Shown here piece by piece: positions 1 through 47,895 of a stretch of DNA of 47,895 nt. The stretch's first letter is position 1, and every line of letters starts with the position of its first letter. Under the pieces are notes generated by a model. The model was not told the origin of the DNA and ran no database searches. It saw only the letters and a list, made by a program, of their open reading frames with translations. The stretch spans positions 1 through 47,895 of IMG/VR virus record IMGVR_UViG_3300005295_000034; one strand, given 5' to 3'. A program made the position numbers and the translations under genes. This DNA is from a virus.

Positions 1-1185
1 GCCAGCTCCACCACCTCCAGCTCCACCATTATCGGCCGATCCGCCTTTGGTGTTGTCGCTGCCCCCAGTTCCATTGTGCCACTCACCGCCGCTCGCACCA
101 GTACTAGTTCCAGTCCCCCCAATAGACGCTAGGCCACCTCCACCTCCTCCACCGCCACGTGTTCCGCTCAAGCCACCGCCTCCGCCAGCATAAGCCGTAA
201 ACAGCGAGCCCAATGTTGTATTGTTTCCAGCTGATCCTGAACCTGTCGTGCCAGTTGTATGACCTGCGGGTGCTGCGCCGACAGTGACAGACTCGGTTGC
301 GCCAAACGAGGTGAGTGGAATTTGCACACGTTTGTAACCGCCACCACCCCCACCTCCACCACCATTGCCCGCTCCTCCGCGCGACCCAGCGCCACCGCTC
401 CCCCAACCCTCAACATCCGCCCATTGCCCGACACCAGGCTTTGTCACAGTGCCGTTGCTTGTGAACACCTTGCGCATAGGCGATAGTAGCAAGCTGCGTA
501 GGTTCGAGCCATTGCACTGCACCAATATCGCGCCGCCGGGGTAGAGGACCCAGCTTGTCAGACCATCAATCTGCTCCGAACTATTAGGATCTAGCGTTAT
601 ATCGCCAGTACCCAAATTCTGCACGTAGCAAAACCAGTCAGCGCCAAGTGTAGCAACTGCGTCGAAAGATAGCGTCCCAGTCCCGAACGCCATAATAGCC
701 TTGCCGCGATCCCCGGCGACGGCGGTGTATCCAGATGTGATGTCAGCAATGAAATTACGGCCAACAGCCATAACATCGAGGAACGTTAAGTCCTGCGGAG
801 CTCCTGTTCCTGCACCAAAGGCACGCCCCTTCACCCGCGCGGCGGCCATATCCGCCAGCATAGCATTAGTGACGAAACCATTTGGAATAACTGGGTCGAG
901 TGCCGCTCCAGTTCTTGAAAATAAAATCCACTGCCCATCTTCGTACCCCCAATAGCCTGGGTCGCCATCGGGGTTGACCGCTGGATCAGGATTCCAGTCA
1001 GTTCCATCCGCGCGGACAATCATCCCATTGCGAGGCTTGGGAGGCTCAGCGTGTTGCACGTCGATATAGAATGCATCGCGGCCGAAGTTGAGTTCTTCCT
1101 CCGTCCGTTTGAGCTGTTTCCAGACCCAATCGGTTAGAGATTCTAAGTCAGTGAATGTTTTCGGTAGTTCGTATTCTAATGTCAT
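1..1185 (-). CDS. Glycine-rich tail protein (3' end off the left edge)
   Basis: The reading frame is open from ATG at 1185 to base 1, giving 395 codons without a stop. The N-terminal 85 residues contain a phage tail-type segment (PKPRNGMIVRADG, then WNPDP) found at the start of many tail appendage proteins. A middle region looks like beta structure, and the last 130 visible residues are dominated by glycine runs (residues about 265-395). Such glycine-rich C-terminal domains form collagen-like or polyglycine-II adhesin tips on phage tails, so a receptor-binding or distal tail role is inferred. Its ATG overlaps the stop of the upstream tail hub gene (ATGA), so the two are translationally coupled. 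A matching glycine-rich C-terminus lies at the right edge of the window and is probably the same gene. Confidence 0.8.
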   Translation of the reverse strand, partial: MTLEYELPKTFTDLESLTDWVWKQLKRTEEELNFGRDAFYIDVQHAEPPKPRNGMIVRADGTDWNPDPAVNPDGDPGYWGYEDGQWILFSRTGAALDPVIPNGFVTNAMLADMAAARVKGRAFGAGTGAPQDLTFLDVMAVGRNFIADITSGYTAVAGDRGKAIMAFGTGTLSFDAVATLGADWFCYVQNLGTGDITLDPNSSEQIDGLTSWVLYPGGAILVQCNGSNLRSLLLSPMRKVFTSNGTVTKPGVGQWADVEGWGSGGAGSRGGAGNGGGGGGGGGYKRVQIPLTSFGATESVTVGAAPAGHTTGTTGSGSAGNNTTLGSLFTAYAGGGGGLSGTRGGGGGGGGLASIGGTGTSTGASGGEWHNGTGGSDNTKGGSADNGGAGGGGAG

Positions 1186-2786
1186 AGTTCGGACAGTACT
1201 GTTACTTCAACGCCATAACCCTCGAGTTCCCAAGGGGTGTCGGCGGTGGAAGAGAACCGAATTGCGTTGTATACCGTATTCATCGGCGCGCCATCGCCAG
1301 CGGGATCGCAATAGCGCACGCCTGCAGATGGGTCGAACACAACTCCGTCTTGCCAAACAACGTCGTCTTCATCCGGAGTTTCAGACCCGCCAAGTTGGAC
1401 GAGAACCGGCCCGCCTTTGATCTGCGGCCACACGCGGGTGATCATTTTCCGCGCGTTGTAGTCTACCATTGGCTGCCCCTCGCGATCAACGCCAACAACT
1501 GCGAGGCCGATGCGTTCAAGGACACAATTGAATGACGTTCCGTTGAAATTGTCAGCGCTTTCGAGCTGTAGGAGGAGAGTATTCGTCTCATCCGTCACGA
1601 CAACTTTCCGGCGGCTGGCATCCTGCCATTTGTTCGAAGCTTGGTCGGTCCAACTTCCCGTAACTGTCGCCCAGGTTTCAGAAGCCGAACTTTCCACCGG
1701 CCCAATCGCCGCGCTGGTGCCGATGAAGTCGCGGAATGTTATGGTGTTTTCCTTATAGTTCCAAATGCAGGCCATATTTGGGTCGAGACTGCCATTCGCC
1801 GGGTAGCAAAACCACGCCTCGTCCTGCGCGCGGTTGTCGAGAACGAAGGCGTTTTGAAACCCAATCGGATCGATGTCAGACACGAGGAATTTTCTGTTTG
1901 TATCTTCGATAACGGAGAGGAAATCCTGCCCGTCGAAGACTCCTAGGTCCTCGCCGGTCATGACAAATCCAGCTTCCAGCTTGCTCTTCGCCATATTGAT
2001 GGCAATTGCGCAGCGGGAAGTTAGCAGACCGGCACTCCGAACTGCGGGTTTGATGGACATGATTTGCTGTCCACCAATATAGCGCATGATCCAGGTTGAT
2101 TCATTTTTGAAAATGCAGAAAAAGTCGCGAAGAGCTAGACCTTCTACAATCTGGCCGGAATTATCCGTCAAATCGCGATGATCTGCGTCGAATGTTGGGT
2201 CGGTGACATCCCATGACGCTGGCAATTCCCCGGCTGCAGCGCCGTCGGACCACATAACTCTATGCGGATGCTCGCCGGTGGCGTCGCTGATGAAAAGCGC
2301 AACGAGATAGTCGCCAAAGGAGCGGATAATACGCGCGGTTGTGTTTGCCGGCCAAGCTGGGAGGTCTTCTAAATCGTCAGTAAGCACCGGCGTCGGCCAG
2401 TACTGCGGTACATCACCTCCGTGATTGAGAATCGGAATGCCGTGGAAGAGATCGCCATTCCATTTGCGGTAGTCAGTTACAGTGTAATCACCTGCTTGCG
2501 AGATATCTGCGTGTGCGCCTGAATTGAAGGCGTAGACCTTCGACCCCATGCCGATCGCACTGGCGTAAATCCAGAAAATGTCGCCAGCGTTGTCGACGAC
2601 CATTACAAATCCCGGAGGGACACTAGGCGTACCCATGACAGATGAATGTCCGCCAATCTTCTGCGCGCGCTTGTCGACAAAGCGGACATTACGCGCGCGG
2701 GTCCACGCCTCGGGCGGAAGGCGGTGGGAAGGGGTCTCTTGCATAACCCCTTTCGACCCAATGGATTGGATTGGCACGAACGTCAT
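1182..2786 (-). CDS. Tail hub / tail tubular protein B-like (phage stabilisation type)
   Basis: The product has 534 residues. Its N-terminus carries the signature of podovirus tail-tube/stabilisation proteins: a proline-rich lead, then an ARNVRFVDKRAQKIGG segment at about residues 32-47. The rest is a long run of short beta-strand-like segments with repeated Trp/Tyr (for example DYLVALF and RDFFCIFKNESTWIMRY), consistent with the beta-propeller tail nozzle or hub of T7 gp12/P22 gp10-like proteins. That family plugs the end of the short tail tube. The start follows the upstream stop directly (TAA then ATG) and the stop overlaps the glycine-rich gene. The tail assignment is fairly firm; the exact family name is inferred. 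Confidence 0.75.
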   Translation of the reverse strand: MTFVPIQSIGSKGVMQETPSHRLPPEAWTRARNVRFVDKRAQKIGGHSSVMGTPSVPPGFVMVVDNAGDIFWIYASAIGMGSKVYAFNSGAHADISQAGDYTVTDYRKWNGDLFHGIPILNHGGDVPQYWPTPVLTDDLEDLPAWPANTTARIIRSFGDYLVALFISDATGEHPHRVMWSDGAAAGELPASWDVTDPTFDADHRDLTDNSGQIVEGLALRDFFCIFKNESTWIMRYIGGQQIMSIKPAVRSAGLLTSRCAIAINMAKSKLEAGFVMTGEDLGVFDGQDFLSVIEDTNRKFLVSDIDPIGFQNAFVLDNRAQDEAWFCYPANGSLDPNMACIWNYKENTITFRDFIGTSAAIGPVESSASETWATVTGSWTDQASNKWQDASRRKVVVTDETNTLLLQLESADNFNGTSFNCVLERIGLAVVGVDREGQPMVDYNARKMITRVWPQIKGGPVLVQLGGSETPDEDDVVWQDGVVFDPSAGVRYCDPAGDGAPMNTVYNAIRFSSTADTPWELEGYGVEVTVLSEL

Positions 2787-3482
2787 TTATGCTGCCTCGC
2801 AGAGGAGCGTGAAGCTCATTAAAACGTTGTTGCCGAAATCAGCCATGTCGACAACTACGGCTTCAGCGGCGTCGGTTGGGAAGAATGTTTTCCACTTGAC
2901 GTAATTATTAGTGATGCCTTCAGTTGTAAGTGTTACTTCCATGTCTTCAGCTGGCGTATAAGAGCGGGAAGTAACAGCAGATGAACCGGAATATAGTGCG
3001 ACGTGGAGATTTGCTTTAATGCCTGTCCCTCCTTGCGTCTGCGACGAGGGATTGTTGGTAGTAATTTCCGAGTCAGAGTCGACTAATGTGACAGTTCCAA
3101 TTGGAATATTCGGACGGAACTGGATGATGATAGCTGCTTCACCTTCAGTGCCGCCAGAAGAAGATACGTTTATGCCTGATCCATCTTCTGTCCCGTCTGC
3201 AATTTTACGCGCGGCAACAATGCGGTAGCCTGCCGAACCTCCAGGAGTAGCAGAGTCAGTAAGTAAGCTGCTGTAATTACTTGGCGTTGACATGGACGGC
3301 GGGTCGCCGCCGGTATCCATCGCAAGGCCAATGTATATCAGAAGATCGCCTGACTCAATGCCGCTTCCTGGATGGTTAATATTCCCGCTGCTAACCACAG
3401 AGCTATGGTTGACGTAAGTCAGCCGAACTGGCGGGCGCTCAATCCCGTAAAATCCAGGGTCCATACCAGGAATGACGCCCAT
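2787..3482 (-). CDS. Putative minor tail/appendage protein
   Basis: A 231-residue protein rich in Ser, Thr, Gly and short hydrophobic strands (LLIYIGLAM, AAIIIQFRP, LHVALYSG), with no signal peptide and no membrane segment. The composition fits an all-beta virion protein such as a tail knob or fibre subunit. Its ATG shares a base with the stop of the upstream fibre gene (TGATG), and it ends one base before the tail hub ATG, so it is coupled into the tail module. I do not recognise the family; the virion role is inferred from position and composition. Confidence 0.6.
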   Translation of the reverse strand: MGVIPGMDPGFYGIERPPVRLTYVNHSSVVSSGNINHPGSGIESGDLLIYIGLAMDTGGDPPSMSTPSNYSSLLTDSATPGGSAGYRIVAARKIADGTEDGSGINVSSSGGTEGEAAIIIQFRPNIPIGTVTLVDSDSEITTNNPSSQTQGGTGIKANLHVALYSGSSAVTSRSYTPAEDMEVTLTTEGITNNYVKWKTFFPTDAAEAVVVDMADFGNNVLMSFTLLCEAA

Positions 3483-4360
3483 CAGAGCACCCGTTTAGCA
3501 GACACAGAGAAGTGGTCGGTATCGATGCATTTGATGATGAATTCGTACCACTTTGTGCTAGTGATGTCAATTACCGTCGGCAGCTCGCCTTTGAAATGTG
3601 TGCCGAAAGTGATCGTCCGGCCGGTTGAGTTATTTCCTTTCACAAGAATTGCATGATGGTCGCCGATAATTTCATTCGTTGGATTTGCAAAAGCTGCATT
3701 CTCGTCGATTGTAACCACGCCATTGATGAAGGTCTTCCAGTCAATCGCGATCGACCCGCCGCTTTCGGAAAGCGCGACATATGATGCAGCAGTGCTTCTA
3801 TCTTGTGCCATAATCGCTTTGGCACCAGTTGCAGCCTGGAAGATTTCGGTATCTGTCGCCTGTTCGACAGTTCCCTCCGTCGACTCTGACGCCGTTGGCA
3901 CAACCTGCGCAACCAGCGCCGTACCAGCCGCGCGTTGGAACATAATCATGCGCCAGTTGCCGGAGCCGAGGGAAATGAACAGTGCGTGGTCGCCAGCAGC
4001 GGTTACGATATCGTCGCCGGAGAGAAGGATGAAGGATGAGCCATTATAGTTAAGCGTGAGGATGCCGGCGAAGCGAACCCACCGGAGGAAACCCGCCGGC
4101 TCAGTTGCGAAACCGTCGATTTGAGTCGTGCCGGTGATGTTGATATAGTTTGACGCAGGTGTGGAGAGATCGGGGGTGGTTGCCGACGCAAGATCGACAG
4201 GTGCTTGCTCAAGATAAATCGCGCGCGAGAGTGAAGGGAAGGTCGCCTTCGTTACGGTTTTAAGCAACCGCAAATGGTCGTCGCCCTGCGAGACGTTATC
4301 GCCCGCAACAGGGTTTGTGACGACTAGGTCATCAATAAATGATGCTGCTTCGAGGCCCAT
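3482..4360 (-). CDS. Tail fibre protein
   Basis: A 292-residue protein. Residues about 8-45 (SFIDDLVVTNPVAGDNVSQ, then GDDHLRLLKTVTKATFP) match the N-terminal adaptor segment common to many podovirus and siphovirus tail fibres, which attaches the fibre to the tail. The rest is Ser/Thr/Gly-rich beta sequence. It sits between the head-tail adaptor and another tail-type protein. The start follows the adaptor stop after a single base, with a GGAG about 11 bases upstream. At this length it is a short fibre; no depolymerase or peptidase domain is visible. Confidence 0.75.
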   Translation of the reverse strand: MGLEAASFIDDLVVTNPVAGDNVSQGDDHLRLLKTVTKATFPSLSRAIYLEQAPVDLASATTPDLSTPASNYINITGTTQIDGFATEPAGFLRWVRFAGILTLNYNGSSFILLSGDDIVTAAGDHALFISLGSGNWRMIMFQRAAGTALVAQVVPTASESTEGTVEQATDTEIFQAATGAKAIMAQDRSTAASYVALSESGGSIAIDWKTFINGVVTIDENAAFANPTNEIIGDHHAILVKGNNSTGRTITFGTHFKGELPTVIDITSTKWYEFIIKCIDTDHFSVSAKRVL

Positions 4361-4361
4361 A

Positions 4362-5012
4362 TCACGACGTCTCCCCCATGGCGTAACGCCGGTTGTCAGT
4401 TAAGAGGTCCATTGAGTATTGCTCAAGAGCACTCTTTGCCTCGTTGAAAATTGCGCCGAACATGTCACGCTGCTTTGCGTCATTCGCCCCGCAGACAAAC
4501 AGCCCAACGCGTCCGATGAGACAGGACGGTGCGTGCTCCGCCCACAAGTTCTCCTCAGAATCGTCGGTCATTACCGTATCGTGTGCGTAGTAACGCATTT
4601 TAACGGTATATGCCACATCGGCCTTCGGGAAAATGCGGAACTTCCTGCCAGCGGATGCGTATGCCGACGGGAAGGTGCTGTCCTCATTCCCATACAGGCT
4701 GCGCAGATCGTCTTCGTCCGCCTTGCAAAGTGCGATTTCTTCCGCTTCGTCATTCACCAGCGTGATTGCGTCTTCCTCAATCTCCGCGATGAAGTCCTGC
4801 GGCCGGTCGAAAGTCTCCCCATCGACCGTCAAAACTCCAACCGTGCGATCGTCCGTCTGCAAAAACCACGGGCGGATGATCCATTTGACTTCCTTCTCCA
4901 GCGCGCGTTGCTGGATGCCGATCTGAGTGTTGATGACTGCGGTAAGGTCGGTCCTATGCCCCATCAACATTTGGATCTGTGTTCTGATTTCGCCCCTAGT
5001 CACTCTCTTCAT
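4362..5012 (-). CDS. Head-tail adaptor (tail tubular protein A-like)
   Basis: A 216-residue protein. The centre shows the pattern of podovirus adaptor proteins: FPSAYASAGRKFRIFP followed by YTVKMRYYAHDT, then a DDSEENLWAEHAPSCLIGRV helix start. The helical N-terminus (IQMLMGHRTDLTAVINTQI) and C-terminus also fit. The family forms a dodecameric ring between portal and tail nozzle. The first 17 bases overlap the upstream 106-residue gene, and the ribosome-binding site is weak, so translation probably depends on coupling. It lies downstream of the terminator at 5332-5364, in the lower-expression tail segment. Confidence 0.75.
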   Translation of the reverse strand: MKRVTRGEIRTQIQMLMGHRTDLTAVINTQIGIQQRALEKEVKWIIRPWFLQTDDRTVGVLTVDGETFDRPQDFIAEIEEDAITLVNDEAEEIALCKADEDDLRSLYGNEDSTFPSAYASAGRKFRIFPKADVAYTVKMRYYAHDTVMTDDSEENLWAEHAPSCLIGRVGLFVCGANDAKQRDMFGAIFNEAKSALEQYSMDLLTDNRRYAMGETS

Positions 5013-5316
5013 CCATTAAGTGAGCGTTGAGGAGTTCGATGTCCGGATCGCCTTTATCCAGACGAAGCTTAACCCGGCCGGGGAGTTCCTTTTTGGGACG
5101 CTTCCAATTGGACGGCCCTTTTCCGTTCGTCCTCGGCGGGTCGACGGAATAATCCGGAACCATCCTTGGCGCCTCTACCTCCACGATCTCTCCGGAAATC
5201 TGAAACTTCGATCGCGTACCGACGGAGATTTTCTTGAGTATCGCTTTGTCGCTAACTTCCAGACGCATGTGGCGATCGCCATTATCGTCCGGGCCATCTG
5301 CATAATCATAGCACAT
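4996..5316 (-). CDS. Small protein of the head-tail module, unknown
   Basis: A 106-residue hydrophilic protein with a predicted beta-rich first half (MRLEVSDKAILKKISVGTRS) and a Lys/Arg/Pro-rich middle (GPSNWKRPKKELPGR). It has no membrane segment or recognisable motif. A good GGGAG Shine-Dalgarno lies 7-8 bases before the ATG and only about 15 bases after the terminator T-run, so it is the first gene read after that terminator. It sits between the head protein and the adaptor, a place often held by a small connector or head-completion protein, but that role is only an inference. Confidence 0.6.
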   Translation of the reverse strand: MCYDYADGPDDNGDRHMRLEVSDKAILKKISVGTRSKFQISGEIVEVEAPRMVPDYSVDPPRTNGKGPSNWKRPKKELPGRVKLRLDKGDPDIELLNAHLMDEESD

Positions 5317-5331
5317 TGTCGACTCCCAGTT

Positions 5332-5364
5332 AAAAAAAGGGGAGGGCCATGTCCACGCCCTCCC
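5332..5364 (-). terminator. Rho-independent terminator after the capsid genes
   Basis: On the minus strand an 8-bp GC stem (GGGAGGGC paired with GCCCTCCC, arms at 5357-5364 and 5340-5347) is followed directly by seven T residues (plus-strand A-run 5332-5338). It lies between the head protein and the 106-residue gene in the same direction. Partial read-through would lower expression of tail genes relative to capsid genes. Confidence 0.85.
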
Positions 5365-5388
5365 AGTCTACCGCATGAAACCTGGGTG

Positions 5389-6195
5389 TTAGACAGTTGC
5401 AGAGAACATGTCGGCGACGTTGGAACCAGCCGGGACGAGGACCATGCCATGAACGCCCCAAACGTTCGCAGCGATGTCTTCGACCTCGATCATATCACCG
5501 ATCTGACCGCCAGTAGTGGTGCCATTCAGCGTGATCGTATCGTCAGTGCCGGTGCCAGAATACGCCGTCGCTGCGTTGGCGTCGTTATCGAGAGAGACGA
5601 TAACGCCCTTCAGCGTGTGGCTTGCGTCCGGAACCTTGATCAGATGGTTGTTGGTATTAACCGCCGTTACACGGAACCGAATGCGCGCGCCGGAGCCAGT
5701 TGCCGCCGGGAGGGTGACAGTGCTCGCAGCCGCGGTGTGGTCGAGAAGGATGGTCTTGCCGTTGTGCTGCGCTTTGGTCAGCGTCAACGCAGTGCCACCC
5801 ACCGCAACCGCCTGGAAGCCATTGTCCGCAGACGCGCGGATGATTGCGCCGGCCCAGGAAGTCACCGCGCCTTCGCCAGTGTTGAACACAAGCGCCAAAT
5901 CGCCACGCGCAACGGTGACGACGGTCTCGGTCTCGCCCGTGTTCTTGACGACGATGGCCTCACCATTGCCATCGGCGTTGTTGTAGATCCAGAAGAACAT
6001 GCCTTTGACGGTTTCATCCGTCGCGAGCGGCAGGCGTAGGTCCTTGTCCGCACCATTTGGATCCATGATGAGGAGGGAAGGCGACAACTCCGTCAGTTGG
6101 TAGTTGTCAGTGATGGGCCCGACGAACGGCATATGCCGTTGGGCGGTCTTGAAGAGCGGGTTAATCAGCTCGGGGTATTCGAGAAGTGAACGCAT
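5389..6195 (-). CDS. Head structural protein (possible decoration/minor capsid)
   Basis: The product has 268 residues when started at the ATG at 6195, which has a strong GGAGG eight bases upstream; a longer frame adds an out-of-character Arg-rich leader. The sequence is Gly/Ala/Thr-rich beta (GEAIVVKNTGETETVVTV, KTILLDHTAAASTVTLP) with no catalytic motif. It follows the major capsid gene immediately and precedes the strong terminator, so it is probably made in high amount. A decoration or head-stabilising role is inferred; I do not recognise a named family. Confidence 0.65.
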   Translation of the reverse strand: MRSLLEYPELINPLFKTAQRHMPFVGPITDNYQLTELSPSLLIMDPNGADKDLRLPLATDETVKGMFFWIYNNADGNGEAIVVKNTGETETVVTVARGDLALVFNTGEGAVTSWAGAIIRASADNGFQAVAVGGTALTLTKAQHNGKTILLDHTAAASTVTLPAATGSGARIRFRVTAVNTNNHLIKVPDASHTLKGVIVSLDNDANAATAYSGTGTDDTITLNGTTTGGQIGDMIEVEDIAANVWGVHGMVLVPAGSNVADMFSATV

Positions 6196-6209
6196 TTCGC
6201 GTGGCCTCC

Positions 6210-7442
6210 TTACGAGTCTGCAAGGTTGCCGAGGTACGCACAGGTCAGACCACCGCGGTCGACCATGAGCGAGCACTCGGTCTGGAGGAAGCCACGACGG
6301 ACGTCTTCGGACTCGGTCTGGACGTCATCCTTGACTTTGGTGTCGCGATCCTTCAGGTGGACGTAGCGGATCGAGTCGAAGTCCAGGATGAACATCGACC
6401 GCGAGTATTTGTCGTGGACGTTCAGCAGGGGGTGGGTCTTGAGGAAGATCGATCCCTGCGGCGTGATGAAGCGACGGAAGTTCATCCCGTAGACTTCGAA
6501 GACGCCGTCGTACTGAATGTCGGTGTTGCTGTCGGCCTGGATGACCTTATTCAGGCTGTTCAGCGCGAGGTTGCCGCAGAAGGCAATGCGCTCGTCGCCG
6601 GCGCCGGTGTCGTAGTCGAACACGCGGTAGATGGCGTCGAGGAAGGTCGATACAGTGACCGGCGAACCGAAGATCGTCGTGCGGCTGTCGGGGATGAAGG
6701 AGCGCAGGCCGCCCATGTAACGCTTGGGCTTCCCGTTCGAACCAGTCGTTTCATGCCGACGGCCGTAGAGGATTGCCCACTCGATGTCGCGAGAGTGGTC
6801 GAAAGTTTTGCGCTTCTTGTCGTTCGACCAGAGATCGCCAGTGCGATAGGTGGTCTTGTCCGCAGTTTTCGAGAGCTCATAGGTGTTCTTGAAAATCTGC
6901 GTGTAGTTGTAGTATTTGATGGGGTTGCGCGAAACGGCCTGGGGCGCGTCCGTGCCTTCCGCATATGCGGAGCCCATCAGAGTCAGCCACGCGTCGTCGC
7001 TGATGGTCGCCGGGGTGGACCCTGCGGCACCGCGGAGGACGGTGAATGAGGTTGCGGAAGCGACGGAAACGACTTCGAGAAGCTCGTTGTCCATCACGTC
7101 GGACTCGGTCTTCTCCACCTGGAGGAGGTCGCCGGGCTTCAGATGCGTGGCGAGGCCCCAGTTGCGATCGGCGTTTGTGGAATCCGGATCGCTGGAGTCG
7201 ACGTTGATAGTCGTCACGCCGGCGGCATGGGAGCCATTCACCTGGAGACGGACGTTGCCATTCGGCTCATCCCACCAAGCGAATTCCGGATCGGTGACAG
7301 ACTTCTTTTTTGCGCGAGAGGTCAGCGCGAAGATCGGCGCACTGCCCTTAGGGTTGCGAAACAAAATCATTTCGCGGAAGGATTTCGGACGCTCGTCCGT
7401 CCCGACATCCGCTGAGGCCCGAAGGCCGGCTACTGCAGTCAT
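6210..7442 (-). CDS. Major capsid protein (SU10 / DUF5309-like)
   Basis: The product has 410 residues from the ATG at 7442; a TTG a few codons earlier is less likely. A characteristic stretch near the middle reads AYAEGTDAPQAVSRNPIK, followed by YTQIFKNTYELSKTAD, then RDIEWAILYGRRHE. This is the signature of the SU10/DUF5309 HK97-fold major capsid family. The C-terminal part (FILDFDSIRYVHLKDRDTKV, then TECSLMVD) is also typical. The protein assembles the icosahedral shell around the scaffold encoded just upstream. Gene order scaffold-capsid-head protein supports the call. Confidence 0.88.
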   Translation of the reverse strand: MTAVAGLRASADVGTDERPKSFREMILFRNPKGSAPIFALTSRAKKKSVTDPEFAWWDEPNGNVRLQVNGSHAAGVTTINVDSSDPDSTNADRNWGLATHLKPGDLLQVEKTESDVMDNELLEVVSVASATSFTVLRGAAGSTPATISDDAWLTLMGSAYAEGTDAPQAVSRNPIKYYNYTQIFKNTYELSKTADKTTYRTGDLWSNDKKRKTFDHSRDIEWAILYGRRHETTGSNGKPKRYMGGLRSFIPDSRTTIFGSPVTVSTFLDAIYRVFDYDTGAGDERIAFCGNLALNSLNKVIQADSNTDIQYDGVFEVYGMNFRRFITPQGSIFLKTHPLLNVHDKYSRSMFILDFDSIRYVHLKDRDTKVKDDVQTESEDVRRGFLQTECSLMVDRGGLTCAYLGNLADS

Positions 7443-7466
7443 TTTCCAATGCCCCAAAGATTGTGG

Positions 7467-8444
7467 TTAGTCCGGGAGGTCTCCCCCAAAGTTCAGCATG
7501 TTGGCGAGGTCTGTTATAGGATCGACTTTCTGCGCGGGAGTGCCTGGAGCCTTCCGGGCCTGTGGCGCGCCGCCACCAGCTTTTGCCGCTGGTGCGAAGG
7601 CTTGTCGGGAAATCTCCCGCTTGCCCGCAGGCTTTGCACTTCCGTTGCCATTCCCATTCCCGCCGGCAGGCTTTTTCACCGGCGGAGTCACGTTGAGCAT
7701 CACGTAAGCAATCCGCGCGGTTTCATCCATGATCTGTTGCCGAGTGGCGCCAGGGTGGAGTGACCGCACATTGTGCATGATTGTACGCAATCCCATATCG
7801 TGTTGGGTCTTGTCGAAGCCGTAAGTCTGGTAGAAATTCCTCTCCTGCTCTTCACCGCTGTTCGTCACGCCGATAAGACTCTGTACAACAGCCGGGAGGG
7901 TTGTGTGCAAAATCTCGCTAAAGGTCGCGACAGACTTGAGGTAAACTGCTGCACTCTGGCGTTCGAGGACTTGGCGAGTGTCGTCATCGAACTTTTCTGC
8001 GTCTTGTGGGGCGAGGCGGAAAGTGCCTTGGCCAGCGAGGTGATCGACCGCCTTGTCGAAGTTCGCATTTATCACTTCATGAAACGCTGGCTGACGCGGA
8101 GCCGGCGGTTCATTAGCAGTTGCCTGGGGAGTTGAAGCCTGTGGCTGCGGCTGTGGCTGGTTGCCGGCGGCAGGCGCAGGGGGTGTTTGACCTCCCTGAG
8201 CGGCGGCGGGCGCCTTCCCTCCACTTGCCGCAGGTGGCTGCTCTCCTAGCGCCTCCTGCGTTTCAGCATCCCCGGTGCCACTGGTGTCGACAATTTCATT
8301 GTCAGACAGTTCGGACTCATCCGTGACGATGCCACCATCGGAATCAGCAGTCTCGCTTTCGTCCAGCCCCCAATCGAAATCGGAACTGTCGAGGCTATCT
8401 GCTACCGCATTATCCGCTGCGGCTGCGCTATTCTTGTCCGTCAT
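7467..8444 (-). CDS. Capsid scaffolding protein
   Basis: The product has 325 residues from the ATG at 8444. A second ATG two codons upstream sits too close to the GGAG, whereas 8444 has ideal seven-base spacing. The N-terminal third is acidic (many Asp, Glu, Ser), then comes a Pro/Ala/Gln low-complexity linker (residues about 75-125), a predicted helical middle and a basic Gly/Asn/Lys/Pro-rich C-terminus. This layout and the position between portal and capsid genes match scaffolding proteins of P22-like phages, which guide procapsid assembly and then leave. The assignment rests on composition and order. Confidence 0.75.
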   Translation of the reverse strand: MTDKNSAAAADNAVADSLDSSDFDWGLDESETADSDGGIVTDESELSDNEIVDTSGTGDAETQEALGEQPPAASGGKAPAAAQGGQTPPAPAAGNQPQPQPQASTPQATANEPPAPRQPAFHEVINANFDKAVDHLAGQGTFRLAPQDAEKFDDDTRQVLERQSAAVYLKSVATFSEILHTTLPAVVQSLIGVTNSGEEQERNFYQTYGFDKTQHDMGLRTIMHNVRSLHPGATRQQIMDETARIAYVMLNVTPPVKKPAGGNGNGNGSAKPAGKREISRQAFAPAAKAGGGAPQARKAPGTPAQKVDPITDLANMLNFGGDLPD

Positions 8445-8772
8445 AATCATTCTCCTCGTTCAGGCGATGTTGCAGCTCGTCGATGGTCTCTTTATAAGTC
8501 GCGATCAGACCGTTTACGAGTTCCATTTGGTAAAGGCACTCAACGGCCCGTCCCTTCGCATACTCCTGCGCCAGCGCCGCATCGAGGTTTGGCAAAGGTG
8601 CCATAGCAATCCCAGCCATTATGCCATCATAGCGCGCTTTCAAGAGTTTGTCAAGAAAAATCTTTCCGTCTTGCCCCTGTATCTGGGTCAAATCTTTCAA
8701 GATTTTGCGCAGTGAACCGATGTCTTGCGTCAGGTCTTCTGGCCCGACCCAGTCGTCCTGTTTAAAGTCCAA
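8428..8772 (-). CDS. Small helical protein between portal and scaffold
   Basis: About 114 residues, almost entirely helical by composition (KDLTQIQGQDGKIFLDKLLK, then YKETIDELQHRLNEEND). The best Shine-Dalgarno, AGGAGG, lies five bases before a TTG codon at 8772; a GTG two codons upstream overlaps that site and is less suitable. The gene overlaps the end of the portal gene and the start of the scaffold gene, so it is coupled on both sides. A head-assembly role is inferred from position only; the family is not recognised. Confidence 0.6.
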   Translation of the reverse strand: MDFKQDDWVGPEDLTQDIGSLRKILKDLTQIQGQDGKIFLDKLLKARYDGIMAGIAMAPLPNLDAALAQEYAKGRAVECLYQMELVNGLIATYKETIDELQHRLNEENDYDGQE

Positions 8773-10717
8773 TTCCACCTCCTCCGATTGGCACTGGCCC
8801 CACCCCGTTGCCAGGCTGTTTTAGGTTGTTAGGATCGCTTCCGCGACCACCGCCGCGAATTGGCACGACATTGCCGGCGGCTGCCATGGCTTGGAGCTGC
8901 TCCGGCGAGCCCATCTCGATGCGGAATTTGTCGATATTGCGCAGACCGGCGAGCTGTGCTATCCACGCGAAGATTTTCGAGATGGAGTATGTCATGCCAA
9001 TTTCCGGCATTGACTTCGACGCGACGAGGATTTCTTTCCACAGGTTGGCCTGTGCGAAGCGGTCGAGAGGCATGGTGCCGTCGACGGGGACGAAGTCGTA
9101 GAAGCCCTGGATGTCATTGGGCGTGACATTCATCCACTCGCTTCCTGCAAGGCCCGCCAGGTTGCCGACGACTTTAAGCGTAACGTCAGCGTCTTGGTAT
9201 TGCTGCGAGTTTTGCACCATTTGCTGGGCAAAAGTGTCGATACCAGTGGCGGACATATATTCGGTTTCGACCTTTTGTCGCGAGACGCCACCCACTGATG
9301 AAGTACGAACCTCTGTTGCTGTTCTGCGTCCAGTCTTGGTAAACGCGCCCAGCATCTGGTCATTGATACCCGATACACGCTCGCCCACTCCGATCATTTG
9401 CATGAAGTCTGTTGTATTGTTTCGCGTAACGTCAGCGATCTGCAGCTGCTCCACCGCCTTTCCTGGCAGGTTGCTCGCCCCCGCGCGCAGACGAATCACC
9501 CCGCCGGGGATCGGATCGGTGATGTCCTTCATCACAACCCGCATTGGGTCGACGACGAAGAGGTTATTCAGCGACGCCCGGACGTTGAAGAAATGGGAAT
9601 TGAGTAGCCAGTCGAGGGTCTGTTGTACTCCAGACAGAATTTCTGGCATTCCCCGGTTGGCCAGGGCGTAGGCGTCAGGTTCAAGCTCGATAAAGTGGTA
9701 AGGATACTCACAATGGTATGCGCCATGGGGCTGGGCTCCTAGGACAGTTTCCCAATCTGCGGTGACGGTGAACACCCACTTCTCGGGGTAGTCGGACGGT
9801 CCGAGCCCCCAGTCGCTGGGCGTGAGTTCGATGAACATTTCATACACGGGGATGATGTCCGGTCGGGACTTGCCATCCTGCGCGGCGTATTGCTTAGACG
9901 CGAAGGCGATCAGCTCGTCTTCAGGCTTCTCCACTTGGGAATCATCGTCGCGCTCGTCGAAGAATCGTGGAGAAATGTTCGAATTGATAAATTCAGCGTT
10001 GGTGTAGTACCCGGCCTTCTGGCGCTCCATGACTTGGAGCCAGGAAAGTTTGGTGCGACATCCGCAGAACTCGCCCCGCTGGAAGTCTCGCATAGTAACG
10101 CGCGGATCGGGCAGCCAATCGCGGGGATTGATGTTAGTAGCTTCATTGCCTTTGTATCCCGGGATTTCGAGAGTGACCTGCTCGCGATGCTCGACGCCGA
10201 GCTCGTCGGTGACGAACTGAATTTCGGTCGCATGGCGGATTTTGTTCACCCAATACAGGGAGGTAATGCCGACGCCGTATCGTGCCGCGTCGTAGAACCA
10301 GGAGTATAGGACGGGGAGCATCCGGCCGACTTTGGTCTGATAATCGTGAAGAGCTTCCACCGCCAGGACGCCTTGCTGACCCTCGCCATGCCGTCCGTCG
10401 AACTGGAAGATCGGCGAGCGTCCGAGGAAGACAGAGCAGATGTATGTGTGAAGCGCCATGACGACGGCATAGGTGTATGGTACCTTGATGGTTGTGTACT
10501 TCGGAACGCCCTGTTGCTCACGCTTAAACCGGCGGCGACCATCAGCCACCGACTCGGGCACGTAGGCAATGATCTCGTCCTCAGCCTTCCGCCACGCGAG
10601 GCGCTTGTTGGAGAACGACCGCTCGGAAAAGCGCACCCGCCGGCGGACCTCTTCCTTGATCCTGTCGGCGAGCTTTGAGTTAGGGCGGATGTCTTCTTCA
10701 AGAGTTAGTGATGGCAT
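8762..10717 (-). CDS. Portal protein
   Basis: A 651-residue protein, the usual length of P22-type podovirus portals. It starts with a charged helical region (ADRIKEEVRRRVRFSERSF) and has portal-type segments such as INPRDWLPDPRVTMRDFQRG (about residue 200), a Tyr/Trp-rich clip and stem region, and SGINDQMLGAFTKTGRRTAT near residue 460. The C-terminus is Gly/Pro-rich and probably disordered. It forms the dodecameric DNA gate at one capsid vertex and docks the terminase. Its ATG shares a base with the TerL stop (TAATG), the classic TerL-portal order. Confidence 0.88.
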   Translation of the reverse strand: MPSLTLEEDIRPNSKLADRIKEEVRRRVRFSERSFSNKRLAWRKAEDEIIAYVPESVADGRRRFKREQQGVPKYTTIKVPYTYAVVMALHTYICSVFLGRSPIFQFDGRHGEGQQGVLAVEALHDYQTKVGRMLPVLYSWFYDAARYGVGITSLYWVNKIRHATEIQFVTDELGVEHREQVTLEIPGYKGNEATNINPRDWLPDPRVTMRDFQRGEFCGCRTKLSWLQVMERQKAGYYTNAEFINSNISPRFFDERDDDSQVEKPEDELIAFASKQYAAQDGKSRPDIIPVYEMFIELTPSDWGLGPSDYPEKWVFTVTADWETVLGAQPHGAYHCEYPYHFIELEPDAYALANRGMPEILSGVQQTLDWLLNSHFFNVRASLNNLFVVDPMRVVMKDITDPIPGGVIRLRAGASNLPGKAVEQLQIADVTRNNTTDFMQMIGVGERVSGINDQMLGAFTKTGRRTATEVRTSSVGGVSRQKVETEYMSATGIDTFAQQMVQNSQQYQDADVTLKVVGNLAGLAGSEWMNVTPNDIQGFYDFVPVDGTMPLDRFAQANLWKEILVASKSMPEIGMTYSISKIFAWIAQLAGLRNIDKFRIEMGSPEQLQAMAAAGNVVPIRGGGRGSDPNNLKQPGNGVGPVPIGGGGIGL

Positions 10718-12225
10718 TAGGGTGCCGCTCCTTGATATTCAAGTTCACCGTATTGCTGCTCCTCATACCCGGAGAGTTCTCCTTCGAAGAGGTCAGTTGC
10801 GAATAGACCCTCGACCGCCTTGGCAACCGCCTCGATGATGTCGTCGAAGGATACGTTGGGGTAGTTTGTTATCTGGTCGATAAGGTCGAACATCGACGGG
10901 TGGAGAAGTAGCTTCCCGTGGGATAGCGGCCCGGCGAGAGGGTCGACGATCTTATCGTATTTGCTGCGTTTGTCTTTCTCTTCCTCGATCGGGATATAGC
11001 GACCTTGGGATTGCATGGCTTGGCGGAGGAGCCACGCGAGGGTTGCCTGATATCCGTGAGCTTCAACGCGGACTTTCTTTGGGTTCCAGCGAGAGACTAG
11101 TTCGAAGAATGCTGCAATGGTCCAATTCGGTTCATGCCCACGATTAAACTTGTATTCAAGGACATAGTATTTGCCCTGGTGATACCCGACGACTGCGAGG
11201 ACTTCGTAATTCTTCTTATGCATCCCCTTTTCGATTTCCGTCGGGGATGGCGGTGGTACCGGGTCGATCGCCATTGTGATATACATTTGGTGCAATGGCG
11301 GACAAGTGCTTTCATCATAGAACTTGATCCATTCCCGGCGGAAGGCGGACGTCTCCGGAGTTACGAGTTTGCACTCCATCTCGCGCGAGAAGAGGGATGC
11401 AAGGTTGCGCTGCATGTGGCCTTGCTTGTCAGTGCGTAAGTCGGCTGAAGGAAAGCGCACCTCCCATACGGATTGCTGCTGGTCGAGCGGTTTGTTCTCT
11501 GATTCCTTTGTCCAACAGCCTTGGCGGACGTTGTACCATGTCGAGTCCTTAAACGCCTTCATGGAGTAGTCGTCATGATGGAACGGCGTTTGCAGAACGA
11601 GCATCTTGCGGTTGGGGTTGTCAGTGTAGGAGGCAAGCGATTTCGCCAGTGCGCCGAGGACTAGGACCTCGAGTTTGTTCCGCTGGATTGCGCTGGCAGC
11701 GGTTTCGTCATCCAACCCGTCGTCAACGACGATAAAGTCCGGCCGGTAATCGTCAATGTTCAGCCCGCGCGTTGAGCCGTGGATACCCATCCCGATGATG
11801 GTGATATCCTCGTTCGCCACGGAATGGTGGATACAAATTTCACCTTCATTCCACGGGAGCGCCCGACGGAGGCCGAAGGTTGTGCGATATGCGTGGTTGC
11901 GTTCGACCTGTCTGCGCATCCAGCGCACAACGAGATCAGCCTTCGCCTGGCTTGCACAGATTACGAGGATGGTGCGCGACTGCGCATATGCCACGCGCTT
12001 TGCAATCGCGGCCTTTATGTTCGTCGTTTTCGAGCTTCCGCGAAACAATTGGAAGTTGACGAACACCACCTTCGGGCTCTCAATCGGCGCCCAGATGCGA
12101 TCGAAGAATGGCGGGAAGTCGTCGCGGAATGTCTTCGGAAAGAACGCCTTACAGAAAAGCCGGGGGTTGGATGCCCCCAGCTGTCCAATTTCTTTCCACG
12201 TGACTGTTTCACTTTGAGTGTTCAC
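10717..12225 (-). CDS. Terminase large subunit
   Basis: The product has 502 residues. The ATPase domain shows a Walker A variant RGSSKTT at 62-68, Walker B FIVVDD at 164-169 and a coupling motif around LQTPFHHDD (211-219). The C-terminal RNase H-like nuclease domain has candidate metal ligands D321 (AIDP), E388 (VRVEAHG) and D461/D462 (FDDIIEA). Together these make it the ATP-driven DNA packaging motor and headful or site nuclease. The start is a GTG with GAGG six bases upstream, inside the end of the HTH gene (17-base overlap). All key residues seem present. Confidence 0.92.
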   Translation of the reverse strand: MNTQSETVTWKEIGQLGASNPRLFCKAFFPKTFRDDFPPFFDRIWAPIESPKVVFVNFQLFRGSSKTTNIKAAIAKRVAYAQSRTILVICASQAKADLVVRWMRRQVERNHAYRTTFGLRRALPWNEGEICIHHSVANEDITIIGMGIHGSTRGLNIDDYRPDFIVVDDGLDDETAASAIQRNKLEVLVLGALAKSLASYTDNPNRKMLVLQTPFHHDDYSMKAFKDSTWYNVRQGCWTKESENKPLDQQQSVWEVRFPSADLRTDKQGHMQRNLASLFSREMECKLVTPETSAFRREWIKFYDESTCPPLHQMYITMAIDPVPPPSPTEIEKGMHKKNYEVLAVVGYHQGKYYVLEYKFNRGHEPNWTIAAFFELVSRWNPKKVRVEAHGYQATLAWLLRQAMQSQGRYIPIEEEKDKRSKYDKIVDPLAGPLSHGKLLLHPSMFDLIDQITNYPNVSFDDIIEAVAKAVEGLFATDLFEGELSGYEEQQYGELEYQGAAP

Positions 12226-12454
12226 GCCATTCCTCGGGAAGGTGCTTCTTTCGGTTATACCGCCAGGGCTTACGCTTGTAAGCTGGGTTCTCGCAAAGCA
12301 TGGTCCAGATTGATTGTCTGGGGATGTTCAGCAATTCGGCGGTTGCTTTGATGCCCATGCCGCGCTCGCAGACTAAGTGGATGACATTTTCTTTCTGCCA
12401 TCCCTTCCAGTTATAAGCTGTTGTGACAACGAGCTTAGTAGAACCCGCCTCCAC
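12209..12454 (-). CDS. Small helix-turn-helix protein upstream of TerL
   Basis: About 81 residues with a clear HTH stretch (MGIKATAELLNIPRQSIWTM) followed by a basic tail (KRKPWRYNRKKHLPEEWRE). A longer frame from ATG 12514 exists, but its first 20 residues are a frame-shifted copy of the Lys/Gly-rich end of the previous gene, so a GTG start near 12454 is preferred. Being directly upstream of and overlapping TerL, it could be a DNA-recognition (TerS-type) subunit. A second TerS-like protein is encoded at 16399-16989. A transcription regulator role is the alternative. Confidence 0.55.
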   Translation of the reverse strand: MEAGSTKLVVTTAYNWKGWQKENVIHLVCERGMGIKATAELLNIPRQSIWTMLCENPAYKRKPWRYNRKKHLPEEWREHSK

Positions 12455-12677
12455 CACCTTTTGCCTTGGCCTTGGCTTTCGGCTTTTTGCTGGTGGACTT
12501 GCCCCGCTTGGCATTCTTCGACTCCTCGGCCTCCTCCCCTCCCTGCATCTGCGCCATTTGCAGTCCCGCGATCGGCCGGTTGAGCTTCTTCGTCGTGGAG
12601 GTTTCGGTGCGACCCTCCTCCCCGCCGTCGGCCGACACCATGCCTTTAGTCACGCGCTTTTTCGGAAACCCTGCCAT
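12435..12677 (-). CDS. Small basic protein, unknown
   Basis: An 80-residue protein with Lys/Ala/Gly low complexity at the C-terminus (KKPKAKAKAK followed by five glycines and FY). It resembles nucleic-acid-binding tails, but no family is recognised. The ATG at 12677 has GAGG nine bases upstream and lies inside the end of the o-spanin gene (32-base overlap). It sits between the lysis and packaging genes. Confidence 0.5.
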   Translation of the reverse strand: MAGFPKKRVTKGMVSADGGEEGRTETSTTKKLNRPIAGLQMAQMQGGEEAEESKNAKRGKSTSKKPKAKAKAKGGGGGFY

Positions 12678-12879
12678 TGCACTTGTCCTCGTAAATTGTG
12701 TTTGCCTTAGCTATTTGCCGTTTCAACTGAGAGCTCAGTGAGTCGCTCCTTGATGGCCGGATCGGCAAAGTTAGCCGACTTAGTTGACAGTAATCTTGCA
12801 CTGCCGGAGTAGGGGATGAACATCCCGCCGTTGCCGTGGCCGTTAGCAAAATTGCCACGATCGAATATCGGCCTGTCAT
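12646..12879 (-). CDS. o-spanin: outer-membrane lysis lipoprotein (Rz1-like)
   Basis: A 77-residue protein. Residues 1-20 form a signal peptide (MTGRYSIVAILLTATATAGC) with a lipobox TAGC, so Cys20 should become the lipidated N-terminus. The mature part has two further cysteines (DYCQL and EDKC) and the conserved Rz1-like pattern with paired polar helices. Its ATG overlaps the stop of the upstream i-spanin (ATGA), which also settles the start. With the i-spanin it should span the periplasm and fuse inner and outer membranes in the last lysis step, which implies a Gram-negative host. Confidence 0.72.
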   Translation of the reverse strand: MTGRYSIVAILLTATATAGCSSPTPAVQDYCQLSRLTLPIRPSRSDSLSSQLKRQIAKANTIYEDKCNGRVSEKARD

Positions 12880-13100
12880 CGGTACCATCCTCGGGACTCG
12901 AACATCGCGTCGATTTCCTTATCCGAGGCATTGTCGATTTCCTTTTCTAGTTTGAGTGCTCGGGAGAGGGAGGCGTAGATCTCACCCATAACCGCCTCCC
13001 TCTCCTCCTTCCGCCCCTGCTCAATCCATCCGCGAGACTGGAAATAGGATATAAGGGAGGCGAGAAGTTTTATTAGGCTGAGGATGGTGGAGAGGGACAT
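12876..13100 (-). CDS. i-spanin: inner-membrane lysis protein (Rz-like)
   Basis: A 74-residue protein from ATG 13100. One N-terminal membrane segment (ILSLIKLLASLISYF, residues about 5-20) is followed by a charged coiled coil (QGRKEEREAVMGEIYASLSR, then LKLEKEIDNASDKEID). This is the layout of Rz-type i-spanins. A GTG 15 codons upstream would add an Arg-rich cytoplasmic leader. The downstream lipoprotein gene overlaps its stop by four bases, the usual spanin arrangement, and the holin gene lies just upstream. Confidence 0.68.
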   Translation of the reverse strand: MSLSTILSLIKLLASLISYFQSRGWIEQGRKEEREAVMGEIYASLSRALKLEKEIDNASDKEIDAMFESRGWYR

Positions 13101-13128
13101 GGCAGGTCGGGCTCTTTGCCGGCGTGTT

Positions 13129-13374
13129 TCACTGCGCACCTCCACTCGCCGGCTGGGCGGCCTCGACTCTCTTCGCGGTCGTCGCTGCGTCGCCAGCTTT
13201 GGCCTCGATCTTGTCCGCCTTGTTTCCGATAAAGAGGAGGATCATCGGCACGAGGAAGCCGTTCATGTTCGCGACCATCTCAGCGGTGATGTTGAACGTG
13301 CCGGTGCCGTTGACGATTGCGACGAGGAGATTGATACCTGCGACGGCAATTGCGCTCAGCTGTGTGTTGTTCAT
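13129..13374 (-). CDS. Holin
   Basis: An 81-residue protein with two hydrophobic segments, about residues 7-23 (SAIAVAGINLLVAIVNG) and 37-50 (GFLVPMILLFIG), then a charged C-terminal tail with many Lys and Ala. This size and topology fit a two-transmembrane phage holin that permeabilises the inner membrane and times lysis. Its start overlaps the upstream gene's stop (ATGA), and spanin genes follow. No family signature is recognised beyond topology and context. Confidence 0.7.
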   Translation of the reverse strand: MNNTQLSAIAVAGINLLVAIVNGTGTFNITAEMVANMNGFLVPMILLFIGNKADKIEAKAGDAATTAKRVEAAQPASGGAQ

Positions 13375-13796
13375 TTCCGATCGTCCTTTCCGAGTCCCTC
13401 ACGTTCGTAAACGAAGAGGAACATTATGGAGCATGTGGCGAGGGCAAGGTGGTGAATGCCGCTCTCCTGGTCGACTGGACCCTCGCGCCACCAAGCCCAC
13501 AGATGCCGCATGCAGGAGTTGATGCAACGCGACCAGTTCATCCCCTTGCGCCAGTTGTCAGGTCCGTATTTTCTTGCGCCGTAGACAAAGGCATTGCCGA
13601 TCTCTTCGAGGAACCACGGATCGATATAGCGCATTACGTCGGAGTGGCGGACCTTGCCAGTGTCATAACGCAGTGCGCCGTTTGGCGCCGGGATGACCAT
13701 TGCGCCGTCGACTGCGAGCGTGTCGGTGATCTCCTTGATCCGCTCCTGCGACATTGGCATTTGCTTCGTCTCAGGGATGAGGGAGAGGTCAGCCAT
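13371..13796 (-). CDS. dATP/dGTP diphosphohydrolase-like protein (DUF5664 type)
   Basis: A 141-residue protein. It shows the motif order of the phage dATP/dGTP diphosphohydrolase N-terminal family: LRYDTGKVR at 42-50, FVYGARKYGPDNWRKG at 70-85, MRHLWAW at 96-102, and DQESGIHHLALA at 109-120, where the acidic and His residues would bind metal and nucleotide. Members are MazG-like all-helical enzymes proposed to hydrolyse purine dNTPs. Its place inside the lysis cassette, between a 57-residue protein and the holin, is odd for a nucleotide enzyme. Activity is inferred from the family. Confidence 0.75.
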   Translation of the reverse strand: MADLSLIPETKQMPMSQERIKEITDTLAVDGAMVIPAPNGALRYDTGKVRHSDVMRYIDPWFLEEIGNAFVYGARKYGPDNWRKGMNWSRCINSCMRHLWAWWREGPVDQESGIHHLALATCSIMFLFVYEREGLGKDDRK

Positions 13797-13962
13797 CTTT
13801 CCGTCCCCAGATTGCAGTGATGAACCCGCCGAGGAGAAGTTCGAGGATGTCTCGCCCGATCTCGGCTGCCTCCTTGTCTTTGACCTTCTCGATCTTGTCG
13901 ATGGACTTGTCCGCCTTGCGGAGCAACCGTTCGGCGATAGCTTCGGCTTGGTCTTTAGTCAT
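13789..13962 (-). CDS. Small helical protein, 57 residues
   Basis: The frame encodes MTKDQAEAIAERLLRKADK onward and ends with a short hydrophobic stretch (LELLLGGFITAIWG) before a charged tip. It overlaps the start of the dNTP hydrolase gene by eight bases and the end of the upstream gene by eight bases, a spacing typical of this operon. The hydrophobic C-terminus could touch the membrane, so an accessory lysis role is possible. I recognise no family. Confidence 0.6.
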   Translation of the reverse strand: MTKDQAEAIAERLLRKADKSIDKIEKVKDKEAAEIGRDILELLLGGFITAIWGRKDG

Positions 13963-14212
13963 CCTTCTGCTCCTGCAGCTTTTCCTTGCGTTCGACGAGG
14001 AGCTGGAGGGTGTAATCCGTCACGATGCGGAAAGCATCCTCCAGGCACATCTGGGCCTCATGCAGTGCCGCAATGTCACTCATGGGCTTTGCCTTAGCCT
14101 GCTGGCCGGTGAGGAGTTCGATCTTGTCGATGACCCGCGCCTTCTCCTTCTCGAATTCCTCGCGGATGCCCTGGGCTTCGACGCCCGCCATGATCTCGTC
14201 GTAAGTGCTCAT
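13955..14212 (-). CDS. Small coiled-coil protein, unknown
   Basis: An 85-residue, highly charged helical protein (REEFEKEKARVIDKIELL, then LQLLVERKEKLQEQKDD). The ATG at 14212 overlaps the endolysin stop (ATGA) and has AGGA about ten bases upstream, so it is preferred over a start eleven codons earlier. No motif or membrane segment is visible. It is co-translated with the lysis genes. Confidence 0.6.
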   Translation of the reverse strand: MSTYDEIMAGVEAQGIREEFEKEKARVIDKIELLTGQQAKAKPMSDIAALHEAQMCLEDAFRIVTDYTLQLLVERKEKLQEQKDD

Positions 14213-15087
14213 TGCCGCGTTTCCTTTACATGTCCGCTCCATACCCAGGCCGGGATGGGTTCGTGTTCTGCACGCTCGAGCACAACTTTGTACCAGAGCT
14301 GGGGTTGTGGGGTGCCGGATTTGGCGATCTCGTCCGGCATCTCGTCGGGGTTCCCGCTGACTTCGAAAACGCCGGAGTCGAGCGGGGTGAAGAAGCCGTC
14401 GTCGTCCAGACCGACTATGCGATTGCTGGCGTTAAATGACGGCCACTTTCTAAATATTGCTGAAGGGAGACTTTGGAGCACGAAAGTTGCGTCCTCTCGC
14501 CCAAGCAGTCGACCTCGTAATTGGGCGAGAGGGAATAGTGGATTGGTGTCGACTTTGCGTCCAGGGGAGATTTCCCAGTGAGGAGCAACGGCCTCAATTC
14601 CGTAGCGCTCACGGATGGCAAGACAGAGGGCAAGGGACGCTTCCAGCTGCCGTTCCGTATATGCCATCCAATGTCCATCACCGTGGTGAGGAGTACTAAT
14701 GCGCTGGATGTCATACTCCTTTGTGCTGTAAGTCTTACCCCATGCAGAGACTCCCCCGGCGAGCATTTTGCCAGGGTTGACATGCTCGATGCCGATGGCG
14801 AAGGAATTGCACCCTTGGCGACCTTTGTAAAAGGAAGCACCTGCGTGCCAAGTTTTGATGCTGCAGGAGGCCAGCTGGGTGATGAATCCTTGGCGGTCAA
14901 TGACGAAGTGAGCCGACGCTCGAGAAGCGGGATTACAGAGCCACGAGATTGATCCGGCACTTGAGAGGTCTCCTGCTGTGTCGTGGACCACGATTAGCGT
15001 TGGGGTGATTGGTCCGCCTTTGTTGGGGGTGGGATGGTAGGCAATGTTCTCCACCATCCCGTTGTCGTTGATTGTTAGTGGTTTCAT
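14209..15087 (-). CDS. Endolysin: N-acetylmuramoyl-L-alanine amidase (Amidase_2)
   Basis: A 292-residue protein. The amidase_2 domain covers about residues 25-200: IVVHDTAG with zinc ligand H35, SAHFVIDRQGFITQL at 58-72, TWHAG at 79-83, FAIGIEHVN at 96-104, and HWEISPGRKVD at 170-180, supplying H170 and D180. It would cut the amide bond between MurNAc and L-Ala in peptidoglycan after holin triggering. The last 90 residues form a separate domain of unknown type, possibly wall-binding. There is no signal peptide, so release depends on the holin. A GTAAGC-type palindrome lies 21 bases upstream of the start. Confidence 0.88.
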   Translation of the reverse strand: MKPLTINDNGMVENIAYHPTPNKGGPITPTLIVVHDTAGDLSSAGSISWLCNPASRASAHFVIDRQGFITQLASCSIKTWHAGASFYKGRQGCNSFAIGIEHVNPGKMLAGGVSAWGKTYSTKEYDIQRISTPHHGDGHWMAYTERQLEASLALCLAIRERYGIEAVAPHWEISPGRKVDTNPLFPLAQLRGRLLGREDATFVLQSLPSAIFRKWPSFNASNRIVGLDDDGFFTPLDSGVFEVSGNPDEMPDEIAKSGTPQPQLWYKVVLERAEHEPIPAWVWSGHVKETRQ

Positions 15088-15108
15088 GGGTGGGTCTCAG
15101 CTGAGGAA

Positions 15109-15140
15109 GTGTAAGTAACTATCGCCGATTGATGCTTACG
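15109..15140. repeat. Dispersed palindromic element, copy A
   Basis: A near-palindrome of the family GTAAGC-AACTATCG-CGATAG-ATGCTTAC: here GTAAGTAACTATCG is followed by CCGATTGATGCTTAC. It lies in the gap between the 203-residue gene and the endolysin, 21 bases before the endolysin start. Copies also occur at 20871, 29128 and 46509. Confidence 0.75.
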
Positions 15141-15747
15141 ATTTTCCCTCTGCCATTTTCTGCAGCCGCTCAGCGAAAGGGTTGCCCGCCGACGCCGGCT
15201 GGGCGACATAGGGCGGGTCGACAGGGTCGGGCTTGCCGGCGTTGGGGTCGGTGGCGGGCAGGTTCTGGAGCGCCGCGAGGTCAGGATTGCCAGCGTCCTG
15301 CTTGTCGCCATCATTGTCGAGGTCGTCAGGCTCGTTGCCGGGTTCCGCAATCTTCTTGGCCTGGGTGGACGATTTGAGTCTCGCGGGGACGCTGTCGACC
15401 ATTGTCACACCCTGGCGGGACTGGGAGGTCGATTGCAGCACTGCCCCGCCCTTGCTCGCCTCGTGCGCGCGCTTGGCGATGTCCATCAGCTCCATGCCGT
15501 AGGTCGGAAGCGCCTTCCCAGCCTTGATTGCCTGGAGGCGAATCATGCCGGTCTTTTTCGTCCAGTCGATAAACTGCCCGAGGGTCGCATGGGGATTCGC
15601 GAGCGCGAAGTTCTCGATGGTGTCCTCGACGTTCTCACCGCGCTGCCAGCCGTACATCTTCGTGCCGCGCTTGAGGTCCGTGACGAACTGCTCACGGTTT
15701 TCATTCATGTGATAGGATACTTTGTCACCAATTCTGAAAACTGCCAT
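15136..15747 (-). CDS. Hypothetical protein, possible virion or assembly protein
   Basis: A 203-residue protein. The first 120 residues form a mixed alpha/beta domain (FRIGDKVSYHMNENREQFV), and the rest is an acidic, Pro/Ala-rich, probably disordered tail (EPDDLDNDGDKQDAG, VDPPYVAQPASA). The ATG at 15747 has AGGAG nine bases upstream; a GTG two codons earlier is less suited. It lies between a small membrane protein and the endolysin. I do not recognise the family. Confidence 0.6.
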   Translation of the reverse strand: MAVFRIGDKVSYHMNENREQFVTDLKRGTKMYGWQRGENVEDTIENFALANPHATLGQFIDWTKKTGMIRLQAIKAGKALPTYGMELMDIAKRAHEASKGGAVLQSTSQSRQGVTMVDSVPARLKSSTQAKKIAEPGNEPDDLDNDGDKQDAGNPDLAALQNLPATDPNAGKPDPVDPPYVAQPASAGNPFAERLQKMAEGKS

Positions 15748-15759
15748 TTTCACTGTCTC

Positions 15760-16077
15760 CTAGAGGGTTGGGCATTTGAGGGTGCGATTCTCGATACAGA
15801 ACTTGTACAAGTCTGCCTTGAACGCGACGTTATCAGGTATGGCTGGCCCCTTCGCAAGACTGACGCTAAATGCTTGCATCTGTTGGCCGAGCGCGATGAC
15901 CTGCGCTTCCAGCCGGGTAACTTGCTGGGTGAGCTGGGAGTTTGTCAGCTCGGTGCTTGTCGATCTTGTCCCGAACCAATACGCCGCACTGATTGCGGTC
16001 AGGAGGATTCCTGACAGTACTGTGATTGGCACAAAGCCCTTGCTTAAATCCGTCACCGCTTGCTCCAGTTGGGTCAT
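15760..16077 (-). CDS. Single-pass membrane protein with coiled coil
   Basis: A 105-residue protein with one membrane segment at about residues 17-36 (PITVLSGILLTAISAAYWFG), then a periplasmic-type coiled coil (LTQQVTRLEAQVIALGQQMQ) and two cysteines near the end (KFCIEN, LKCPTL). The ATG overlaps the upstream stop (ATGA). The topology resembles i-spanins, and it lies close to the endolysin, so a lysis role is possible, but a better spanin pair is encoded at 12646-13100. Confidence 0.6.
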   Translation of the reverse strand: MTQLEQAVTDLSKGFVPITVLSGILLTAISAAYWFGTRSTSTELTNSQLTQQVTRLEAQVIALGQQMQAFSVSLAKGPAIPDNVAFKADLYKFCIENRTLKCPTL

Positions 16078-16493
16078 TTAGTTTTTCCCTTCGAGGTAAA
16101 CGGTAGGACGTAAAAGCCAGGTGCGAGAGCTTTTAAGTCGGCGATGTTGCGAAGATAGATAGGTTGTTCGGGAAATGCTACCGGGCCACAATTCTTGGCG
16201 ATGATGACCCGAGAGACTGGCGTGCGGATGCAGGAGCGATAGCGCTCAAGTTGGTCGTACGCGTCGATTGATAAGGTGTTCTTGATTTCGATTAAACAAG
16301 ACCAGGCAAAAGCATCGCCGAATATTCGTGCGTCGACAATGCCAGTACGTAGACGGTGTTGAAGCGACACTCTATTCCCGAAGGCTTCGACTAACGCGTC
16401 ACTCACCTTCTTCTCGTACCGGAGCCCCTGTCTTATTGCTGCTGCTGAGTAGGCCCCGCTGGGCAAACGGGTTGACGGGTACATGTGCGACAT
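16074..16493 (-). CDS. Small PD-(D/E)XK nuclease-like protein
   Basis: A 139-residue protein with the core of the PD-(D/E)XK fold: E27 in a helix (GLRYEKKVSDAL), D54 (GIVDARIFG), then the E69-x-K71 strand (CLIEIKN), followed by a helix with LERYRSCI. This spacing fits Holliday-junction-resolvase or VRR-like nucleases. It is the second gene of the late operon, directly after the TerS-like gene, which it overlaps by 95 bases; the start has only a modest GGAA site. A packaging-linked or DNA-processing role is inferred. Confidence 0.62.
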   Translation of the reverse strand: MSHMYPSTRLPSGAYSAAAIRQGLRYEKKVSDALVEAFGNRVSLQHRLRTGIVDARIFGDAFAWSCLIEIKNTLSIDAYDQLERYRSCIRTPVSRVIIAKNCGPVAFPEQPIYLRNIADLKALAPGFYVLPFTSKGKTK

Positions 16494-16989
16494 CGGACGG
16501 TTCCAGTTCGAGTGTTTTCCCTCGTGCGATTTGATTCTCTCGCGCGGCTTGGAGTTCGTTGAAGGTCAGTTCGACGGTTACGTTTGTGGCAGGTTGCTGA
16601 TTGCTGCTGAGCTTCGGCGCGTGGATGCGGTCTTGCGTTTTGTTCCAGTCGTCGAGGACGATTCTCGCGGCTTCGAGTTTGACGGTTGGGAGAACTTCTG
16701 GCGCGGTGGCGATCTGGGTGATCGCGGTCAGCACGGCGGTTGTCGCTGCGATGCGCTGGGCCTCGACGGCGTAGAGACCTTCCCCATGTTTGACTTTGAT
16801 TGCGCGGGCGAGGAGGGTACGAAAGCTGTCGCTTTTCCGAAGGTGTCGGACAGTACTCGGCTCCGCGCCGATTGCCTTGGCCGCGTCCTCGTCGGAGATC
16901 GTTGTATTGTCGGACAGCAGATCAACCAGGCGGAGGATGATCCCCTGGCGCGGCGAACGCTGCGGTGGTAGTGTAGTTGCTTCCGACAC
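16399..16989 (-). CDS. Terminase small subunit-like protein
   Basis: The product has 196 residues from a GTG at 16989 with an excellent AAGGGG five bases away; longer frames run back into the control region. The N-terminal part contains an HTH (DEDAAKAIGAEPSTVRHLRK), followed by helices (AVLTAITQIATAPEVLPTVK, LEAARIVLDDWNKTQ), and the tail is polar. An N-terminal HTH with a helical oligomerisation core is the layout of phage TerS proteins, which choose the DNA for packaging. It is the first gene of the late operon, about 4 kb upstream of TerL. A transcription factor is the alternative. Confidence 0.6.
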   Translation of the reverse strand: MSEATTLPPQRSPRQGIILRLVDLLSDNTTISDEDAAKAIGAEPSTVRHLRKSDSFRTLLARAIKVKHGEGLYAVEAQRIAATTAVLTAITQIATAPEVLPTVKLEAARIVLDDWNKTQDRIHAPKLSSNQQPATNVTVELTFNELQAARENQIARGKTLELEPSDVAHVPVNPFAQRGLLSSSNKTGAPVREEGE

Positions 16990-17010
16990 GATATCCCCTT
17001 TCAATGTGCC

Positions 17011-17077
17011 GGGAGGCTGTAAGGCAGCTCGCACAATGCGGCTTCGCCTTCCGCTTGGGTGCGCCAAACAGCCTCCC
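17011..17077. repeat. Inverted repeat in the late 5' leader
   Basis: The ten bases GGGAGGCTGT at 17011-17020 are exactly complementary to ACAGCCTCCC at 17068-17077, with smaller GC stems between them. It lies between the late promoter and the TerS-like start, so the late mRNA would fold into a long stem-loop. No T-run follows on either side, so it is not a simple terminator. Confidence 0.65.
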
Positions 17078-17158
17078 TTCGCACCTCATGCCAGCAGTTC
17101 CTCGCCGTGGGAAGGGAAATTCAAACGGACGGAGGAAAACCGCGCGGCATGTTCGCAA

Positions 17159-17187
17159 AGTATGGCACAACCCTTTCGCTTTGTCAA
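17159..17187 (-). promoter_or_regulatory. Late sigma70-type promoter
   Basis: On the minus strand a perfect -35 box TTGACA (17187-17182) is followed after 17 bases by CATACT (17164-17159), four of six matches to TATAAT. It points at the TerS-like gene, leaving a leader of about 160 bases that contains the inverted repeat. Confidence 0.65.
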
Positions 17188-17508
17188 GGAAAAAATTTCC
17201 GTCTGGCCCCTGCGTTGGGGTCCCCTTTCTCGCCGCCTCGACGGCAAATCGCCTGCGGCGCTCTTGTCTGGCCCCACCTCTGGGGTCCCCATTTGCGCCC
17301 CTTTCGCACCCCTTGCTGCGCGCTGCCTTCGGCAGCTTGCTAATTGTAAGTGTTTTCAATTTTCCGGTCGGACGGGCTCGGTGACTTGAGATTTCAGGGG
17401 GGCGGGGCGGCAGGGTGGCATGGGGGGACCGGGCAGGGCAGGGCATGGTATGGGCGAGATGAGGTTTCCGAGCGGAAGTCTAGGAGATGCAACCTATGAC
17501 CTCCCCCC

Positions 17509-17537
17509 TTGCATCTGGGCGAATCATTTGGTACAAT
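17509..17537 (+). promoter_or_regulatory. Early sigma70-type promoter
   Basis: TTGCAT (17509-17514), a 17-base spacer and TACAAT (17532-17537) lie about 60 bases upstream of the first early gene. A short GGGGA..TCCCC hairpin follows at about 17557-17568, where a regulator might bind. Confidence 0.65.
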
Positions 17538-17599
17538 GGGGACGCAGGGCAGATAAGGGGATTGTCCCCAAGGCCCGGAACAGTTGGGAAGGAATGGCA

Positions 17600-17812
17600 A
17601 TGACGAATTCTTGGAGCGCACTGAAGGAAGTCCGGGCTAATGCGAGGAAGGATGACGGACAGGATTATTTTATCAAGGCAATGCAGTTTGTTGAGGATGG
17701 AAAGCACGCGGGAGATATGGGGCATTATGACTTCGAAGCTGCGCGACGGCATATGGGTTATGCGCTGTATCAGATTGAGCGGTTGTTTAACTTGAGGAAC
17801 GGACGAGGTTGA
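17600..17812 (+). CDS. First early protein, 70 residues, unknown
   Basis: The ATG at 17600 has AAGGA six bases upstream and follows the early promoter directly; the frame extends further up but through unlikely G-rich sequence. The product is a small helical, charged protein (SALKEVRANARKDDGQDYF, then YALYQIERLFNLRNGRG) without cysteines or membrane segments. Being the first gene on the early transcript it is a candidate host-takeover protein, but no family is recognised. Confidence 0.6.
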   Translation: MTNSWSALKEVRANARKDDGQDYFIKAMQFVEDGKHAGDMGHYDFEAARRHMGYALYQIERLFNLRNGRG

Positions 17813-17824
17813 TCAGCGCGGGTG

Positions 17825-17855
17825 TTGCAAGGGGGACACACTCATCCCCCCTGCA
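17825..17855 (+). terminator. Strong GC hairpin after the first early gene
   Basis: TTGCAAGGGGGA (17825-17836) pairs with TCCCCCCTGCAA (17844-17855) around a seven-base loop. It lies just after the stop of the 70-residue gene. Only a short A-rich run follows, so termination is plausible but weak; it may instead protect the mRNA end. Confidence 0.45.
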
Positions 17856-17884
17856 AAAATCTTCGCGCTTCCGCAAAAAAGTCC

Positions 17885-17913
17885 TTGCAACTTTTTCGCC
17901 GAGTCGCTAAGAT
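17885..17913 (+). promoter_or_regulatory. Second early sigma70-type promoter
   Basis: TTGCAA (17885-17890), a 17-base spacer and TAAGAT (17908-17913) lie about 135 bases upstream of the 215-residue gene and after the hairpin at 17825-17855. Confidence 0.5.
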
Positions 17914-18047
17914 CGGACTCGTAAGGGCAAGAAGGCAATCCTGCCATCCCCCTTATCGGGAAGGGAAATCTCCCCATGCAAAAGGCTGCAGCCACGTTTG
18001 ATGCAACTAAGGGGAGAATTCTCCCTGACCTTTCGAAAGGAAAGAAG

Positions 18048-18695
18048 ATGACGGAAGCTACTGAGAACGGCAATAGCGTGAAGATCAACCCGAACACCGG
18101 CAAGCCGGTTCGCCAAAAGGGCCAGACGGTGCAAGTGCTATTCGTCGCGGACAATGGCGAGGCCGCGAAAAGCCCGGCGGGGAGGAATGTGCAGAAGCTT
18201 AAGGTCGTGTTCCCCAAGAACAAGACCCAGCATGAATTCGAGATCACCAAGCTTTCGCCGGATATTCTGATGCAGGTCGCCGCGTTCGGCCTGGCGACAT
18301 TGCTCAGAAATGAAGCGAACACAACCCCAGAGGAGGAAGGTCCGGAAGAGGCCGAGGCGAATTTGCTCTCCCGCTGGAATGGTTTCGCGAATGGCACATA
18401 CCGTTCGATTTCCACTGGCAGCGCAACCCCGCTGATCATTCTGGCACTCCAGCGCGCGCTTACGAACGCGGGCAAGAACGCCGAGGAGATCGCCGCGACC
18501 GTTGCGAAATATCAGGGGATGTGGGACGAGGGTGACGACGACGAAACCATTAAGAAGAACCGCCGCGAGATTACCAAGGGGCTGATGGACAAGAATCCGA
18601 TTAAGCTGGCCAAGCTCCAGATCGAGGCCGAAAGGGCCGAGGCGCGGAAGGCGAAGATGGAAAGCGCGGGAAGCGAGGATTTGTCGGACCTATAG
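18048..18695 (+). CDS. Early protein, 215 residues, with LSDL C-terminus
   Basis: The ATG at 18048 has AAAGGA about seven bases upstream; a longer frame from 17976 adds 24 residues. The N-terminal part is a basic, beta-like stretch (NPNTGKPVRQKGQTVQVLF), the centre is helical and the C-terminal third is a charged coiled coil (LAKLQIEAERAEARKAKM). The very end, SEDLSDL, resembles the LDDL tails of three other early proteins. It has its own promoter and a strong terminator, so it is transcribed as a single gene and probably abundantly. I do not recognise the family; nucleic-acid binding is a guess from charge. Confidence 0.7.
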   Translation: MTEATENGNSVKINPNTGKPVRQKGQTVQVLFVADNGEAAKSPAGRNVQKLKVVFPKNKTQHEFEITKLSPDILMQVAAFGLATLLRNEANTTPEEEGPEEAEANLLSRWNGFANGTYRSISTGSATPLIILALQRALTNAGKNAEEIAATVAKYQGMWDEGDDDETIKKNRREITKGLMDKNPIKLAKLQIEAERAEARKAKMESAGSEDLSDL

Positions 18696-18749
18696 CAAGG
18701 CCGAAGGCCGCGCAGCAAACGCTTACGATTTCGAGGCTCAAGGATTGAG

Positions 18750-18775
18750 GCCGGGGGGCGACTCCCGGCTTTTTT
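18750..18775 (+). terminator. Rho-independent terminator
   Basis: GCCGGG (18750-18755) pairs with CCCGGC (18764-18769) and is followed by six T residues (18770-18775). It ends the transcript of the 215-residue gene. Confidence 0.88.
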
Positions 18776-19089
18776 CATGCCACAAGGCGATTCGTAAGTG
18801 TTTTGCCTTATTCCCGCAGAACGCGCGAAAAAACGGCCTGCGGCGATCGCCAGACTATCGATATGATGTATCCATGCATATACCTCCCTAATAAGTTGTT
18901 TTATTTTTTTTTTTCAATCATAGATAGTAAGTGTGACAATAATATCATAATCGATAGGTCTCCGCACACGGCATTCCGAAACCTTGAAATTGCCCCATTT
19001 CCGCCATAATTCCGCCATAATCCCCTGCTATCCTACCCTCGCATCCGGGGGAATAACTCTGTCCACTCCCTCAAATCACGGACCATTCC
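18776..19089. other. Non-coding AT-rich gap with repeats
   Basis: I see no credible gene in these 314 bases. They include a GTAAGTGTTTT motif (18794-18804), an AT-rich island with a T12-like run (about 18890-18955), and a tandem duplication of TTCCGCCATAA (about 18999-19020). A TTGAAA at 18984 upstream of CATAAT boxes may be part of a promoter for the long run of genes starting at 19090, but the spacing is not ideal. AT-rich islands like this can also serve as replication origins. Confidence 0.5.
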
Positions 19090-19638
19090 ATGCCTGACAC
19101 TCAGCCACACAAAACATATTTTTCGAAAGGACTCGCAAGGGCATTCATGCTCGCGGAGAACTGCGCGCTCGCGCTCGCGCTGCATAAGGACGGGGGGCAG
19201 GAGTTTTTGCCGCCAGTCAAGAAGCTCGCAAGGATAGCGCGTCCGAAGAAGGAAAAGAAGACCTTCACACAAGTTTGCAAATGGCATAAGTGCAAGAGGA
19301 ATGGTGAGGCATTTACCACCACGAACGGACGGCAGAATTATTGTTCAAAAGACTGCCGCGATCAAATGAACTGGTGGAAGTACGCAAGGCAAAAGAAGGT
19401 CAACTCTCGCGAGTTCAAAGAACGCAAGAAGTTGAGAGATGAACAGTGGAGAATGTATGAGCAAGGACTAATCTCCAAGCCACCGCTAGGCGCGGGAGGT
19501 AGGACGGAAAAGCAGAAGAGGTTGCTCAGGATATTCTACGCACGCATGGGAGGATTCAGGCTTATAAGTAAGCGGAAGGAATTAGGTCGTGCAAAGAGAA
19601 GACCAGGAAGGAAGAGCAAGTATTTCGCAACTGACTGA
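19090..19638 (+). CDS. Basic Cys-rich protein, probable zinc finger
   Basis: A 182-residue, Lys/Arg-rich protein. A four-cysteine cluster at about residues 63-89 has the form C-x4-C..NYCSKDC, like treble-clef or zinc-ribbon fingers in bacterial DNA-binding proteins. The region after it (WWKYARQKKVNSREFKERKK) and the C-terminal tail are strongly basic. A nucleic-acid-binding role is inferred. The next two genes also encode paired-cysteine proteins, and this gene overlaps the following one by 50 bases. Confidence 0.62.
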   Translation: MPDTQPHKTYFSKGLARAFMLAENCALALALHKDGGQEFLPPVKKLARIARPKKEKKTFTQVCKWHKCKRNGEAFTTTNGRQNYCSKDCRDQMNWWKYARQKKVNSREFKERKKLRDEQWRMYEQGLISKPPLGAGGRTEKQKRLLRIFYARMGGFRLISKRKELGRAKRRPGRKSKYFATD

Positions 19639-19798
19639 CTATGACCAGATTGCGGAAGACATGGGATGGAGAGTTTGTCGCAACACAAGGTGTCGCAAGT
19701 TCCTCGACCCATTCGACAAATTTGATAGATGGTATTGTTCAAGCAAGTGCAAGAACTCTAACAAACGCAACAAAAGGACTCACCGCAATGAAGATTAA
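19589..19798 (+). CDS. Small zinc-finger-like protein
   Basis: A 69-residue frame starting with GTG at 19589 (AAGGA nine bases upstream); a shorter version from an internal ATG would have 45 residues. It repeats the motif of the preceding gene: VCRNTRCRKFLDPFDKF, then WYCSSKCKN, a C-x4-C..C-x3-C cluster. The two are likely paralogues. The tail is basic (KRNKRTHRNED). DNA or RNA binding is inferred. Confidence 0.55.
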   Translation: MQREDQEGRASISQLTDYDQIAEDMGWRVCRNTRCRKFLDPFDKFDRWYCSSKCKNSNKRNKRTHRNED

Positions 19799-19812
19799 GA
19801 ATTCATAATCCC

Positions 19813-20151
19813 ATGGCGAGAAACTACTCCCAGCGCTATTGCAAGAAGTGCAATAAGCCATACATGCCCACCGGGCCAGCGCAAGTCCAGTGCGAGGCAT
19901 GCGCAGACATACAATGGCGGGAGTCGATCGACAAGTGGCAAAGGGAGAATCCCGACAAGACTAGGAAGCACCAACAAGACAGACGTGACCGCGCAGGAGT
20001 CACACCAAGGAAGGGAGTCACCTGCGAGATATGCCGAGGAAGAGGGATGATAAAAGCGCTCACAGGCGGGAAGACATTCTACGGGACGCTGGAATACGCA
20101 GACAAAAAGTGCGACACATGCCATGGAACTGGCAAAGTCAGAACAGACTAG
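19813..20151 (+). CDS. Double zinc-binding protein with DnaJ-like CxxCxGxG motifs
   Basis: A 112-residue protein with two cysteine sites. The N-terminal one is YCKKCNKPY..CEACADI. The C-terminal one is CEICRGRGMI..CDTCHGTGKV, two copies of the CxxCxGxG motif found in the DnaJ zinc domain and other zinc-ribbon proteins. The linker is basic. It is the third Cys-rich gene in a row. It might act as a chaperone-like adaptor or nucleic-acid binder; the sequence does not decide. Confidence 0.65.
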   Translation: MARNYSQRYCKKCNKPYMPTGPAQVQCEACADIQWRESIDKWQRENPDKTRKHQQDRRDRAGVTPRKGVTCEICRGRGMIKALTGGKTFYGTLEYADKKCDTCHGTGKVRTD

Positions 20152-20175
20152 CAAACGCAAAAGGACAATATCATC

Positions 20176-20853
20176 ATGACACACACCGACTCGCAACCCA
20201 ACGGAATAGCTCACAAGACAAGAATTACGGAGATAAAGTTCGACTTCTCCCACGACGTTGACCGCATGGCGCAGGCAATCGCCGACCTGCGCAATCTCGT
20301 CGACGAGAAGGATGCATACACTGCCAAGGCACGCAACGAATATCAAACGACCGTTGCAAATCTCCAAATCCAGCGCGGCGATGCACTCCGTGAGATCGAC
20401 GCAAAGAACGCCACCATCAACGGCATGCAGGATGAAATCAACTTCGCAAGGGAGGAGATTAAACACTGCAATATGGTCATCGAAAACCAGCAAGAAGCAC
20501 TCAACGAGCTTCACAATGACATGGCGCAAATAACCTCCGACCTCACCGACCAATGCAAGCACACAGCCCACGCGGCATTGCAGGTCGCAGAGGCAAGGAG
20601 GTCCGAGGCGCAAGTCGAGCGCGAATACCGCAATTATATCCAGGAGCGCACAAAGGAATTCGAACTACTCCAGACTGAACTCCGCAATCTCGACAAGCTC
20701 CGCAAGGAGCTCTCCACCTACCGCAACGAGTGCCGCAAGCTTATCGACGAGAACACGCAATTGCAATTGCAGGCCGAAAGGCGGTGGGTCTTCCGCCGGC
20801 CGAAAGCTTACGTGAGCAGGGCGATGAGTTTCTTCCGTCGCAATGAAGAGTAA
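20176..20853 (+). CDS. Long coiled-coil protein
   Basis: A 225-residue protein, nearly all heptad-like helix from residue 30 to 205 (VDRMAQAIADLRNLVDEKD, then QTELRNLDKLRKELSTYR). The C-terminus is basic with aromatic residues (RRWVFRRPKAYVSRAMSFF) and could contact membrane or DNA. No enzyme motif is visible. The gap after it holds copy B of the palindromic element. The family is unknown. Confidence 0.65.
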   Translation: MTHTDSQPNGIAHKTRITEIKFDFSHDVDRMAQAIADLRNLVDEKDAYTAKARNEYQTTVANLQIQRGDALREIDAKNATINGMQDEINFAREEIKHCNMVIENQQEALNELHNDMAQITSDLTDQCKHTAHAALQVAEARRSEAQVEREYRNYIQERTKEFELLQTELRNLDKLRKELSTYRNECRKLIDENTQLQLQAERRWVFRRPKAYVSRAMSFFRRNEE

Positions 20854-20870
20854 AAGTTAGCCGGGGGAAA

Positions 20871-20904
20871 GTGTAAGCAACTATCGCCAGTATTTGCTTA
20901 CACT
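20871..20904. repeat. Dispersed palindromic element, copy B
   Basis: GTGTAAGCAACTATCG and its mirror TTTGCTTACACT flank a short centre, giving a nearly perfect inverted repeat (AGTGTAAGCAA against TTTGCTTACACT). It lies between two plus-strand genes, 38 bases before the start at 20943. Confidence 0.78.
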
Positions 20905-20942
20905 CCCCATTGTCCCACCCACACCAAAAAGGACCAATCCCA

Positions 20943-21386
20943 ATGGGCTGCACCTGTCACCTACTACGCGAGACATGCTCGCACTGCAACAAATGGTTTT
21001 TCGACCCTATCTCAGACGACATAATCGACCCCATCCCAGGTGACACCCTCGTCATGCTCACACTCGACACCGGCGGGGCATCAGTCGACAAGGAAGCCGT
21101 CCTCACCCTCCAGCAAGCCAACGCGCGGAAGATCGCCGAGCGGAATCGCCAACTTGCGCAAGAACTCGCCCACACCTACCGGCCATACTCCGACCCCGAC
21201 GGGCCACCAACCCACGAATTCAGCCTTCAAGTCTACATCTCCGAACTTGAAACCTCTCTCGCAAGGAAGACTGCAAATGAACACAAGCGCTCCCTCTCCC
21301 ACCGCATCCCGTTCGCATGGCGTTGGTCCTCTCTCCGGGACGATCTTCGCATGGGCACAGCACAGCTTTTCCCAGGAGAAGAATAA
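20943..21386 (+). CDS. Cys-containing early protein, unknown
   Basis: A 147-residue protein from ATG 20943 (AAGGA ten bases upstream). The N-terminus is MGCTCHLLRETCSHCNKW, a compact cluster of cysteine and histidine that could bind zinc. The centre is helical (LTLQQANARKIAERNRQLAQ) and the C-terminus carries Trp/Arg residues. It is the first gene after palindrome copy B. The family is not recognised. Confidence 0.58.
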   Translation: MGCTCHLLRETCSHCNKWFFDPISDDIIDPIPGDTLVMLTLDTGGASVDKEAVLTLQQANARKIAERNRQLAQELAHTYRPYSDPDGPPTHEFSLQVYISELETSLARKTANEHKRSLSHRIPFAWRWSSLRDDLRMGTAQLFPGEE

Positions 21387-21449
21387 TCCTCTCCCCAACG
21401 CAACCATCTCCTACCCAATAATCCGCAAGTCAAAAATCTTGGAGCCAAT

Positions 21450-21638
21450 ATGTCCACCGCAATCCGACACTTCTTCGTCGACGAAGTCAACCGTCCCCTC
21501 TGGTTCGCCGACCTCACCTCCACCATCGGACGAGGGCAAATAGTCACCGACCCGCAAACCGGCGACAACTATAAGGTCCGCTCAATATCCTCCACACCCA
21601 GCGGCGATAAGATTGTCGTCCTCCACCCAGCAAAGTAG
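21450..21638 (+). CDS. Small early protein, 62 residues
   Basis: A compact beta-rich protein (RHFFVDEVNRPLWFADLTS, then GDKIVVLHP). GGAG lies six bases before the ATG. There is no membrane segment or cysteine, and no family is recognised. Confidence 0.55.
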   Translation: MSTAIRHFFVDEVNRPLWFADLTSTIGRGQIVTDPQTGDNYKVRSISSTPSGDKIVVLHPAK

Positions 21639-21649
21639 GGCACACTTCC

Positions 21650-21793
21650 ATGCCGCTCAAATCCTACATAATAATCGGGATAGCATACGCAATTGTATTA
21701 GTCCTCTTCAAGCTGTCCTTCGCCTATCACTGCAGCAACCAAGGACTAACTGTCGACCATCAGCGCCTCTTCACCTGTGTAGCGCCGCAATGA
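21650..21793 (+). CDS. Small membrane protein, 47 residues
   Basis: The frame encodes MPLKSYIIIGIAYAIVLVLF and continues to a short extracytoplasmic tail with two cysteines. One membrane segment covers residues about 6-20. Its stop overlaps the next start (ATGA), which also encodes a membrane protein, supporting that both are real. Confidence 0.55.
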   Translation: MPLKSYIIIGIAYAIVLVLFKLSFAYHCSNQGLTVDHQRLFTCVAPQ

Positions 21794-22059
21794 GCAAGTG
21801 GGATGGATACCAAGGATTTGACTCAGAAAAGTGGGACCTCAAATACTACCCAAAGTCCAACGGCCCCTCCGCTCTCCACATCCTCGCAATCGCCATCTGC
21901 GCCGCCGCCTTCGGCGCAGTCATCGCAATTCAACTCCAAGGACCTTCTCATGAAAATCACCGACGTTCGTATCGAGACGAAGACCGCTACGCTGAACCTC
22001 GTCGGCGGGAATCTTACCATCACCCAAGGCGGGAGCCGTACTGGCGATCCGAAGATTGA
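21790..22059 (+). CDS. Small membrane protein with Arg/Tyr-rich tail
   Basis: An 89-residue protein from ATG 21790, overlapping the previous stop. One membrane segment lies at about residues 33-51 (ALHILAIAICAAAFGAVIAI). The tail is extremely rich in Arg, Glu, Asp, His and Tyr (RRSYRDEDRYAEPRRRE). The last 110 bases are also used in another frame by the next gene, so part of this tail may be shaped by that overlap. The function is unknown. Confidence 0.5.
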   Translation: MSKWDGYQGFDSEKWDLKYYPKSNGPSALHILAIAICAAAFGAVIAIQLQGPSHENHRRSYRDEDRYAEPRRRESYHHPRREPYWRSED

Positions 22060-22156
22060 AGTCTACATTGAAAAGATCGACCTCCCCGAATTCCTCCAAG
22101 CCGTCTCCTTCATCGCAAGCCAAGTCAAATGGAAAAACTCCAATGCCAAACGCTGA
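21950..22156 (+). CDS. Small beta-rich early protein
   Basis: A 68-residue protein from ATG 21950, with AAGGA seven bases upstream. The sequence MKITDVRIETKTATLNLVG, followed by KIEVYIEKIDLPEFLQAV, looks like a small alternating beta/alpha domain. It starts 110 bases inside the upstream membrane protein gene, in a different frame, and overlaps the next gene by 14 bases. The family is not recognised. Confidence 0.55.
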   Translation: MKITDVRIETKTATLNLVGGNLTITQGGSRTGDPKIEVYIEKIDLPEFLQAVSFIASQVKWKNSNAKR

Positions 22157-22556
22157 AAACATCCGCCTCCTCCGCGAACACATGGACGCCTACCCACCCG
22201 AGCTTTTCATCATGGGCCACGTGACACAGCAAACCGAATGCGGCACGGCCATGTGCTTCGCGGGGTTTTTCGAGTCCCTTTGGGGGCCAACACCACCGGG
22301 CAGTCTCCGCTCGTCAGCCATCGCCAAAAAACTCGACATCCCCAACTCTGCGGCCATCGATCTGATCCTCCCAAACAGCGTATTTTCCTATCAACACTTC
22401 GACGCTAGTCGCTTCGACGACTCCGAGCCGGCTAAGCGCAAGGCAGTCATGCTCCACGTCCTCGACACCCTCCATGAAACCAGCTGGCCAAAATGGTGGG
22501 AAGCGCTGGAGGTTATCTACGACGAAAATGAACTGAGGCACATCACCGGCGCTTAG
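22143..22556 (+). CDS. Early protein, 137 residues, unknown
   Basis: A globular protein with mixed helix and loops (LREHMDAYPPELFIMGHV, TAMCFAGFFESLWG, AVMLHVLDTLHETSWPKWWE). The ATG at 22143 is preferred, since the upstream extension is a low-complexity Ser/Lys/Pro stretch from another frame. No motif is recognised. A long GC hairpin follows the stop. Confidence 0.58.
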   Translation: MPNAENIRLLREHMDAYPPELFIMGHVTQQTECGTAMCFAGFFESLWGPTPPGSLRSSAIAKKLDIPNSAAIDLILPNSVFSYQHFDASRFDDSEPAKRKAVMLHVLDTLHETSWPKWWEALEVIYDENELRHITGA

Positions 22557-22569
22557 CCGATTCCAATTC

Positions 22570-22599
22570 GAGGGGAAGGAGTTCGCCATCCTTCCCCTC
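22570..22599 (+). terminator. Perfect 10-bp hairpin after the 137-residue gene
   Basis: GAGGGGAAGG (22570-22579) pairs exactly with CCTTCCCCTC (22590-22599) around a ten-base loop. There is no T-run, so it may be an attenuator or mRNA-stabilising hairpin rather than a full terminator. Confidence 0.5.
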
Positions 22600-22628
22600 T
22601 GATGGGCATCGATAGAAAGGACACCCAA

Positions 22629-22919
22629 ATGCGCAGCCAACGCACAAAAGAACTTCGCATCTACCGCCACCGCACCCGTCGCCGCAACAAATGGCGCGTG
22701 GAAATGCCGCACCATTGCTCCAATCCTCTACCACTGCACAACTCCAACGAGCGTGCTGTTCCACTCATCATAAAATGTGAAAAAGAACTCATCCGCCAAT
22801 GGGAGGCCAACACCGAACGTCGCCTGTGGCGCATGGAGGAGCCCTTCGCACTTAAACTCTTCTCCCGCAACAACATGACAGCCGTCCGTCAATTCGTGGA
22901 GACCCCCAATGCCCACTGA
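22629..22919 (+). CDS. Basic early protein, 96 residues
   Basis: Starts at ATG 22629 with AGGA eight bases upstream; a start nine codons earlier has no ribosome-binding site. The first 25 residues are highly basic (MRSQRTKELRIYRHRTRRR), then comes a helical region with Trp/Arg. Nucleic-acid binding is plausible; the family is unknown. Confidence 0.52.
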   Translation: MRSQRTKELRIYRHRTRRRNKWRVEMPHHCSNPLPLHNSNERAVPLIIKCEKELIRQWEANTERRLWRMEEPFALKLFSRNNMTAVRQFVETPNAH

Positions 22920-23409
22920 CACTCCTCCCGACCGGCCACGCTCGCGACTTCCATCCTCCTACCCGCCGGAAATCCTCCGCGCGATAACCTTCGCAATCAA
23001 GTCCGAGCTGTGCATCCCGTTCCAATCAATCGCCCTAGCGCGCCAGTTCAAGCGCACGCTCGCGGATATTCGCCGCTCCTTCCGCGAGCACAAGCACGCC
23101 GACTGGCTTTCCGTCAACTCTCTCACCCTAACCGAGCACACCACCGTCGACGTAATGTCCCAGCGCCCAACCTATGAATGTGACTGCATTCGCTACCCAG
23201 TCACATGCATCCTCTCCTGCGCCAGCGGGTTCATGGAGAACCTGTCCCTTGCGCAGAACACGCAGACCGGCCAATCCCCGGACCTGCACCCAACGCAACT
23301 ACCCTCCGAGGCCTTCGAAGCAGAAGTCCTCGCACTCCTTTCCCTCTCAAATCCTGAGGACTCTGATGACACTGAAGAACTCGTCCACTCAATCTTTCGC
23401 AGAAGCTGA
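22909..23409 (+). CDS. Early protein, 166 residues, unknown
   Basis: Starts inside the previous gene with GGAG seven bases before the ATG. The first half holds predicted helices (PPEILRAITFAIKSELCIP, LARQFKRTLADIRRSFREH) and could include an HTH. The middle has three closely placed cysteines (YECDCIRYPVTC). The C-terminus is acidic. No family is recognised. Confidence 0.52.
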   Translation: MPTDTPPDRPRSRLPSSYPPEILRAITFAIKSELCIPFQSIALARQFKRTLADIRRSFREHKHADWLSVNSLTLTEHTTVDVMSQRPTYECDCIRYPVTCILSCASGFMENLSLAQNTQTGQSPDLHPTQLPSEAFEAEVLALLSLSNPEDSDDTEELVHSIFRRS

Positions 23410-23797
23410 CAACGCCTCGCGGGCAACAATGGACCACCTGGAGCAGCTCCGCGACAACGCACCCGACTTCGTCGAGCGCTACTTCTACACAGTCCAACTC
23501 GCAATCCTCCGTGCGTCAAATGACGCAATAATCGAGGAGCGCAAACGCGTCGACAAAGACTTGCTCGTGCAAGACTACGCCGCAAGCATTGTCACAGAGC
23601 TGAGCCATGCCCTTGCAGTTTCACTCTTTCAAATCGTAGGAGGTTTCACAGAACCGCAAGACATCCAGCCAGTCATCGCCGGGGCTTGCGGGCTAATGGG
23701 CGAAAGACTCAACTACTGCGTCAACCTCTTCTACAAAGAAATGGCAAAGGAAGTGCAAGCTCTCGCGTCCAACCCGGCACCCACGACACTCCAATGA
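23366..23797 (+). CDS. Helical early protein, 143 residues
   Basis: The ATG at 23366 has GAGG six bases upstream and overlaps the previous gene by 44 bases. The product is helical throughout (MDHLEQLRDNAPDFVERYF, ELSHALAVSLFQIVGGF, LNYCVNLFYKEMAKEVQAL). It has no signal or clear membrane segment. Its stop overlaps the next start (ATGA). Confidence 0.55.
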   Translation: MTLKNSSTQSFAEADNASRATMDHLEQLRDNAPDFVERYFYTVQLAILRASNDAIIEERKRVDKDLLVQDYAASIVTELSHALAVSLFQIVGGFTEPQDIQPVIAGACGLMGERLNYCVNLFYKEMAKEVQALASNPAPTTLQ

Positions 23798-24006
23798 GAG
23801 CCACCCAGCGCACCCCAGCTTTCCAGCAGCGTAATCTCGGTCCGTCGCAGGAATTCGAAGGCACCATCTACCGAGTAGGGCAAGCCGTCCCGCCATACGG
23901 CACCATCCTGGCATTCTACCCTAGCAGACAGGGTACAATGGTTCGCCTTATCGACCGCAATGTTCAACTTTCCATTCTCCACAAGTTCAAAGAAGGTGCA
24001 AAATGA
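23794..24006 (+). CDS. Small early protein, 70 residues
   Basis: A beta-rich small protein (QEFEGTIYRVGQAVPPYGTI, VRLIDRNVQLSILHKF) that may form an SH3-like barrel. Its start and stop both overlap neighbours as ATGA, so it is firmly in the operon. The family is not recognised. Confidence 0.55.
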   Translation: MRATQRTPAFQQRNLGPSQEFEGTIYRVGQAVPPYGTILAFYPSRQGTMVRLIDRNVQLSILHKFKEGAK

Positions 24007-24536
24007 CTAGCGAAATATTAAACTACTCCAACACGCATCTAAATCTTTTCTTCTCCGTCGGCGGGGAGGTTTATCTCGAAGGAGATTCCGAGAAGACTCC
24101 CTACAAAATCCGCCGCTTTTACAAGCAAGGCGTCGGCGGGACAGGACGTATCTACGCAGCCATCGCGCGCGACGACACTATAAGCATCGGCGGTGAGAAA
24201 CACGTCGACGCACAGTATCTTCGTTCGCTCACCGACGCAGTGGAACTTACACCAATCCCCGACGTGCCATCTCTCGCCCCTGCCATCGTCGACATGCCAA
24301 CCATCAAAGCCACGCCGGAAGGCGGCTTCAAGCGCGTTCACGTCGAGATTGAAGAGAAGCATGTTGTCAGACGTCACGGACAGTTCTCTATCCTAGTACC
24401 CGACTATGTTGATGACGAAGCTACACAAAAATCTATTGCGTGGAAGTTCCTCCACACACACAAAGCGCTTATCGACTTAGCCGCCGACACATTCGGCGAC
24501 CCAGTAAATGTCCACCTCACAATTCGCAAGGACTAA
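24003..24536 (+). CDS. Early protein, 177 residues, unknown
   Basis: A mixed alpha/beta protein with an N-terminal beta-type region (NLFFSVGGEVYLEGDSE, PYKIRRFYKQ), a proline-rich linker near residues 80-95 and a C-terminal domain (FKRVHVEIEEKHVVRRHGQF, then FLHTHKALIDLAADTF). AAGG lies seven bases before the ATG. No motif is recognised. Confidence 0.58.
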   Translation: MTSEILNYSNTHLNLFFSVGGEVYLEGDSEKTPYKIRRFYKQGVGGTGRIYAAIARDDTISIGGEKHVDAQYLRSLTDAVELTPIPDVPSLAPAIVDMPTIKATPEGGFKRVHVEIEEKHVVRRHGQFSILVPDYVDDEATQKSIAWKFLHTHKALIDLAADTFGDPVNVHLTIRKD

Positions 24537-24541
24537 GCCCA

Positions 24542-25309
24542 ATGTACTACGTCGGCCAACTCCATGACATACGCCACGGTTGCGTTTACACCTCCATCGA
24601 CGAGGCGCGCAAGGAGATGCACAGGAATCTCCAGACCGGGCAAGTCTACCTCTTCACCGTCCTTCCAAAGTCGAAAGACTACTACATCGTAGGAACCGTC
24701 GGACAAAACTCCAACTCAAAATTCAACCTAATCTTCACCGACAGCGACGCCGGCACGGCGCTCGACCAAGCCAAGGCTCACCTCGCATCCCTTGAAGCTC
24801 GTGGCTGGCCAAAGCGGGACCTCTGCTTCAAAAAGCTCGACGTTGCCGACAAAGGCCCGGCTGAACCCGATGTCCGCACGCAGGAGCATTTGGACACGGA
24901 AAAGCGCCTGCAACGCATCCTCCGCGCGATCGAGCGGGGCATCATGGTGACGAACAAGATCGGCGCGACAATGGAACTCCTCCTCATCGAGGACGAGCCC
25001 AATACCGCCAAGCTGATTTACAACCACGGGCAGTTCGGCGTCATGGCGCTCGACAATTGGGAGACCATCGACCCGACGGAAGTCTACTCCATGGTGCGTA
25101 ACCTCCGCGCCCTCTGCGGCGAAGTTGCCAACGTCGACCCCGACACTCAACCCCGCAAATGGGCAAGGCTCCAGCAACAGGCCAACGAACTCTGGTCCAC
25201 TCCCCTCCGCCTTCTCGACTTCATCGTCGACAACGAAGACACCATCGAACAGGAGCAAAACGATGCACTGGCTAACCCTCCCGCTGACGATAGTCTCCGG
25301 ACTGATTGA
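24542..25309 (+). CDS. Early protein, 255 residues, unknown
   Basis: Starts at ATG 24542, just after the previous stop. The first 90 residues form an alpha/beta domain (MYYVGQLHDIRHGCVYTSI, VYLFTVLPKSKDYYIVGTV). The remainder is helical, ending in an acidic tail. There is no catalytic signature, cysteine cluster or membrane segment. It overlaps the next tiny membrane-protein gene by 47 bases. Confidence 0.6.
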   Translation: MYYVGQLHDIRHGCVYTSIDEARKEMHRNLQTGQVYLFTVLPKSKDYYIVGTVGQNSNSKFNLIFTDSDAGTALDQAKAHLASLEARGWPKRDLCFKKLDVADKGPAEPDVRTQEHLDTEKRLQRILRAIERGIMVTNKIGATMELLLIEDEPNTAKLIYNHGQFGVMALDNWETIDPTEVYSMVRNLRALCGEVANVDPDTQPRKWARLQQQANELWSTPLRLLDFIVDNEDTIEQEQNDALANPPADDSLRTD

Positions 25310-25349
25310 ATACCTGCGTGACGACACTGTTGACGACGAAGGAGAATAG
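25263..25349 (+). CDS. Tiny hydrophobic peptide, 28 residues
   Basis: Reads MHWLTLPLTIVSGLIEYLRD plus an acidic tip. GGAG lies eight bases before the ATG, inside the end of the previous gene. It has one possible membrane segment. It resembles the 28-residue peptide at 26389 in size and topology. Confidence 0.42.
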   Translation: MHWLTLPLTIVSGLIEYLRDDTVDDEGE

Positions 25350-25350
25350 C

Positions 25351-25527
25351 ATGACTAGGCAGGAAAATAATCTAGCCAACATGCTAGTCCTTTTCACGTT
25401 TGGCGTGGGCGCGGTCATCAGCGGCGTAGTCGCAATATGGAGTCCAACCGCAGCAATTAGTGGCGGCGCAGTTTGCGCGCTCGCCGCACTTTACGCAAGA
25501 CATTGCATTATCAACGAGGATCGATAG
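25351..25527 (+). CDS. Small two-pass membrane protein
   Basis: A 58-residue protein with two hydrophobic segments, about residues 11-29 (MLVLFTFGVGAVISGVVAI) and 35-49 (AISGGAVCALAALYA). The topology is holin-like, but it lies in the early block away from the lysis genes. Superinfection exclusion or membrane modification are possible roles; none is shown. Confidence 0.55.
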   Translation: MTRQENNLANMLVLFTFGVGAVISGVVAIWSPTAAISGGAVCALAALYARHCIINEDR

Positions 25528-25530
25528 CAC

Positions 25531-25938
25531 ATGTTCACACCCGACCTATCCCACGCACTATTCGCCAGCGCTGGCACCATCATCGGCGTCATCGTCGGCG
25601 CGAAGGGCGCAGTGTGGGCACTCAAGCCAAAAATCGATGACCTCCGCCGCAAGCGCAATGAGTTGAGCGCAAACCTCAACCTCGCGGAGGTGAAATGCTC
25701 CGAGCTCGGACAATACAAGTCCGACATCAACGGCATCATCGCGACGCTTGCACGCAGGGCGGGGCTTATTAAAGAAGTCAAACTCCACGCAAGTGCCATT
25801 ACAGAAAACTCTTACGACAACACCACTGGCGTTTGGACCCACAAGCACATCAAGCGCCGACCCCACCCACAGGACCCGCTCGCTGCGCAAGCCAACAACG
25901 CTGCAGCCTACGGCCCTAACGGCGAGGCACCATTCTGA
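25531..25938 (+). CDS. Membrane-anchored coiled-coil protein
   Basis: A 135-residue protein. One N-terminal membrane segment (ASAGTIIGVIVGAKGAVWAL) is followed by a coiled coil (KIDDLRRKRNELSANLNLAE) and a polar C-terminus. It could anchor something to the inner face of the membrane. It follows two other small membrane proteins. The family is not recognised. Confidence 0.58.
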   Translation: MFTPDLSHALFASAGTIIGVIVGAKGAVWALKPKIDDLRRKRNELSANLNLAEVKCSELGQYKSDINGIIATLARRAGLIKEVKLHASAITENSYDNTTGVWTHKHIKRRPHPQDPLAAQANNAAAYGPNGEAPF

Positions 25939-26138
25939 TGCCAAGACCTCGCGGCTCCGCGCAGGAGGTCATATCAATCCGCATCCCAGCGGACTTGAAG
26001 CAAGCGGTTGACGAGAAGCTTAAGGACCCTCTCCGCAACCGCAATAAGCATGGGAGTGTGAAGCAGTTAATCACCTCCCTCCTCTACTCCTGGCTTGACG
26101 ACAAGAACCCAAGCTACAACAGATTGGACGATCTATGA
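25938..26138 (+). CDS. Ribbon-helix-helix protein with LDDL tail
   Basis: A 66-residue protein. VISIRIPADLKQAVDEKL (about residues 11-28) followed by a second helix (SVKQLITSLLYSWL) matches the beta-strand and two helices of RHH (CopG/Arc-type) DNA-binding proteins. It is a candidate transcription regulator and might bind the dispersed palindromes. It ends in KNPSYNRLDDL, a tail shared with two other early proteins. The stop of the gene overlaps the next start (ATGA). Confidence 0.65.
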   Translation: MPRPRGSAQEVISIRIPADLKQAVDEKLKDPLRNRNKHGSVKQLITSLLYSWLDDKNPSYNRLDDL

Positions 26139-26389
26139 CACAAGACAACGCAACGCCGACTGACAAGCGCGACCTTCGCGACGAGTTCAACACCTTGAAC
26201 TTCTCCCTCCGCCGGCACAACGACGGCGACGACCAGATGTCCGACGAGGTATATCGCGCCAGACTTCGCCGGTCCATCGACATCCTCAACAGCCTAACCG
26301 ACAACGTCAACAACACTGCAACAAAGAAGCCCGCGACAAAGAAGCTCGCCGAGCTGAAGCGCAACCCCGACAGCCTGGATGACCTCTAA
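26135..26389 (+). CDS. Small early protein with LDDL tail
   Basis: An 84-residue, highly charged protein with a helical centre (EVYRARLRRSIDILNSLTD), a Lys/Thr/Ala linker and the C-terminal sequence KRNPDSLDDL. The tail closely matches that of the RHH protein encoded just upstream (NP-S-LDDL). It overlaps both neighbours by one to four bases. The function is unknown. Confidence 0.58.
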   Translation: MTQDNATPTDKRDLRDEFNTLNFSLRRHNDGDDQMSDEVYRARLRRSIDILNSLTDNVNNTATKKPATKKLAELKRNPDSLDDL

Positions 26390-26475
26390 TGGCGCAAATC
26401 ATCTTCGACATTATCATCATCGTCCTCGGGACCGGGGGTGTCGCGTGGTGGATTTCCGGTGCAAGGAAGCACTAG
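26389..26475 (+). CDS. Tiny membrane peptide, 28 residues
   Basis: The ATG shares a base with the previous stop (TAATG). The product MAQIIFDIIIIVLGTGGVAW plus a basic tip has one clear membrane segment. The next gene starts one base after the stop. Coupling on both sides supports its being real. Confidence 0.5.
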   Translation: MAQIIFDIIIIVLGTGGVAWWISGARKH

Positions 26476-26476
26476 C

Positions 26477-27439
26477 ATGAACGAGCCTCTACCACCATTG
26501 ACCGACTATTCATGGGACCTCCCCATCGTCTGGGATAACACCATGCTCATGTCCTTCCGCAAGTGCCCACGGAGTTTCTTCAACTCCTACATGCAGCACC
26601 TGCGGTCGGACGCCGTCGCCATACCTCTCCTCTTTGGCGGAACCTTCGCAAAGGGCCTGGAAATCTACCGCAAATCCTACTACGCACACAGCGGTAATCC
26701 AGAAATCGCCTTCGAGCGCGCGTATAGCGCCATGATCACGGCGTGGGGGGACAACCCCTCCCACATCGGCAAGGAAGATGAAAAGCGCACCTTCGATCGG
26801 TGCGCCCACGCACTGCTGGAATACTTCCGCAACTGGCCCGTTGCCACGGACCTACTCCAGCCGCATATGTCCAACAACGTCCCGACGTTCGAGTATTCCT
26901 TCGCCGTCGTGCTCGAACCCGAAATGGGCTTCCCGCTCCATCCATCCGGCGCACCCTTCATCCTCGCGGGGAGGCTCGACCTCCTTGGCACTTACGACTC
27001 CCTCCCAATCATCGAGGATGACAAAACCACCACCATGATGGGGCCGAAGTGGATCGACCAGTGGACCACCCGCCATCAGTTCCTGCTCTACGGCTGGGCA
27101 CTTCGCCACCTCGGCTTCAAGGCGCGGCATTACATGGTCCGAGGAATCTGCATCCGCAAGGAGGAGACTGCTTTCGAGCAAACTCCACCATTGCGTTTAC
27201 AAGACTACCTCCTCGACAAGATCGGCCATGAGATGAAAGGCACCCTCGCCGACGCCGTCATGATGGCTGAGCACAAGACCTTCGAGCGCCGCTTTGGTGA
27301 CGCTTGCTACTCCTTCTTCCGCCAGTGCCCATTTTGGAACTCCTGCAGCGCACGGCCGGAGAATGAAATGTCCTTTCTCAAAACTCTCCCACGCAATAAG
27401 TGGGACCCACTCAAAGTCGTCGAGGTCGAAGATGCCTGA
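26477..27439 (+). CDS. Cas4/RecB-like PD-(D/E)XK nuclease with Fe-S cysteines
   Basis: A 320-residue protein. It starts with the typical family lead MLMSFRKCPRSFF (C30), then GRLDLL with D168, the strand IIEDDKTTT giving D181-x-K183, and the motif RHQFLLYGW (Q201, Y205). Three more cysteines near the end (C297, C304 and C310 in ACYSFFRQCPFWNSC) complete, with C30, the iron-sulphur staple of Cas4/AddB-type nucleases. It probably trims DNA ends in replication or recombination with the Sak4-like ATPase. All catalytic residues are visible. Confidence 0.82.
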   Translation: MNEPLPPLTDYSWDLPIVWDNTMLMSFRKCPRSFFNSYMQHLRSDAVAIPLLFGGTFAKGLEIYRKSYYAHSGNPEIAFERAYSAMITAWGDNPSHIGKEDEKRTFDRCAHALLEYFRNWPVATDLLQPHMSNNVPTFEYSFAVVLEPEMGFPLHPSGAPFILAGRLDLLGTYDSLPIIEDDKTTTMMGPKWIDQWTTRHQFLLYGWALRHLGFKARHYMVRGICIRKEETAFEQTPPLRLQDYLLDKIGHEMKGTLADAVMMAEHKTFERRFGDACYSFFRQCPFWNSCSARPENEMSFLKTLPRNKWDPLKVVEVEDA

Positions 27440-27629
27440 TCTGACAATCCACTCCAATGAAGAGCTTGAAGTTTTCCTATCGGATGAGAATCAAATCATA
27501 GTGAAAGCCGGTGAGATCACGTTCACTATGACTCCCATTGCTGCCGTCCAGTTCGCCGCTGCGATGGATATGTTCGCTCGCACAGGCTTTGCCTACAACT
27601 TAATCCGGGAGAGATCAAAGAATGTTTGA
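27432..27629 (+). CDS. Small early protein, 65 residues
   Basis: MPDLTIHSNEELEVFLSDE onward: a short alpha/beta protein. GAGG lies seven bases before the ATG. The gene overlaps both neighbours by eight bases. No family is recognised. Confidence 0.55.
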   Translation: MPDLTIHSNEELEVFLSDENQIIVKAGEITFTMTPIAAVQFAAAMDMFARTGFAYNLIRERSKNV

Positions 27630-28134
27630 AGACTTCCACCGCGCAAGGACTCTCGTCCCCATTGTCGATCCTCCCTTGCGTCGTGACCCTGTCATGCTCA
27701 GCCTACTCGGCATCGCGGCCAGCTCCATGCTACTCGCAGGAACCCTGTTCGCATTTAACCCTATCGAGGAGGACACCATCATCCCTCCTCTTCCAACCTA
27801 CAACACGCTCTACTGGGGAGCAATCTGGAATGACGACACACCTCCCGAAGATCACGAAGAATTTATACAAACCGACCGGCAGGCCGGCAATGGGCCAGCC
27901 TCCGAAGAGCAGCGTCCCCCTCTGTCAAGCGAAGATACTGAAGGACAACTACGGCAGGATGAAACAATGCGGGACTGGCGGGACGTATACGGTGGATGGC
28001 ATTCCATTATGCGGGTACCACGCTGGTCGTCTCGCGCTGGACGCGCTGGTCGCCCATTCCGAGGCCACTGCGACAAACGGGACAGGAGAAACTGCCGACG
28101 GACAAACAACGGAGGCATCACTTATCGAGGCTGA
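27622..28134 (+). CDS. Membrane protein; C-terminal half overlaps another gene
   Basis: Up to 170 residues. The N-terminal 75 residues look real: a basic lead, a membrane segment (MLSLLGIAASSMLLAGTLFAF, residues about 25-45) and a Pro/Tyr-rich stretch. From residue 70 onward the same DNA encodes the next zinc-type protein in another frame, and this frame turns Arg-rich and erratic. Either the overlap is genuine or the true gene ends early through an unseen event. Confidence applies to the N-terminal part. Confidence 0.45.
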   Translation: MFEDFHRARTLVPIVDPPLRRDPVMLSLLGIAASSMLLAGTLFAFNPIEEDTIIPPLPTYNTLYWGAIWNDDTPPEDHEEFIQTDRQAGNGPASEEQRPPLSSEDTEGQLRQDETMRDWRDVYGGWHSIMRVPRWSSRAGRAGRPFRGHCDKRDRRNCRRTNNGGITYRG

Positions 28135-28153
28135 ATATGCGGAAAAAGTATGA
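27830..28153 (+). CDS. Small zinc-binding-type protein
   Basis: About 107 residues from ATG 27830; ATG 27890 is an alternative start (87 residues). The pattern LCQAKILKDNYGRMKQCG, then PLCGYHA (C-x..C-x..C-x2-H) looks like a zinc knuckle found in small phage proteins. The tail is acidic and Thr/Ala-rich. It lies entirely inside the 3' part of the preceding frame for most of its length. Confidence 0.55.
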   Translation: MTTHLPKITKNLYKPTGRPAMGQPPKSSVPLCQAKILKDNYGRMKQCGTGGTYTVDGIPLCGYHAGRLALDALVAHSEATATNGTGETADGQTTEASLIEAEYAEKV

Positions 28154-28466
28154 GCGCACCGCCGAGCCTGAACACCTCCGCGGAAAGAAAACAGTCAAGA
28201 TCAACGATTTTGTCATCATCAGTGAGACGGAGAAAGCCTGGCTACTACGTAAGAACGCCGCAGACAAGTCGGAGAAGGCATTCTGGGTTCCAAAGTCCCA
28301 GTGCCATCTCCACTCTCACGCAACCAATCGCCGGCTGCATGATCTGGAAATCGTGCGGACCATCGCGGAGGAAAAGGGCTTGCTCGACGGAGAGCCAGAC
28401 CAACTCGCAGACAAGTCCATCATGGACGAATTCGACCAACTGATCGCGGAAAGGTATAAGAAATGA
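28137..28466 (+). CDS. Early protein, 109 residues, unknown
   Basis: Starts at ATG 28137 in the end of the previous gene and overlaps the ThyX start (ATGA). It has a basic N-terminus (MRKKYERTAEPEHLRGKK), a beta-type segment (VIISETEKAWLLRKNAADK, then FWVPKSQC) and a helical tail. The strand pattern suggests a small beta-barrel. The function is unknown. Confidence 0.58.
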   Translation: MRKKYERTAEPEHLRGKKTVKINDFVIISETEKAWLLRKNAADKSEKAFWVPKSQCHLHSHATNRRLHDLEIVRTIAEEKGLLDGEPDQLADKSIMDEFDQLIAERYKK

Positions 28467-29122
28467 AGCAGTACAACCCAGAAGTTAAAATGGTCTGGAC
28501 AACCCCAAACGCCGAGGGGGTCATCATAGACTGTGCGCGGGTGAGCAGCAGTAAATCTGCGGGCATGCCGGACAACGGCCTCATCCGCTACCTTATCACC
28601 CATAACCATTGGTCTCCGTTCGAAATGTCAAACATTTGTCTGGAGATCACCGGCGTCCCGCGCGACATCACCCGCCAGCTGTTACGACACAGGTCGTTCC
28701 ACTTCCAGGAATTCTCCCAACGCTACGCCGACACAGCCAGCCTCGGCGGCCTCATCGGGCGAGAATGTCGCATGCAAGACCCTAACAACCGCCAGAACTC
28801 CCTCGACGCCACAGACCCAGCTTTGATCGAATGGTGGAATGCTACACTGAAGTGCATCGGCGCGGAGGCAACAAACCTCTACACCGAGGCGCTCGGGAAG
28901 GGAATTGCGAAGGAGGTCGCACGAGCTATCCTCCCCGAGGGGATGACTCCCACTCGCATGTTCGTCAACGGTACTGTCCGCGACTGGATTCACTACGTTC
29001 GTGTGCGGCGGACGAACGACGCACAAGCCGAACACCAAGAACTTGCGCAGAAAATCGCCGATCAACTATACCATATCATCCCGCGGATTTCTTCTGTCGC
29101 GTTTGAGGATATGGCGGACTGA
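28463..29122 (+). CDS. thyX: Flavin-dependent thymidylate synthase ThyX
   Basis: A 219-residue protein of normal ThyX length. The ThyX signature RHRX7S is at 75-85 (RHRSFHFQEFS), followed by QRYAD. The C-terminal NGTVRDWIHYVRVR segment supplies the arginine and flavin/dUMP contact region. The enzyme makes dTMP from dUMP using FAD and methylene-tetrahydrofolate, increasing thymidine supply during phage replication. It sits upstream of palindrome copy C and the replication genes. Confidence 0.92.
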   Translation: MKQYNPEVKMVWTTPNAEGVIIDCARVSSSKSAGMPDNGLIRYLITHNHWSPFEMSNICLEITGVPRDITRQLLRHRSFHFQEFSQRYADTASLGGLIGRECRMQDPNNRQNSLDATDPALIEWWNATLKCIGAEATNLYTEALGKGIAKEVARAILPEGMTPTRMFVNGTVRDWIHYVRVRRTNDAQAEHQELAQKIADQLYHIIPRISSVAFEDMAD

Positions 29123-29127
29123 GAGAG

Positions 29128-29158
29128 CTGTAAGCAACTATCGGCGATAGTCACATAC
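29128..29158. repeat. Dispersed palindromic element, copy C
   Basis: CTGTAAGCA is followed by the perfect 15-base palindrome ACTATCGGCGATAGT and then CACATACG. It lies between ThyX and the Sak4-like gene, 20 bases before the latter's start. Confidence 0.8.
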
Positions 29159-29178
29159 GAAACCAAATGTGAGTCCCC

Positions 29179-30078
29179 ATGACATCAGCACCACGTACAC
29201 CTGAAATCACCCGTCCCGACGAAGTCAAACCCCAGGCCACTCTTGTCCAAGGTCCGACTGGCAGTGGCAAGACCCGCTCCCTCCTAACCTACGCAAAAGC
29301 CGGCATTGAAACCTTCGTCGTCGTGACTGAACCCACCGGCGTCGAGACTCTAGTCGACGGCATGAGGGAGATGAACATCGACCCCAACCTCCTCCACTGG
29401 AACTACTGCCCGCCGACGAATATGTCCATCGCGGACATGATCAACTCGGCAGACCAGGTCAATCGCAAGTCTGTCTCCGACATGCAGAAGGTCGACTCCC
29501 CAGCCATACTGCAGAAGGGGAAATATCGCACCTTCATCTCCTTCCTGGAGCAGATACAAAACTTCCAGTGCGATCGCACCGGCAAGTCCTACGGGGACGC
29601 CACCGAGTGGGGGGACAACCGCGCATTTTGCGTCGACTCACTCTCCGGTGTTAACCTCATGATCACCCAGCTCCAAGTCGGCAACCGAGGGACTCTCACC
29701 CTGCCCGACTACAACGTCGTTCAACTCTCCCTCGAACAGCTCTTCGTCACCCTCTGTTCAATGCGTTGCTTCGTAACACTCAACGCCCACGTCGAACTGG
29801 AGCAAGACCTCATCACCGGTCGATCATCCGTCATGGCCTCGACCGTCGGCAAAAAGCTTGCGCCGAAAATCCCCATCCACTTTTCGGAGGTCGTCCTCGC
29901 ACGGCGCGACCCCGATGGCAAGTTCTGGTGGTCCACCAACGATCCTGAAGCCAAACTGAAAGCTCGTCAGCTCCCGTGGAGTGACAAAATTTCGCAAGAC
30001 TATGGCCAGATCGTCAAGACCTACCAGCAACGTAAACTCGCAGCACAAGGAGAACACGCACAAAGAACCACGGCATAA
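29179..30078 (+). CDS. Sak4-like recombination ATPase (RecA fold)
   Basis: A 299-residue protein. Walker A GPTGSGKT at 25-32 and a Walker B strand FCVDSLSG at 150-157 (D153) define a single RecA-type ATPase core. The layout and the neighbours (probable ssDNA-binding protein, nuclease, polymerase) match phage Sak4-type recombinases, which pair single strands during replication-linked recombination. The C-terminal region (LPWSDKISQDYGQIVKTYQQ) is typical of AAA_24 phage proteins. A role as a helicase-related ATPase is the alternative. Confidence 0.8.
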   Translation: MTSAPRTPEITRPDEVKPQATLVQGPTGSGKTRSLLTYAKAGIETFVVVTEPTGVETLVDGMREMNIDPNLLHWNYCPPTNMSIADMINSADQVNRKSVSDMQKVDSPAILQKGKYRTFISFLEQIQNFQCDRTGKSYGDATEWGDNRAFCVDSLSGVNLMITQLQVGNRGTLTLPDYNVVQLSLEQLFVTLCSMRCFVTLNAHVELEQDLITGRSSVMASTVGKKLAPKIPIHFSEVVLARRDPDGKFWWSTNDPEAKLKARQLPWSDKISQDYGQIVKTYQQRKLAAQGEHAQRTTA

Positions 30079-30126
30079 CAAACTCAACTAAACCAACCTT
30101 ATCAAACCAAACCAGGAACTATCAAA

Positions 30127-30615
30127 ATGGCTTTTAACGCAGCAGCTTTCCTCTCGACCGTCTACGAAGATGCTTTTGACACCAAGCGTCCGCTCATGCC
30201 CGAAGGTGAATGGCGTGGGTTCATCAAGGCGGTGGATGTCGGCGCAGGCAATCGCGACGAGACCGTCATGCTCCGCATCTCGATCGAATTCGACGATGAC
30301 AACCTCAAGGCCCTGCCGGAGATGGCCGACCGCGAGAAGATCATCATGAACGAGACGCTGTTCGTGGATGTCGATCCGAAGAATCCCACTCAGATCAAAT
30401 TCGGCGGCGGGATTAACTGGCAGCTTGGACAGCTCCGCGCAGCGGCAGGGCAAAACAACCCTGGCCGCCCGTGGTCCCCGTCCAACCTGGAAGGCGCTGG
30501 CCCTATCCTTTTCAAAATCGCACACCGCGAGATCAAAAAGGAAAACCCGGAGACCAAGCGCAAGGAAGGCACCGGCGAGATGCGCGACAACATCGCCGCC
30601 TACGCTCCGGCATAA
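30127..30615 (+). CDS. Probable single-stranded DNA-binding protein
   Basis: A 162-residue protein. It starts MAFNAAAFLSTVYEDAFDT and has several beta strands (GEWRGFIKAVDVGAG, TVMLRISIEFDDD, FVDVDPKNPTQIKF) consistent with an OB-type fold. Proteins of this kind follow Sak4-like ATPases in many phages and are proposed to coat ssDNA. There is no classic acidic SSB tip. A hairpin terminator follows, so this gene may be highly expressed. The assignment is mainly contextual. Confidence 0.6.
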   Translation: MAFNAAAFLSTVYEDAFDTKRPLMPEGEWRGFIKAVDVGAGNRDETVMLRISIEFDDDNLKALPEMADREKIIMNETLFVDVDPKNPTQIKFGGGINWQLGQLRAAAGQNNPGRPWSPSNLEGAGPILFKIAHREIKKENPETKRKEGTGEMRDNIAAYAPA

Positions 30616-30630
30616 GACTTCCCACTAACT

Positions 30631-30656
30631 GGAGGGGGCAATCACGCCCCCTCTTT
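30631..30656 (+). terminator. Terminator-like hairpin after the ssDNA-binding gene
   Basis: GAGGGGGC (30632-30639) pairs with GCCCCCTC (30646-30653) around a six-base loop, followed by TTTC. The stem is strong but the T-run is short, so partial termination before the ParB-methyltransferase gene is likely. Confidence 0.65.
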
Positions 30657-30679
30657 CACCGCAATGCTAAGGGGCATCA

Positions 30680-32065
30680 ATGGACCAACAAATCATTTAC
30701 GTCGGCGTAGCAAACATGATCTGGAACAAGCGCGTGTTTCAGATGAAAGAGGGGACCGTTAAGGAACTCAAATCCTCCATCCCCGAGGTCGGCCTCATCC
30801 AGCCGATCATTGTTGCAGAAACGGAGGATCCTAACACCTGGCGGCTTATCGTCGGGCGCAAGCGCTACCAAGCATTCAAGGAACTATACAAAGAGAATGC
30901 AAACCGCACGCTGAAATTCTGCGGAGCGCCAATCCCCTTCGGCGCGATCCCTGCGATCAACGTGCGTGACGTCAACCCTGAACTCCTGCTCAAAATGGAG
31001 GTCCACGAGAACGTCCACCGCATGGACCTCACTTGGCAAGAGCGCCTCGCCGCGTTGGCGGAATTGCACGAGGTCGAGCGCAGGAAGTTCGAGGAGAAGA
31101 AAGCGCAAGGGGAAGTCCCCGCAACCGCGAATTATACTGTGTCTGAGACCGCGAAAAAGCTCGCCGGTGTTGTCGGTGGGAATGAAGCAGCCATTGCCAA
31201 TCGCATCAACCGCGCGCTGATCATCGCCGATAATCTCGACGATCCCGAGGTCGCACGAGCAGAGTCCGCATCCGCCGGGTTCAACAACCTTAAGCGCAAA
31301 CTCACTATCGCCGCTCGTGTTGCCGGCGCAGACTACGGAACCGAGACCCCCCACACACTACTCGAAGGCAACTGCCGCGAGATCATGCCAGCGCTCGAGT
31401 CCGGCACCTTTGACCTCGTCTTCGGCGACCCGCCCTACGGCATTGGCGCGGACACATACGACAACATGAAACCGCACGAGTATGACGACTCCATCCGCTC
31501 CGCGATTCTAACCTACAAATCAATCTGCGACGAAGGCTTCCGGCTGGCCAAGCCCGGTGCGCAGCTCCTCCTCTTCGGCACCATCGAGCACTGGCATATG
31601 ATCCGTGACCTCGCCGCCGAGGCTGGCTGGGAGCCATGGTTCCGCCCGCTCATTTGGCTGAAGTCCAACGAGGGCATGCGTCCTTGGGGTCAAAAGGGCT
31701 TTGCCTACACCTATGAATGCCTAATGTGGGCGCGCAAGGGGCAGAAGGGGCTGATCCAAACTGCAACGGACGTATTCTCAGTCTACCGTCCTGCACCCTC
31801 CCAGCGCGAGCACGCAGCAGCAAAGCCGTTGGACCTCATCAAACGTCTGTTCGAACTCACCTGCCTTCCCGGCGACTCCATCCTCGACCCATGCGTGGGC
31901 AGTGGCATTTCATATAAAGCCGCTACCCTCCTCGGCATGAAGGTTACCGGCATTGAGTACGTCGCTGACACCGCTCTTATCGCGCGGAAAAACATGCACT
32001 GGGATGGCAAAACGGAAGAGGTGGAAATTGTCAAACCAGGATCGGACAACTTGGACGACCTATAA
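30680..32065 (+). CDS. ParB-like nuclease domain fused to DNA methyltransferase
   Basis: A 461-residue protein. Residues 1-120 are a ParB/Srx-type domain (GLIQPIIVAE, LIVGRKRYQAF, MEVHENVHRMDLT), followed by an HTH-like linker. The methyltransferase part has motif IV DPPYG at 250-254 and motif I DPCVGSG at 403-409, so IV precedes I as in beta-class amino-methyltransferases that modify adenine N6 or cytosine N4. It may protect phage DNA from restriction. AAGGGG lies six bases before the ATG. The C-terminus is SDNLDDL, shared with other early proteins. Confidence 0.85.
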   Translation: MDQQIIYVGVANMIWNKRVFQMKEGTVKELKSSIPEVGLIQPIIVAETEDPNTWRLIVGRKRYQAFKELYKENANRTLKFCGAPIPFGAIPAINVRDVNPELLLKMEVHENVHRMDLTWQERLAALAELHEVERRKFEEKKAQGEVPATANYTVSETAKKLAGVVGGNEAAIANRINRALIIADNLDDPEVARAESASAGFNNLKRKLTIAARVAGADYGTETPHTLLEGNCREIMPALESGTFDLVFGDPPYGIGADTYDNMKPHEYDDSIRSAILTYKSICDEGFRLAKPGAQLLLFGTIEHWHMIRDLAAEAGWEPWFRPLIWLKSNEGMRPWGQKGFAYTYECLMWARKGQKGLIQTATDVFSVYRPAPSQREHAAAKPLDLIKRLFELTCLPGDSILDPCVGSGISYKAATLLGMKVTGIEYVADTALIARKNMHWDGKTEEVEIVKPGSDNLDDL

Positions 32066-32087
32066 CAACACCGCTGAAGGGGAAGCT

Positions 32088-32291
32088 ATGGAGCTGTTCG
32101 ACAGCTTCCCCCGCTGGGTGCGCGATGAATTAAACGAGATCGCGACAAATCCCGACGACATGTTCGGGGTACTCCACGCGCTTAAGTTTGGCGACGTTAG
32201 AGATAAACTGCGGAGACTTAAAGATGAGGACAGACAGTGGCATAGAGACGCCTTTTCTTGCACCATTGAGCCGCGAGGAAATTATAGGTGA
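32088..32291 (+). CDS. Small early protein, 67 residues
   Basis: MELFDSFPRWVRDELNEIA onward: a short helical, charged protein. GGGGA lies five bases before the ATG. Its 3' end overlaps the start of the UDG-polymerase gene by 68 bases. The family is not recognised. Confidence 0.52.
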   Translation: MELFDSFPRWVRDELNEIATNPDDMFGVLHALKFGDVRDKLRRLKDEDRQWHRDAFSCTIEPRGNYR

Positions 32292-34035
32292 CCTTTGGAC
32301 TGGAACACGAGGCGATAAAAAGGCGCCGATTATGGTCGTCGGCGAAGCTTGGGGCGAGAACGAACGCGCTTCCGGCAAGCCGTTCGTCGGCGCGAGTGGG
32401 CAAGAACTAACCCGAATGCTACGTGAGGGAGGGATAAATCCAAATGACTGCTTCTACACAAACGTCATCAACACAAAGCCAAACGGAAACGACTTCACCA
32501 ACTTCCTCATTCCAAACGACAAAGGGAAGAAGGGACAATACGCAGTACGCCCGACCGTCGAGCTTATTCAGGGGTTGCAAAAGCTCGACGCACAGATTGA
32601 CGCGGTTGCGCCTCGTCTTATCCTTGCTTGCGGGAACTGGCCCTTGTGGCACCTGACCGGCAAGGCAAACATCAAAACCGAGCGGGGCTATCGTGTCGCC
32701 ACGGGGATTGACTCCTGGCGGGGGTCACAGCTTTACCTAAATAAATCCTCCGGCCGGAATGCGCACGGTATTCCAGTCCTCCCCACCTACCACCCTGCCG
32801 GCGTGCTGCGCATGTGGCCGTGGAGGAGAATTACTGTCCAAGACTACCGCCGGGCTGCAGCCTTCATGCGGAACGAAATCACTTGGCATGACGCCAAGGC
32901 TGCGCTCCGCGCCAATATCGTACATCCCAAACCGCACCAACTTCTCGAAGTCCTCAAACGTTGGGCAAGCGACCCCTCTCGCCCGATCACCTGCGACATC
33001 GAGACAAAGGGAAACCTTATCCACATTATGGGGTTATCTCGTGACGGGTTGCTCAATACTGCCGTGCCGTTTTTCCACATCACCGCGGAGGGGACTCGTC
33101 CTGCATACAACCCCTATGAATTCCAGCAAATTTACCGCATGCTTTACGAGTTCTTCCTCACCCCTGGCCTCAAGTTCATCGGCCAGAATTTCAACTTCGA
33201 CCTCCAATACATCGCGCGGTATTTCCACAAGACAATCGACTGCGTCCATGACTGCATGGTTGTTCAGCACGCCATGTTCCCAACCATGAGGAAGAGCCTG
33301 GACTTTATGTCCTCCATGTATTGCGAGCACCATGTATATTGGAAGGATGACCTGAAAGAATCCACCGACACATTCGACACAAACCAAGCCTGTCTGTACA
33401 ACTGCGAAGACCTGTGGCGCACGAAGGAGGTGTACGACAATCAACAAATTGTAATGGACCAACTCGGCAAACGCCCGCAGGTCGAGCGTCGTATGCGCCT
33501 ATTCCCCATTACTAATTCCATGATGAACGACGGCGTGCTAATCGATCGCCGCCTTCGCGATAGCATGCGCATCAAGCTCATGGATACCGCGCACAAGATT
33601 GAACTTTGGCTTTACGACATCATGCCACCCGCCGTCATCGAACGCGCGGGACTGACAAAACTCCAGGCGAAAACTGCGTGGTACAACTCCCCAACACAGC
33701 TTGCAACTATCCTCTTCGACACACTCAAACTTCGCACAACATACTACGGTCGTTCAACCGACAAGGAGGCCCTCGTTGAGCTCAGCGAATACTACCCGCA
33801 CTATTCCGGGCTTTTCTCTGCAATCCTACTGCTCCGATCTGTTAATGTCGTCGCAGGGAATATCCTCTCCGCAAAGATGGAGAATGATAACAGACTTCGA
33901 ACTCTATATGATCTCGCGAAGGCAATCACTTTCCGACTTTCTTCCGGGAAGAACGTATGGGGAGGTGGCGCGAACCTCCAAAACATAATGCGTGATCGGG
34001 AAGATATGGACCTCTTCGAACAGGATTTGATATGA
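32224..34035 (+). CDS. UDG domain + 3'-5' exonuclease + N-terminal part of family A DNA polymerase
   Basis: A 603-residue fusion. Residues about 34-210 form a family 4-like uracil-DNA glycosylase: GEAWGE at 40-45, KPFVGASG at 52-59, and HPAGVLR at 190-196; the iron-sulphur cysteines of family 4 enzymes are not seen. Residues 250-405 are a DnaQ-type exonuclease with D258/E260, QNFNFD at 321-326 and YNCED at 392-396. The C-terminus carries the polymerase segment RLSS at 571-574 and NLQN at 584-587, then stops. Motif A onward is encoded separately at 34787. The start has GGAG eight bases upstream. Confidence 0.85.
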   Translation: MRTDSGIETPFLAPLSREEIIGDLWTGTRGDKKAPIMVVGEAWGENERASGKPFVGASGQELTRMLREGGINPNDCFYTNVINTKPNGNDFTNFLIPNDKGKKGQYAVRPTVELIQGLQKLDAQIDAVAPRLILACGNWPLWHLTGKANIKTERGYRVATGIDSWRGSQLYLNKSSGRNAHGIPVLPTYHPAGVLRMWPWRRITVQDYRRAAAFMRNEITWHDAKAALRANIVHPKPHQLLEVLKRWASDPSRPITCDIETKGNLIHIMGLSRDGLLNTAVPFFHITAEGTRPAYNPYEFQQIYRMLYEFFLTPGLKFIGQNFNFDLQYIARYFHKTIDCVHDCMVVQHAMFPTMRKSLDFMSSMYCEHHVYWKDDLKESTDTFDTNQACLYNCEDLWRTKEVYDNQQIVMDQLGKRPQVERRMRLFPITNSMMNDGVLIDRRLRDSMRIKLMDTAHKIELWLYDIMPPAVIERAGLTKLQAKTAWYNSPTQLATILFDTLKLRTTYYGRSTDKEALVELSEYYPHYSGLFSAILLLRSVNVVAGNILSAKMENDNRLRTLYDLAKAITFRLSSGKNVWGGGANLQNIMRDREDMDLFEQDLI

Positions 34036-34202
34036 AACCTTCTCTAAAAGCCTTGTCTAGGCTTGAACTAGCGCAGGAAGCAGCGTATGGCACTGGCGAC
34101 AAACAATTCGCCAGCGATCTTCGTGCCTTGTTGGATTTCTACTACACTCAAACAAATACGCCAAGACAACCTGCCGCAACCGACGATGATATGGAGGAAT
34201 AA
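34032..34202 (+). CDS. 56-residue protein inside the split polymerase locus
   Basis: Reads MKPSLKALSRLELAQEAAYG onward, helical, ending in an acidic tip (ATDDDMEE). Its ATG overlaps the stop of the polymerase N-part (ATGA), and its stop is one base before the HD-protein start, where its last codons supply the GGAGGA ribosome-binding site. It is unrecognised. It might help the two polymerase parts associate, but this is only a guess. Confidence 0.55.
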   Translation: MKPSLKALSRLELAQEAAYGTGDKQFASDLRALLDFYYTQTNTPRQPAATDDDMEE

Positions 34203-34203
34203 A

Positions 34204-34800
34204 ATGAGCAACCCTCGCTACTGGATGCAGACATTCACCGGCCGTCCATTCCGCTTCGACGCGCCGCTCAATCTTGAGATCGAGATTAAGGATATCGCCC
34301 GTCCGCTATCCCGCGTCTGCCGTTTCGCTGGGCATACAAACTCCTTTCTCTCCGTCGCCGAACACTCAATGGCAGTGCATTGGCTCATACACAAATACAA
34401 CCCCGATAATTGCCTCCTCCAAATGCACGCGTTGATGCATGACGCGCATGAGGCTTTCTTCGGGGACATTATCTCCCCGCTGAAACGCTTCCTTGCAGAG
34501 GAGTATTATATCGACATCAATGAGATGGAAGCTAGCGCACAAGTCAATATCCTCGCAGCGTTCGGCATCCAGCTTTTGGATAGCATCCACGACGCTGATG
34601 CTATTGCACAAGCTGACCTCGCCTGTACGAAATGCGAGCGGGACCTGTACATGGCATCCCCTCTCCAATGGGACCTTGACCATGTCACCTATCCCGACGA
34701 CCTCCCCAAAGTCTACCCTCGTCTATCCTCTAACGAAGCCTTCGGGCTTTTCATGGACACGTTCAACGAATTGAAGGACAAGCTCAATGCTCAAGGTTGA
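34204..34800 (+). CDS. HD-domain 5'-deoxynucleotidase (YfbR-like)
   Basis: A 198-residue protein, the usual length for YfbR. The HD metal site is complete: H44 (FAGHTNSF), H79-D80 (ALMHDAHEAFFGDI) and D138 (AIAQADLAC). The 35-residue gap from H44 to H79 equals that in E. coli YfbR. Such enzymes remove phosphate from dNMPs; related phage proteins (DatZ) hydrolyse dATP. It lies between the two halves of the polymerase gene, with GGAGGA six bases before its ATG and a 14-base overlap with the second half. Substrate is not decided by sequence. Confidence 0.8.
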   Translation: MSNPRYWMQTFTGRPFRFDAPLNLEIEIKDIARPLSRVCRFAGHTNSFLSVAEHSMAVHWLIHKYNPDNCLLQMHALMHDAHEAFFGDIISPLKRFLAEEYYIDINEMEASAQVNILAAFGIQLLDSIHDADAIAQADLACTKCERDLYMASPLQWDLDHVTYPDDLPKVYPRLSSNEAFGLFMDTFNELKDKLNAQG

Positions 34801-35665
34801 ATGGCCGCCAATTCGCGACACATTCCTCCCCGACCCTGGCTGGGTTCTATTCGATATGGACCTCGCCGGGGCTGACGCGCAGGTCGTTGCATGGGAGGCA
34901 AACGACGAAGACCTCAAAGCCGCCTTCCGCGCCGGGCTGAAAATCCATGTCCACAATGGCATTGCCATGTACGGCCGGGACGTCATGTATGCCACCGACC
35001 CGAAGGGCAAGTCCGAGCCAGTCTACACCCGTGTGAAGCGCGGAGTCCACCTGACCAACTACGGTGGTATGGTCTCCACCCTCGCTTCCAAATGTGCCAT
35101 GTCAATCGGCGAAGCGACGAAGTTCCAATACGACTGGTTCTCCCTCCACCCTGGCATTGTCGACTGGCATGAGCGAACTGAGTTCGAAATCCAAACGAAA
35201 GGGGAGACCTCAAACAAATTTGGCTATTCCGTCCCGTGGAACGACCGGCCATCCAAGCGCATCTGGCGACAAGCTCTAGCCTGGACGCCGCAATCCACAA
35301 TCGCACACGTAACCGAGGAGGCAATGCTACGTCTATGGGCTGAGCGTGAGACCAACCCACACTTCCGCAAATACCTGAAGATTGTGATGAACGTCCACGA
35401 CTCTCTCATAATCTCAGTCAAACGTGAATACATCCCAGCAGTCATGCCTCGAGTCTTCGAGCTTTTGCACAGCATTGTCATTCCGTACGACGACCCTCTC
35501 ACTATCCCTTGGGGAGTGAAGCGCGGAGCGACCTCGTGGGGCAAAGCGAAAGAGACAACCTGGGAAGAAATCCTAAATGAGTCAACTGAAATTGGTAGAA
35601 ACACAGAAGGAGTCGCCGAAGCGAAAGTTCCCGGACTGGATCGAAGCTTACATCCAGTACACTGA
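34787..35665 (+). CDS. C-terminal part of family A DNA polymerase
   Basis: A 292-residue protein that begins just before motif A. Motif A is GWVLFDMDLAGADAQ with D25 matching the catalytic Asp705 of E. coli Pol I, and an Asp (D30) where Pol I has Glu710. The O-helix region is RVKRGVHLTNYGG (82-94), with Y92 at the Phe762 position. Motif C is NVHDSLI (202-208) with D205. With the polymerase part at 32224-34035 this makes a complete palm and fingers. Both parts would need to associate. The end overlaps the next gene by 89 bases. Confidence 0.85.
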   Translation: MLKVEWPPIRDTFLPDPGWVLFDMDLAGADAQVVAWEANDEDLKAAFRAGLKIHVHNGIAMYGRDVMYATDPKGKSEPVYTRVKRGVHLTNYGGMVSTLASKCAMSIGEATKFQYDWFSLHPGIVDWHERTEFEIQTKGETSNKFGYSVPWNDRPSKRIWRQALAWTPQSTIAHVTEEAMLRLWAERETNPHFRKYLKIVMNVHDSLIISVKREYIPAVMPRVFELLHSIVIPYDDPLTIPWGVKRGATSWGKAKETTWEEILNESTEIGRNTEGVAEAKVPGLDRSLHPVH

Positions 35666-36872
35666 CGATACAGAAGCGCCTATTGAGTTCCATATGTGGA
35701 CTGCGCTAGTTACCCTCTCCGGCGCAGTGCAGCGTAAGGTGTGGGTCGACCTGGCCCACTTCCAATGGGTGGCAAATCTGTACGTCATGCTTGTCGGCGA
35801 GCCAGGGATTGTCACAAAGTCAACTTCCATCCGCATTGGACAGAATCTCCTCCGCGGGGTGAAGGGTTTTGTGAAAGGCCCTGACTCTGTCACCTGGCAG
35901 GCACTAATCGACGCCTTCGGCGAGGCGTCACAATCGTTCAAGTTCGAGGGAGGGGACATGGTACAGTCCCCTCTCACACTCTTCATCGCAGAGCTTGGGA
36001 ACTTTCTCGACCCAGACAACCGCGAAGCAATGGACCTTCTAACTGATATGTGGGATGGACAGGCAACGACATTCACCCGGCGGACACGCGGCAGTGGCGC
36101 GATGGAAATCATCAACCCGTGGCTGAACTTCATCGGTTGCACTACACCCACCTGGGTCCAGAACAACTTCTCTGCGGATCTTGTCGGCGGCGGGTTTGCG
36201 TCCCGTCTGATCGTCATTTACGGAGACAAAAAGCGAAAGCTCATTGCCTACCCCGGCTTGTCACAAGGTGGATTGAAGACGCACATGGAGGACGATCTCA
36301 TCCACGACCTGCGTCATATCGCCCGTCTGATCGGCCGGATGCAAATCTCCCGCGAGCCAGAGACTGTCAGACATGTTGGTCTTGATGGGAAGATGGCGGA
36401 CTTCCACTACCCCGGCGGAGCGCTGCAATGGGGGGAAGAGTGGTATATGAGGATTCAAAACGAACGTGGAAAGGAAGCAATATCCCGCCGGGCCAGCGGG
36501 TATTACGCGCGGAAGCAAGCGCACCTGCACAAAATCGCGATGCTACTATCCATCGCATATAAAGATGACTTAATCATAACTGCGGCGGACTTGGTCAACG
36601 CTCACAATATCCTACTCATGGTGGAGAAAAACATCATGAAGGTGTTGTCGAATGTTACTAACCGACAGGCCGCAGCTCGCAACGCAATGGAGATATTGAC
36701 ACTACTGCAATCGAACCAGAACTTGACTGAGGCTGACATCTTCGGGCATCTGTGGACCTTCATGTCGAAGAAAGACTTTGACGTTGCACTTGAAAGTCTC
36801 CAAGCCGCGAAGATGGTGTTCACGCAAAACGTCGGCGGGAAGCCGTACTTGAGAGCAAAGGTTAGGACATGA
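35577..36872 (+). CDS. DUF3987-like primase/helicase ATPase
   Basis: A 431-residue protein with the typical lead of DUF3987 proteins (FHMWTALVTLSGAVQRKVWV) and a degenerate P-loop VGEPGIVTKST at 73-83; the usual GK pair is replaced by VTK, a known variant type in this group. An acidic Walker-B-like strand LFIAELGNFLD follows at about residue 134. The C-terminal part is helical with a winged-helix-like segment. It probably acts as the replicative helicase or a primase partner. It directly follows the polymerase. Confidence 0.7.
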   Translation: MSQLKLVETQKESPKRKFPDWIEAYIQYTDDTEAPIEFHMWTALVTLSGAVQRKVWVDLAHFQWVANLYVMLVGEPGIVTKSTSIRIGQNLLRGVKGFVKGPDSVTWQALIDAFGEASQSFKFEGGDMVQSPLTLFIAELGNFLDPDNREAMDLLTDMWDGQATTFTRRTRGSGAMEIINPWLNFIGCTTPTWVQNNFSADLVGGGFASRLIVIYGDKKRKLIAYPGLSQGGLKTHMEDDLIHDLRHIARLIGRMQISREPETVRHVGLDGKMADFHYPGGALQWGEEWYMRIQNERGKEAISRRASGYYARKQAHLHKIAMLLSIAYKDDLIITAADLVNAHNILLMVEKNIMKVLSNVTNRQAAARNAMEILTLLQSNQNLTEADIFGHLWTFMSKKDFDVALESLQAAKMVFTQNVGGKPYLRAKVRT

Positions 36873-37309
36873 AGAAAGATTTCCACACACATGTTGAAGT
36901 TACGCATTACAGTGAGGAATGGGACAACGAAACTGAAAAATATTTGACCGTTCTCCAGCGCCGACTGGTGCCCAAGAAAGGCGCAATACTCTCAGAAAGC
37001 CGTGATAACGACGGCACAAAGTACGTCATTCTGGAGTATTGCTATTTCGGCGATGGTCCATCCTTCCGTATCGAAGGCACCTACGAGGAACTGCGCGAGC
37101 TATTTACCGGCAAACCTACCGTACCCGACGTTGGTCAATTACCGCCGGGCTGGGAGGGACCCCTTGAGCCGGACTGGGAGAAGGCGTTCCCTGGAATAAG
37201 TCCTCAAGAAGAGCGTCATCAAGAGGGGCACTCGGTTGAGCGGGCACTCGCCGACGAAGCCCACTTGGCGGCGGAGCTTCCGGGAAGAGTTCCTGAACCT
37301 CGCGGCTGA
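36869..37309 (+). CDS. Last early protein, 146 residues, unknown
   Basis: Starts on the stop of the previous gene (ATGA). The first 85 residues form a beta-rich domain (HTHVEVTHYSEEWDNETE, KYVILEYCYFGDGPSF). From about residue 83 the gene overlaps the 3' end of the giant minus-strand gene by 194 bases, and there the sequence becomes Pro/Glu/Gly-rich and probably disordered. The family is not recognised. Confidence 0.55.
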   Translation: MKKDFHTHVEVTHYSEEWDNETEKYLTVLQRRLVPKKGAILSESRDNDGTKYVILEYCYFGDGPSFRIEGTYEELRELFTGKPTVPDVGQLPPGWEGPLEPDWEKAFPGISPQEERHQEGHSVERALADEAHLAAELPGRVPEPRG

Positions 37310-40300
37310 CGCCACGTAAATTTTTGGCGGTAGGAGTCCGACTCTCCTTCGCCTTCCGTTCCCTTTCCCGCGTCTTCAAACTTTTCTGGAGGGTATCTTG
37401 CGTTATTTTCAAACCACTATCTGGCACTTCCTGATTAAATTCCTTGATGGCACTGCGGGCGTCTTGCTTCCCTTCGACGTCATTGAGGCGTGCAGCACGA
37501 CCGTAAGCATTGAGAAGAAGCTTTCTCTGCCCGGTCCAATACATCTGGACTTCTCGTTGCGCTTGGATAGCGTCCCACTGCCGCGTAAGTTGAGTGGGCT
37601 GAAAGCCGAGGCCAACGGCAAGAGCGTCCATTTGGTCACTGATGTCGTTGGGATCGAAATGCGTGACTGTGGCTCCTCTTGTGTCTCGTTCTCTCTTTTC
37701 TGCAAGGTAGCGGCTGGAACGCGATACGTCCTTGAGCGCCCTGGGCATGGCACGCTCCCAGCGCTTTGGGTCATCACTAGGCAAGGCGGAGTCTACAGCA
37801 CTGTTATAGACGGCAAGCGGAACGCCAAGAAGCGGCCCGGCAATTTCACGAGTCACGTCTCCGAGCATCTCCGTGAAAGAGGATCCCTTTGGGTCCATAA
37901 GCGCGGCAAGGCCTGGGACGAGCTTGCCCATCGACAGGCTACCGGACAAATCGGCGCTGCCGGAGGGAAGCCCAACACCCTGGAGCGCTGCTGGTATCCC
38001 GAAGCCAGCACGGGAGGCGCCGTTGAGGAGGATGTCAGCAACGTGCCCATCTCCGACGAAGTCTTTGATCATTCTCCGAACAAATAGCTGCGGGTTGATG
38101 TCAAATCCCAGCAGCTTGCCGAGCGCCTTCGCCAGGGCCTCGGCATCCTCCGCGCCGGGAAGTCCCATAATCCCGGCGACAGCGAATAGCATCAGCATGA
38201 AGCGGACTTGCGTTCCCCTATTTGCATTAAACATGAAGAACATCATGTTTTGCAGGTAGGTTTTGAACATGAAGAGCACGCCTCTCCCACCCTGCATGAT
38301 CTTCGGCCGTGCCCAGCGGGAGTATTCGAACTGCGTGTCACGCACCGTCTGCGTCGCGAAGATATACGCCGCAGTTTGCCGGTCGCCCCAGCCACGGTCC
38401 TGCTTCAGCCGTCCAACTTCCACCTTGTTCTTGACCAGCGCTTCCTGGACGTAGGGGTTATCTGGATTTGCAATTGCAAGGTCATACGCAGTCCGGAAGG
38501 TGACGCTACGGTTGAAGCGCTCGGCGGCTGCGAAGGGATATGTCCCCCATTGCGCAACTGTCCTCATCCCGCGGGCGAAGTTTCCGTCCGCAATAGTCCT
38601 CGACAGCACGCTTCCCTGGCTAACCGCCGCTAGCTCCTGGGCGAAGCCGTCGTCGATCACGCGAGATGCATGCGCCTCATCCAGTGCCTCCTGCTTCGGG
38701 CCATTGGGGTCGATTGTGCTCTTCCCCATCACCCAATTCTTCATATCCTTAATGTTGTAGTTCATCGTCTGCAGCGCAGCGGAGGAAATCCCGCGCTTGG
38801 TTCCCGGGAACTTCGACGCAAGGTACGGGTATGTCACCATCGGCACCTGCGATAGATTCACAAACGCCGCTGCAGGGGCGAAGGCGAAATACCACATAAA
38901 TCCCAGCGCGCGCACGGACGCCCATTCACCGGCGGGGTTCATCTCCGCGTCGAAATGGCGTTGCATATAGTCAGCGATCCTTGAACGACTGTCCCGCGAA
39001 ATCGGCGAGGCCGTCCGACGCACATCCTTGATGCTTTCCTGCAACCTGTGGGCGTACTCCATCCGGGCCACAAACCTTGCGCTTCTTGCGAAATATGTGG
39101 CATACGCGCGCATACCGTCACTACTATACCCCGGCGTGTTCGTGCGCTCAGAGAGGTTGTGGCGGAAAGAATTGACCGGGATGGAGTCGAAAGTCAGCCC
39201 TTCCAGGGCTTCAAGATCCTTCTTCTGTTGCTCCGTCAGCTGCTCGGCGTCAAGTCCCAGCGACTTTTTGACATTCTCCAATGCAAAGCGTGGTAGTCCC
39301 TGAAACTGCTGCATCGTTGGGGACATTTCATCCGACACAATGGAAGCTTCTTGAGGGACCTTGTAATCTTTCTGCACCTTCACAATCGTAGCGTCGCGGG
39401 CTTTCGCCGTGTCGAAGGCAGCGAAGTATTTGACCTGTCTGGTCTTCGCATCTCGAACAGTTAGAATATACTTGCCGAAACGCATGTGAGGGAAATAAGG
39501 CTGCGCACGCATTGCGGCAATATCGCTGGAAATCTCCGTGATTTTCGCCTGCAAAAGTGCGTCATCCGTTATCGTCTCCTGTGCATTCCGAATGCCAGTG
39601 ATTTCCACCTGGGTCAGGAATGAAAGGAAGTCCGTGCGGATATTCTTATAAACCTCAAACGCTTCGCGAGAGAGCTTGTGCTTGCGGACAATAGCAATCA
39701 ATTCCTGGTCTGTCGGCCAGCGGGGTTTTTGCGTACCGTCCTTAAGTTTCTTCGGATCGAGATAGACCATCTGATCGAGGTCAAACATCAAGTTCCACAA
39801 TGCCTGCTGCATAGGCTTAGGAAGAGCCTGCGCTTGGCGCAAACGGTTGTCTGCCATGGTCGCCCAGGACAGTGCATCGTCCTCCATCGCGCGGGTGGCG
39901 GTGACGTAGCGGCGGAGCGGCTCGATGTGTGGGTTCAGGTCCGCCAGTTGGTGAATGCCCAGCAGCCATTCGAGAATGGTATTGTGTCGATCGGCGCTGG
40001 CGAGCAACCCCTTGAGTTTTTGTTTGTCCCCGGCATCCATGTCCGGCACGAGGTCGAGCAACTTCCTCACCTGCAGGGTACTGGCCCGTTGAGGCGTTGC
40101 AACGACATACTCCATATTCCAGCCATTCAGCGCAGATTGATTATCCGCGATGGACTGCAACGCAGACTTCCTAGTCGTCTCGCTGAGGAATGGCTCCTCC
40201 GTCATAAGCGAGTCTAACCCGCGTAACTCCATCCGCTTGAGCCAGTCGAGCACTTCCTTCGCTGGCTTGCCTTTCATGCGGTCTGCGTCGAAAGGCATTC

Positions 40301-43300
40301 CCACAAGATCAGCAACCTTCTTCAGCATCTGCTTGATCATGGAAGCAGACCGCGCGAAGAACTTCTGCATGAATCCTAGTTGCGAGCCGGGGTCGACCAT
40401 CGCGCGGGAGATATTTTGTACGATCCATTCTTCAAAGTTATACAGATCTTTTTTTCGCCCTCTTTCGCCAATAGCACGCATAAGGATGGGGTGAGCGAAA
40501 ACTCTTGCCATTGCCGCTTCTCGAGAGAGGCTAGCAGCAGCGTGGGCTTCGCGGGTGTAGGCATTGTAGAGCGCATCCTTTTCAGATTGCGTTAGATTTC
40601 CGTACTCATATTTGACAATTATCTGCCCGAGAACGCGAGTGAAGTCGGTGTAGAATTGCGCCAGTGCAACAGGGTCGGTGAACCCCTTCTGCGGATCGGT
40701 GCCGAGTTGGACAGCAATCTTCCCAGCTTTAGACAATATCGGCTTCGGCTCCGGCGGGCGCGGCGGGTTTTCGACAGTCGACTTCCACGCACGAGCTTCC
40801 GCGGTGTCGGTATCACCTACTCTCGCCGCGCTTTCACCAAACTCCTGCTGGAGAGCGTTGAACAGCTCATCATACTTGCCAGTATGCGTGAGCCTAAATG
40901 CAGTCTGCACCCCGCGAGTCTCGCGGATCGAGCGGAAGTGCGTTGCGCCAGGATACTGCGCCTTGAACTGCTCGGTGGTGAGTCCAAGTTTCTTCAAATT
41001 CGACGGAATCGCAGGCTCAATCGAAATGGTGTCGCCTTCAGTCTGTCCCTCTCTCGGGCGGAGGACAAACATATTCTTGCGGTTAGAGTCCTTTGTGTAA
41101 AGACCCTTCCCACCTTCGGTATTCTTTGCGTATTTCCAAGGATCGATTTGAATAATACTGCGTGATTGAGGCTTCCCACCGGGGGTCAACGGCCGGTCAT
41201 CCTCAATGTATTTCATCGACGCTTCGCCGAGCGATCCCGGCGCGACAACCTCGACGAAGAAGTCGGTTTTCAACCCTAGCGACCGAGCCATATTGCGCAG
41301 GAAGATGAGCATTTTGGAACGCGTGCCAGTCTGCTGGTATGGCACAGCGCTTTCTTTCGTCGCAGGCTCCAGCTTCCCGGTGATGAAGTCCTGCAGGAAG
41401 GTGTTATGCAATTGCGACTGGAACAGTATTTCTGTCGCTAAAGCATCAAACCCCACGAACTTAGCAACTCGCGGGTCACGACTCCTCTTCGCGCGCTGCT
41501 TAATCAGCCTGCGCGTTCCAGCGTCAACGGAGATCTCCGGCCCGGCGTAGTCACGGACCTTATCGACCAGCTCACTCTCACGAACCTGCCGGAGAACAGC
41601 ATACTCCTGCGTATTGGGGGTAACGTCAAGTCGAAGCCCTTGATCGACGAGCTTCATGAACCGCTCGACGGTATCCGCCTTCTGTTTGTAGAATCTAATC
41701 CCCTGTTGCATTGAAGATAGGACATTCACCAACTCCTGCAGCAACTCCTTAGGGTTCGCTACTCCTTCCGTGAATCGAATTCCGCGCGCTTTCGCCGAGT
41801 TGAGGTCCAAGCTTCTCGCGATTTGATGATTCGCCAGTACCTGCCGAGCAAGATCTCGCGTTGGGAATGATGTAATGTCATCAGGAGAAATGTTCTCCAG
41901 GTCAATCGCTTTTCCCCCTGGCCGTGTGCGACTTTTCGGGGCCCCCGACGCCATGACATAGAACTGTCCTCCGCCTGGTCGAGTACGTGTCTCCAGCAAG
42001 TTTGCACGAGATACCTGTGGATCGACTGTTGCCTGCGCGAGAAGAAGCTTCTCTGCTTTAGCAGGGTCGCGCAGCATAATTTGCCCGTCGGTATATGGCT
42101 CAACTCGCGCGCCTTCATTCACCGCCTCGCGATAGGCGGCCTGGGCAACTTCAAATAGTCTTTCCCGTCTACGCATATTCGGCGTTGCATACGCCTGTCC
42201 GACGAAACGAATTGCGCTCGCGAGTTTCCCACTCGCGCTCGACATCATCTCCGGATTTGTGAAGTCGATACGTGGGTCGTCAAGGCTAGACGGCAGGTCC
42301 TCTACCACCGCGGTAATATCCCCGCGCGTGATTTTGGACGGGTCTAGCCGCACAAATCCACTTCCTTGATAATAGTCGTTGTCATTGTTTGCCTGATCTT
42401 GCGATCCAAAGAGTGTCTCACGTCCGGGAATGACTGCGCCGTAAAGACCCCGAGATCGTAGATCGACTTCTCCCAAAATCTGGTCCAACTGTGCCCCAGT
42501 GGCAACCCCGGCTGTAGCGTCGAGACCATTGCCGGCGGTTCGGACGATGTGCTCAGGTCCAGTTGTTGGCAGCTCTTCTGGCGATCCTCCGAAGACGATT
42601 GGAACTTCACCCACGGAGTCCCGAATATCTTTGTCGAGGAGCACAGTCTGTGCGCGTTCGCTGGTAAGAGACGAAAGTATGCCACCGCCAACACCTCCTG
42701 CAATCATCGCGTTGAGCCGGCGAGACCACGCCTCCGGCGAGAGTTGTGAGAATTTCTCGTCGAAGAAGCTCCGCGCAGTCATGTCGATTTCTTCTTGCGC
42801 GAGTTCAGTCAAACCCTCGGTGGCGATGCCAGCGGCGGCTTGGCCGAGGCGTCCACCGCCACGATTGGCGAGAGTTGTAAGTATCTGGCCGAACATGTCA
42901 TTCCCCTGCCCGATTGTCAGGCCATACTGACGGGCGAGGATTAGAGGGAAGAGGGACTCGAGCGCGCCCTTGGCAGTACCGGCGGCGATGGAAGTTATCG
43001 GGTAGACTTCCTTCGTGCCCTCGTACAACTCGCGCGCAGTTGCGCCGGTCTCAATCGCAGCGCCGGTTGCGAAAGCGCCAGCGAAGGCGGGAGCGGTGGA
43101 TTTGATGAGACTTTGCGTCGCTGCTGGCACAGCTGCACGGGTGAGAACCCGCTGGAGAAGACTTCCCGCGCCAGCGCCAGACATGATGGACAGGACGAAA
43201 GGTACTGCCTCGCCCGTCACGCCAGCGACATACCTCGCCCAAGACATGGGGTTGAGTGTAAGGTCTTCAACTTGCGCGACACCACGCTTAGCGCCCCCTT

Positions 43301-43673
43301 CGGCGATTTGTCGCGACCATTCGACGTAGCTTTCCGCAAGGCTTTCGTCGAATGGATATGCAACAAGACCCGCCAAGGCGTGCGGGGTCGCGGCGATCTG
43401 GCGAACACCAGACTGCAAGCCAGCGCCGAATTCGCCGAAGGCTGTCTCTGCTTTGGCGTCGCCCCACAAAGTATTCGACTCACTCTGTTGCGGCGGGGTT
43501 TTCGGCATTGCAACGTTAGAGGACGGTTGCGGAGCCGGGCCGAACAGGGAGTCGTAAAGATCTGTGGATTGTACCCCTGTTTGGGAGGAAACGGCGGGTG
43601 AGGCCGTGTCCACTCCAAACAGATCATCGATGACGGAATTACTTGGGTTTTGCGGCTGCTGGGGTGTTGGCAT
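37116..43673 (-). CDS. Giant ejection/internal virion protein (PLxRFG-type)
   Basis: The product has 2185 residues from ATG 43673 (a TTG 11 codons earlier is possible). The N-terminus is Pro/Gln-rich, followed by Ala/Gly-rich hydrophobic helices (about residues 125-330). Near residue 1395 the motif YFPHMRFGKY matches the PLxRFG signature of very large phage proteins, with His for Leu. Around residue 1524, NTPGYSSDGMRAYATYFA is another family mark. Hydrophobic segments near 1825 (FKTYLQNMMFFMFNANRG) could insert in the host membrane. Such proteins are packaged and ejected with DNA, like T7 gp16. No lytic or protease domain is certain. Confidence 0.78.
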   Translation of the reverse strand: MPTPQQPQNPSNSVIDDLFGVDTASPAVSSQTGVQSTDLYDSLFGPAPQPSSNVAMPKTPPQQSESNTLWGDAKAETAFGEFGAGLQSGVRQIAATPHALAGLVAYPFDESLAESYVEWSRQIAEGGAKRGVAQVEDLTLNPMSWARYVAGVTGEAVPFVLSIMSGAGAGSLLQRVLTRAAVPAATQSLIKSTAPAFAGAFATGAAIETGATARELYEGTKEVYPITSIAAGTAKGALESLFPLILARQYGLTIGQGNDMFGQILTTLANRGGGRLGQAAAGIATEGLTELAQEEIDMTARSFFDEKFSQLSPEAWSRRLNAMIAGGVGGGILSSLTSERAQTVLLDKDIRDSVGEVPIVFGGSPEELPTTGPEHIVRTAGNGLDATAGVATGAQLDQILGEVDLRSRGLYGAVIPGRETLFGSQDQANNDNDYYQGSGFVRLDPSKITRGDITAVVEDLPSSLDDPRIDFTNPEMMSSASGKLASAIRFVGQAYATPNMRRRERLFEVAQAAYREAVNEGARVEPYTDGQIMLRDPAKAEKLLLAQATVDPQVSRANLLETRTRPGGGQFYVMASGAPKSRTRPGGKAIDLENISPDDITSFPTRDLARQVLANHQIARSLDLNSAKARGIRFTEGVANPKELLQELVNVLSSMQQGIRFYKQKADTVERFMKLVDQGLRLDVTPNTQEYAVLRQVRESELVDKVRDYAGPEISVDAGTRRLIKQRAKRSRDPRVAKFVGFDALATEILFQSQLHNTFLQDFITGKLEPATKESAVPYQQTGTRSKMLIFLRNMARSLGLKTDFFVEVVAPGSLGEASMKYIEDDRPLTPGGKPQSRSIIQIDPWKYAKNTEGGKGLYTKDSNRKNMFVLRPREGQTEGDTISIEPAIPSNLKKLGLTTEQFKAQYPGATHFRSIRETRGVQTAFRLTHTGKYDELFNALQQEFGESAARVGDTDTAEARAWKSTVENPPRPPEPKPILSKAGKIAVQLGTDPQKGFTDPVALAQFYTDFTRVLGQIIVKYEYGNLTQSEKDALYNAYTREAHAAASLSREAAMARVFAHPILMRAIGERGRKKDLYNFEEWIVQNISRAMVDPGSQLGFMQKFFARSASMIKQMLKKVADLVGMPFDADRMKGKPAKEVLDWLKRMELRGLDSLMTEEPFLSETTRKSALQSIADNQSALNGWNMEYVVATPQRASTLQVRKLLDLVPDMDAGDKQKLKGLLASADRHNTILEWLLGIHQLADLNPHIEPLRRYVTATRAMEDDALSWATMADNRLRQAQALPKPMQQALWNLMFDLDQMVYLDPKKLKDGTQKPRWPTDQELIAIVRKHKLSREAFEVYKNIRTDFLSFLTQVEITGIRNAQETITDDALLQAKITEISSDIAAMRAQPYFPHMRFGKYILTVRDAKTRQVKYFAAFDTAKARDATIVKVQKDYKVPQEASIVSDEMSPTMQQFQGLPRFALENVKKSLGLDAEQLTEQQKKDLEALEGLTFDSIPVNSFRHNLSERTNTPGYSSDGMRAYATYFARSARFVARMEYAHRLQESIKDVRRTASPISRDSRSRIADYMQRHFDAEMNPAGEWASVRALGFMWYFAFAPAAAFVNLSQVPMVTYPYLASKFPGTKRGISSAALQTMNYNIKDMKNWVMGKSTIDPNGPKQEALDEAHASRVIDDGFAQELAAVSQGSVLSRTIADGNFARGMRTVAQWGTYPFAAAERFNRSVTFRTAYDLAIANPDNPYVQEALVKNKVEVGRLKQDRGWGDRQTAAYIFATQTVRDTQFEYSRWARPKIMQGGRGVLFMFKTYLQNMMFFMFNANRGTQVRFMLMLFAVAGIMGLPGAEDAEALAKALGKLLGFDINPQLFVRRMIKDFVGDGHVADILLNGASRAGFGIPAALQGVGLPSGSADLSGSLSMGKLVPGLAALMDPKGSSFTEMLGDVTREIAGPLLGVPLAVYNSAVDSALPSDDPKRWERAMPRALKDVSRSSRYLAEKRERDTRGATVTHFDPNDISDQMDALAVGLGFQPTQLTRQWDAIQAQREVQMYWTGQRKLLLNAYGRAARLNDVEGKQDARSAIKEFNQEVPDSGLKITQDTLQKSLKTRERERKAKESRTPTAKNLRGVSREVQELFPEAPPPSGLRRRVPAQPSAPLDDALLEDLFQGTPSPSPAQGVPPSPAVIDQRRVR

Positions 43674-45141
43674 TCGTCGCTGCCTTTGCTCGTTTAATAT
43701 TCTCAATCCGCTGCATTAAGATGGCGCGTTGAACTGGGTCGCCAGCCACGGTATTCATTATGGCGATTTCATTCGGCGTGCCAACGTGCTGACGGAGTTT
43801 GTCCTCGGGAATCTCGTCCGACCTTGCCATGCCCCGCGCGGCGCGAGAACGTGCGTCGATGACTTTCGTTTCACGAAGAATGGCGTTGTACTGATCAGCT
43901 TCGGAGAGAGTTGCGGTGGTGCCGTCCGGATTGGTCACCTCCGACTCGCCCTTCAGATTTTTCAGTCGCTGTTGGAAATACAACGTCGCCTCGGGGGACA
44001 GATTCTCGCCGAATGCCTCCAGCGGTTTTTTCTCTTTAACGCGTTTGGAGCGGGAGGACTCCGTCGCCCTCCTACCACTCCCCATCCTATCAACGCGCGC
44101 CTGTTCCAGCTCGAGCTTCTTCTGCCCCATGGCAGTTTCTTGCTCTTCCTTCTTCGCGCGTCCGACAGCTTCAGCACCTTCACCTGCTGCCATGCCGATA
44201 TTCGCCAGCGGCCCGCCCCAACGGGGGACCATAAGGCTCAGCCCCATCTGGAGCATGAACTTCGCCAGGTCATTATTACCAGACGGCGAGCCAGACGGCG
44301 TCGGGGCCATCTGTCCAGGGGAGCTTGGAGCGGAGGAGCCGCGGGGTGTTGCAGCCGACCCTCCACTCTCGCCGTCTGGTTTCCCACCGGACAATTGCTG
44401 CCCAATGGGCGGAGGTGCAGGCGTACTAGGCGCGGGACTACCTTCGAACGTCTGCTCTCCAATAGGTGGTGGAGCGCTAGTTTTGCCCGGTGGGCCTCCC
44501 ATTGGCGTGCCAAACATGCGCTTTGCAAACCACCAAGCGGCATTGGCAGGGTTGAGGCCAGGAGGAGCTATGTCGTAAGGAGCATTCGCTGCACGACCAG
44601 GGATGCCAGCGGCGTAGTCCGCAATGCGCTCCGCCGAGTCGTATTTGTCCTCGCCGCTGGAAGGCGGGAGGGTCTTGCGAGTGAAGCTATCGTCCTTCGC
44701 GACGCCTTTATTGCGGTCGATAATGCGCGATGGAGTTGGCGTGTTGAATTCGTTCGCCCACCGATTGAGCTTCTGCGTCGTATTCTCTGCATTAGGATCG
44801 GGGTTAGACGGCGGGACGGTTTTCCTCGTCGTGCTGTCGTCAGATACAACGCCTTTGTTTCGATCAATCGTACGTGAAGGCGTCGGCGTGGTGATGTCGT
44901 TCAACAGCCGGGATAGAAGTTGGACAGTGTTCTCCGCGCCGGGAGTTGGAGCGCTCGGCGGGAGAGTAGTGCGAGAGGTGTTATTGTCACCAACTCCTGC
45001 ATTACGATTGATCATGCGAGTGGGAGGAGGAGCGGGGACAGTGTACTGCTGCGGCACAGGCTGTTGCATCAAACGCGGGTCCTGGTCGGGCCGCATACGA
45101 CCATACCCTGTGGCCTCCAAAATTTGTTGCAACGTGGCCAT
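43639..45141 (-). CDS. Virion protein with tandem repeats
   Basis: A 500-residue protein. Residues about 36-162 contain three copies of a roughly 49-residue repeat with the core PTPSRxIDRNKGV, then DDSxTRKTxPPS. Pro/Ser/Gly-rich linkers follow to residue 290, then a helical region (KKEEQETAMGQKKLELEQAR) and a C-terminal helical domain. It resembles ejection-complex or internal core proteins in position, directly before the giant protein gene. The ATG shares a base with the previous stop (TAATG). Confidence 0.65.
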   Translation of the reverse strand: MATLQQILEATGYGRMRPDQDPRLMQQPVPQQYTVPAPPPTRMINRNAGVGDNNTSRTTLPPSAPTPGAENTVQLLSRLLNDITTPTPSRTIDRNKGVVSDDSTTRKTVPPSNPDPNAENTTQKLNRWANEFNTPTPSRIIDRNKGVAKDDSFTRKTLPPSSGEDKYDSAERIADYAAGIPGRAANAPYDIAPPGLNPANAAWWFAKRMFGTPMGGPPGKTSAPPPIGEQTFEGSPAPSTPAPPPIGQQLSGGKPDGESGGSAATPRGSSAPSSPGQMAPTPSGSPSGNNDLAKFMLQMGLSLMVPRWGGPLANIGMAAGEGAEAVGRAKKEEQETAMGQKKLELEQARVDRMGSGRRATESSRSKRVKEKKPLEAFGENLSPEATLYFQQRLKNLKGESEVTNPDGTTATLSEADQYNAILRETKVIDARSRAARGMARSDEIPEDKLRQHVGTPNEIAIMNTVAGDPVQRAILMQRIENIKRAKAATNANTPAAAKPK

Positions 45142-46133
45142 TATGCAGCTCTCCGAGGATTACGAGACGGAACGGGAGGGGAAGACTTCCGCTTCGCCTT
45201 AGTGTTGTCCTTAGCCTCGACCTTTTTCGGCTTGTCCGCGTCGGATTTCTTCGTCGGTACAGGCGGCTCGAGGTCGGGGACAGAAGGAGTCTCTCCGCCG
45301 CCGTAGAAAGCTGGAGGCGCTGCGGGTACCATTGCGTAAGGCATGCGCTGGGATTCGTCGACGATTGCCTGTGCTGGATCGGCCCGCGCCATAGAGTGGA
45401 ACATGGGGTTCATCGAAGGCATCGGCGGTTCCATCTCCAGCGGCATGGGAGGCTTGGGCATGGTCGTTGTGTTTTGCGCTCCCGCCCCTCCGAAGGTCAC
45501 GCCACGGATGAGGTCGTTGATTGCGTTCCACATCCCATGCCAGCCTTGCTCCATGAAGTCAGGGGAGAATGGCGCCGGGACACCCTGGTCGAATTTCATC
45601 TGCGCGTTGGAAGGTGTAGCACGCGGTTGTGCGGAGGGGATTGTGGCCCCACCTGGAAGCATGTTCGGGTCCATGTTGTTTCCTGTGTTACCAAGGTTGA
45701 TGTTGACAGGAACTCCCCTGCCAGGTAGGTTTGGATTTGTCTTCGTCCCCAAGGCATCGGCTAGTTTCGCGACGGTTAGAAATGCCTTGTCCAGCATATC
45801 CACCGGCGGAGGCTCGGCAGTGTTCTTCTGCTTAGGGAGCGGCAGTGGCTCTGGTGTGAATGGCACCATGTTTCCACTGCCGTCATTCCTCAACGCCTGC
45901 GGCGGGGCGTCAGACATTGTCTCGCTCGGCCCTTCGGCTACAAGCCTACGCCGGCGAGGTAGCGGCTTGTCCTTTGTCGGCAAACCACCGAGGGGATCGA
46001 GATTATTTTCATTGAAATATTTCTCAATATCCGATGGCTGCGTCGCAAAGGGGTCAAGTTTGCGAACGTCGATAATTGGCGCGCTCCGCCGAGTACCCGC
46101 CTTAGGACTTGCTTGCGGTGCCTTTAGCGCCAT
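45141..46133 (-). CDS. Proline/methionine-rich probable virion protein
   Basis: A 330-residue protein with little secondary structure expected: many Pro, Met, Gly and Asn (PPMPLEMEPPMPSMNPMFH, LEPPVPTKKSDADKPKKVE), and only short helices. It sits in the run of ejection-type genes and is coupled to both neighbours by TAATG overlaps. Such disordered proteins often line or join internal virion cores. The family is not recognised. Confidence 0.6.
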   Translation of the reverse strand: MALKAPQASPKAGTRRSAPIIDVRKLDPFATQPSDIEKYFNENNLDPLGGLPTKDKPLPRRRRLVAEGPSETMSDAPPQALRNDGSGNMVPFTPEPLPLPKQKNTAEPPPVDMLDKAFLTVAKLADALGTKTNPNLPGRGVPVNINLGNTGNNMDPNMLPGGATIPSAQPRATPSNAQMKFDQGVPAPFSPDFMEQGWHGMWNAINDLIRGVTFGGAGAQNTTTMPKPPMPLEMEPPMPSMNPMFHSMARADPAQAIVDESQRMPYAMVPAAPPAFYGGGETPSVPDLEPPVPTKKSDADKPKKVEAKDNTKAKRKSSPPVPSRNPRRAA

Positions 46134-46495
46134 TACCTGCCACCTCCCGGAGCTTGAGAGAGAAGTGCGCCAAGGGTCGGCATGGACGGCGGGCGGTTCG
46201 CGCCAGTCGCCTGGAGGAATGGATTGACCAAATCCTCCATGCGCGACACATAGGGCAAGCCAGAGCCCGACACACCGCCGGAGAATTTCGGCGCTTCGGC
46301 CTGCGGAGCCTTGATGCCGGAAAGCATGTCGCCGATGGAACCGAGGCCACCACCACCCTGGGCGCCACCGGCCGGAGCCATTGGGTTGGCCATCGGCGCG
46401 CCACCCATGGGCATACTTCCTGCGGGGTTTAGCATATTCCCCATTCCAGGCTGTTGCTGTCCAGAGGCCATGAGCATTACTGATAGAGGATCCAT
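46133..46495 (-). CDS. Small Gly/Met/Pro-rich virion protein
   Basis: A 120-residue protein from ATG 46495 with CGGAG upstream; a longer frame starts inside palindrome copy D and is unlikely. It consists of Gly, Met, Pro and Ala repeats (PMGGAPMANPMAPAGGAQ) with a short helical middle. The neighbours suggest an internal virion component. The function is unknown. Confidence 0.58.
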   Translation of the reverse strand: MDPLSVMLMASGQQQPGMGNMLNPAGSMPMGGAPMANPMAPAGGAQGGGGLGSIGDMLSGIKAPQAEAPKFSGGVSGSGLPYVSRMEDLVNPFLQATGANRPPSMPTLGALLSQAPGGGR

Positions 46496-46508
46496 TTTTG
46501 GGACTCCG

Positions 46509-46545
46509 ATAAGTGTGTGCAACTATCGGCGATAGATGCTTACGT
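46509..46545. repeat. Dispersed palindromic element, copy D
   Basis: AACTATCGGCGATAG is flanked by GTGTGC and ATGCTTACG, matching copy C in the core and copy A at the right arm. It lies in a 58-base gap, 13 bases before the start of the 120-residue virion protein gene on the minus strand. Confidence 0.78.
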
Positions 46546-46553
46546 TTTCCACC

Positions 46554-47360
46554 CTACATAAAAATCGGCGCGCCAGCCATCGCACTCGCAGCGCTCAACC
46601 CCGCGCCGAGAAGCTGTGTCCAATCGCTCTTAGGCTGCGCACCAGACACTGTGCTGGTACTCCCCGCTCCTGGCATGGCGCCGGCTCCACCTAGCATCTG
46701 CATTCCCAAATTAAACGGCAGCATTTGCTGGTTGAAGCCCTGCGCCCCTTGCTGATTGGCAAGCTCCCTGCGCTGCGCGCCCACAGTCTCCAACGCCGCT
46801 TCCGGGAAGAGTGAGGCCTGCATGCTTTGCGGTGCCAGCGTAATGCCTTTCGCCAGCGCATCCAGGTTCTGCCCATATGCAGTATTGAGAAATTTCGCTG
46901 ACGTGTCCCCAACCTCCCGCATATACTGACCAGCGGCGATGCCCTGCCGGACGTTGTCTTTGGGGCTCCCCAGAGCACCAGGCCCCGCGGATATTGCATT
47001 CGTCCTGAGCCCTGGCATGACGACATCGCGAAAGTTCTCGCTCAGCGGGCGAAGAGAAGCGTCGAGCGCTTGCTTCATCGCGGGATTGCTGTCCAAGTTC
47101 ATAACGTCGCCGGTCAGGAAGTTCTGCGCCTTCCCGAGATTGGCGGACATTGTTTGCAGGTCGTTGGTGGACTTATTCACCACTCCCTGCTGAGCTTGGT
47201 TTTGGAGTGGGTCAAATCCTTGCACGCCGGGGAGCTGAGGAGTTCCACCGGACAAGCTTTGGTCAATTTGACCCATTCCTTTTTTGATAAGCTCCCTCTG
47301 TTCGGGAGTTAATTCGACCTTATTTGTCTGCTCGACTTTGTCCGATCCGCCGCCCGGCAT
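46554..47360 (-). CDS. Putative DNA ejection/internal virion protein
   Basis: A 268-residue, Gln/Ala/Gly-rich helical protein with many small residues (NKSTNDLQTMSANLGKAQNF, LALPQS-type helices) and a Gly/Ala hydrophobic C-terminus (LLGAGLSAASAMAGAPIF). This composition is common in the smaller ejection proteins of podoviruses. GAGG lies six bases before the ATG, and the gene overlaps the previous one by 41 bases. The role is inferred from composition and position. Confidence 0.62.
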   Translation of the reverse strand: MPGGGSDKVEQTNKVELTPEQRELIKKGMGQIDQSLSGGTPQLPGVQGFDPLQNQAQQGVVNKSTNDLQTMSANLGKAQNFLTGDVMNLDSNPAMKQALDASLRPLSENFRDVVMPGLRTNAISAGPGALGSPKDNVRQGIAAGQYMREVGDTSAKFLNTAYGQNLDALAKGITLAPQSMQASLFPEAALETVGAQRRELANQQGAQGFNQQMLPFNLGMQMLGGAGAMPGAGSTSTVSGAQPKSDWTQLLGAGLSAASAMAGAPIFM

Positions 47361-47787
47361 GATCCACCTCTTTAAGAAGAGTTACATATTTCAGCTTGTA
47401 GCCAGCAGGCTGGAAGACCTTCGCCCAGCCGAGGCGACCATTGATTTCAACGAAGTCCGCGCCGACCATAGCAGCCATTCGTTCGACAGCCTCCACCCAA
47501 GGGAGGAAGAAGTGCGGTCCATCGTCGCCGGCGCACCATAGAATTTTAACCGCCTTGCCGGCGCTGTAAGTTACAAAGGAAGTCAGACCCCAAATCGATG
47601 TGTCACAACTTCCATTGAAACCTCCCGCCCACACTTGCATATTCGCGGCGTCGATTTCGTCGATGATTTTGTCAAGCGTGTGGTATGGTTCCCAAAGTTC
47701 AATGGTTTCCGCAAGTTTGGCTAGAAGTGCCGGCCGATGTTTTTTAAGCTCATCATCGTTGAGAATCTCTAGCCAAACTTTGCTCAT
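47320..47787 (-). CDS. GNAT-fold-like phage protein
   Basis: A 155-residue alpha/beta protein. The C-terminal part (FVEINGRLGWAKVFQPAGYK followed by LKYVTLLKEV) resembles the last strands of acetyltransferase-like proteins found beside podovirus tail genes, where a Gly-x-x-Gly-Trp turn precedes a final beta strand. The acetyl-CoA-binding signature is not convincing, so catalysis is uncertain. Its ATG overlaps the stop of the glycine-rich tail gene (ATGA). A structural role is possible. Confidence 0.55.
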   Translation of the reverse strand: MSKVWLEILNDDELKKHRPALLAKLAETIELWEPYHTLDKIIDEIDAANMQVWAGGFNGSCDTSIWGLTSFVTYSAGKAVKILWCAGDDGPHFFLPWVEAVERMAAMVGADFVEINGRLGWAKVFQPAGYKLKYVTLLKEVDHAGRRIGQSRADK

Positions 47788-47895
47788 GAGAAGGTTATCC
47801 TTAGTTCACCACGTCCGCCGTTGCCGCTAGTGCCACTCTCCGAACCTCCACCTCCGCCGCCTGGCGCTACACCATTGCCAGCGTTGTTCGCGGCG
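47784..47895 (-). CDS. C-terminus of a glycine-rich tail protein (5' part off the right edge)
   Basis: Thirty-six residues are visible: a glycine run (GGGGGGSESGTSGNGGRGE) and the ending LRITFS, a usual terminal strand of glycine-rich phage tail proteins. The stop overlaps the next ATG. It most likely belongs to the gene cut at base 1, although a direct join of the two window ends is out of frame by one base. Confidence 0.65.
   Translation of the reverse strand, partial: AANNAGNGVAPGGGGGGSESGTSGNGGRGELRITFS

Follow-up and report, generated by a model that had tools for sequence, protein, structure and literature searches.

In Cluster A mycobacteriophages (L5/Bxb1), one repressor acts at many genome-wide sites, some within promoters and others in short gaps between genes, and the motif of these stoperators is described as varying between lineages (PMC9283540, PMC6550527). 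As those reports summarize them, stoperators are 13-bp, asymmetric sites whose orientation follows transcription, and they occur at more than 20 places in temperate mycobacteriophages. Cluster K mycobacteriophages carry inverted repeats with genome-specific half-sites just before the translation starts of some genes; these ESAS are described as 17-bp repeats with a variable spacer, mostly of 4 to 13 bp, tied to a 13-bp asymmetric repeat (SAS) near the start codon (PMC3203893). In the phage P22 record, the arc and mnt operators, 21 to 23 bp long, are annotated at promoters. Both Arc and Mnt are ribbon-helix-helix (RHH) proteins. The T7 record contains short conserved elements upstream of genes genome-wide; T7-type promoters are asymmetric and diverge between phages along with their polymerase. 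PeSL cassettes of T4-type phages combine an RNA stem-loop with an early promoter in intergenic gaps.

We analyzed a 47,895-nt stretch of viral DNA (IMG/VR record IMGVR_UViG_3300005295_000034), hereafter the window, which carries four 29-nt near-palindromes, each symmetric at 11 of 14 arm positions (Table 1). Judging from sequence, we consider it probable (about 0.7) that these elements serve as operators for a single dimeric DNA-binding protein that the phage itself encodes. A prior sequence-only reading had placed the four copies with first bases 2 to 6 nt from ours and had noted a perfect 15-nt palindrome, ACTATCGGCGATAGT, which is present within copy C. The matrix scan it proposed, built from the four copies and run on the window, scored them at 37.6 to 39.2 bits. 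Because the next-best window site reached only 15.6 bits and the top site of 20 shuffled windows 16.9 bits, we conclude that there are exactly four copies and no fifth. The 29-nt consensus gave 2 matches at up to 3 mismatches versus 0 in 100 shuffles. All four copies are of the intergenic kind and do lie in short gaps before start codons, at 19 to 41 nt instead of the 13 to 38 nt first given. The endolysin assignment downstream of copy A stands, whereas the Sak4-like assignment corresponds to a weak PHROG match (1.4e-4). PHROG gave no match for the open reading frame after copy B or the gene after copy D; the label "virion gene" for the latter thus derives from its position. The TAA stop codon of the gene upstream of copy A is part of that copy. 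No RNA families or tRNAs were found in the window, and a repeat search showed, among the families listed, no further one common to the four places and hence no 13-bp asymmetric SAS-like companion.

Table 1. Dyad copies in the window and the gene for the candidate regulator. For dyads, the strand is that of the downstream gene.
Feature	Position	Strand	Sequence	Context or evidence
Dyad copy A	15111..15139	-	GTAAGTAACTATCGCCGATTGATGCTTAC	23 nt before ATG 15087 of amidase/endolysin gene (14209-15087)
Dyad copy B	20873..20901	+	GTAAGCAACTATCGCCAGTATTTGCTTAC	41 nt before ATG 20943 of Cys-rich early ORF
Dyad copy C	29130..29158	+	GTAAGCAACTATCGGCGATAGTCACATAC	20 nt before ATG 29179 of Sak4-like gene (29179-30078)
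Dyad copy D	46515..46543	-	GTGTGCAACTATCGGCGATAGATGCTTAC	19 nt before ATG 46495 of late-strand gene (46133-46495)
Candidate regulator, 66-aa RHH protein	25938..26138	+		Profile matches to RHH structures, family search, AF2 model

Searches with the window's dyad sequence returned five matches in viral contigs, all chance, none in bacterial genomes, and one chance match with 3 mismatches in 38 records, with none in 20 more. Positions 28000 to 36900 had no similar phage DNA, and single window proteins used as queries found no relatives among viral contigs; a capsid alignment used as query did recover them. We observed a dyad family, defined as at least three intergenic 28- to 29-nt dyads with one genome-specific sequence, in 16 of 42 genomes of the phage group, 15 of them credible because the match in VS-ABTNL-3 is AT-rich low complexity. 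None of 210 dinucleotide-shuffled genomes and none of 7 unrelated phages had such a family. Among 18 additional contigs, most of them fragments, families of three or more turned up in 5. Absence of the elements from the same places in related phages had been named beforehand as evidence against them; relatives do lack this sequence, but many have dyads of their own. At the thresholds used, no family appeared in several RHH-bearing genomes (e.g., G003, G020, G026, G027, and G028), and none was found in 119X, a phage of the same genus as Shea.

Family-bearing genomes have 3 to 9 copies each, with nine in the complete genome LS06. Copy identity is 0.76 within one genome (191 pairs), 0.50 at the same junction in different genomes (25 pairs), and 0.38 over all cross-genome pairs (4180 pairs). 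Genomic context was assessed in a set of 94 copies, which leaves out coding matches at G013 12716 and G025 42951 and the families of VSABTNL3 (AT-rich), Kuura and G019 (terminal repeats), MW202554, MW202489, G005, and G034, and to which copies from G004, G010, and G024 were added by hand. The median distance from dyad end to start codon is 22 nt, and 7 of the 94 copies lie at convergent ends, with no gene start after them. Dyad symmetry reaches 5 to 8 nt beyond the element; past this symmetric fringe, neither shared flanks nor a companion repeat was evident among the 94 copies. Genes were called with a dicodon script that misplaces some starts (e.g., after LS06 2244 and after copy B), so some "coding" copies are miscalls, and G016, G021, G026, G028, and G030 were analyzed up to base 39,900.

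Like stoperators as they are summarized above, the relatives' sites are found both over promoters and in short gaps between genes, with a lineage-specific motif. Unlike stoperators, the dyads are symmetric, orientationless, 28 to 29 bp long, and present in 3 to 9 copies, with no detectable integrase (24 records yielded neither a tyrosine nor a serine integrase) and a different candidate regulator. They share with the described ESAS a place upstream of start codons and genome-specific half-sites, but their spacing is fixed and a companion asymmetric repeat was not found. P22 immI offers a small phage RHH repressor, here a candidate, with an operator over a promoter; however, the P22 switch is local, whereas the dyads are longer and genome-scattered, and RHH binding to them is predicted. 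The dyads resemble T7-type promoters as short conserved elements before genes across the genome, but those promoters need a single-subunit RNA polymerase, and no T7-type enzyme was found in 24 records, with T7 and phiKMV positive as controls. Unlike the RNA stem-loops of PeSL cassettes, the symmetry here is at the DNA level. No description of the dyads appeared among the papers listed by literature searches; the transcription map of the related phage PaMx41 may bear on them.

If the elements are operators, the two-fold symmetric sites would be bound by a dimeric or dimer-of-dimers phage protein, with all copies in one genome read by a single regulator. The copies would therefore drift together with its specificity, and each lineage would have its own 28- to 29-bp site. 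At a subset of early genes of relatives, the site covers a host sigma-70 promoter, so that binding would block initiation and shut these genes down. The copies with no recognizable promoter, which lie close before ribosome-binding sites in co-directional operons or at convergent ends, would obstruct RNA polymerase during elongation, a role also proposed for stoperators; alternatively, they may be sited on promoters not recognizable here. The dyads, their genome-specific families, their placement between genes, their symmetry as DNA, and the promoter overlap of some copies are observed, whereas protein binding, repression, and roadblocking are what we infer. The proposal that the elements serve one regulator, already made in the sequence-only reading, is favored by their DNA-level symmetry, their sigma-70 overlap in relatives, and their concerted lineage-specific sequence.

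Promoter overlap was confined to a subset of copies. With divergent and contig-edge copies counted once for each direction and the 7 convergent copies excluded, a strict sigma-70 match overlapped the dyad in 8 of the 54 early placements (0.51 expected) and in none of the 49 late ones (0.39 expected). At early genes of relatives, the dyad sits in the spacer that separates -35 from -10, overlies -10, or follows it closely, as a repressor site would; other copies in relatives occupy short co-directional gaps. Among element-free early gaps of at least 50 nt, 8 of 133 also carry such promoters, so that enrichment over other early gaps reaches only a p value of 0.08. None of copies A to D lies over a recognizable sigma-70 promoter.

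The gap before the primase gene is 47 to 64 nt with an element and has a median of 0.5 without; for the w4362 orthologue, it is 55 to 71 nt versus -1. This turnover between phages, with the same junction holding either an element or a gap near zero, is what one would expect of a mobile miniature palindromic element re-invading intergenic gaps in each lineage, and lineage-specific families could represent independent invasions. We consider this idea, also raised from the sequence alone, very unlikely. It is weakly disfavored by the recurrence of unrelated sequences of equal length and symmetry at the same junctions; in addition, copies are only about 76% identical, shared flanks are not evident beyond the symmetric fringe, overlap with promoters is unexpected, and no transposase-like partner was seen.

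No more credence is due to the idea that an activator of late or middle genes binds the dyads. Although activator-dependent promoters often escape recognition, as do any at the late copies, the median of 22 nt to the start codon leaves little room for a downstream -10 and leader, and in no case among the 8 strict promoters does the dyad precede the -35.

Turning to the protein that would read the operators, we considered the RHH protein put forward from the sequence alone. Its profile matched six PDB chains at E values up to 10 (best, 4e-4), of which the best and at least four others are named or known RHH proteins. An AF2 model (pLDDT 83) shows an extended N terminus followed by two helices; because Foldseek and VIA-align found no match for the monomer model, the RHH assignment rests on the sequence profile and the predicted helices. 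PHROG, Pfam, and NCBIfam, with which LS06 proteins were also screened, named no regulator. The family occurs in 26 of the 42 genomes of the first set, window included; in the similarity analysis, the median RHH identity was 0.24. A dyad precedes the RHH ATG in G017 (by 21 nt), G010 (22 nt), G030 (30 nt), and G047 (22 nt), with a sigma-70 promoter also present at this dyad in G030 and G017. Of the 19 genomes that have both features, 4 show this adjacency (1.5 expected; P = 0.053, marginal), which is absent in the window. In a table compiled by hand, a strand residue of the protein, chosen post hoc, is K/R/H in 10 of 10 GGG-type genomes versus 1 of 6 others (p = 0.0014), and two out-of-sample genomes agree with this association. 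At a little under even odds, the conserved RHH protein is the most likely regulator. It is a reasonable candidate, but the correlation between protein identity and half-site similarity does not single it out (rank 8 of 20 by Spearman and 4 by Pearson, no better than other conserved proteins), and LS06 has no detectable RHH homologue despite its nine copies.

The dyads might instead be partition or condensation sites, parS-like or KorB-operator-like, at which a conserved ParB-methyltransferase fusion or a different protein of the phage would act both in regulation and in keeping the genome as an episome. A ParB-like domain is fused to a methyltransferase in 29 of 42 genomes (positions 30680 to 32065 in the window), LS06 carries a ParB-like annotation, and Shea, a PaP2-like distant relative, is reported to persist episomally without lysogeny genes (PMC13348215). 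However, a DNA-binding HTH was not seen among the fusion's PHROG matches, scattered single sites before genes are unlike a centromere cluster, and this search gave no dyad family in 119X, which belongs to Shea's genus. We consider this role very improbable.

As operators, the scattered, genome-specific dyads suggest a previously uncharacterized control switch that spans the genome and changes quickly. Symmetric scattered operators in phages where no integrase could be detected would extend the stoperator concept past temperate mycobacteriophages. Since stoperator action is reportedly orientation-dependent and the dyads have no orientation, they would test whether a plain steric block suffices against elongating polymerase, and the varied sequences at the same junctions offer a natural series for joint change of regulator and site specificity. 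A bolder proposal, which we regard as unlikely when taken whole, is that integrase-less podoviruses practice genome-wide, symmetric, stoperator-like silencing via a very small RHH protein. The specificity of this protein would diversify fast enough to yield unrelated sites despite 70% identical capsids. Early promoters would be off and read-through blocked, which could keep an episome quiet and, with neither an integrase nor a classical repressor, define groups of superinfection immunity. If true, such a network could underlie episomal pseudolysogeny, as reported for Shea (PMC13348215).

We also considered whether the symmetry acts in RNA, as RNase III-type processing hairpins between cistrons or 5' stabilizers of the downstream message. 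Operon-internal copies are transcribed, the window copies lie close before start codons, and copy B, alone in the window, folds into a strong RNA hairpin whichever strand is read (z about -5); the sense strands of copies A, C, and D fold little better than shuffles (z of -1.07, -0.58, and -1.77). Over 927 pair cells, arm changes were one-sided in 186 cases and compensatory in 10, and transitions kept a G-U pair in 16 cases versus 35 that broke pairing. Upstream and downstream arms are conserved to the same degree (88 versus 91 changes), unlike asymmetric stoperators. In late copies, 58 changes were one-sided and 0 compensatory, with both arms degenerating alike. The rarity of compensation and the absence of a G-U bias indicate that the dyad is selected as DNA and count against the processing hairpins suggested earlier. 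RNase III does not need a common sequence, yet the copies within a genome share one, and some relatives' copies lie over -10 boxes or between convergent genes; the chance of an RNA role appears slim indeed. Slimmest is that of intrinsic, possibly bidirectional, terminators. In their favor, many relatives have GC-rich outer arms, some copies sit at convergent ends or between genes, and the symmetry extends a further 5 to 8 nt. Against them, the arms are AT-rich in the window, LS06, G031, and G016, terminators need no common sequence and would not overlie -10 boxes, and at least 5 T within the next 8 nt follow in only 2 of 94 copies.

Four 29-nt near-palindromes (copies A to D) formed the first-listed family when a repeat finder was run on the window, a single IMG/VR virus record of 47,895 bases, with the consensus GTAAGCA-A-CTATCG-G-CGATAG-A-TGCTTAC. 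In every copy 11 of the 14 arm pairs are symmetric, and the broken positions differ from copy to copy. A matrix built from the four copies scores them at 37.6-39.2 bits; the next place in the window reaches 15.6 and the best of 20 shuffles 16.9, bearing out the sequence-only reading of a four-member family upstream of genes. Each copy does lie in a short gap before an ATG, although the distance from dyad end to start codon is 19-41 nt rather than the 13-38 bases first proposed. No strict sigma-70 promoter was found at the window's own copies.

A capsid-alignment search yielded 80 related loci, and a set of 42 genomes was assembled (the window itself plus 31 contigs and 10 phages from GenBank; five contigs extend only to base 39,900). 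The window's capsid, terminase and primase are similar to those of Microcystis phage Mel-JY34 and Vibrio phage VS-ABTNL-3, with the podoviruses 119X/PaP2 as more distant kin. Its rightward early/replication block is flanked by leftward late genes. Neither an integrase of the tyrosine or serine class nor a T7-type RNA polymerase was detected in the 24 records searched.

The exact dyad sequence is private to the window, but the dyad architecture is common to its relatives. The five viral contigs matching a 17-letter core all did so by chance, as did the one match at up to 3 mismatches in 58 related records; bacterial genomes searched with a longer core gave none. When relatives were scanned genome by genome for clusters of similar 28-29-nt dyads, at least three intergenic copies of one sequence were found in 16 of 42 genomes (one being AT-rich noise) compared with 0 of 210 shuffled genomes, and at least two copies in 28/42 compared with 9/210. 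Families of at least three also occur in 5 of 18 further contigs, mostly fragments, and in none of seven unrelated phages (T7, lambda, P22, phiKMV, BcepC6B, LUZ24 and HK97). Many families, not all, have the outer arm GGG(G)CG, and close relatives can have a common motif (G035 with G025; G039 with G033).

Coordinates and properties of dyads, the candidate regulator and other features (G-numbers, related viral contigs)
Feature	Record	Position	Description
Dyad copy A	window	15111-15139	
Dyad copy B	window	20873-20901	
Dyad copy C	window	29130-29158	
Dyad copy D	window	46515-46543	
Dyad family	Desulfofustis phage LS06		nine copies, TTGCTATGTCCCAAATTGGGACATAGCAA type
Dyad family	G025		eight copies, GGGACGGTGATTA type
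Dyad family	G014		GGGCGGTTAAT type
Dyad family	G032		ACCGTAGTTTAAT type
Lone perfect 28-nt palindrome	L176 (EBPR podovirus 3)	9407-9434	TGTATCTGATACTGCAGTATCAGATACA, intergenic; no family detected
Ribbon-helix-helix (RHH) protein	window	25938-26138 (+)	66 aa
43-bp repeat	window	8647-8689, 17180-17222 (-)	two copies, 81% identical
Leftward sigma-70-like promoter	window	near 8650	TTGACA-17-TATGAT, within a gene before capsid genes
Leftward sigma-70-like promoter	window	near 17187	TTGACA-17-CATACT
Imperfect 34-nt direct repeat	window	17201-17299	copies 65 nt apart, divergent early/late control region
DNA methyltransferase fused to ParB-like domain	window	30680-32065	cluster members in 29/42 genomes
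DNA polymerase, apparently split	window	32188-35665	phrog_17 474-990 in 32188-34035, 995-1241 in 34787-35665
dNMP phosphatase-like gene	window	34087-34800	between polymerase halves
Late giant protein	window	37116-43613	2165 aa, NCBIfam 'tail-700' PLxRFG domain

The sequence-only reading had named relatives without the elements at the same places as a refutation; the window's sequence is indeed absent there, but some relatives carry dyads of their own at the same junctions. An element precedes the primase gene in 6 of 32 cases, with gaps of 47-64 nt (median gap at other junctions, 0.5), and the w4362 orthologue in 5 of 32, with gaps of 55-71 (others, -1). Median identity between copies is 76% within a genome (191 pairs), compared with 50% for dyads at one junction in different genomes (25 pairs) and 38% for all cross-genome pairs (4,180). 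Such concerted change of all copies is what a single trans-acting reader would produce. A mobile repeat re-invading genomes could imitate it, but would not account for dyads of the same symmetry turning up repeatedly at the same junctions. The earlier option of RNase III-type processing hairpins is not supported: in the 927 pair cells, one-sided changes number 186 and compensatory ones 10, with a single G-U double and 4 double unpaired cells (58 one-sided and 0 compensatory in late copies), and transitions in transcript sense keep pairing as G-U in 16 cases and break it in 35. Arm changes over all copies are equal (88 upstream, 91 downstream), weak symmetry extends 5-8 nt past each dyad end (e.g., the first four positions are symmetric in 48, 50, 38 and 45 of the 94 copies, with 24 expected), and a T tract accompanies 2 of 94 copies. 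Because of the one-sided changes, equal arms, symmetric fringe and scarce T tracts, we take the sites to be probable DNA-binding dyads with no orientation.

We therefore favor reading the dyads as operators for one dimeric phage-encoded protein. The 94 copies, from 22 genomes, lie in 71 co-directional, 11 divergent and 7 convergent gaps and at 5 contig edges. A called start lies within 300 nt of 60 of the 71 co-directional copies (median, 22 nt), and the upstream stop codon is a median of 10 nt away (63 copies). Strict sigma-70 promoters coincide with 8 of 54 early placements, where 0.51 would be expected, and with none of the 49 late placements (expected, 0.39). At each of these eight promoters the dyad overlies the spacer or the -10, or begins 6-12 nt after the -10 start. 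Such promoters also occur in 8/133 other early gaps of at least 50 nt, a control against which the excess is no more than suggestive (p 0.08). In G035, examined later, TTGACA boxes directly precede three dyad copies. Operator occupancy at early promoters is the best-supported step of the proposed mechanism, on the basis of the relatives rather than the window. For operon-internal copies we favor a presumed roadblock, because the short stretch between dyad and start codon would leave too little room for a promoter driven by an activator.

The RHH protein, put forward earlier as the regulator, is a tentative candidate at slightly below even odds. Its family, mostly of 60-80 residues, occurs in 26 of 42 genomes; the family profile matched RHH chains from PDB structures, the top one at E 4e-4 and the others weakly, and an AF2 model of the window protein (pLDDT 83) has an extended N-terminus followed by two helices, with no match in Foldseek. 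In its favor, a dyad lies 21-30 nt upstream of the RHH ATG in four genomes (G017, G010, G030 and G047), two with a sigma-70 promoter too; the adjacency statistic is marginal (P 0.053). A basic residue mid-strand on the presumed DNA-facing strand, whose register we assume from RHH structures, is found in 10/10 genomes with GGG-type sites and 1/6 others, the residue being chosen post hoc and shared ancestry not removed; G035 and G047, added afterwards, fit. Against it, the protein ranks 8 of 20 in how site similarity tracks protein similarity, and dyad-bearing LS06 has no detectable RHH homologue. Some RHH-bearing genomes have no detected dyad family.

We found no description of these sites in the open-access literature searched. 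L5-type mycobacteriophage repressors are reported to bind operators at promoters as well as stoperators in short intergenic spaces, stopping both initiation and elongation, and stoperator action is said to depend on orientation (PMC9283540). The present dyads have this layout in common with them but are symmetric. Phage Shea, of the 119X genus, is reported to persist without integration and to have no predicted lysogeny genes (PMC13348215); a link between dyads and such persistence is only an idea, because the dyad-cluster search found no family in 119X. Separately, since the 43-bp repeat ends in the TTGACA boxes of both leftward promoters, the late genes may have an upstream promoter element in common that has no relation to the dyads.

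Follow-up and report, generated by a model that had tools for sequence, protein, structure and literature searches.

A family A DNA polymerase divided between two genes at a palm loop in an uncultured bacterial virus and its relatives

We found that an uncultured bacterial virus encodes its family A DNA polymerase as two open reading frames (ORFs), divided between the NLQN motif and motif A of the palm, and that relatives of this polymerase are repeatedly divided at the same loop, with varied genes in the gap. The explanation we favor, with considerable confidence, is a two-chain family A replicase with its break at a flexible palm loop, where the border between the two cistrons hosts foreign genes. 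The window, i.e., the whole stretch of DNA analyzed, is one IMG/VR virus record of 47.9 kb. Its minus strand carries terminase, portal-like, major head, and tail genes, and its plus strand carries a replication module that holds the split polymerase.

The two polymerase halves and the genes between them

In textbooks, a family A polymerase is a single-chain enzyme. In the window, thumb, palm, and fingers were instead distributed over two plus-strand ORFs with 751 nt between them. The N-half (32224..34035, stop codon 34033-34035) starts at ATG 32224, with an alternative upstream TTG at 32188 possible, and comprises a family-4-like uracil-DNA glycosylase (UDG) domain, a 3'-5' exonuclease, the thumb, and the first palm segment. 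It matched phrog_17 and, in Pfam, UDG, DNA_pol_A_exo1, and positions 30-135 of the DNA_pol_A profile, confirming the fusion to UDG and exonuclease domains proposed by the sequence-only reading. The UDG superfamily fold and motifs were recognized through PF03167 (E 1e-20) and PDB matches 4zbx, 1vk2, and 1ui0, and on fold and motifs the domain is assigned as a putative family 4 uracil-DNA glycosylase. The DEDD exonuclease residues D258, E260, D326, Y392, and D396 were invariant in 135 relatives. The C-half (34787..35665) matched DNA_pol_A profile positions 141-359 and contains the remaining palm and the fingers, with motif A (D25), motif B (K84, H88, and Y92), and motif C (H204-D205). The catalytic aspartates D25 and D205, the O-helix residues K84 and Y92, and a Klenow/Taq fold place it in family A; the AlphaFold2 model of the C-half alone had a mean pLDDT of 93.3, and Foldseek matched it to Klenow/Taq with a probability of 1.00.

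Profile alignment placed the N-half on Klenow chain positions 51-357 and the C-half on 365-597, so that the cut falls within about eight palm residues between NLQN and motif A, or at about 680-688 in E. coli numbering by our own arithmetic, if the Klenow chain begins at residue 324. No core segment is missing, and the halves follow one another along a single Pol I fold. The N-half ends 16 residues after NLQN (NLQN-IMRDREDMDLFEQDLI; split point 33985..34035), and the C-half has 7-8 residues ahead of an I/V-R helix. The split point corresponds to a coil in the predicted model of the intact relative L011 (mean pLDDT 92.2), which spans about 30 residues (~507-536) from just before NLQN to the helix preceding motif A and in which confidence falls to 76 around residues 521-530. 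Judging from this model, a break in such a coil need not disturb the core, leaving each half without a complete palm.

Between the halves lie a 56-aa ORF and an HD-domain gene, as the letters had first been read. The 56-aa ORF (34032..34202, plus strand) joins the N-half by an ATGA overlap. Its function is unassigned, and it had no match in phages, Pfam, or PHROGs and no counterpart in the other four HD-type phages; since its GC3 is also lower (0.44 vs 0.64-0.65 in its neighbors), we regard it as a weaker gene call. After a 1-nt gap (TAA-A-ATG) follows the HD gene (34204..34800, plus strand), whose start is most likely the ATG at 34204 after GGAGGAATAAA, giving 198 aa, rather than the longer-ORF start at 34087; it overlaps the C-half by 14 nt. 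The HD protein matched phrog_318 (E 1e-42) and PF12917 (E 2e-5, slightly below the curated cut-off), as well as the PDB profiles of Atu1052 (2gz4) and YfbR (2paq/2par), and the metal-binding H...HD...D signature plus Glu is present, with H54, H79-D80, E83, and D138 conserved. Superfamily match and metal-site residues thus identify it as a putative YfbR-like 5'-deoxynucleotidase. It is most likely a separate enzyme that would trim the deoxynucleotide pool by itself.

Upstream of the polymerase lies a ParB-N/DNA methyltransferase fusion (30680..32065, plus strand; domain and family matches), a conserved context in that a methyltransferase or ParB gene was also found near the polymerase in L001-L003 and L005. 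Downstream, a DUF3987/primase-like gene (35577..36872, plus strand; PF13148, phrog_14296) overlaps the disordered tail of the C-half. A search for a second polymerase (PolA, PolB, or PolIII-alpha) in the window record found none.

Recurrence of the split and the contents of the gap

To collect relatives, IMG/VR was scanned with profiles of both halves and de-duplicated, yielding 242 non-redundant polymerases with a readable state from IMG/VR and phage genomes. The polymerase was intact in 154 and split at the same loop in 88; the resulting 36% is not an unbiased frequency, because the set consists of relatives of the queries. Scanning bacterial and archaeal genomes yielded six matches, which lay in metagenome bins. 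The N-half ended 6-8 residues past NLQN in 70 of the 88 split loci and 5-8 residues past it in 74, and the corresponding loop in intact relatives measured 2-27 residues (median 15). The distance between the halves ranged from overlapping to ~2.9 kb and was below 60 nt in 22 loci; a few overlapping cases (L299, L302, and L305) could be sequencing frameshifts. The same cut in many relatives with different gap genes points to an arrangement that recurs and works, not to an error, and upholds the initial view of one polymerase truly split. Assembly or sequencing error as a general cause is rejected by the 88 split relatives, most with complete genes in the gap. Both states sought as a check were also found in described genomes: intact single chains in ctMlz233 and Microcystis phage Mel-JY34, and the same split in homologs including Vibrio phage VS-ABTNL-3. 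The arrangement had been called unusual, which holds in that it is rare among described genomes but not within this polymerase family, where it is common.

The state changed repeatedly. In a tree of 135 loci we counted 14 split/intact changes, at least seven of them forced by strongly supported branches, and in a tree of 242 loci 21 changes, counted irrespective of direction. In the 135-row tree the window falls within a wholly split clade of 26 and, inside it, within a five-member clade carrying the HD gene. Trees built from N and from C alone each show this five-member clade as monophyletic (support 100 and 99, respectively); the 26-member clade was recovered in the N tree but not in the C tree. 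Most strong branches agreed between the two trees, with conflicts not concentrated in split rows, and the correlation of N with C distances was moderate (0.59 split, 0.68 intact). Purifying selection was evident on both halves: among closely related split pairs, dN/dS was 0.06-0.14 for N and 0.04-0.16 for C, compared with 0.05-0.07 in an intact pair, whereas the HD cargo, at 0.24-0.29, evolves faster than the polymerase halves. All 58 split pairs checked keep the exonuclease D/E/D/Y/D, R571, the motif A D, and the motif C D, and 57 keep the motif B K. Low dN/dS and the retained catalytic residues indicate that both halves are maintained as functional protein.

The gap contents, assigned by HMM and family scans, varied widely. 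dUTPase was present in 16 loci (two of them near-duplicates), YfbR-like HD in five, and ribonucleotide reductase (RNR) and MazG-type pyrophosphohydrolase in four each; a Lon-C-like gene was present in three loci, a methyltransferase in two, and a nucleoside deoxyribosyltransferase-like gene in L353, with a similar sequence in L359. HNH endonuclease genes occupied six gaps (L023, L054, L080, L113, L306, and L375), in one case beside a dUTPase. Many loci contained small genes without assigned function, and others had no insert. In the first locus set, counts inside the gap and elsewhere in the flanks were 16 and 4 for dUTPase, 5 and 0 for HD, and 3 and 0 for RNR, a bias that arises partly because these genes are inherited within clades. 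The HD gene was found in the gap only in the clade of five, comprising the window and four relatives, and in all five members; of 71 IMG/VR HD loci, those four alone had these polymerase halves flanking HD, and three others adjoin a more distant polymerase. A specific tie between the HD nucleotidase and the split, suggested from the window alone, thus did not survive the comparison, since other split loci hold other genes or nothing.

In most split loci the N-half stop is overlapped or directly followed by the next start codon, with ATGA or TAATG couplings. Shine-Dalgarno-like codons before the stop were more frequent in split than in intact loci (64/87 vs 54/144, p 1e-7), as was GGA for Gly (37/65 vs 20/94, p 5e-6), but support was weak after correction for the tree (median p 0.22 and 0.03, respectively). 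Such codons are expected where a new gene must start, and the split may have brought them about instead of being caused by them.

A two-chain replicase and competing explanations

Because the halves have diverged together and lost none of the catalytic residues, their assembly into one enzyme is very likely; since neither holds a complete polymerase fold, we infer that they must associate. In such an enzyme the N-half would supply the UDG-like domain, the proofreading exonuclease, the thumb, and the first part of the palm, and the C-half would supply the remaining palm with the catalytic aspartates, plus the fingers. The two would be translated in a coupled manner from one message and would probably associate soon after, the flexible palm loop between NLQN and motif A presumably tolerating the lost covalent link. 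As the loop is now the border of two cistrons, foreign genes can sit there within the replication operon; the cargo would act on the nucleotide pool, here as a YfbR-like deoxynucleotidase and in relatives most often as a dUTPase.

A serious competitor, although we lean against it, is that the split is a genes-in-pieces scar, in which a free-standing homing endonuclease broke the gene by inserting at the conserved loop and was later lost or gave way to other genes. The two-chain enzyme would then be a tolerated by-product, so that this explanation competes on the origin of the split and not on how the enzyme works. HNH genes in the six gaps named above, and directly 3' of polymerases in relatives, fit it, as does the pair L022/L023, whose polymerases are near-identical and of which L023 has the gap HNH and L022 lacks it; in T4-like phages, homing endonucleases reportedly split nrdA and gene 60 and are associated with split gene 43 (PMC2988022). 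The six gaps and the L022/L023 pair point to mobile endonucleases as one route to the split. Most split loci, however, have no endonuclease, and none was found in the gap of the window; L022 lacks one and is split nevertheless, and the split L165/L166 loci have no insert at all, so a split can exist before an endonuclease arrives or after it is gone.

It had also been suggested that the parts form one complex. For the two polymerase halves this is very likely on the grounds given above, but membership of the HD protein is unsupported, and we think it improbable that HD, alone or together with the 56-aa protein, attaches to the split polymerase and works on nucleotides at the active site. Gene order, translational coupling, and presence of HD in all five clade members would agree with such a complex, and the conserved N-half tail peculiar to the HD clade (RDRE...LF/FY.A.E.L) could be a docking segment. 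Against it, the two halves remain conserved even where the gene between them comes from another, unrelated family or is missing, HD is under weaker constraint, and the 56-aa ORF is confined to the window among the five HD loci.

Phage polymerase genes with introns are known, and where no gene lies between the halves a frameshift at the stop codon could fuse them; an intron was also suggested for MEP401 (PMC10580990). Nevertheless, it is very improbable here that an intron, intein, or frameshift makes one chain of the halves, as the inserts are complete genes abutting the N-half stop, and a search for Rfam intron families at the gathering threshold found none in seven loci including the window. 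A split intein is rejected because the 16 residues after NLQN and the 7-8 before the C-half helix are too few, with no splicing domain, and stop-codon recoding because TGA, TAA, and TAG all end N-halves. Equally improbable is a decaying polymerase, its N-half only a glycosylase/exonuclease and its C-half dead or independent: the UDG/exonuclease part is its own gene in a few relatives (Kuura and ctLwi270), but catalytic residues and thumb are kept, dN/dS is low in both halves, and no other polymerase was found.

Known split polymerases and wider meaning

Split phage polymerases are known already, and the window is a variant of them. In the Aeromonas T4-like phages 25 and 44RR the replicative polymerase likewise consists of two polypeptides, gp43A and gp43B, which co-purify and are active, and the split of phage 25 has an associated seg-type endonuclease gene; these polymerases belong to family B, however, and nucleotide-pool cargo was not described there (PMC2988022). 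In Aeromonas phage Aeh1, nrdA is split by mobE, a genes-in-pieces case (cited in PMC2988022) that resembles the window in that an essential enzyme is split by an inserted gene and is still functional there, but it concerns a ribonucleotide reductase and the insert is a homing endonuclease. Closer is the PolA of the OM43 (Methylophilales) phages MEP401 and MEP402, noted as split by authors who suggested a possible intron, which is encoded by two genes with a small ORF between (PMC10580990). As in the window, the first half has the exonuclease and NLQN and the second has motif A and all that follows it, but the MEP401 cut lies ~15 residues later, immediately ahead of motif A, and the MEP401/MEP402 enzymes belong to another PolA clade and have no UDG domain and a 77-aa insert of unassigned function. 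Vibrio phage vB_VspS_VS-ABTNL-3 (PVS_29/28/27; MF497422) has a polymerase of the window's own family split at the same point, with a different insert, whose 184-aa product is unrelated but has counterparts in other phages. Mel-JY34 and ctMlz233 have the window's UDG-exo-Pol domain order at 34-36% identity, but as a single chain. The genomes of Z-genome phages (PurZ/DatZ/DpoZ) also combine a family A polymerase with an HD nucleotide hydrolase (PMC8599892), but the HD protein of the window is closer to YfbR/Atu1052, with no DatZ among the PDB sequence matches listed. A Z-genome polymerase with DatZ is rejected, because PurZ (PF00709) was sought in the window and in nine related records, as the records stand, and not found. 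The literature found, which lay mostly outside subscription journals, did not describe a family split over and over at one loop, or nucleotide-pool genes as cargo.

More tentatively, and at somewhat less than even chances, a large phage lineage may rely on an obligate two-subunit family A replicase, which arose by repeated fission at one palm loop and in which the gene border serves as a reusable slot for nucleotide-pool enzymes, so that polymerase assembly and dNTP-pool control would be co-regulated. Metagenomic polymerase surveys may record such split genes as fragments, and a split-polymerase tool might be divided at the split site, which suggests itself as a natural break point. The repeated fission of this loop provides natural split/intact pairs with which to test the tolerance of the palm for a lost covalent link; such pairs could show how a protein complex evolves out of a single chain, and could test whether the break has a function, for example in regulation or gene insertion.

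Active-site residues and termini of the two polymerase halves

The catalytic C-terminal half of the split family A polymerase (34787–35665) and its relatives carry three substitutions throughout the family (E. coli Pol I numbering): His in place of Phe762, Asp in place of Glu710, and Ser in place of Glu883. Two papers on virioplankton PolA that were consulted say nothing of His at position 762. Following the NLQN motif, the N-terminal half ends in a tail of 16–20 residues with the pattern RDRE..LF/FY.A.E.L (33985–34035), which is common to the five phages with an HD nucleotidase gene between the halves (the window, L008, L020, L021, and L027) and absent from the N-terminal halves of the other split polymerases compared; this tail is a candidate interface segment. 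The disordered tail of the C-terminal half shares 89 nt with the start of the DUF3987/primase-like gene (35577–35665).

Other genes in the window

Upstream of the split polymerase lies ThyX (28463–29122), also present in just one of the 12 related records examined. A 2196-aa ORF on the minus strand (37116–43706), opposite to the replication module, has its end abutting that module, and relatives, including L001 and L003, contain long ORFs at the matching position.

Related polymerase loci

In Caulobacter phage Kuura and phage ctLwi270 (L004, 4950–8354; L005, 1727–4364), the polymerase is divided elsewhere than in the window, the UDG/exonuclease part being separate from the thumb-palm-fingers gene. 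The intact polymerase genes of five related loci (L138, L151, L161, L056, and L105) are immediately followed at their 3′ side by an HNH endonuclease gene, suggesting that the polymerase locus is often targeted by homing. In L175, L221, and L238, a gene for a related HD nucleotidase lies immediately 3′ of a family A polymerase that is more distantly related; the HD-polymerase neighborhood therefore extends beyond the split family.
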